From a virus, in IMG/VR virus record IMGVR_UViG_3300043772_004453, positions 1 to 25,050 of that record: a stretch of 25,050 nt of DNA; one strand, given 5' to 3'. A model generated the notes under the pieces. That model worked only from the letters and a program-made list of their open reading frames with translations. It was not told the origin of the DNA and searched no databases. A program made the translations under genes and the position numbers. Of this stretch, positions 1 through 25,050 are shown piece by piece; position 1 is the stretch's first letter, and every line of letters starts with the position of its first letter.

Positions 1-1
1 T

Positions 2-451
2 GAAATTATTATAAACGAAGGTTCTATCCAACCAATTAATTTCAACAAATACTTGGACGTTGAGGATAAGAATTACAACAAAAAAGTAAAAAGAATTGAA
101 CATCTTTTGAAAAAATATAAAACCATTTGGGAGATTTCACAAAGAGAACTAATTGATATGGCATCGGATAGAGCACCATTTATCGACCAATCTCAATCAA
201 TGAATATCTATTTGGCAAACCCAACGGTATCAAAAATTACTTCATCTCACTTTAAGGCTTGGGATAATGGATTGAAAACTTTGTGTTACTATGTAAGAAC
301 AAAGGCGATATCGACGGGAGCGAAACACTTGGCGGTAGATATTAGTCAAGAAGTAAAACCCCAATCATTACCCGAAGTTGATTACAGTAAAATGAATTTA
401 CCACCAAGACCCGACAATAGTTCGGTAGAATGTTTTGGATGTTCAGCGTAA
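2..451 (+). CDS. nrdA: Ribonucleoside-diphosphate reductase large (alpha) subunit, C-terminal part (5' end outside window)
   Basis: The frame is open from base 2, so this is the tail of a longer gene whose start lies upstream; the TTG at 53 is only an internal Leu codon. Seen: a segment containing 'FIDQSQSMNIYLA', then 'MHF/SHF..W..GLKT..YYVRT', which is the conserved C-terminal barrel region of class I NrdA. The YY pair corresponds to the radical-transfer tyrosines of the family. The extreme C-terminus 'ECFGCSA' carries the CxxC pair that relays electrons from thioredoxin or glutaredoxin to the active site. The enzyme reduces ribonucleoside diphosphates to deoxyribonucleotides in the cytoplasm and needs a small NrdB subunit, which is not in this window. 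Large phages often carry it to feed genome replication. It is followed 3 bases later by a strong intrinsic terminator, so it belongs to a different transcription unit from the virion genes downstream. Confidence 0.93.
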   Translation, partial: EIIINEGSIQPINFNKYLDVEDKNYNKKVKRIEHLLKKYKTIWEISQRELIDMASDRAPFIDQSQSMNIYLANPTVSKITSSHFKAWDNGLKTLCYYVRTKAISTGAKHLAVDISQEVKPQSLPEVDYSKMNLPPRPDNSSVECFGCSA

Positions 452-454
452 CAT

Positions 455-479
455 AAATCCCGAGAAATCGGGATTTTTT
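455..479 (+). terminator. Intrinsic (Rho-independent) terminator after nrdA
   Basis: A perfect 7-bp stem (ATCCCGA at 457-463 with TCGGGAT at 468-474) is closed by a GAAA tetraloop and followed by a run of T (474-479). Two A bases at 455-456 can extend the stem into the T tract. It starts 3 bases after the nrdA stop codon and separates the nucleotide-metabolism gene from the structural block. Confidence 0.9.
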
Positions 480-521
480 GTTTTATATGATACATTAACG
501 AAAACAAAATTTAACACCTTA

Positions 522-529
522 TATTTATA
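522..529 (+). promoter_or_regulatory. TATTTATA motif upstream of gp25-like gene
   Basis: TATTTATA ends 3 bases before the ATG at 533. The same heptamer TATTTAT is found in every intergenic gap over 20 nt in this window. It is a candidate late-promoter core or translation-initiation element. The very short spacing here would imply a nearly leaderless mRNA if it is a promoter. Confidence 0.45.
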
Positions 530-532
530 AGT

Positions 533-988
533 ATGGCAAATGGAACAACATACGGCATAAATTTTCCTTTCAGAAATTCATTGACAGGTAATTATTTGGA
601 TTTATCTGAAACTAAAGACGAAGAAGTAAGGACTAATTTAATTCACTTATTATTAACAAGAAAAGGTACTAGATACTTTTTACCTGATTTTGGCACTAGA
701 TTATACGAATACATTTTCGAACCTTTGGATGGACCAACATTTTCTGAAATTGAAGCGGAGATAAGACAATCCGCAGAAAAATACATACCAGGTGTTAAAA
801 TAACCAAGATTGATGTTTTCGATGCTTCAACTGAATACGAAGAGTCTGGTACCGTAGTTACAAACGGACAAAAAGAATTCAAAGTAACTAACATTTCAGA
901 AAAAGAACATACCGCAAAAGTCAAAATAGATTATATAATAACAGATGGTGCTTTTGAATCATCAGATTTCATAATTATTAATATTTAA
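533..988 (+). CDS. Baseplate wedge protein, gp25-like (GPW_gp25 / lysozyme-like fold)
   Basis: 151 residues, slightly longer than T4 gp25 (132 residues). Seen: the family signature around residues 35-65, 'LLLTRKGTRYFLPDFGTRLY' followed by '.YIFEPLD', matching the conserved 'G.R...P.FG..L....F' pattern of gp25 homologues from T4, P2 (gpW) and contractile injection systems. In those particles gp25 sits in the inner baseplate wedge, contacts the gp6/gpJ-type protein and helps nucleate sheath assembly. The next gene is exactly such a gp6/J protein, 5 nt downstream, which strongly supports the call. The C-terminal ~50 residues after 'KITKIDVF' form a polar beta-like extension. ATG at 533 is chosen because it gives the family N-terminus; no Shine-Dalgarno is visible. 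The TATTTATA motif directly precedes it. Confidence 0.9.
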   Translation: MANGTTYGINFPFRNSLTGNYLDLSETKDEEVRTNLIHLLLTRKGTRYFLPDFGTRLYEYIFEPLDGPTFSEIEAEIRQSAEKYIPGVKITKIDVFDASTEYEESGTVVTNGQKEFKVTNISEKEHTAKVKIDYIITDGAFESSDFIIINI

Positions 989-993
989 AAAAT

Positions 994-2832
994 ATGTCAA
1001 ACAAAAAAATATCCTACACAACAAGAGATTTTCAATCAATTAGGACTGAATTAATAAATTTTGTAAGAACATATTATCCTGATTTAATCCAAAATGTAAA
1101 CGATGCTTCAGTTTTTTCGGTTCTTTTAGATTTGAACGCAGCGGTTAGTGATAATCTACAATTCAATATAGATAGAAGTATTCAAGAAACAGTCCTTCAA
1201 TACGCACAACAAAGGTCTTCTATTTATAATATTGCAAGAACATACGGACTAAAAATACCTGGATTAAGACCATCAGTAGCATTGGTCGAATTTTCAATTA
1301 CTGTTCCACCATACGGAGATAGAGAAGATTTAAGATACTGTGGTATAATTAGAAGAGGGGCTCAAATTACAGGTGCGGGTCAAGTTTTTGAAACGGTTAA
1401 CGATATTGATTTTTCATCCAATTTTGATTCAGATGGTAATCTTAATAGAACAAAAGTCCCAATTTTTGATGGTAATAATATTATTACATCTTATAGAATC
1501 ACAAAAAGAGAACCTGTGGTAAATGGTATCACAAAAGTATTTAAAAGAGTAGTAAACGCTAATGATGTAAAACCATTTTTTGAGATGTTTTTACCTGAAA
1601 AAAATGTATTAGGTGTAACAAGTGTTTTACTTAAAGACGGAACACAATATGCGAATGTTCCGACAGTACAAGAATTCTTAGGTTTAGAAAATAGATGGTA
1701 TGAAGTTGATGCTCTTATACAAGATAAAGTGTTTATTGAAGACCCAACTAAACCAACCGATAGACCGGGAATAAAAGTAGGTAGATATTTACAAACCTCA
1801 ACTAAATTTATAACGGAATACACACCCGAGGGATTTTTCAAAATGACTTTTGGTGGAGGAAGTCAATCTACAGACGAGTTACTACGAGAATTTGCAAGAA
1901 ACGGAACTCCACTAAATTTACAAAAATACTCAAACAATTTTGCTTTAGGTAGCACCCTAAAATCAAACTCAACAATCTTTGTTCAATACAGAGTTGGAGG
2001 CGGTTTGGTAAGTAATTTAGGTGTTAATGTTATTAATCAGGTTTCAAATGTATCTTTTGATGTGAATGGTCCAAACGAATCAACAAATACTAATGTAATA
2101 AATTCATTGATTTGTAATAATATTACTGCGGCAATAGGAGGATTAAATACTCCAACAGTTGAAGAAGTAAGAAACTATGTTACATACAATTTTGCGGCAC
2201 AAAATAGAGCGGTAACCGTTAACGATTATGAGGCTGTTATAAGAAATATGCCGTCAAAGTTCGGGGCTCCGGCCAAAGTATCTATAACCGAAATAGATAA
2301 TAAAGTCGTAATACAATTACTATCTTACGATAATAATGGAAAATTATCTGCTGTAATATCACAAACATTAAAAAATAATTTGGCGAATTACTTATCTAAT
2401 TATAGAATGTTAAATGACTATGTAAGTATAACCACTGCTGAGGTAATCGATTTGAAATTTGATATTTCAGTAGTATTGGATTCTTCACAAAACCAAGGAG
2501 CGGTTGTCTCAGAAATAATAAATGTAATCACAAATTATTTTGACCCTGGTAATATAGAATTGGGTTCAAACGTTTATATATCTGACATAAGAAGAAACAT
2601 ACAGAGTATCAACGGAGTAATTTCTTTGGCAAATGTAGAAGTGTTCAATTTGGTTGGAGGTCAATACTCCTCGTCTCAAACATCACAAAGATATGCTATC
2701 GCACCGGTTAGACAAATTGAGTTAATTGATGATACTATTTTTGCTCAACCAAATCAAATCTACCAAGTTAGATTCCCCGGTAAAGACATCTTAGTGAGAG
2801 TTAAAAACCAACAGACGGTTAATTTTTCTTGA
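994..2832 (+). CDS. Baseplate wedge protein, gp6 / Baseplate_J-like
   Basis: 612 residues, close to T4 gp6 (660). The N-terminus 'YTTRDFQSIRTELINFV' and the following helix-rich part resemble the start of gp6/J proteins ('DF..I...L..y....yP'). At residues about 400-420 lies 'AAQNRAVTVNDYEAVI', the most recognisable Baseplate_J signature (R-A-V-T-x-x-D-Y-E). It is followed by the usual C-terminal alternation of beta strands and helices ('DFDI', 'YISDIRRNIQSINGV'). In T4 this protein forms the wedge dimers that make the baseplate's iris ring and bind gp25 and gp7. It follows the gp25-like gene after 5 nt and so is probably cotranscribed with it. Stop is TGA. No odd features apart from the lack of a Shine-Dalgarno. 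Confidence 0.88.
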   Translation: MSNKKISYTTRDFQSIRTELINFVRTYYPDLIQNVNDASVFSVLLDLNAAVSDNLQFNIDRSIQETVLQYAQQRSSIYNIARTYGLKIPGLRPSVALVEFSITVPPYGDREDLRYCGIIRRGAQITGAGQVFETVNDIDFSSNFDSDGNLNRTKVPIFDGNNIITSYRITKREPVVNGITKVFKRVVNANDVKPFFEMFLPEKNVLGVTSVLLKDGTQYANVPTVQEFLGLENRWYEVDALIQDKVFIEDPTKPTDRPGIKVGRYLQTSTKFITEYTPEGFFKMTFGGGSQSTDELLREFARNGTPLNLQKYSNNFALGSTLKSNSTIFVQYRVGGGLVSNLGVNVINQVSNVSFDVNGPNESTNTNVINSLICNNITAAIGGLNTPTVEEVRNYVTYNFAAQNRAVTVNDYEAVIRNMPSKFGAPAKVSITEIDNKVVIQLLSYDNNGKLSAVISQTLKNNLANYLSNYRMLNDYVSITTAEVIDLKFDISVVLDSSQNQGAVVSEIINVITNYFDPGNIELGSNVYISDIRRNIQSINGVISLANVEVFNLVGGQYSSSQTSQRYAIAPVRQIELIDDTIFAQPNQIYQVRFPGKDILVRVKNQQTVNFS

Positions 2833-2854
2833 TGATTTATTTTTGAGAAGCCTG

Positions 2855-2879
2855 TTCTATTATTTTAGATAAAATAGAA
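2855..2879 (+). other. Weak AT-rich imperfect hairpin between gp6-like gene and the giant structural gene
   Basis: TTCTA at 2855-2859 pairs with TAGAA at 2875-2879, and TTTT at 2863-2866 pairs with AAAA at 2871-2874, with a 3-nt bulge and a 4-nt loop. It has no GC-rich stem and no good T run after it, so it is at best a weak terminator or processing site. It lies just upstream of the TATTTATC motif at 2887. Confidence 0.2.
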
Positions 2880-2886
2880 TAATTAC

Positions 2887-2894
2887 TATTTATC
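2887..2894 (+). promoter_or_regulatory. TATTTATC motif upstream of the giant structural gene
   Basis: TATTTATC ends 13 bases before the ATG at 2908, in the 75-nt gap that follows the gp6-like gene. The run of A after it (2895-2901) resembles that after the copy at 12191. It is the second of five intergenic copies and a candidate start of a transcription unit running to about 12183. Confidence 0.45.
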
Positions 2895-2907
2895 AAAAAA
2901 ATAATTG

Positions 2908-3336
2908 ATGCCGAAAACAATTAGAATAAGAACCGATGTTGGTCAGAATACCTCAAAACAATTAAATGTTAATTTAGAACAGGATTTTGATTTCTTAGAG
3001 ATTTTATCTTTAAAATTATTACAAAGTGATGTTTATATAAAACAATGTTCCGATTACGGAGTTATTGTAGGTAGAGTTTTAGTGAATAATGGTTATGGAA
3101 TACCAAATGCTAAAATTTCAGTTTTCATACCATTACAAGAAGAGGATGAAGACAATCCTATAATAACGGCTATATATCCTTATAAAACAGTTGCCGAGGT
3201 AAATGAAGATGGTTATAGATATAATTTATTACCTTATGAACCTAGTTACCCTGGACACCAAGCAACAGGAACTTTTCCAAAAAGAGAAGATGCTCTGACC
3301 AATAAAACTGCGGTCCAATTATTTGACAAATACTAG
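2908..3336 (+). CDS. N-terminal part of giant virion protein (ends at in-frame TAG; continues in frame at 3337)
   Basis: 142 residues to the TAG at 3334-3336. I prefer ATG 2908 over the TTG at 2905. Residues about 1-50 ('RIRTDVGQNTSKQLNVNLEQ..') are of unknown function. From residue about 51, 'YGVIVGRVLVNNGYGIPNAK' begins a segment resembling the carboxypeptidase-regulatory-like/Cna-B type beta sandwich ('G.V....g.pi.nA.v.v..p'). That fold normally closes with 't.e.GdF...gvp.Gtq.l.v', and exactly that sequence appears after the TAG, in the same frame ('TNESGDFMIFGVPVGTQT'). The domain is therefore cut in half, so this is not a natural small gene but the start of the protein at 3373-8406. It may be expressed by stop-codon readthrough, may be truncated by a mutation, or the TAG may be a sequence error. 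Confidence 0.75.
   Translation: MPKTIRIRTDVGQNTSKQLNVNLEQDFDFLEILSLKLLQSDVYIKQCSDYGVIVGRVLVNNGYGIPNAKISVFIPLQEEDEDNPIITAIYPYKTVAEVNEDGYRYNLLPYEPSYPGHQATGTFPKREDALTNKTAVQLFDKY
3334..3336 (+). other. In-frame TAG inside the giant structural gene: readthrough, recoding or point mutation
   Basis: Codon 143 counted from ATG 2908. The frame is open on both sides (2908-3333 and 3337-8406), with no start codon or intergenic signal right after it. The TAG sits in the middle of a carboxypeptidase-regulatory-like domain, in the context 'FDKY-stop-KFTVQT'. All the other complete genes here end in TAA, or TGA in two cases, so this is the only TAG used as a codon or stop in the supported genes. One base change from a Tyr (TAT/TAC) or Lys (AAG) codon would produce it. 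Confidence 0.8.
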
Positions 3337-3372
3337 AAGTTCACAGTTCAAACCAATGAAAGTGGTGACTTT

Positions 3373-6300
3373 ATGATTTTTGGTGTTCCTGTTGGAACTC
3401 AAACATTAGTTATGGATGTTGATTTATCTGATATTGGTGAGTTTTCTCTTTCACCCCAAGATTTGATAAGAATTGGTTTGGCGACCCCTAGTCAAATTGA
3501 TGGCACCGTTTTTAAGACATCTGAAAATTTAAATATTTTACCACAAATTATAAATGTTGTAAGAACTATTGAAGTTGCACCTTTTTGGGGCGACCCTGAA
3601 ACGTGTCAAATTGCTATTACTCGAACTGATTTTGATTTAGGATTAGAAGCCAATTTAGATATACAACCTGCGGCGATTTTTATGGGTTCACTCATATCGA
3701 CCCCTGAAGAACAGGCTCAAAAAAGAAAATGTAAAGTCAATAAAAATGCCGGTAATCTATGTTCATTAGTAAGCGGACCTGGCCAAATTAAGGCTATTAG
3801 GCAAACAATATTTGAAGATAGTTTAGGTAGACCATCATTAGAACCGTATAATTTCGAAGATGATGGTAATGTTATAGATGAAAACGGTACTTGGTTGTTG
3901 GATGTCCCAATGAATATGGACTACATAACAACAGATGAGTTTGGTCAAAGAATAATATCTAACGACCCTAAAATCGGTATTCCATCTTCCGCAAAATATA
4001 GATTTAAAATTAAATGGCAACAACAACCAACTTTAAGTGAACCGGTTAAGAGAGGTTATTTCTTAGTACCCAATATTAGGGAATATGGTTGGGAAAATTC
4101 ATCTAGCGACCCAAGTGAATACGAGTTTCCAAATAATTCTATATTGAACGGAACTCAATTCATACAGTTCGCAACACTACAAAATCTAGGACTACCCACA
4201 GACACTCGAAATGTTAATTTTCTTAGTTCAATACCTAATTCACAAACGGCAGTAGTAAAAGTTATAAATACAACAAATGTTAGTGATTACTTTTTTACAC
4301 TTAACGGTGTACCAATACCACAGAAAGATAATATTATTGTCGATAATAATGACACCTTAACGGTTACAATAACTTTCGATGATAGAACTCAGCAAATTAT
4401 ATCGGGGGATATGTCTATAAACTTTGAACCCTACGAAAAATTCCAAGTTGAACGGTCATATTCTTTTAGTTTGTCTTGGGATGATTATGCAGAGCCACAG
4501 GCGGCTATTGATTGTGACGACACTTTTTATGAAATGAGATACAATAAAGTATATACTGTATCTCAAATTATCGACCAATATAGAAAAGGATTTTCAAATA
4601 CTAAGTTCTTAAGTATTAAAGATATTACCGACGATAACTGTCAATCAACTTCGAATCCATTCCCAACTAACGACGCTCAATATAAGACAACAACTTTATA
4701 CTTGTTGTTTTCATTTATGACTTTGATATTTAAACCTATCTTATTCGTACTTTTAATAATAAGCCACGTAGTTGCTTTTTTATTAAAATATATAATGTAT
4801 CCATTAGTAGTTGTAATTGCGGTAATATTCTTGATAGTGATTTTATTATGCAATGTCGTAAAGGGTATTGCTAGTATTTTTGGTGGTGGTGATAATATAA
4901 ATTGTCCTGATTTCGGAGATTTAAGAGATTTAGTTCGAGACCTATTACAATTATGGAAAAAAATGATTATCAGATTACCCAATCTGACTTATCCTGATTG
5001 TGAACTTTGTGAATGTATTGATGAAGATGCTCAAGATTATGAAGGTGACCCATATGCTAGCCAGTCAAGTGGATTGACGCAAAACGCTCCTTCAGGGTTA
5101 ATGTACGAGTTTTCAAATATATACCAATATAAAAATATTCAAAACGAAACAGGTAATAATATTTGTTGTCCTACTGAAGATGACTGTGATACTGATAATT
5201 GGGAAGATGATTCAGAGATTTGTGATGCTAAAGTATTGGCGGTACAAGTATCTTTAGGAGGTTCAGGGGGACCAGCATATTCTGTCGGAGGACCTAACGT
5301 TATAGATTCAGACAGTCCTTCCCTACCTAAAAGAGGATGGTTTTCAACGTCACTACCGATTGCAGAAAGAATAAATCTATTTAATGCGAAATCAAAATTC
5401 TTTCAATCAGATGGGATTAATAGGATTAGGGCGAGCTTTGAACCTGACCAAAAACCAACATCTAACCCTAATTTGTGTCACGAAGATAATGTAGTTATTA
5501 TTGTTATAGATAAAAATCAAATTTCACAATATACCCCAGGGCAACTTATATCATTTCAAGATGCTAACTTATCTGGTGATATTAATGTTAGAAATTTGGT
5601 AACAGGTCAAACAATTAGCGGTTCAACACAAATTAATGTTCCTTTTGCTGATAGTTCAAATCCTAATAATCTTAACTTATCAAGGGATTACGTAGTTAAC
5701 ATAACAGGTTCAACAACGCCTCAAGTTAAATTTCCAATGGACATTGAGTATCACCAAGTAATTTATGCAAAAACCTTATTAGAAATAAAAAATGAATCTA
5801 CACAGAATAATAATTCTTTCTTTGGTAAAGTTTTTTTACAAGGTAACTACTTAAATCGTGTTAGGTATTTAGGTGCTTGGGATATTGATGAATTTTTAGA
5901 AATGGTTCCTGCAACACTCAATGGTAAATATCCTTACGAGTTAATTGAAGGTTGGCAAGATTTGGGAGTATTAGTTATGGTTAGAGGTGTTGACCCGCAT
6001 ACACCAAAAGTGGACATTCAGTATGATATAAGTAATTTATTAGGACAACCTATTGGAACTAGAATTGTAAGGGGTGACTTCCACCTAAATATCCCCATTC
6101 AGAGTGGTGGATATAGATGTGTGAGACATCAAGAGATTTCAAATAACAATGACACTGATACCATCGGTAATAATTTATACTTCCCAACCTTCAATCCGTT
6201 AAATATTAACCAACAAAAATTTACAAGTTATACCACTAATTTACATTCATATTACGTCAGTTTAGATTCAACAAGTTCTATATCAGCCTATATACCTGGT

Positions 6301-8406
6301 TACGAAGGTAATAATGAGTTTAGGTGTGGAACAGGGATAATCAACTTAGGTAATAATGGTATCACTATCTTTAATAATACTATCGCTAATGAAGATGCTA
6401 TTAATGGTTTTCCAAATACCCCTAATGCTATCGGTTCAATATACGCTAACGTTAACGATGGTAATGGAATCACACCAACAACAGACCATAGCGAAACAGG
6501 ATATTTACTAAATGAAAAAGTTGAGGGATGTAGTTATGCTCATCTATCTTTTTGTGGTATTGATTCTGGTAATAATATACTTTTTGGTGCTAACGCAATA
6601 GAATACGGTGTTCAGGGTATATATCACTCAGTGAAATATCCCGTAGAAACTACTATGAATATTGAGCATAGTCCTCAATCTAGATATGTTATGAGGTCTG
6701 ATAGATTACCAACGTCAACATACGATTATCCTTTGGGTGACAATCATATGGCGTTACAACAAAATACAGGATTTGCAATATACAAGATATCCGAAGACGG
6801 AACATTTGCATCAAGTGGTTCTTTTCCTGGCGGCGGCGGCGGATTTTACGGTGATTCTACAGGTGATAATGTTTCAGGAGCAACTGAACCTAAATTCGTA
6901 AATGAAGTTTTAGAGTCGTTTACTTGTGGTGAAACAAATTCCACACTAGTTCCATTTGGTTGTTATGAATATAATGCCTTAGAGGGAACAATAGTTGTAG
7001 GTGATAGGGATGTTTGTACGTTCAAAAACCCTGGAAATGTACAGTATTTTAAAAACAATTGTTACCAAATGGTAACAAAACCACTAATATCTCTACCTGT
7101 GGATATATTAACACTCACTGAGTGGTTATCAAGAATTAAAGTTTTCTTTGGTTTATGTCAAGGTGTTTTTAGACATATGTTTACTAATAGTTGGATTAAT
7201 GGAACATTGTTTGCCTTTTCATTTAAAAACGACCGATTCTTTGATACTCGATATAACAGACCCTACAATAAAACTTGTAAGGACACTGTCTATTTCCATA
7301 GACCAACAAATAACTTCTTTTATAGAAGTAGTCCTTATAAAAATGGTGATTTCATAGGTAAAGATTCACCACAACCATTAATTAATTTATTTGGATTGTT
7401 AGATTATTTTGGAGGTAATATGAAAAATCTAATGTTCCCAACGACCTTAATGGACTTAGGCCCAAGGGACGAAATTTCTAAGTTTTTAAGTCAAAGCGCT
7501 TCTGAAGAATATGAAGGTTATGTGGTAAATAAGATACCAACAACAACATTTAATGAAATTGATGAAATCCTTAATTTATTTATAATTTCAAGATTAGGTA
7601 ACTCCAATTTCCTACAACAGTTTTTTGGTGCAGGAGGTGCTAGCATCTTAAGTTATTTTACAAGAGAAAAATCTGTTAATAGTTATTATCAAGGACCATA
7701 TGATTATAACGTAAAGAATAAAAATATGGTTGATTCGGATTACGCTCAACTTATCTCAATTAATTCTGAATTTGGGGTAGTTCCATTTGATATTGAAAAT
7801 TATCCTAGTGACCCAACCACGACACAACAAGAAACGATATATTTTAATGGTGACCCACAGGCGGGTGATGCGGTTATAGGAATTTTCTTTTCATCGTATA
7901 CTCAAAACAGAGATTTTATATCACCAAAAAGGATTGTATATAATCAATCAGCACCTTTGGATGCCAATAGTTGTAATTTAAATCCTATACCAATTAGAGA
8001 CCAACAAGTCCCATTTTATCAATGGACAATAGAAAATAATAACGACAGTAACAACATATTTGGAACTCAAAAAGGACATTGGTACACGGTAGGGATTTCA
8101 AATGGAGTTGACAATTTTCATAGTTTTAATTATCAATCATTGGATAGGTTAACATCACAATCAAGATTCTTTAGAACTACAAATCCAGCTCAAGCTGATT
8201 TTTATAAAGGGTATATTTATTCTGTAAATAGTAATGGTGCAATAACCGCTGATACATCTTTTACCGATTCTGCAACTATATTAAATGGTAATAATGTAGT
8301 TACTGCCGGTGGACCATTTTTCTTTTATTTTGGATTAAACAGAGGAGCATCTGCTATGGATAGATTTATGACAAAATGGGTTAATACTGACAATGCCGTT
8401 GACTGA
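3373..8406 (+). CDS. Giant virion structural protein (main part), with hydrophobic membrane-like segment
   Basis: 1,677 residues from ATG 3373, or about 1,832 if joined in frame to 2908-3336. The start at 3373 is internal to a beta-sandwich domain ('GDFMIFGVPVGTQT'), so the true start is probably 2908. Its place right after the gp25 and gp6-like genes suggests a baseplate or tail-associated protein. Seen: a domain-closing 'DVDLSDIGEFSLSPQDLIR'; residues 442-496 (nt 4696-4860), a nearly uncharged run with 'ILFVLLIISHVVAFLL' and 'LVVVIAVIFLIVILLC' that looks like two or three membrane helices; directly after it an amphipathic stretch and Cys clusters ('DCELCECIDED', 'NICCPTEDDCD'); and a Gly run (residues about 1153-1157) encoded by a GGC repeat. 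The rest is beta-rich and Asn/Gly-rich, as in fibres. TGA stop, overlapping the next ATG by one base. The function is not recognised; the structural role is inferred from context. Confidence 0.82.
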   Translation: MIFGVPVGTQTLVMDVDLSDIGEFSLSPQDLIRIGLATPSQIDGTVFKTSENLNILPQIINVVRTIEVAPFWGDPETCQIAITRTDFDLGLEANLDIQPAAIFMGSLISTPEEQAQKRKCKVNKNAGNLCSLVSGPGQIKAIRQTIFEDSLGRPSLEPYNFEDDGNVIDENGTWLLDVPMNMDYITTDEFGQRIISNDPKIGIPSSAKYRFKIKWQQQPTLSEPVKRGYFLVPNIREYGWENSSSDPSEYEFPNNSILNGTQFIQFATLQNLGLPTDTRNVNFLSSIPNSQTAVVKVINTTNVSDYFFTLNGVPIPQKDNIIVDNNDTLTVTITFDDRTQQIISGDMSINFEPYEKFQVERSYSFSLSWDDYAEPQAAIDCDDTFYEMRYNKVYTVSQIIDQYRKGFSNTKFLSIKDITDDNCQSTSNPFPTNDAQYKTTTLYLLFSFMTLIFKPILFVLLIISHVVAFLLKYIMYPLVVVIAVIFLIVILLCNVVKGIASIFGGGDNINCPDFGDLRDLVRDLLQLWKKMIIRLPNLTYPDCELCECIDEDAQDYEGDPYASQSSGLTQNAPSGLMYEFSNIYQYKNIQNETGNNICCPTEDDCDTDNWEDDSEICDAKVLAVQVSLGGSGGPAYSVGGPNVIDSDSPSLPKRGWFSTSLPIAERINLFNAKSKFFQSDGINRIRASFEPDQKPTSNPNLCHEDNVVIIVIDKNQISQYTPGQLISFQDANLSGDINVRNLVTGQTISGSTQINVPFADSSNPNNLNLSRDYVVNITGSTTPQVKFPMDIEYHQVIYAKTLLEIKNESTQNNNSFFGKVFLQGNYLNRVRYLGAWDIDEFLEMVPATLNGKYPYELIEGWQDLGVLVMVRGVDPHTPKVDIQYDISNLLGQPIGTRIVRGDFHLNIPIQSGGYRCVRHQEISNNNDTDTIGNNLYFPTFNPLNINQQKFTSYTTNLHSYYVSLDSTSSISAYIPGYEGNNEFRCGTGIINLGNNGITIFNNTIANEDAINGFPNTPNAIGSIYANVNDGNGITPTTDHSETGYLLNEKVEGCSYAHLSFCGIDSGNNILFGANAIEYGVQGIYHSVKYPVETTMNIEHSPQSRYVMRSDRLPTSTYDYPLGDNHMALQQNTGFAIYKISEDGTFASSGSFPGGGGGFYGDSTGDNVSGATEPKFVNEVLESFTCGETNSTLVPFGCYEYNALEGTIVVGDRDVCTFKNPGNVQYFKNNCYQMVTKPLISLPVDILTLTEWLSRIKVFFGLCQGVFRHMFTNSWINGTLFAFSFKNDRFFDTRYNRPYNKTCKDTVYFHRPTNNFFYRSSPYKNGDFIGKDSPQPLINLFGLLDYFGGNMKNLMFPTTLMDLGPRDEISKFLSQSASEEYEGYVVNKIPTTTFNEIDEILNLFIISRLGNSNFLQQFFGAGGASILSYFTREKSVNSYYQGPYDYNVKNKNMVDSDYAQLISINSEFGVVPFDIENYPSDPTTTQQETIYFNGDPQAGDAVIGIFFSSYTQNRDFISPKRIVYNQSAPLDANSCNLNPIPIRDQQVPFYQWTIENNNDSNNIFGTQKGHWYTVGISNGVDNFHSFNYQSLDRLTSQSRFFRTTNPAQADFYKGYIYSVNSNGAITADTSFTDSATILNGNNVVTAGGPFFFYFGLNRGASAMDRFMTKWVNTDNAVD

Positions 8407-10202
8407 TGGGAGTAAATGAGACATATAAAATCGTTTTAGGTTCCGCAAGAAGTGCGGAATCTTCAGATGTTGATTCTAGAATTGGGTTAAATTTAGAACA
8501 ACAGTTCAGACAAGATGCGGAATTCGAAAGAATACAAGATATAAATTTGGCTGAATTATTTTTCCAAGAAAGACAAAAATCTGACATTTTCAGACCATCA
8601 ACAAAAATTACATTTTTATTTGATAATTCTTATATTGGGGAAACTACTTACGGTCCATTTAAAAATAATTTATATTATGTTAATGCTGCCTCCTCATCTA
8701 TTAATAGTTGTTTAACTAATCAACCTGATTCTATATTTTGGTCAGGATACCCCCAATATTTTGAATTTGATTTAATAAGAACGGATAAAAACGTACAAGG
8801 ATATACTATCCAACAAACCAATCCTCCGTTGCTACCCCATATAGATTTTGAAACATCAAAAGCCGGTTTTTATAATTGGAATTTTTATCTAAGTTATGCG
8901 TATGAAAATGACTCTAATAAGTTCTTACAGTGTCAAAATTTGTTTTATCCAAATATAGCACATACTTGGGTTAGCGGTGATGGGATACCATTTGTTATTA
9001 AAAATGGGGCGTATAATGGACATCCTGTTATTTTTTTATATTGTAGTTTAAAACACAATTTAAATGTTGGTGAATTTGTTGAGTTGTCATTTTCATATAA
9101 TAACAATAACTTATTTTCTGTAGATTATTTGGGTGATGGTTCTTTTGATTCTGAATTATATGTCGTAGGTTTGGTTGATGTTGGTTATTTAGGTAATACA
9201 TTTAGTGACAATGTCACAGGAACTTTTAAAAGAGTTATCAATTCTGAACACCCTGTTGATACTAGGTCTACGTATTATGTTAGAAAACACAAAATATTAA
9301 CAAATCCTGAAGATGCGGTTATAACAAATGCTGGATTTGAATTGAACCCGTTCCCACCCGAAAAAAAATTCGAACCACAACAACTCACGCCAAATAAAAA
9401 GGAAAGATTGTCGATTAAAAATAATTCTCAAACATATACATTGTCTTTCAATAAAGACATCAGATTAAATGGGTTAGTTGATAATCAATTAAGACCTGTA
9501 ACCGAATTATTTTTCACTAATATTTGGATTGGAACTTTTGGTTGGACTATGAAACCCGTTATAAATAACATAGGTTTAAGACAAGGTTATAGTTTCAATC
9601 TACCTCTAATAAATACCAGACCAAGTCCTTGGTGGGAATCAAATTTACAACAATTAAATATTGGTTCCCTTACAAGTATAACATTACAAAATTATACCAA
9701 AGGAGGTAAAACTTTTTACTATAATAAACCACCAATAAATGGTGATGTTTTGGATGGTGCTCTATGTGAATGGAATGATTATGATTTAAACGAAGTTGAA
9801 CTTAGTCAAGTTTACCACAAGTTCACTTTTAATGATAACGTATTTAATATAAACTTAGGACCATCAGCAGGGTCCAATTCAAACCCATTTGGTTATTATT
9901 ACGAGCCATTTAACAAAATAAAAATTAAGGACTTCTCATCTTATATTGAAGAGGGCGAGGCTCAACAAGTTGCGGGAATACCTAACTACGCTGTTTATTC
10001 GGAAAATTCTTTATCATTCAGATGGAGGGATATTTATGATTATGGTTTTGTGGACGAAACTAATGCAGGGGTTAATTATCCTTTTTTAAATGGGGTTCAT
10101 TATCCTTTTGAATTAACAACTTTCAGGTTAATCCCAGAAGGTTCAAACGAAAATGTGTTCATAAACATAATACAAGACCCAACTATCGATGAATGTGAGT
10201 AA
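8406..10202 (+). CDS. Putative virion structural protein, unknown function
   Basis: 598 residues, starting in a TGATG overlap with the preceding gene, so translation is probably coupled. I do not recognise a known family. The N-terminus contains 'LNLEQQFRQDAEF' and then 'ELFFQERQKSDIFRPSTKI'. This loosely resembles the start of the giant protein at 2908 ('VNLEQDFDFLEIL...LLQSDVYIKQ') and may be a shared attachment region. The remainder is rich in Asn, Tyr, Phe and Gly with short alternating strands, as in tail-spike or fibre proteins, and has no signal peptide or membrane helix. The C-terminus ('IQDPTIDECE') overlaps the next gene by 14 nt. A role in the tail or baseplate is inferred only from its neighbours. 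Confidence 0.8.
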   Translation: MGVNETYKIVLGSARSAESSDVDSRIGLNLEQQFRQDAEFERIQDINLAELFFQERQKSDIFRPSTKITFLFDNSYIGETTYGPFKNNLYYVNAASSSINSCLTNQPDSIFWSGYPQYFEFDLIRTDKNVQGYTIQQTNPPLLPHIDFETSKAGFYNWNFYLSYAYENDSNKFLQCQNLFYPNIAHTWVSGDGIPFVIKNGAYNGHPVIFLYCSLKHNLNVGEFVELSFSYNNNNLFSVDYLGDGSFDSELYVVGLVDVGYLGNTFSDNVTGTFKRVINSEHPVDTRSTYYVRKHKILTNPEDAVITNAGFELNPFPPEKKFEPQQLTPNKKERLSIKNNSQTYTLSFNKDIRLNGLVDNQLRPVTELFFTNIWIGTFGWTMKPVINNIGLRQGYSFNLPLINTRPSPWWESNLQQLNIGSLTSITLQNYTKGGKTFYYNKPPINGDVLDGALCEWNDYDLNEVELSQVYHKFTFNDNVFNINLGPSAGSNSNPFGYYYEPFNKIKIKDFSSYIEEGEAQQVAGIPNYAVYSENSLSFRWRDIYDYGFVDETNAGVNYPFLNGVHYPFELTTFRLIPEGSNENVFINIIQDPTIDECE

Positions 10203-11016
10203 GTATAAAATGGTTTTGAATCCCGATAATAAAGATTTATTTGGTGATAAGTATTTAGATATACCTGTTGAACTTAGTTTTGGTTTGTTAGGTCAAGATG
10301 ATGCAATTGATGAAATACAAGAGGAAACAGTTGAACGTGTAATAGGTAAACCTATTGATTTTGAGTGTGCGAGATTCGCTAACAAACAATATCCAAATAC
10401 TACCCAATCAGATATTAATTACACATTCAATTTCTTTGATTTCTCGGTCAATGATATATCAAATCAAAATAGTTGGATAAATAGTTATTACCCCCAACAG
10501 TTCAACGAAAATGAACTTTACTACACATCAAAAAGTTTCTCTAAATCTTTTTTCAAAATAGATTTATATGATACCGACGATTCAAAAACTCAAATTAATT
10601 ATTTGACTTTAATTATACCAACAAACTCATCGTTAAAAACAGAAATACCAAGACTGTTTTTATCTATTTTAAAACCAATTAAGATACCTAAATTCAATTT
10701 AGATTATATAGGATATAAAGAATCTTTTTTTATTTACTGGTTGAAAAATACAGATTATTTGGATTTGAAAACATTTTATATGACGGCCAAATTCTTTAAC
10801 GGTAAAACAGGTGAGTTTGTTAAAATGACTAATACTCCACAATCTAGTATTGGTACAAGATATAACTTCAATCAATCAAGATATTTTTATTATAAAGTAA
10901 AATTAGATTATAATGACTATACGTATGAAGTTTTTGATTATACGTCACAGGCTAATGAAGTTAGAATTGGGTCGACTACAAATCCCATAAAATGGTATCA
11001 ATACGTTAACCCTTAA
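10189..11016 (+). CDS. Putative virion structural protein, unknown function
   Basis: 275 residues from ATG 10189, overlapping the preceding gene by 14 nt; a GTG at 10195 is an alternative start that would reduce the overlap. No family is recognised. The N-terminus 'YKMVLNPDNKDLFGDKYLDI' is followed by an acidic stretch ('GQDDAIDEIQEETVER') and then an aromatic-rich, mostly beta body ('YTFNFFDFSVND', 'YFYYKVKLDYNDYTYEV'). There is no signal peptide, membrane segment or catalytic motif. It lies between two other unknown proteins in one tightly packed unit, which suggests that the three assemble into the same tail substructure. Confidence 0.78.
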   Translation: MNVSKYKMVLNPDNKDLFGDKYLDIPVELSFGLLGQDDAIDEIQEETVERVIGKPIDFECARFANKQYPNTTQSDINYTFNFFDFSVNDISNQNSWINSYYPQQFNENELYYTSKSFSKSFFKIDLYDTDDSKTQINYLTLIIPTNSSLKTEIPRLFLSILKPIKIPKFNLDYIGYKESFFIYWLKNTDYLDLKTFYMTAKFFNGKTGEFVKMTNTPQSSIGTRYNFNQSRYFYYKVKLDYNDYTYEVFDYTSQANEVRIGSTTNPIKWYQYVNP

Positions 11017-11019
11017 AAG

Positions 11020-12183
11020 ATGGAACTCCAAAAAAAACATATTGAAATTTCACCAATAGTGATTATAAATAAAACTAAGGAGTTTATTTATACCGCTAGT
11101 ACTGAAACAGTATTGATTCCGGACCCAACTTGTTGTGATTTAACATCTTTTACTGAAAATGTAATAGTGACAACTGCAACAACTAAGGTTCAATTATCTA
11201 TGGGTCAAATTTTGTCGGGGGGGACCGATGGGGTGTCAACTCTAACCGATTTATCCATCCCAATATTACTAACTCAAACGTTTAATGATATTGGTTATTA
11301 TGATTTATTTGATGGTGGAATATATCAGAAGGATGTTGTAAATAATTTTATTTATTCATCAACCACAGAAAATCCATATGATTTTTATTTTTACAATACA
11401 TCTGAAAAGGATTTAAAAAAATATCTAAAAATAACAAATTATTATTTAGATTGGGGTGATGGGTCACCTATTACACAATTGACAAGTAGTGGACCTATTT
11501 TACATAATTACCCAAATGGACAAACCACCTATACAATAAGTTTATCAGGAGTAAGTATTTGGGGAATAACCGTTTCTCAATCAATTATATCTACTCCATA
11601 CACACTTGCAACCCCAAGTAACCCAAACGGAACTTATTTTTTTATTCCTAATAGCGGTAGTTGGAGCGGTATTCCTGTAAGTTATGAATACATAACGAAT
11701 TACGATGATTCAAACAACATAAATGATTATGTCGGTTCAAATTTTGTTACAACACCAATAATCCTATCATCCCAAACCAAAAGTAGTTTAACTGATTTAT
11801 TACAGTATGGAACAGTTAAATATAAACAAAATCAACAAGTAAAAGTTTTAGGAGATGTTTTTGGCACCTATTGGGGTAGGTCTAATACAGACCCATACGT
11901 TAGTTACACAATTGATGGAGTTGACTATTATGATTATGATGATGGAACAACTATGAGTATTGTCCAATCATCTGGATTAATACCACAATGGCTAACTATG
12001 TCAGGCATAACTAAACAAGAGGCACTTATGAATTCCGTTGACCCAATTCAGATTCAATCTAATGTTTTTATTGAAAGAGGTCGAGTTTCACCATTTGAAC
12101 GTATTGAAAGATTAGGTGAGGTTACCTCAACAGGAGGTATAACTAAATACGGATATAAATTTTTTAATGTTCAGAAATTTTAA
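11020..12183 (+). CDS. Putative tail/fibre protein with PKD-like segment
   Basis: 387 residues, beginning 3 nt after the preceding stop. Residues about 140-185 read 'YYLDWGDGSPIT...' then 'LHNYPNGQTTYTISLSGVS'. This matches the pattern of PKD domains (W-G-D-G-S, then H-x-Y and T-Y-T-I/V), an Ig-like fold common in surface proteins. The C-terminal ~40 residues ('NVFIERGRVSPFERIERLGE', then 'GGITKYGYKFFNVQKF') look like a compact, conserved-type end, perhaps an assembly tag. A run of seven G (11217-11223) lies in the coding sequence and is unusual in such AT-rich DNA. It is the last gene before a 25-nt gap containing TATTTAT. The exact role is unknown. Confidence 0.78.
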   Translation: MELQKKHIEISPIVIINKTKEFIYTASTETVLIPDPTCCDLTSFTENVIVTTATTKVQLSMGQILSGGTDGVSTLTDLSIPILLTQTFNDIGYYDLFDGGIYQKDVVNNFIYSSTTENPYDFYFYNTSEKDLKKYLKITNYYLDWGDGSPITQLTSSGPILHNYPNGQTTYTISLSGVSIWGITVSQSIISTPYTLATPSNPNGTYFFIPNSGSWSGIPVSYEYITNYDDSNNINDYVGSNFVTTPIILSSQTKSSLTDLLQYGTVKYKQNQQVKVLGDVFGTYWGRSNTDPYVSYTIDGVDYYDYDDGTTMSIVQSSGLIPQWLTMSGITKQEALMNSVDPIQIQSNVFIERGRVSPFERIERLGEVTSTGGITKYGYKFFNVQKF

Positions 12184-12190
12184 ACTTAAC

Positions 12191-12198
12191 TATTTATT
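12191..12198 (+). promoter_or_regulatory. TATTTATT motif upstream of the 12209 gene
   Basis: TATTTATT is followed by an A-rich run and ends 10 bases before the ATG at 12209. It is in a 25-nt gap, the first gap longer than 20 nt since 2908, so it probably begins the transcription unit 12209-19891. Third of five intergenic copies. Confidence 0.45.
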
Positions 12199-12208
12199 AT
12201 AAAAAAAA

Positions 12209-13111
12209 ATGGCAACAGGAGCATATGGAACAATAAGACCGGCAGACGTTTCACCAGAGGACGTTGAAATCTTACTTCATTACACACCAAGTAGGGATGA
12301 AACAAGTAATTTTACACTAACAACGTTAGAATCATCAGTTCTTACGCCTTATTTTAATAACAATAACACTAATGGAACATCTGTAGAGTTATTAGGTGGT
12401 TTATATAATTTGAAACTTCCTGTTGAAAATTTTAATCAACTTGGAATTTATACAGTTTATTTGAGACCTGCAGAAATAAGAACATCTATTGCAGATTGCG
12501 GTGTTCTATCATCTTTACCAAATGTAAAGGGATTAATTTTTGATATAAATCAAGTTCCTGTTATATATCAAAATAAATTTACTTCCCAAGGATTGGTTGG
12601 TTTCAGGATTGAATACATAAACCCTGATGGAACTAAAGTGCCAAACTTTTTTAGATTAATCACTTCTAGTTTTTATTGTGAGCCTGTAAACCAAAATCTA
12701 ACAAACACAAATCAATCCGTTGTTAGATGGAGATATGTTGATGGACCGACTAATTATATTTTTTGTACACTATCACCATCCACCTCACCAGCAACTAAAC
12801 CAAACGCAACACCTTATATTGGTCAACCCGGACAAAATGTGGTAATAACCAATACATTTTTTAATCCTATATCGGTAGAAATTGAAATGGTTGAACACGA
12901 CGCTTCCACTTTAGCAATCGCGTTATTCGGCAATCAAACCAAATCTATGGATGACGGTATTTACACTCTCTACAACGAACAAAATCTTATTTATAAACAA
13001 TATAACCTTTATGAGGTTAGAGATAGTTTGAACAAGTTGTTGTTTGAGGTTAGAGAAAATAGAGGAACTGATATAGATTACAGTAAAAACTTCAATAATA
13101 TTACTCAGTAA
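12209..13111 (+). CDS. Putative virion structural protein, unknown function
   Basis: 300 residues, starting at ATG 12209 after an A-rich leader. No family is recognised. The start 'MATGAYGTIRPADVSPEDVE' is well ordered and the body is beta-rich ('LGIYTVYLRPAEI', 'LVGFRIEYINPDGT'). Near residue 195 there is a short Pro/Ser/Thr stretch ('STSPATKPNATP'). The C-terminus turns helical and charged ('QYNLYEVRDSLNKLLFEVRE'), which could be an oligomerisation or docking helix. It overlaps the next gene by one base (TAATG), which suggests that its product and the 996-residue protein are made in a fixed ratio. A tail or baseplate role is inferred from context. Confidence 0.8.
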   Translation: MATGAYGTIRPADVSPEDVEILLHYTPSRDETSNFTLTTLESSVLTPYFNNNNTNGTSVELLGGLYNLKLPVENFNQLGIYTVYLRPAEIRTSIADCGVLSSLPNVKGLIFDINQVPVIYQNKFTSQGLVGFRIEYINPDGTKVPNFFRLITSSFYCEPVNQNLTNTNQSVVRWRYVDGPTNYIFCTLSPSTSPATKPNATPYIGQPGQNVVITNTFFNPISVEIEMVEHDASTLAIALFGNQTKSMDDGIYTLYNEQNLIYKQYNLYEVRDSLNKLLFEVRENRGTDIDYSKNFNNITQ

Positions 13112-16101
13112 TGGCGATTATTAAATATACCTGTCCTCCTCAATCTGTTAGCGGTCAAGGAACTTTCGCGGATGATTTAGTTGGTTTACAATTAACCCAA
13201 GGTGGGGGATTGACGCAAGGTAATTTCGCGTTCACCACAAGTTTTACTGAAAAATCAAACAGAGATTTTATAATTGGTTCTTTTTCAGAACCAATAACTT
13301 TAGAAACCTTAAACATTACAAACATTGAGGAATCGAAAGCCATCTTGGAAAAGAACTATAAAGTTTTTCCAAATTTTGATTTAAGCGATGTTAGTAACTT
13401 TTCAATGTATGGCTCTTTATCAAAAAGATTCGAAGTATCGATTAATAAAATAATAAGATATTTTCCTGCCGCAATACAATTTGATAGTCTAACTTTAAAT
13501 TATACAACAGGGTATACTGCGACAAACATACAATATAACCAATCAAGAGGTGAAACATCTTTGGATTTAAATCTTACAAGAATCTCAAATCCGTTCGATA
13601 TTGATTTCACAACAAATGCGACAAGAAACTTGGAGTTAAGAGAGACGGAAGTTTCCCAATTTAGAAACTTAACAACAGAGGCAAAAAAATACATTTTACA
13701 AGTTGACGGTCAAAACTACAACGTTGTATTTTTAACCCCTTCTACCGGAACTACAACAGGTATTCTAAAAATTTATGTCAGTGGAGACCCTTTTTCGGGT
13801 GAAAATTTTACCATTAAAACATTATTGTTAAGACCGTCGGATTATTATGTGGAAGAAATATTCAGAGACAATTTAGACCAAGTAGAAAACTTTTTATTAA
13901 ACAGATTAACAAACCCAATATATACCGCAACATTCCAAGTGCCTAAAGAGAATGATTCTGGTGTTTATTATATTGACAACTCTAAAATAAATTGGCCTTT
14001 GGATGGTATTTGGAATTTGGATATCAGAACTTTTGCGTATTCAAACTACTTGGAAAAATTATCCAAAATCGCCAATAATTTAGATGAATACAAAACAAAT
14101 ACTTTAGTTAGATTTTTAACTACAGACGCCTTTAAAGAATTCGATACTGACGACCAAAAGATGACCAAAACCCTTCAGATATATGGAAGAAGTTTTGATG
14201 AGGTAAAAAAATTCATAGATGGTTTAGCGTATATGAACTCCGTTAATTATACGATTAAAAATGACATACCATCTCAATTATTAAAAAATTTGGCAGAAAC
14301 TTTGGGTTGGAATACTAGTATTTCCCCAATCACAAATGACCAATTCTTAAACACAATTTTTGATTCAAGCTCAAAACCGGAATTTTCAGGATTCTCAAGA
14401 ACTCAAACACCTGATGAGTTGAATTATCAATATTTTAGAAATTTGATTCTGAACTCGGCTTACTTGTTTAAATCTAAAGGAACTAGAAAATCCATAGAAG
14501 GTTTATTAAGATTAGTTGGGGCACCTGAAGCATTAATCGAATTTAACGAAAATATTTATATTGTTGACCAAAGAATTAATATGACGCAATTCAATCAAAG
14601 TATTGCGAAAATATCAGGCGGAACATATGTGTCACAAACACCAACTTTGGACCCAACAAATTTATTTAGAATTAGAGGGGTTGAATATACAGGATTTACG
14701 ACAACATCCAACATTGAAGACGCTAACGTATCTCTAAATCAATATCCTGTAGATGATAATGGGTATCCTAAGATATTAGATGATACTGAGGATTACTTTT
14801 TCCAAAAAGGGGCTGGTTGGTTTGAACAAACACCATCCCATAGAGGAGTCGAGATATTCGACAATTCAAGAAGTGTTTTTTCAGGATTTAACCCTAATTA
14901 CCAAACATATTTGGAACCATTTACATACGGTCAAAAATATTTGAATAGATTTAGAAGGTTCCCATACACTAGTTTAGGTTTTACATTATATAAAACAAAT
15001 GATAATAACAAAAGTTGGGCGGATTATGAAACAGGGTTAAGAAGAAATGAAGACGGTAATGATGCTTTTTATTATGTGGATTCAGAAAAACAAGTTTTAA
15101 ATGTTAAAAATGTTGATTTATTTATGAATCCCGCCCAAGGATTGGCATACGATGTTTGGTTCCTATCATCAAATTATAATTATCCAATACCATCAACCGG
15201 TCTAACCACACCACAAAATTGTTATTGCCCTACATATCTAAATCCAATTATATACGATAGAACACAGATTGACCCAAACCCATCTCAAAAAACATTTTTC
15301 GAATTTGCTCAAACTTTTTGGCAAAATATGATTAATACGAGAGATAGACATTATCTAACCGATGGTAAAACTGGCGGATATCCAACACTACAATTCATTT
15401 ATTGGCAATATTTACAATCCGCATCACAAGTAGGGGTTCCTGATAATCAATTTACTTATCAAAAGATGATTGATTACGTAAATGGATTAGGTGATTATTG
15501 GATTAGATTGGTAGAACAAATGATTCCTGCGACCACAATATGGAACACGGGTGTGAGATACGAAAATTCAATTTTCCATAAACAAAAATTTGTTTGGAGA
15601 AGACAAAGAGGTTGTCAGATTATACCTGTTGCATGTTCACCTTGTGTTATGGACTCCTCATTGTTCTATTACGATTGTCCGACATCCGCACTTAATTGCA
15701 AAATTTATCCTTGGGATACAACACCAGCCATACAAAACTTTGGTGGTGTCCTCAACATAGTATTGAATAATTATTTAAACGCCAATGGTTATAATATTAT
15801 AAATTGTGACCAAACATCTATTTCTACTGAGTGGTATGTCAATATTAAATTTAATGGAGACCTTATTATAAATTATAAGTTTTTTGATGGTGTCGGATTA
15901 AATTTACCATTTAGTACACCTACTGCAAATGAATGGTTAACAGCACTTAATTCACAATTAGATGAATTATTGAATTATGGGTTAAATTATCTAATATTAG
16001 ATAATAATCTTAGCGTGACTAATTTGACTTGTAATAATTTTGTTTTGGGTAATGAATTCGAATTGAACGTCGGAATAAACTTTGATATTTCTTGTGTATA
16101 A
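13111..16101 (+). CDS. Large baseplate/tail protein with P2 gpI-like segment
   Basis: 996 residues. At residues about 441-480 it carries 'YFRNLILNSAYLFKSKGTRK', then 'SIEGLLRLVGAPEALIEFNE'. This matches the typical core of the P2 gpI tail family ('R..I..s....r.KGT..si...l...G...'), and is preceded by 'LLKNLAETLGWN', as those proteins have ('LL..LA..lg.d'). In P2-type phages gpI is the wedge partner of gpJ, so this protein may complete the wedge formed by the gp25- and gp6-like proteins encoded upstream. Residues about 833-870 are Cys-rich ('GCQIIPVACSPC', 'YDCPTSALNCK'). The last ~125 residues form a module that recurs in the next gene ('EWLTALNSQLDELLNYGLNY', ending 'LNVGINFDISC'). It is coupled on both sides by TAATG overlaps. 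The gpI assignment is an inference from the motif only. Confidence 0.82.
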   Translation: MAIIKYTCPPQSVSGQGTFADDLVGLQLTQGGGLTQGNFAFTTSFTEKSNRDFIIGSFSEPITLETLNITNIEESKAILEKNYKVFPNFDLSDVSNFSMYGSLSKRFEVSINKIIRYFPAAIQFDSLTLNYTTGYTATNIQYNQSRGETSLDLNLTRISNPFDIDFTTNATRNLELRETEVSQFRNLTTEAKKYILQVDGQNYNVVFLTPSTGTTTGILKIYVSGDPFSGENFTIKTLLLRPSDYYVEEIFRDNLDQVENFLLNRLTNPIYTATFQVPKENDSGVYYIDNSKINWPLDGIWNLDIRTFAYSNYLEKLSKIANNLDEYKTNTLVRFLTTDAFKEFDTDDQKMTKTLQIYGRSFDEVKKFIDGLAYMNSVNYTIKNDIPSQLLKNLAETLGWNTSISPITNDQFLNTIFDSSSKPEFSGFSRTQTPDELNYQYFRNLILNSAYLFKSKGTRKSIEGLLRLVGAPEALIEFNENIYIVDQRINMTQFNQSIAKISGGTYVSQTPTLDPTNLFRIRGVEYTGFTTTSNIEDANVSLNQYPVDDNGYPKILDDTEDYFFQKGAGWFEQTPSHRGVEIFDNSRSVFSGFNPNYQTYLEPFTYGQKYLNRFRRFPYTSLGFTLYKTNDNNKSWADYETGLRRNEDGNDAFYYVDSEKQVLNVKNVDLFMNPAQGLAYDVWFLSSNYNYPIPSTGLTTPQNCYCPTYLNPIIYDRTQIDPNPSQKTFFEFAQTFWQNMINTRDRHYLTDGKTGGYPTLQFIYWQYLQSASQVGVPDNQFTYQKMIDYVNGLGDYWIRLVEQMIPATTIWNTGVRYENSIFHKQKFVWRRQRGCQIIPVACSPCVMDSSLFYYDCPTSALNCKIYPWDTTPAIQNFGGVLNIVLNNYLNANGYNIINCDQTSISTEWYVNIKFNGDLIINYKFFDGVGLNLPFSTPTANEWLTALNSQLDELLNYGLNYLILDNNLSVTNLTCNNFVLGNEFELNVGINFDISCV

Positions 16102-18887
16102 TGATGGCATTAGGTTGTCCTTTTACAATAACCTCATCCGTAACAGGTGATTGTCAGAATAATTCATCTGGTGGATTTTCTTTAAATATATTAGGCACGG
16201 GTCCATACCTATTAAGATGGATAGCACCTAATGGTAATCCTAATACATTTGTAGAATATGAAGAAATTAAACTTTCCTCTTATCAAATAAACGGACTACC
16301 CGTTGGAACTTATTCGTTTAGTATAACTGACAGTTGTAGAAACCCATTAGCCCAAACTCAAGTTGTTAATATAACAATAACCTCAGCAACTTGCGTAACA
16401 ATAGACTCTACGGATACTGTGTGTGGTTTAAATAATGGCTCAATTACCGCAACAACGTCAACTTTTTACGGACAAGGTTATTTTAATTTGTTTAAGAATG
16501 ATGTTTATTATACTGGTTTCACAGGTGCTTCCAATCCTGTAATTTTTGAAGGTTTAGGTGATGGATTATATTATGTTGTTGCTAATGATGGTGGAGGTTG
16601 TACAGGAAAAAGTGAAAATTGTGTCGTAATGTCATCCACAACACTTCAGTACGGGTTATACATTGTAAATGATGCTAATTGTACGGGCAGTTTAACTCGA
16701 GGTTCAGGTAAAGTGTATGTAACAGGACTCACAGGAAATGGTCCATTTACTTATTCTTGGAGTGATACAAATAAATCAACAACATCTTTTATAACAGGAT
16801 TAACCGCAGGGTTCTACAACGTAACAATAACCGATTCATTTGGATGTATATCAACTCAAGTAGCGGAAGTCAAATCGGTGCCGTTAATGGGACTTATTTC
16901 AACAATAAACACACCACCAACCTGTTATGGAAATGATGGTGAAATAACGATAACAATTTCAGGTGGTAGTGCACCATATTATTACTTAAATAATAATACA
17001 GGAGAAGTTCAAATATCATATGACCAAACTATTACGTATAGTAATTTGGCCGCAAATCAGTACACTTTTACAATTACAGATGCCGGACTATGCAGGTTAA
17101 ATTTAAATGTTACGTTGGTAGTACCAACCATATTCAACGTTCTAAGTGTAAATACTAAAAACGCCACTTGCCAAAATTCAAACGGCTCTATCTCAATAAT
17201 TTTAAATGGAGGAACGCCACCATATAATTACAAACTAATAACCTCACAAAGTTTTGAGTTATTAAATATTACATCGTTATCCACTAATTATTTGTTCAGT
17301 AACCTAAGTGCTGACACCTACACTTTAATAATTAATGACAATACTAATTTATGTAATTATCAACAATTTGTTACAATTAATGGTAATGCAAGTTTTACGG
17401 TTACCGCCTCTGCGGCACAACCAATTTGCGGGAATAATAGCGGTTCAATTACTGTAACAAAATCACCAGGAGGAACAGGTCCTTTCGTATATTCATTAAA
17501 TAATATCCTATTTTCACCTCAAGTGTTATCGAGCGCATATACGTTCAATAACTTAACAAGCGGTTACTATAACGTAAGAGTTATCGATACCACAGGATGT
17601 ACTCAAACAACAGGTATAAACTTAACTAATTCCAATAGTTTAGATTTTTTCCTAAGTAAAACAGATGTTATAACAAATAATGATGGAACCATAAACGTAT
17701 ATATTACAGGTGGAAACCCTCCTTTTACCACAAATTGGTCAAATAATGTAAATGGTCAAACCGGTTTAACTTTGAACTCATTAAGTGCTGGTACATACTC
17801 GGTTACAATAGTTGATAATAGTGGGTGTACTAAATCATCAGAAATCACACTTTTAGGACGGAATACTGTTGGTGATTATCAGGTATTTAATATTTGTAGT
17901 GGAACTTTAACTGACCAAGGAATACCCCAAAAATTAGGTATCCAACAGATGGTTGCCGAAGGTTTTTTTGACTTATCTGCAGGAAACACAAGTTGTATAT
18001 TATACGGCGCAAAAATGACCGCAATTGTTAATATAGGAGGAACTGAGGTTTCATCCGAGTTCTATAATTGCACATCACTATCTGACATTCCATCCGATTC
18101 ATTATGGGTATCAACAATAACCGATTTGATAAAAAGTATTTACGGAATTGGTGATGTAACTGTAGATATTAATCAAAATACATTAACAATAACAACAAAT
18201 TGTAATATACCTCAAAATGTTTTGAACGATGCCGAAGTTAATGTCAACTTAAAAATAGATTACGACATTAGATGTATTTCTTGTGAACCGGCTTTCCAAG
18301 TATTCACCGCATGTTGTGATGGTTCTTATTGGTTAGTGGCTTCAAGATTAGGTAATTTTAGTGTTGGTGATACTGTTTATACTACAGGAGGATGTATGTC
18401 TTTCGTAGTAATTGACCCATCAACCGTTGAAATTTCAGGTGTTGTTGATAATGAATTATTTGAAAATGGACAATATTTTGACTGTTCTGACTGTATAACA
18501 AATAATATACCTTGTACACCAAGCCCAACTCCTACACCTACAATAACTCCTACCGCAACACCAAATAATACACCAACACCTACACCGACACCTACTAAAA
18601 CATCTGCAACAAATAGTTCTCAATTCAGACTCCCAATAGGTAATAGAAGTTGTAATAATAGTATTATATCATTTACCCAAACCTCAATCTTAGTATTCTA
18701 TGTTGCACTTACAACAAATATATATAACACAAGTGCATCTTTCCAAATCTATACTGACCCTTATCTAACAACAACTTATTCTCCGGCAACTACTACCTAC
18801 ATCTTAATAGGAAATAATCTTTGGTCTATAAACCAATTTGGTGTTGCGAGTTTTAATGGAGTAATCGGCTCATACTGTATCTTCTAA
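16101..18887 (+). CDS. Modular fibre/adhesin protein with seven SprB-like repeats
   Basis: 928 residues from ATG 16101 (a TAATG overlap with the preceding gene); an upstream in-frame TTG at 16092 is less likely. Residues about 15-587 consist of seven ~80-residue repeats of the SprB type, each with 'GG..PY.Y.W', then 'L.aG.Y.v.i.D..GC' (for example 'GPFTYSWSD' and 'GLTAGFYNVTITDSFGC'). SprB repeats are known from Bacteroidetes gliding and surface adhesins. They are followed by a module shared with the preceding gene (about 593-728), a Cys-rich 'FTACC' module shared with the 19989 gene (about 729-806), a Thr/Pro linker (about 806-836), and a C-terminal domain shared with the 18893 gene ('FQIYTDPYLTTTY'). 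There is no signal peptide, as expected for a virion protein. A receptor-binding fibre or surface decoration is the likely role. Confidence 0.85.
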   Translation: MMALGCPFTITSSVTGDCQNNSSGGFSLNILGTGPYLLRWIAPNGNPNTFVEYEEIKLSSYQINGLPVGTYSFSITDSCRNPLAQTQVVNITITSATCVTIDSTDTVCGLNNGSITATTSTFYGQGYFNLFKNDVYYTGFTGASNPVIFEGLGDGLYYVVANDGGGCTGKSENCVVMSSTTLQYGLYIVNDANCTGSLTRGSGKVYVTGLTGNGPFTYSWSDTNKSTTSFITGLTAGFYNVTITDSFGCISTQVAEVKSVPLMGLISTINTPPTCYGNDGEITITISGGSAPYYYLNNNTGEVQISYDQTITYSNLAANQYTFTITDAGLCRLNLNVTLVVPTIFNVLSVNTKNATCQNSNGSISIILNGGTPPYNYKLITSQSFELLNITSLSTNYLFSNLSADTYTLIINDNTNLCNYQQFVTINGNASFTVTASAAQPICGNNSGSITVTKSPGGTGPFVYSLNNILFSPQVLSSAYTFNNLTSGYYNVRVIDTTGCTQTTGINLTNSNSLDFFLSKTDVITNNDGTINVYITGGNPPFTTNWSNNVNGQTGLTLNSLSAGTYSVTIVDNSGCTKSSEITLLGRNTVGDYQVFNICSGTLTDQGIPQKLGIQQMVAEGFFDLSAGNTSCILYGAKMTAIVNIGGTEVSSEFYNCTSLSDIPSDSLWVSTITDLIKSIYGIGDVTVDINQNTLTITTNCNIPQNVLNDAEVNVNLKIDYDIRCISCEPAFQVFTACCDGSYWLVASRLGNFSVGDTVYTTGGCMSFVVIDPSTVEISGVVDNELFENGQYFDCSDCITNNIPCTPSPTPTPTITPTATPNNTPTPTPTPTKTSATNSSQFRLPIGNRSCNNSIISFTQTSILVFYVALTTNIYNTSASFQIYTDPYLTTTYSPATTTYILIGNNLWSINQFGVASFNGVIGSYCIF
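16146..17860 (+). repeat. Seven tandem SprB-like protein repeats (divergent at DNA level)
   Basis: Approximate units: 16146-16380, 16390-16630, 16645-16880, 16887-17128, 17129-17380, 17382-17630 and 17632-17860. Each has a Cys-containing strand, an 'N.G.I.v...GG.pPy.y' core and a closing 'L..g.Y...i.D...C'. Units 3, 6 and 7 fit the family best; units 1 and 2 are the most divergent. DNA identity between units is low, so the duplications are old. Confidence 0.8.
18515..18605 (+). repeat. Thr/Pro-rich linker coding repeat
   Basis: Low-complexity codons for 'TPSPTPTPTITPTATPNN' and following TP pairs, built on the hexamer CCNACN. It separates the Cys-rich module from the C-terminal domain, and probably forms an extended, flexible or rod-like spacer. 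Confidence 0.85.
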
Positions 18888-18892
18888 TTAAA

Positions 18893-19891
18893 ATGAATTC
18901 AGTAACTATAAATACCATTTCTTTAAATCCTAATTATCAAATTTATATTTGTGATATTTATGGAAATAACTGTGTTTTTGTTGCGTTAATTCCGATTAAC
19001 GTGCCTCCGGCGATAACATTATCTTTACCGTCGCAATTTGTTAACTCGCCTGCTGTAGGTGTGAAAATATTTAATGGCTCAATCTGTGAAAAATTTGAGG
19101 TTATAATTTGTGACTCACTACTACCTCCTGCATCATCAACACCAACAAATACACCGACGCCAACAATAACTCCGAGTATTACTCCATCAGTAGGGTTATC
19201 ACCGACCCCAACACCAACAAAAACACCAACTCTAACGCCAACAAAAACACCAACTGCGACTGTGGCACCAATTATGTGTTTTAATATGGTGAATCAAAAT
19301 ATTGCTAATGGTAACTACAGTTGTAGTTTGTCCCCAAGTGGGATTCTGAATGGTAAACCATATTATGGTATTTTATTTTCTGACTGTTCGACATCAACTA
19401 ATTCTATCGTTGTATGGAATCCGACCACAAATAGATGGGAGCATATAGGTTCTGGTGGAGTGGTTATTGCTTATAATTTTAATCCTGATTATTACCCATA
19501 CACTGATGGAACTTACAGTTGGATTAATAATATTATAACGGCAATTGCTTTTAGGATTTTAACCTCAAACGCTGGAGTTTGCCCATCACCTACTCCAACA
19601 AGAACACCTACACCAACTAGAACTCCCGCATTTTCACTTTTAATTAACAGTGTTAAAGGGACTATAAGTTGTCTTAGTAGATACACACTTTCATCCACAA
19701 GTAGTTTTAATTTTTATATAAATGCTGCATCAACATTCTGTCCTACTTGCACTGTTCAAATTTTCAGTGACTCTAATTTAACAACACCAATAAGTGTAGT
19801 GACTAATTTTATAGTTAATACAAATCAAATTTGGATATGTAACTCTTCAGGTAACTCAACTTACTTCGGAACTTTAAGTGAGCCTTGTTAA
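18893..19891 (+). CDS. Modular fibre/adhesin protein with two Thr/Pro linkers
   Basis: 332 residues, starting 5 nt after the preceding gene. Order seen: an N-terminal domain (about 1-78; 'YQIYICDIYGNNCVFVALI'); a Thr/Pro linker (about 79-126); a middle module (about 128-228) with 'NGKPYYGILFSDC' and 'IVVWNPTTNRWEHIG'; a short linker 'PTPTRTPTPTRTP' (about 231-246); and a C-terminal domain (about 248-332) containing 'FNFYINA', 'VQIFSDSNLTTPI' and a final Cys. The middle module is related to one in the 23341 gene, and the C-terminal domain to the end of the 16101 gene. It appears to be a short member of the same adhesin set. Its specific ligand cannot be told. A 97-nt gap follows it. Confidence 0.82.
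   Translation: MNSVTINTISLNPNYQIYICDIYGNNCVFVALIPINVPPAITLSLPSQFVNSPAVGVKIFNGSICEKFEVIICDSLLPPASSTPTNTPTPTITPSITPSVGLSPTPTPTKTPTLTPTKTPTATVAPIMCFNMVNQNIANGNYSCSLSPSGILNGKPYYGILFSDCSTSTNSIVVWNPTTNRWEHIGSGGVVIAYNFNPDYYPYTDGTYSWINNIITAIAFRILTSNAGVCPSPTPTRTPTPTRTPAFSLLINSVKGTISCLSRYTLSSTSSFNFYINAASTFCPTCTVQIFSDSNLTTPISVVTNFIVNTNQIWICNSSGNSTYFGTLSEPC
19128..19270 (+). repeat. Thr/Pro-rich linker coding repeat
   Basis: Encodes 'STPTNTPTPTITPSITPS', a short break, then 'SPTPTPTKTPTLTPTKTPT'. The DNA has near-identical CCAACAAAAACACCAACT-type units at 19213 and 19240. A second, shorter linker of the same kind lies at 19579-19635. Confidence 0.85.
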
Positions 19892-19988
19892 AATAATACT
19901 TAACAAACGTTTATTTACTTATTACTCCAATTATATTTTTTTGTGTGTCAAAACGCAATAATCAATATTTATAACAAAAAAACAATTA
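19892..19988 (+). other. 97-nt intergenic region
   Basis: The longest gene-free stretch in the window. It holds an 8-bp palindrome AAACGTTT (19905-19912), a T-rich tract (19935-19942) and TATTTATA at 19966-19973. No convincing intrinsic terminator stem is visible, so transcripts from upstream may continue through it. Confidence 0.6.
19966..19973 (+). promoter_or_regulatory. TATTTATA motif upstream of the 19989 gene
   Basis: TATTTATA ends 15 bases before the ATG at 19989 and is followed by the same A-rich type of leader seen at 2887 and 12191. Fourth of five intergenic copies; candidate start of the unit 19989-24696. Confidence 0.45.
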
Positions 19989-22900
19989 ATGGCAATTTAT
20001 TACGGAACAGATTGTAGTTTAGGTACGGTTAGAATAAGTTCTAATCAAGTATTATCAACAGGAAATTTATACTATCTTGAATGTTTATCTCCTAATTTGT
20101 CAACTGTTTATTTGTGTGTATCTAACGTAACGAGTAAACAACCAATCCCCTCTCCGGCCGTTACCTATACTGTAGTTGCTCTTATTAATAGCACGACAAC
20201 TACAAGTTGTTCTTGGTGCGCAACTGCGGGTCAGACAGGTGGAGAACCAAGCGGAGGTGGAGGAACTGTAATTCAATTACCAAGTTTTACCCCAACACCA
20301 ACTAAAACAGTTACACCAACTAAAACTCAAACTCCAAGTGTTACCAAAACTCAAACTCAGACACCTACCCAAACCCCCACAAATACAAAGACACCTACCC
20401 AAACCCCCACAAATACAAAGACACCTACCCAAACACCAAGTATAACCCCTACCAAAACAACGACCCCAACTCCTACCCCAACTCCATTAGTTAACCCAAC
20501 TACTTTTTCCGCCTGTTGTGAACCTTTTGAAAAGTTCAATATTGATGGTTTGCCGGGTGAATTATCGATAGGTTCGGTATATAATGTTCAAATACCGGCA
20601 GGTTTTGTTGGTTGCGCGAGTGTAATCGCTTTCACCCCAGGACTTACAACTTACCCTCATACATCAGTTTTACTTGAAGGGGAAACTAGTTGTGAAAGTT
20701 GTCAGGCGAGTAATCCTTGCTCTGCAGTATCTCAAACACCGACGCCAACCAATACCAAAACACCTACTCAGACGCCAACCAATACCAAAACGCCTACCCA
20801 AACACCAACAACAACCCCAACTCCTACCCAAACACCAACAACAACCCCAACTCCTACCCCAACCGCCACCCCAACCGCCACTAAAACTCCTACACCGACA
20901 CCAACCCCAACAATAACACTAACCCCAACTTGTTATTGTATGGAATATTCAATAACACCTGCAGGTGTTGGTGGGTTTATAACACTAACTTATTTCGAGT
21001 GTTGTGTTGAAACACCAGGAGAAATAACAACCACAATTACCTACCCTAATTCAACAACAATATATACATCAACAACTCCGGTTATTGAGGATAATAATAA
21101 TTATGATGTTACTCCTGAAGGACCTATAACACCTAATCCTGGTGCTAGTCCAAACCCAACATCGCCAGCCACTCAAACGCCTACACCTACTAAAACGAAT
21201 ACCCCAACACCATCATACTCATCGGTACCGTCTAATATACCTCAAACAGATATACGAATTATAAGTGCTAATGAATGTGATGTTATAGTGTCCAATCCTT
21301 TAACAGTAGAATGTGTGGTTGCTGATTGTAATAATCAAAATTGTAATGGTTGTGACCCTGATTATGATTGGTTATCTTTAAATGACGGAACAAATAAGTG
21401 TGTTGCAACAATCACACAATCAGCCACACCCCCAACTAATACATTTACGTTATACCAAAAACAGAATGGTCAATATTCGATTAATGGTGGTAGAGTATAT
21501 GTAAATGGATATAATATAGATGGTTCAGGCACAAACCCAATTCTATTAACTAACTCTGCATTCAGAGGGATTATGAATACTTGTGCTCTTTGGACAAATG
21601 ATGTTGATAGTGGTGGTAATTATGCACCGGTTAGACAGTGGTTAGGTTTCAGTTATTGTATCAATATAACTGAAACTAAAACCTATTATATTGGAATGGG
21701 TGCAGATAACGACATACAATTCAGAGTCGACGGAGAAACCAAAATAAACACTTACTTGGTTAACCCCCAAGGAGGAGGAGACCAAAACACCTTTAAATGG
21801 TGGAATATTTATCCGATTGAAATATCGGCAGGTTCTCACATTATAGAAGTTTTGGGATTAAATAGAGGTAGTGTTGCGGGTTTTGGTTGTAAAATTTACA
21901 ACCCACCAAGTTTACAAGTATTCACCGCAATGACCACAACAACTCAGTTAGATTCTGTTACTGTTTTTGATAGTAAAAATTATTTTGGTAATATTGCTGA
22001 CGTTATTTTAACAACAGGCGGAACATATACAACTTCGGGATATAGTTGTCCTGACGGGTTTACTTATTGCTCAGGACAATGTTCAAAAAATATATATTGT
22101 CAAAACGAATGTAATGGTGGAACTATCGAGTTATTAATTGCCGGAGGAACGCCACCTTATAAAATTTCTTGGAATAACGGAAGTAACCAAAGGATATTAA
22201 CTAATGTTTTACCTGGACAATACACCGCAGTTGTAACAGATTATGCTTGGAATGGTGTTTCCGATTATACTGCAACAACAACTTGTTCTATAACTGAACC
22301 CCAAGTTGATTGTTTTGCAGGTGCTAGTTTTACCGAGTTTACGGTCACTCAAACACCAACACCAACACCTACCCAAACACCAACAAACACTCCAACACCT
22401 ACCGTAACACCATCGACACCGGTGGAGAACTGTACGATACATGTCCCTTATTATGCATCAAGTAACTACTCAACGCCAATTGGATTAAAATATAATCCAT
22501 CTAACAATAGTTTATATATTTGTAATTTTGGTTCGGATTATGTATCTGTGATGAATTGTTCCACTGATACTATTGTAGGGCAATTCTATATAAAAGGTAA
22601 AGCGTATAGTATAGACTATTGCTCAACTAATAATTGTATGTATGTAGGAGGACTTTCACAGGTATCGGTTATTAATTGTACTACAAATACTCTTGTTATA
22701 GAATTAACAATACCAAAAACTGGTTTAATAAAAACTATAAGATATAATTCTGTCAATAATAACATGTATTTCGTTATTGATGACGAGTGTTTTAACATAG
22801 ATTGTGGTAGTAACACATTAATTGGTGGTTCAATTTTACTACCAGAAGCTTCTTCAGAACCTTGGTTAGAATTTAAACCAACAACTAATAAATTATATTA

Positions 22901-23339
22901 CTCTAGTTTTGATGCTAATAATATTACGATTTTAGACCCTCTTACATCTTCAGTTTTTGGTACGATATTAACACCTGGCTCTGAACCTAGTTACTCTAAA
23001 GTATTAGGTAATCTATTGTTTGTATCTGCACCTACTACGAATCAGATGTTAGTTATTAACACAACAACAAACACTATTACTAATACTGTAAATGTGAATT
23101 CACCATCAGGTATTGCAATTTATAACGGAAATGGTGTTCTTTACATTGGTGATAACAGTAACAATAATATCAATGTCATATCAGATAGTGTATTCAATGT
23201 AATTGAAACAATTACAAACGCTAATAGTCCATTAGTTTTGGAATTAGCGAATAACTTTACGACTAGAAAATTATATTTTAGTAATCAAACGTCATTAAGT
23301 ACAAATATAGGTATTATTTGTTTACCACCACCAGCATAA
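19989..23339 (+). CDS. Multidomain fibre/adhesin: Thr/Pro linkers, PA14-like lectin domain, SprB repeat, YVTN-type beta-propeller
   Basis: 1,116 residues. Order seen: an N-terminal beta domain (1-96); linker 1 (about 97-171); a 'FSACC' Cys-rich module (172-246) related to one in the 16101 gene; linker 2 (about 248-314); a small 'CYCMEYSITP' module; and linker 3 (about 383-415). A ~150-residue domain follows (about 484-640) with 'YYIGMGADNDIQFRVDGE' and 'GSHIIEVLGLNRG', resembling PA14/GLEYA-type carbohydrate-binding sandwiches. Next come one SprB-like repeat ('LLIAGGTPPYKISWNNGS', about 699-775), linker 4 (about 787-813) and a C-terminal half of YVTN/NHL-like propeller blades (about 814-1116; 'LKYNPSNNSLYICNFGSDYV' and 'MLVINTTTNTITNTV'). 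The lectin-like domain and the propeller suggest that it binds host surface glycans or proteins. Start ATG 19989 follows an A-rich leader without Shine-Dalgarno. Domain names are from pattern recognition only. Confidence 0.85.
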   Translation: MAIYYGTDCSLGTVRISSNQVLSTGNLYYLECLSPNLSTVYLCVSNVTSKQPIPSPAVTYTVVALINSTTTTSCSWCATAGQTGGEPSGGGGTVIQLPSFTPTPTKTVTPTKTQTPSVTKTQTQTPTQTPTNTKTPTQTPTNTKTPTQTPSITPTKTTTPTPTPTPLVNPTTFSACCEPFEKFNIDGLPGELSIGSVYNVQIPAGFVGCASVIAFTPGLTTYPHTSVLLEGETSCESCQASNPCSAVSQTPTPTNTKTPTQTPTNTKTPTQTPTTTPTPTQTPTTTPTPTPTATPTATKTPTPTPTPTITLTPTCYCMEYSITPAGVGGFITLTYFECCVETPGEITTTITYPNSTTIYTSTTPVIEDNNNYDVTPEGPITPNPGASPNPTSPATQTPTPTKTNTPTPSYSSVPSNIPQTDIRIISANECDVIVSNPLTVECVVADCNNQNCNGCDPDYDWLSLNDGTNKCVATITQSATPPTNTFTLYQKQNGQYSINGGRVYVNGYNIDGSGTNPILLTNSAFRGIMNTCALWTNDVDSGGNYAPVRQWLGFSYCINITETKTYYIGMGADNDIQFRVDGETKINTYLVNPQGGGDQNTFKWWNIYPIEISAGSHIIEVLGLNRGSVAGFGCKIYNPPSLQVFTAMTTTTQLDSVTVFDSKNYFGNIADVILTTGGTYTTSGYSCPDGFTYCSGQCSKNIYCQNECNGGTIELLIAGGTPPYKISWNNGSNQRILTNVLPGQYTAVVTDYAWNGVSDYTATTTCSITEPQVDCFAGASFTEFTVTQTPTPTPTQTPTNTPTPTVTPSTPVENCTIHVPYYASSNYSTPIGLKYNPSNNSLYICNFGSDYVSVMNCSTDTIVGQFYIKGKAYSIDYCSTNNCMYVGGLSQVSVINCTTNTLVIELTIPKTGLIKTIRYNSVNNNMYFVIDDECFNIDCGSNTLIGGSILLPEASSEPWLEFKPTTNKLYYSSFDANNITILDPLTSSVFGTILTPGSEPSYSKVLGNLLFVSAPTTNQMLVINTTTNTITNTVNVNSPSGIAIYNGNGVLYIGDNSNNNINVISDSVFNVIETITNANSPLVLELANNFTTRKLYFSNQTSLSTNIGIICLPPPA
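20361..20430 (+). repeat. Perfect 30-bp tandem repeat in linker 1
   Basis: Two identical 30-bp units at 20361-20390 and 20391-20420 start with ACACCTACCCAAACCCCCAC, and a third partial unit follows from 20421. Each encodes ten residues of the form TPTQTPTNTK. The perfect identity shows recent expansion or active recombination. Confidence 0.92.
20741..20860 (+). repeat. Two further 30-bp tandem duplications in linker 2
   Basis: Units 20741-20770 and 20771-20800 (starting GACGCCAACCAATACCAAAA) differ at two bases. Units 20801-20830 and 20831-20860 (starting AACACCAACAACAACCCCAA) differ only at the last base. All keep the ten-residue period seen in linker 1, so the 30-bp step is a preferred unit of length change. 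Confidence 0.9.
22347..22430 (+). repeat. Thr/Pro-rich linker before the propeller
   Basis: Encodes 'TQTPTPTPTQTPTNTPTPT' and a few more TP units. It separates the SprB-like repeat from the beta-propeller, and is less regular at DNA level than linkers 1 and 2. Confidence 0.85.
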
Positions 23340-23340
23340 T

Positions 23341-24696
23341 ATGAGATATTTTTATATAAAAATAACGGGAGGAACCTCCGCAGGACCTTACAACATTTAT
23401 TATGATGCTGTAGGAAACAATACTTTTGCTTCAGGTTATACAACAGGAACAAATGCAATTAACATAAGTTATAGTTCACTAACATCAGGTATAGGTTTTG
23501 CGGTAACAGTTCCTGATTCGGCAACATCTATCCTATTACTTAATACAATCAGTAATCCTGGTGGATGTGAACCTATTGTTTATTCTTTAGGTAGCCCACC
23601 TGTTTCATTACCAAACCTATGTTTTGAAGTTAGAAGAGGTTATTTTGGTTCTCTATCTCAATATGATTTTACACCTACCGACCAAATATATAACTCAAAA
23701 CCTGTTTGGAGTTCAACAACTTATAACATAAAATGGAACTCAACCAATCAATATTGGTTTGTTGAAAATTGGTCACCAGGTCAGATGATTACTAATAACC
23801 CATCGACACCACCAACCTCAGGTTGGGTGATTCTTGGTAATACAGATACTGTTAATGTTAAGGTGGGTGAATGTGCAGTAACACCTTTCAATATTAAAGA
23901 TGTTGTAATAACCAACCCAACTTGTTTAAACAACGGATGTAGCGGTGGGATAGAAATACAGATTGAAAATGCAACCCCACCTATTTTATATTCGATAAAT
24001 AACGGAACCACTACTTCTAACACACCATTGTTTACTAATCTATGCCCATCCACATATACCGTTTGGTCAAAAGATGCAAATAACCAAATCTCAACACAAA
24101 CGGTAACAATACCGGCTAGTAATAGTAGTATTACGGAATATAATTTAAGGCTTGAAACGACAACAACTACGACACAACAAGGTGGTAATGGAATAAATGA
24201 AACATACATAACCAAAAGGTTAGATTTTGTTGTAAGAGTGAAAGATGTAAATAATATTAATATATCTCAGTTACCTTCAGGAACTATTATAAATTTTGTT
24301 TTAACGCAGAGTAATGTTTATGATAGAACACCCACTGTTAATAATGGTGTGATAAACAGAACAATTTCTATACAGAAAAACGGAGTCGACTTATCTTTGA
24401 GTAACACAATTATTGACTCATCATTTAATGATACTAGACCTTCGTGTACCAGTAATTTGATATATAGAACAAATACTCAAAAAAATGCAAGTATCCAAAT
24501 CCAAGATAATGATGTTATAAGTGGTTATATAATTACACAGATAACTAAAATATTCCCATTTGGTCAAACCACCGGCTGTCCATTGGTAACTAGTGTTGAC
24601 AGTATACAATTAGATTCCGCAAGAATTCAAGGATGCACTTGTTGTTCTGTTAATATACCAAGAAATGAAGCACCAAGCATGACATCAACCTTATAA
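23341..24696 (+). CDS. Modular fibre/adhesin protein with SprB-like repeat
   Basis: 451 residues, starting one base after the preceding stop. Order seen: an N-terminal domain (1-85; 'FYIKITGGTSAGPYNIYYD', then 'FAVTVPDSATSILLLN'); a module (about 92-178) beginning 'CFEV', with 'NSKPVWSSTTYNIKWNSTNQ' and 'GWVILGN', related to the middle module of the 18893 gene; an SprB-like repeat (about 185-262; 'CSGGIEIQIENATPPILYSI'); and a C-terminal region (263-451) with a long beta-rich stretch ('LDFVVRVKDVNNI') ending in a 'GCTCCSVNIP' Cys cluster. It has no Thr/Pro linker, unlike its neighbours, but keeps a Thr-rich run ('ETTTTTTQQGG'). Likely a tail fibre or surface adhesin acting with the 19989 product. 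The C-terminal region is not recognised. Confidence 0.82.
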   Translation: MRYFYIKITGGTSAGPYNIYYDAVGNNTFASGYTTGTNAINISYSSLTSGIGFAVTVPDSATSILLLNTISNPGGCEPIVYSLGSPPVSLPNLCFEVRRGYFGSLSQYDFTPTDQIYNSKPVWSSTTYNIKWNSTNQYWFVENWSPGQMITNNPSTPPTSGWVILGNTDTVNVKVGECAVTPFNIKDVVITNPTCLNNGCSGGIEIQIENATPPILYSINNGTTTSNTPLFTNLCPSTYTVWSKDANNQISTQTVTIPASNSSITEYNLRLETTTTTTQQGGNGINETYITKRLDFVVRVKDVNNINISQLPSGTIINFVLTQSNVYDRTPTVNNGVINRTISIQKNGVDLSLSNTIIDSSFNDTRPSCTSNLIYRTNTQKNASIQIQDNDVISGYIITQITKIFPFGQTTGCPLVTSVDSIQLDSARIQGCTCCSVNIPRNEAPSMTSTL

Positions 24697-24712
24697 AAAA
24701 TGATTTGAAAGG

Positions 24713-24720
24713 TATTTATA
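24713..24720 (+). promoter_or_regulatory. TATTTATA motif upstream of the last gene
   Basis: TATTTATA ends 4 bases before the ATG at 24725, in a 28-nt gap. A weak Shine-Dalgarno-like AAAGG lies at 24708-24712, overlapping the upstream edge but too far from the ATG to be typical. Fifth of five intergenic copies. Confidence 0.45.
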
Positions 24721-24724
24721 CGTA

Positions 24725-25050
24725 ATGGCATATATTAAAAAAAATACATCAGGATTAATTAACACTAGAATTACGGATATCGGAAGACAAAAAATGTCCC
24801 AAGGTAACTTTAACATCTCTTATTTCCAAGTAGGTGATAGTGAAGTTGTTTATAATAAAATAGCGACATATAATCAAAGTAACTCATTTGTGTTAGAACC
24901 CGCATTTAATTCACAAAATGGAACATATTCACCCCAAACCAACAAACAAAATGTAAAGTATCCGGTTTATGTTAGTGAATTGTCAGGTGCAACATATGGA
25001 ATCCCATTTATGGATTCTCAAATACAACCAATTTACAATGCTGCCCCGAT
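24725..25050 (+). CDS. Putative virion structural protein, N-terminal part (3' end outside window)
   Basis: Open from ATG 24725 to the end of the window, 108 codons, no stop. The N-terminus 'MAYIKKNTSGLINTRITDIG' continues as 'RQKMSQGNFNISYFQVGDSE'. The pattern 'T..G...m..g.f.i.yf.vGDsE' is reminiscent of N-termini of tail-fibre or collar proteins (for example 'LT..G...i......i....vGDg' in P2-type fibres), but this is a weak resemblance. Start chosen as the first ATG after the TATTTATA motif; the MA- start also matches the genes at 533, 12209 and 19989. It is probably the first gene of the next structural transcription unit. Confidence 0.8.
   Translation, partial: MAYIKKNTSGLINTRITDIGRQKMSQGNFNISYFQVGDSEVVYNKIATYNQSNSFVLEPAFNSQNGTYSPQTNKQNVKYPVYVSELSGATYGIPFMDSQIQPIYNAAP

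Follow-up and report, generated by a model that had tools for sequence, protein, structure and literature searches.

The window analysed here is a 25,050-base piece of a virus from IMG/VR. Its genes all lie on the + strand, and several of them are preceded by the same heptamer, TATTTAT. Is this word a promoter, a translation signal or an accident of base composition, and if it is a promoter, what reads it? With genes called as simple ATG ORFs, the window contains the end of nrdA, gp25-like and gp6-like baseplate genes and other conserved structural-region genes. Searches of the window for tRNAs and Rfam families returned no match, and a scan for sigma-70-type promoters was uninformative, with 93 found versus 107 expected.

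An earlier note on this DNA had reported TATTTAT in every intergenic gap longer than 20 nt. All five such gaps (452-532, 2833-2907, 12184-12208, 19892-19988 and 24697-24724) indeed contain it, and the 40 nt ahead of each tightly joined gene are free of it. The copy at 522..528 (+) precedes the gp25-like baseplate wedge gene (533..988, +; PHROG 261, E 3.2e-16), which heads its transcription unit; a terminator-like hairpin with a T-run (455..476, +), the top-listed one in a terminator scan, lies after nrdA and directly upstream of this putative promoter. The gp6-like baseplate wedge gene (994..2832, +; PHROG 219, E 5.5e-26) begins 5 nt past gp25 and has no motif of its own. The other copies are found at 2887..2893 (+), before a large structural-region gene (2908..8406, +) with an in-frame TAG at 3334-3336; at 12191..12197 (+), before a conserved baseplate/tail-region gene (12209..13111, +) with at least 594 IMG/VR relatives; at 19966..19972 (+), before the gene for a repetitive TPTPT-rich protein (19989..23339, +); and at 24713..24719 (+), before a gene start truncated by the contig end (24725..25048, +). 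The motif ends 4, 14, 11, 16 and 5 nt before the respective ATG, rather than the 3-15 nt first given, and an in-gene copy reported at 8213 is at 8214.

The five sites follow one geometry. In three of them, which we assign to a putative short-leader class, TATTTAT is followed by four bases and AAA: at 2887 (TATTTAT-CAAA-AAA-ATAATTG-ATG), at 12191 (TATTTAT-TATA-AAA-AAAA-ATG) and at 19966 (ATATTTAT-AACA-AAA-AAACAATTA-ATG, the class 2 geometry of the relatives described below). In the two putative leaderless sites, at 522 (TATATTTATAAGT-ATG) and 24713 (GTATTTAT-ACGTA-ATG), it is followed by four to five bases and the ATG.

Gap composition makes all A/T words common; for this reason, each count is compared with dinucleotide shuffles or with copies in coding sequence. 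Over the whole window TATTTAT occurs 23 times versus 22.1 expected, a chance-level count, as the earlier note had it, and what one would expect if its presence in AT-rich gaps were accidental. The joint chance of finding it in all five gaps is 2.9e-7 under dinucleotide shuffling, and no other 7-mer is common to the five. Any 7-mer was common to them in 23/20,000 shuffled sets, so that the local evidence amounts to about p = 0.001 once the free choice of word is allowed for.

Related genomes provide a larger sample. Among the 549 gaps of four related IMG/VR contigs (G001-G004, environmental assemblies of 160-304 kb), TATTTAT is the top 7-mer, with 259 copies versus 41.2 expected from shuffled gaps. 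A comparison of this kind had been proposed in the earlier note, and when run on the full genomes of these relatives it showed that further late genes, too, have the motif upstream more often than shuffles predict. Still, an exact TATTTAT is missing from about half of all gaps above 20 nt, and short junctions and operon-internal genes are mostly devoid of it. The motif is also enriched in phage Mel-JY01 (19 versus 4.3); LR756508 shows no clear enrichment, and RM378 and S-PM2 were covered by a pattern scan only. No paper on a TATTTAT motif was found in the literature searched.

The motif is conserved before orthologous genes as well. TATTTAT precedes the gp25 ATG at 4-7 nt in 79/80 IMG/VR relatives, which do not represent 80 independent events because many are closely related, and most of the 80 have a second copy ~26 bp further upstream. 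It is present in 48/50 distinct upstream regions of the 2908-gene orthologues, nearly all at 14-17 nt from the ATG, and in 39/47 of those of the 24725-gene orthologues, mostly at 4-7 nt. For the 12209 gene it occurs within 70 nt in 37/60 orthologous upstream regions, at varying distances; the comparison covered these four genes. The enrichment over shuffled gaps, the conservation before gp25, the fixed geometry and the control with T4 (see below) refute base composition as the explanation, and its probability is close to nil. The association of TATTTAT with long gaps is thus real, and independent genomes confirm it.

We then asked which genes carry the motif. Late and early labels were transferred to the four contigs from T4 and from immuto, an isolated Flavobacterium phage whose gp25 and gp6 are distant relatives of those of the window, and gene copies with gaps longer than 20 nt were counted. 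The motif lies before 25/32 named late gene copies versus 6/30 early ones (p = 9e-6). The seven late copies without it include the hub gene in 4/4 contigs, and the early exceptions include the DnaB helicase gene, which has TATTTATC at 22-23 nt in 4/4 contigs. In immuto, the motif is found upstream of terL and the portal, sheath, tube, hub and tape measure genes, and none was found upstream of the SSB, recombinase, primase and nrd genes. Comparative evidence thus points strongly to TATTTAT acting as a switch for late (structural) genes; for the phage of the window itself, gene function suggests late timing.

The distance between the end of the motif and the ATG is bimodal, at 4-6 nt (class 1) or 12-17 nt (class 2). 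Either spacing is found for 24-34% of the starts that follow gaps, versus 0.1-0.5% of internal ATG codons. The As at +5 to +7 from the motif are mostly 80-100% conserved in class 2, where the AAA keeps a constant offset from the motif while the distance to the ATG ranges from 12 to 17 nt. In class 1, the ATG itself sits at the offset that AAA holds in class 2. N4-AAA follows 108/301 start-proximal intergenic copies of TATTTAT in the four contigs, versus 16/236 coding-sense and 7/258 antisense copies. Sequence logos of both classes displayed an A/T block 14-17 bp before the motif and no -35 hexamer; positions -15 and -16 from the motif are A/T in 94% of cases versus 65-71% in coding copies.

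These spacings bear on whether TATTTAT is rather a translation signal, i.e. an enhancer or standby site in the mRNA of hosts that do not use Shine-Dalgarno (SD) sequences. The motif is close to start codons, Bacteroidota lack SD sequences (PMC6847099), and SD frequency is only 2-4% in the four contigs and immuto. However, the AAA is locked to the motif and not to the ATG, as would be the case for a promoter at which the polymerase prefers to initiate on A; a signal for the ribosome would be expected to move with the ATG. Moreover, genes inside operons mostly lack the motif, as do replication genes, which are translated equally, and at gp25 most relatives have a second copy 26 bp farther away from the gene. 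Mel-JY01, recorded from Microcystis, has SD sequences before 28% of its genes (55% in T4); its motif is mostly located 32-43 nt upstream of late genes, with the SD in between. The motif persists, and what shifts with the translation system is how far it lies from the ATG. On the evidence of spacing and operon structure we reject the translation enhancer, which now seems extremely improbable. The earlier note had left the choice between a late promoter and such an enhancer; only the former is supported, as a sense-orientation late promoter that probably involves a phage-encoded factor.

The late promoter of T4, TATAAATA at -13 to -6, is read with the gp55 sigma, gp33 and the gp45 clamp (PMC1524935). 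In both systems the phages are T4-related, encode a gp55-like sigma and have an A/T-only 8-mer directly upstream of their late genes, and like T4-type late promoters the motif of this clade is located before virion genes, both in the four contigs and in immuto. Compared at the inferred positions that the two cores share, the clade consensus, ATATTTAT, complements TATAAATA base for base. If transcription started on the second A of the AAA, ATATTTAT would lie at -13 to -6, the place of TATAAATA in T4, and the A that is locked to the motif at +5 to +7 nt would fit such a core. T4-type late promoters have no conserved sequence in the -35 region. In contrast with T4, the clade core has an additional A/T block ~15 bp upstream, and the ATG is mostly 4-17 nt past the core rather than 20-30 nt. 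The same pipeline applied to T4 recovered TATAAATA, mostly at 20-30 nt.

We also considered the T4-type core in the clade and rejected it: TATAAAT occurs in 66/549 gaps versus 47.7 expected, without a sharp position peak, where the corresponding figures for TATTTAT are 260 and 44.6. The T4-type core is not clearly enriched in the sense orientation, and the earlier view that the element is distinct from that of T4 is supported. A changed late motif has a precedent in phage Aeh1, which has a CTAAATA late promoter alongside a diverged gp55 (PMC1524935). Aeh1 alters the first positions only, whereas this clade swaps A for T at every position; its motif would thus be a further, more extreme variant of this known kind. 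The late promoters of Ma-LMM01 differ from the TATTTAT motif.

The candidate reader is a gp55-like protein of ~250 aa encoded in G001 and G002; the window is a fragment without this gene, and the evidence on the sigma comes from the related phages. The protein weakly matches T4 gp55 (E 7e-6 in a search of 148 reference proteins), as well as PHROG 234, 'late sigma transcription factor', in 27/32 members (best E 2.4e-4), and has homologues in immuto (E 6.6e-15), Mel-JY01 and, despite its lack of a clear TATTTAT enrichment, LR756508. Its predicted model is of moderate quality (mean pLDDT 73.7, pTM 0.39). No match to it was obtained with Foldseek at E <= 0.001, and the fold assignment rests on realignment to sigma region 2 (4lup; Z 9.3, rmsd 2.6 A over 91 residues). 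Such Z values call for caution with helical proteins; the matches listed were almost all sigma factors, and T4 gp55 (7d7c) was not among them. G001, G002, immuto and Mel-JY01 thus appear to encode remote members of the gp55 sigma family. In contrast with T4, gp45 (PF02916) and gp33 (PF16805) were not recognised, with nothing over the cut-off in five genomes, although such a search may overlook diverged versions. As a rule, the gene for the gp55-like protein has no TATTTAT upstream, as expected if its product is made before the late genes. Neither a gp55-like sigma nor the AAA downstream and the A/T block upstream of the motif had been foreseen in the earlier note, and the same goes for the pair of spacing classes and the leaderless arrangement.

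Alternatively, the promoter might be read by an RpoD-like sigma akin to SigA of Bacteroidota, either that of the host or the 266-aa copy of the phages, with TATATTTA as a variant of the TAnnTTTG box. Such a sigma is encoded in each of G001-G004 (PF04542, E about 1e-18), its nearest cellular relatives are mostly from Bacteroidota, and TATATTTA departs from the host -7 box in the last base only. In addition, another group of sites in immuto consists of GTTG followed ~20-25 nt later by TATATTTAGGTA. The Bacteroidota housekeeping promoter (-33 TTTG / -7 TAHHTTTG; PMC6847099) shares with the late motif a TAnnTTT core and AT-rich surroundings, but it has a final G, which the late motif lacks, its core being TATTTAT by selection and in the logo. 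Furthermore, class 2 sites do not conserve the T at position one. Host-type TAHHTTTG boxes form a class of their own (74 gaps versus 27 expected) and tend not to occur together with TATTTAT, the two sharing 15 gaps versus 35 expected. Both immuto and Mel-JY01 carry the motif and the gp55-like protein without a recognisable RpoD-like sigma, which makes the latter the less likely reader. Mel-JY01 was recorded from a cyanobacterium, and TAnnTTTG is not a box that cyanobacterial SigA would be expected to recognise. We thus regard an RpoD-like reader as unlikely. Taken together, the phage RpoD-like sigma, the lack of SD sequences, the TAHHTTTG boxes and the host of immuto indicate that the host belongs to Bacteroidota.

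Very probably, then, TATTTAT is the core of a late promoter in T4-related phages, mostly of Bacteroidota, most likely read by a gp55-like sigma, with transcription starting on an A. The fuller form of the core would be ATATTTAT, preceded at 14-17 bp by the A/T block and followed by an A at ~+5 to +7 nt. Most likely, the phage-encoded gp55-like sigma, whose identity we infer, directs the host RNA polymerase to this core, and transcription would begin on an A ~5-6 nt past the motif. The enrichment of the motif, its orientation and its association with late genes, like the two spacing classes, the motif-locked AAA and the A/T block, are results of sequence statistics, from which the start site is probably as proposed and many messages would start at the start codon. 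In class 1, transcription would start on the first base of the ATG or up to 1-2 nt ahead of that base, yielding a leaderless mRNA, and in class 2 on the AAA ~10 nt before the ATG.

Leaderless bacterial genes of the TA-led type have a -10-like box ~10-12 bp before the start codon and are taken to give leaderless mRNA (PMC3160421). Class 1, in which the motif ends 4-6 nt before the ATG, has a similar box-to-start-codon distance, with a -10-like box ~10 bp before the start codon. TA-led genes have host promoters and are prominent in Actinobacteria and Deinococcus-Thermus, whereas a phage late class is concerned here. Class 1 messages, predicted to be leaderless or nearly so, would also be unlike those of Flavobacterium johnsoniae, in which 87% of predicted transcripts have leaders longer than 10 nt (PMC6847099).

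At poxvirus late promoters, polymerase slippage generates an untemplated poly(A) 5' leader. Slippage on the AAA might similarly add such a leader to class 2 late mRNAs, those of class 1 starting on the ATG, an idea that we put forward as a long shot. If true, one sigma would make two kinds of late mRNA, and the A-rich leaders would suit the ribosomes of SD-less Bacteroidota.

The motif offers a late-gene signal readable from the genome for abundant, nearly uncultured freshwater T4-related phages, and KNV73_gp118 of immuto, annotated only as hypothetical, becomes a candidate sigma factor. The late promoter core of these phages would be swapped base for base from that of T4 with a sigma of apparently the same family. 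The co-evolution of sigma and promoter, and the use of leaderless late mRNAs in SD-less hosts, thereby become directly testable.

Most of the gp25 upstream regions of the 80 IMG/VR relatives (L009-L088) carry two copies of TATTTAT, the proposed late promoter core, with a spacing of 26 bp, and AA frequently stands at the start offset of the upper copy. These pairs are perhaps tandem late promoters. The gp25 upstream region of the window contains a single TATTTAT copy only.

The large structural-region gene at 2908-8406 of the window is interrupted by an in-frame TAG at 3334-3336, where close relatives have a tyrosine (sequence comparison, DKY*KF in the window versus DKYYKF). None of the listed genes of the window has TAG as its terminal stop; the in-frame codon may represent a nonsense change, an assembly error or readthrough. 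Also in the structural region, three large proteins encoded at 16092-23339 of the window contain repeats of the TPTPTPTKTPTPT type.

The isolated Flavobacterium phage immuto has a second promoter-like set, AGTTG(C) followed after ~20-25 nt by TATATTTAGGTATCAATAATTAAAAC, which precedes some 16 mostly small genes (L146-L148; record positions of about 22, 61-63 and 67-76 kb). This set looks like an early promoter of the host-type -33/-7 kind.

The four large related contigs G001-G004 encode a 266-aa RpoD-like sigma factor of the Bacteroidota type (L139-L142), which shares about 40-44% identity with cellular SigA along most of its sequence. G004 also has a gene for a 183-aa ECF-like sigma factor (G004:C1:136740-137291, minus strand), whose own ATG is preceded by TATTTAT at 4 nt. 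In each of the four contigs, TATTTATC is conserved 22-23 nt upstream of the DnaB helicase gene, a replication gene. The AAA is missing from its usual offset, and this putative site could function as a middle or dual-use promoter.
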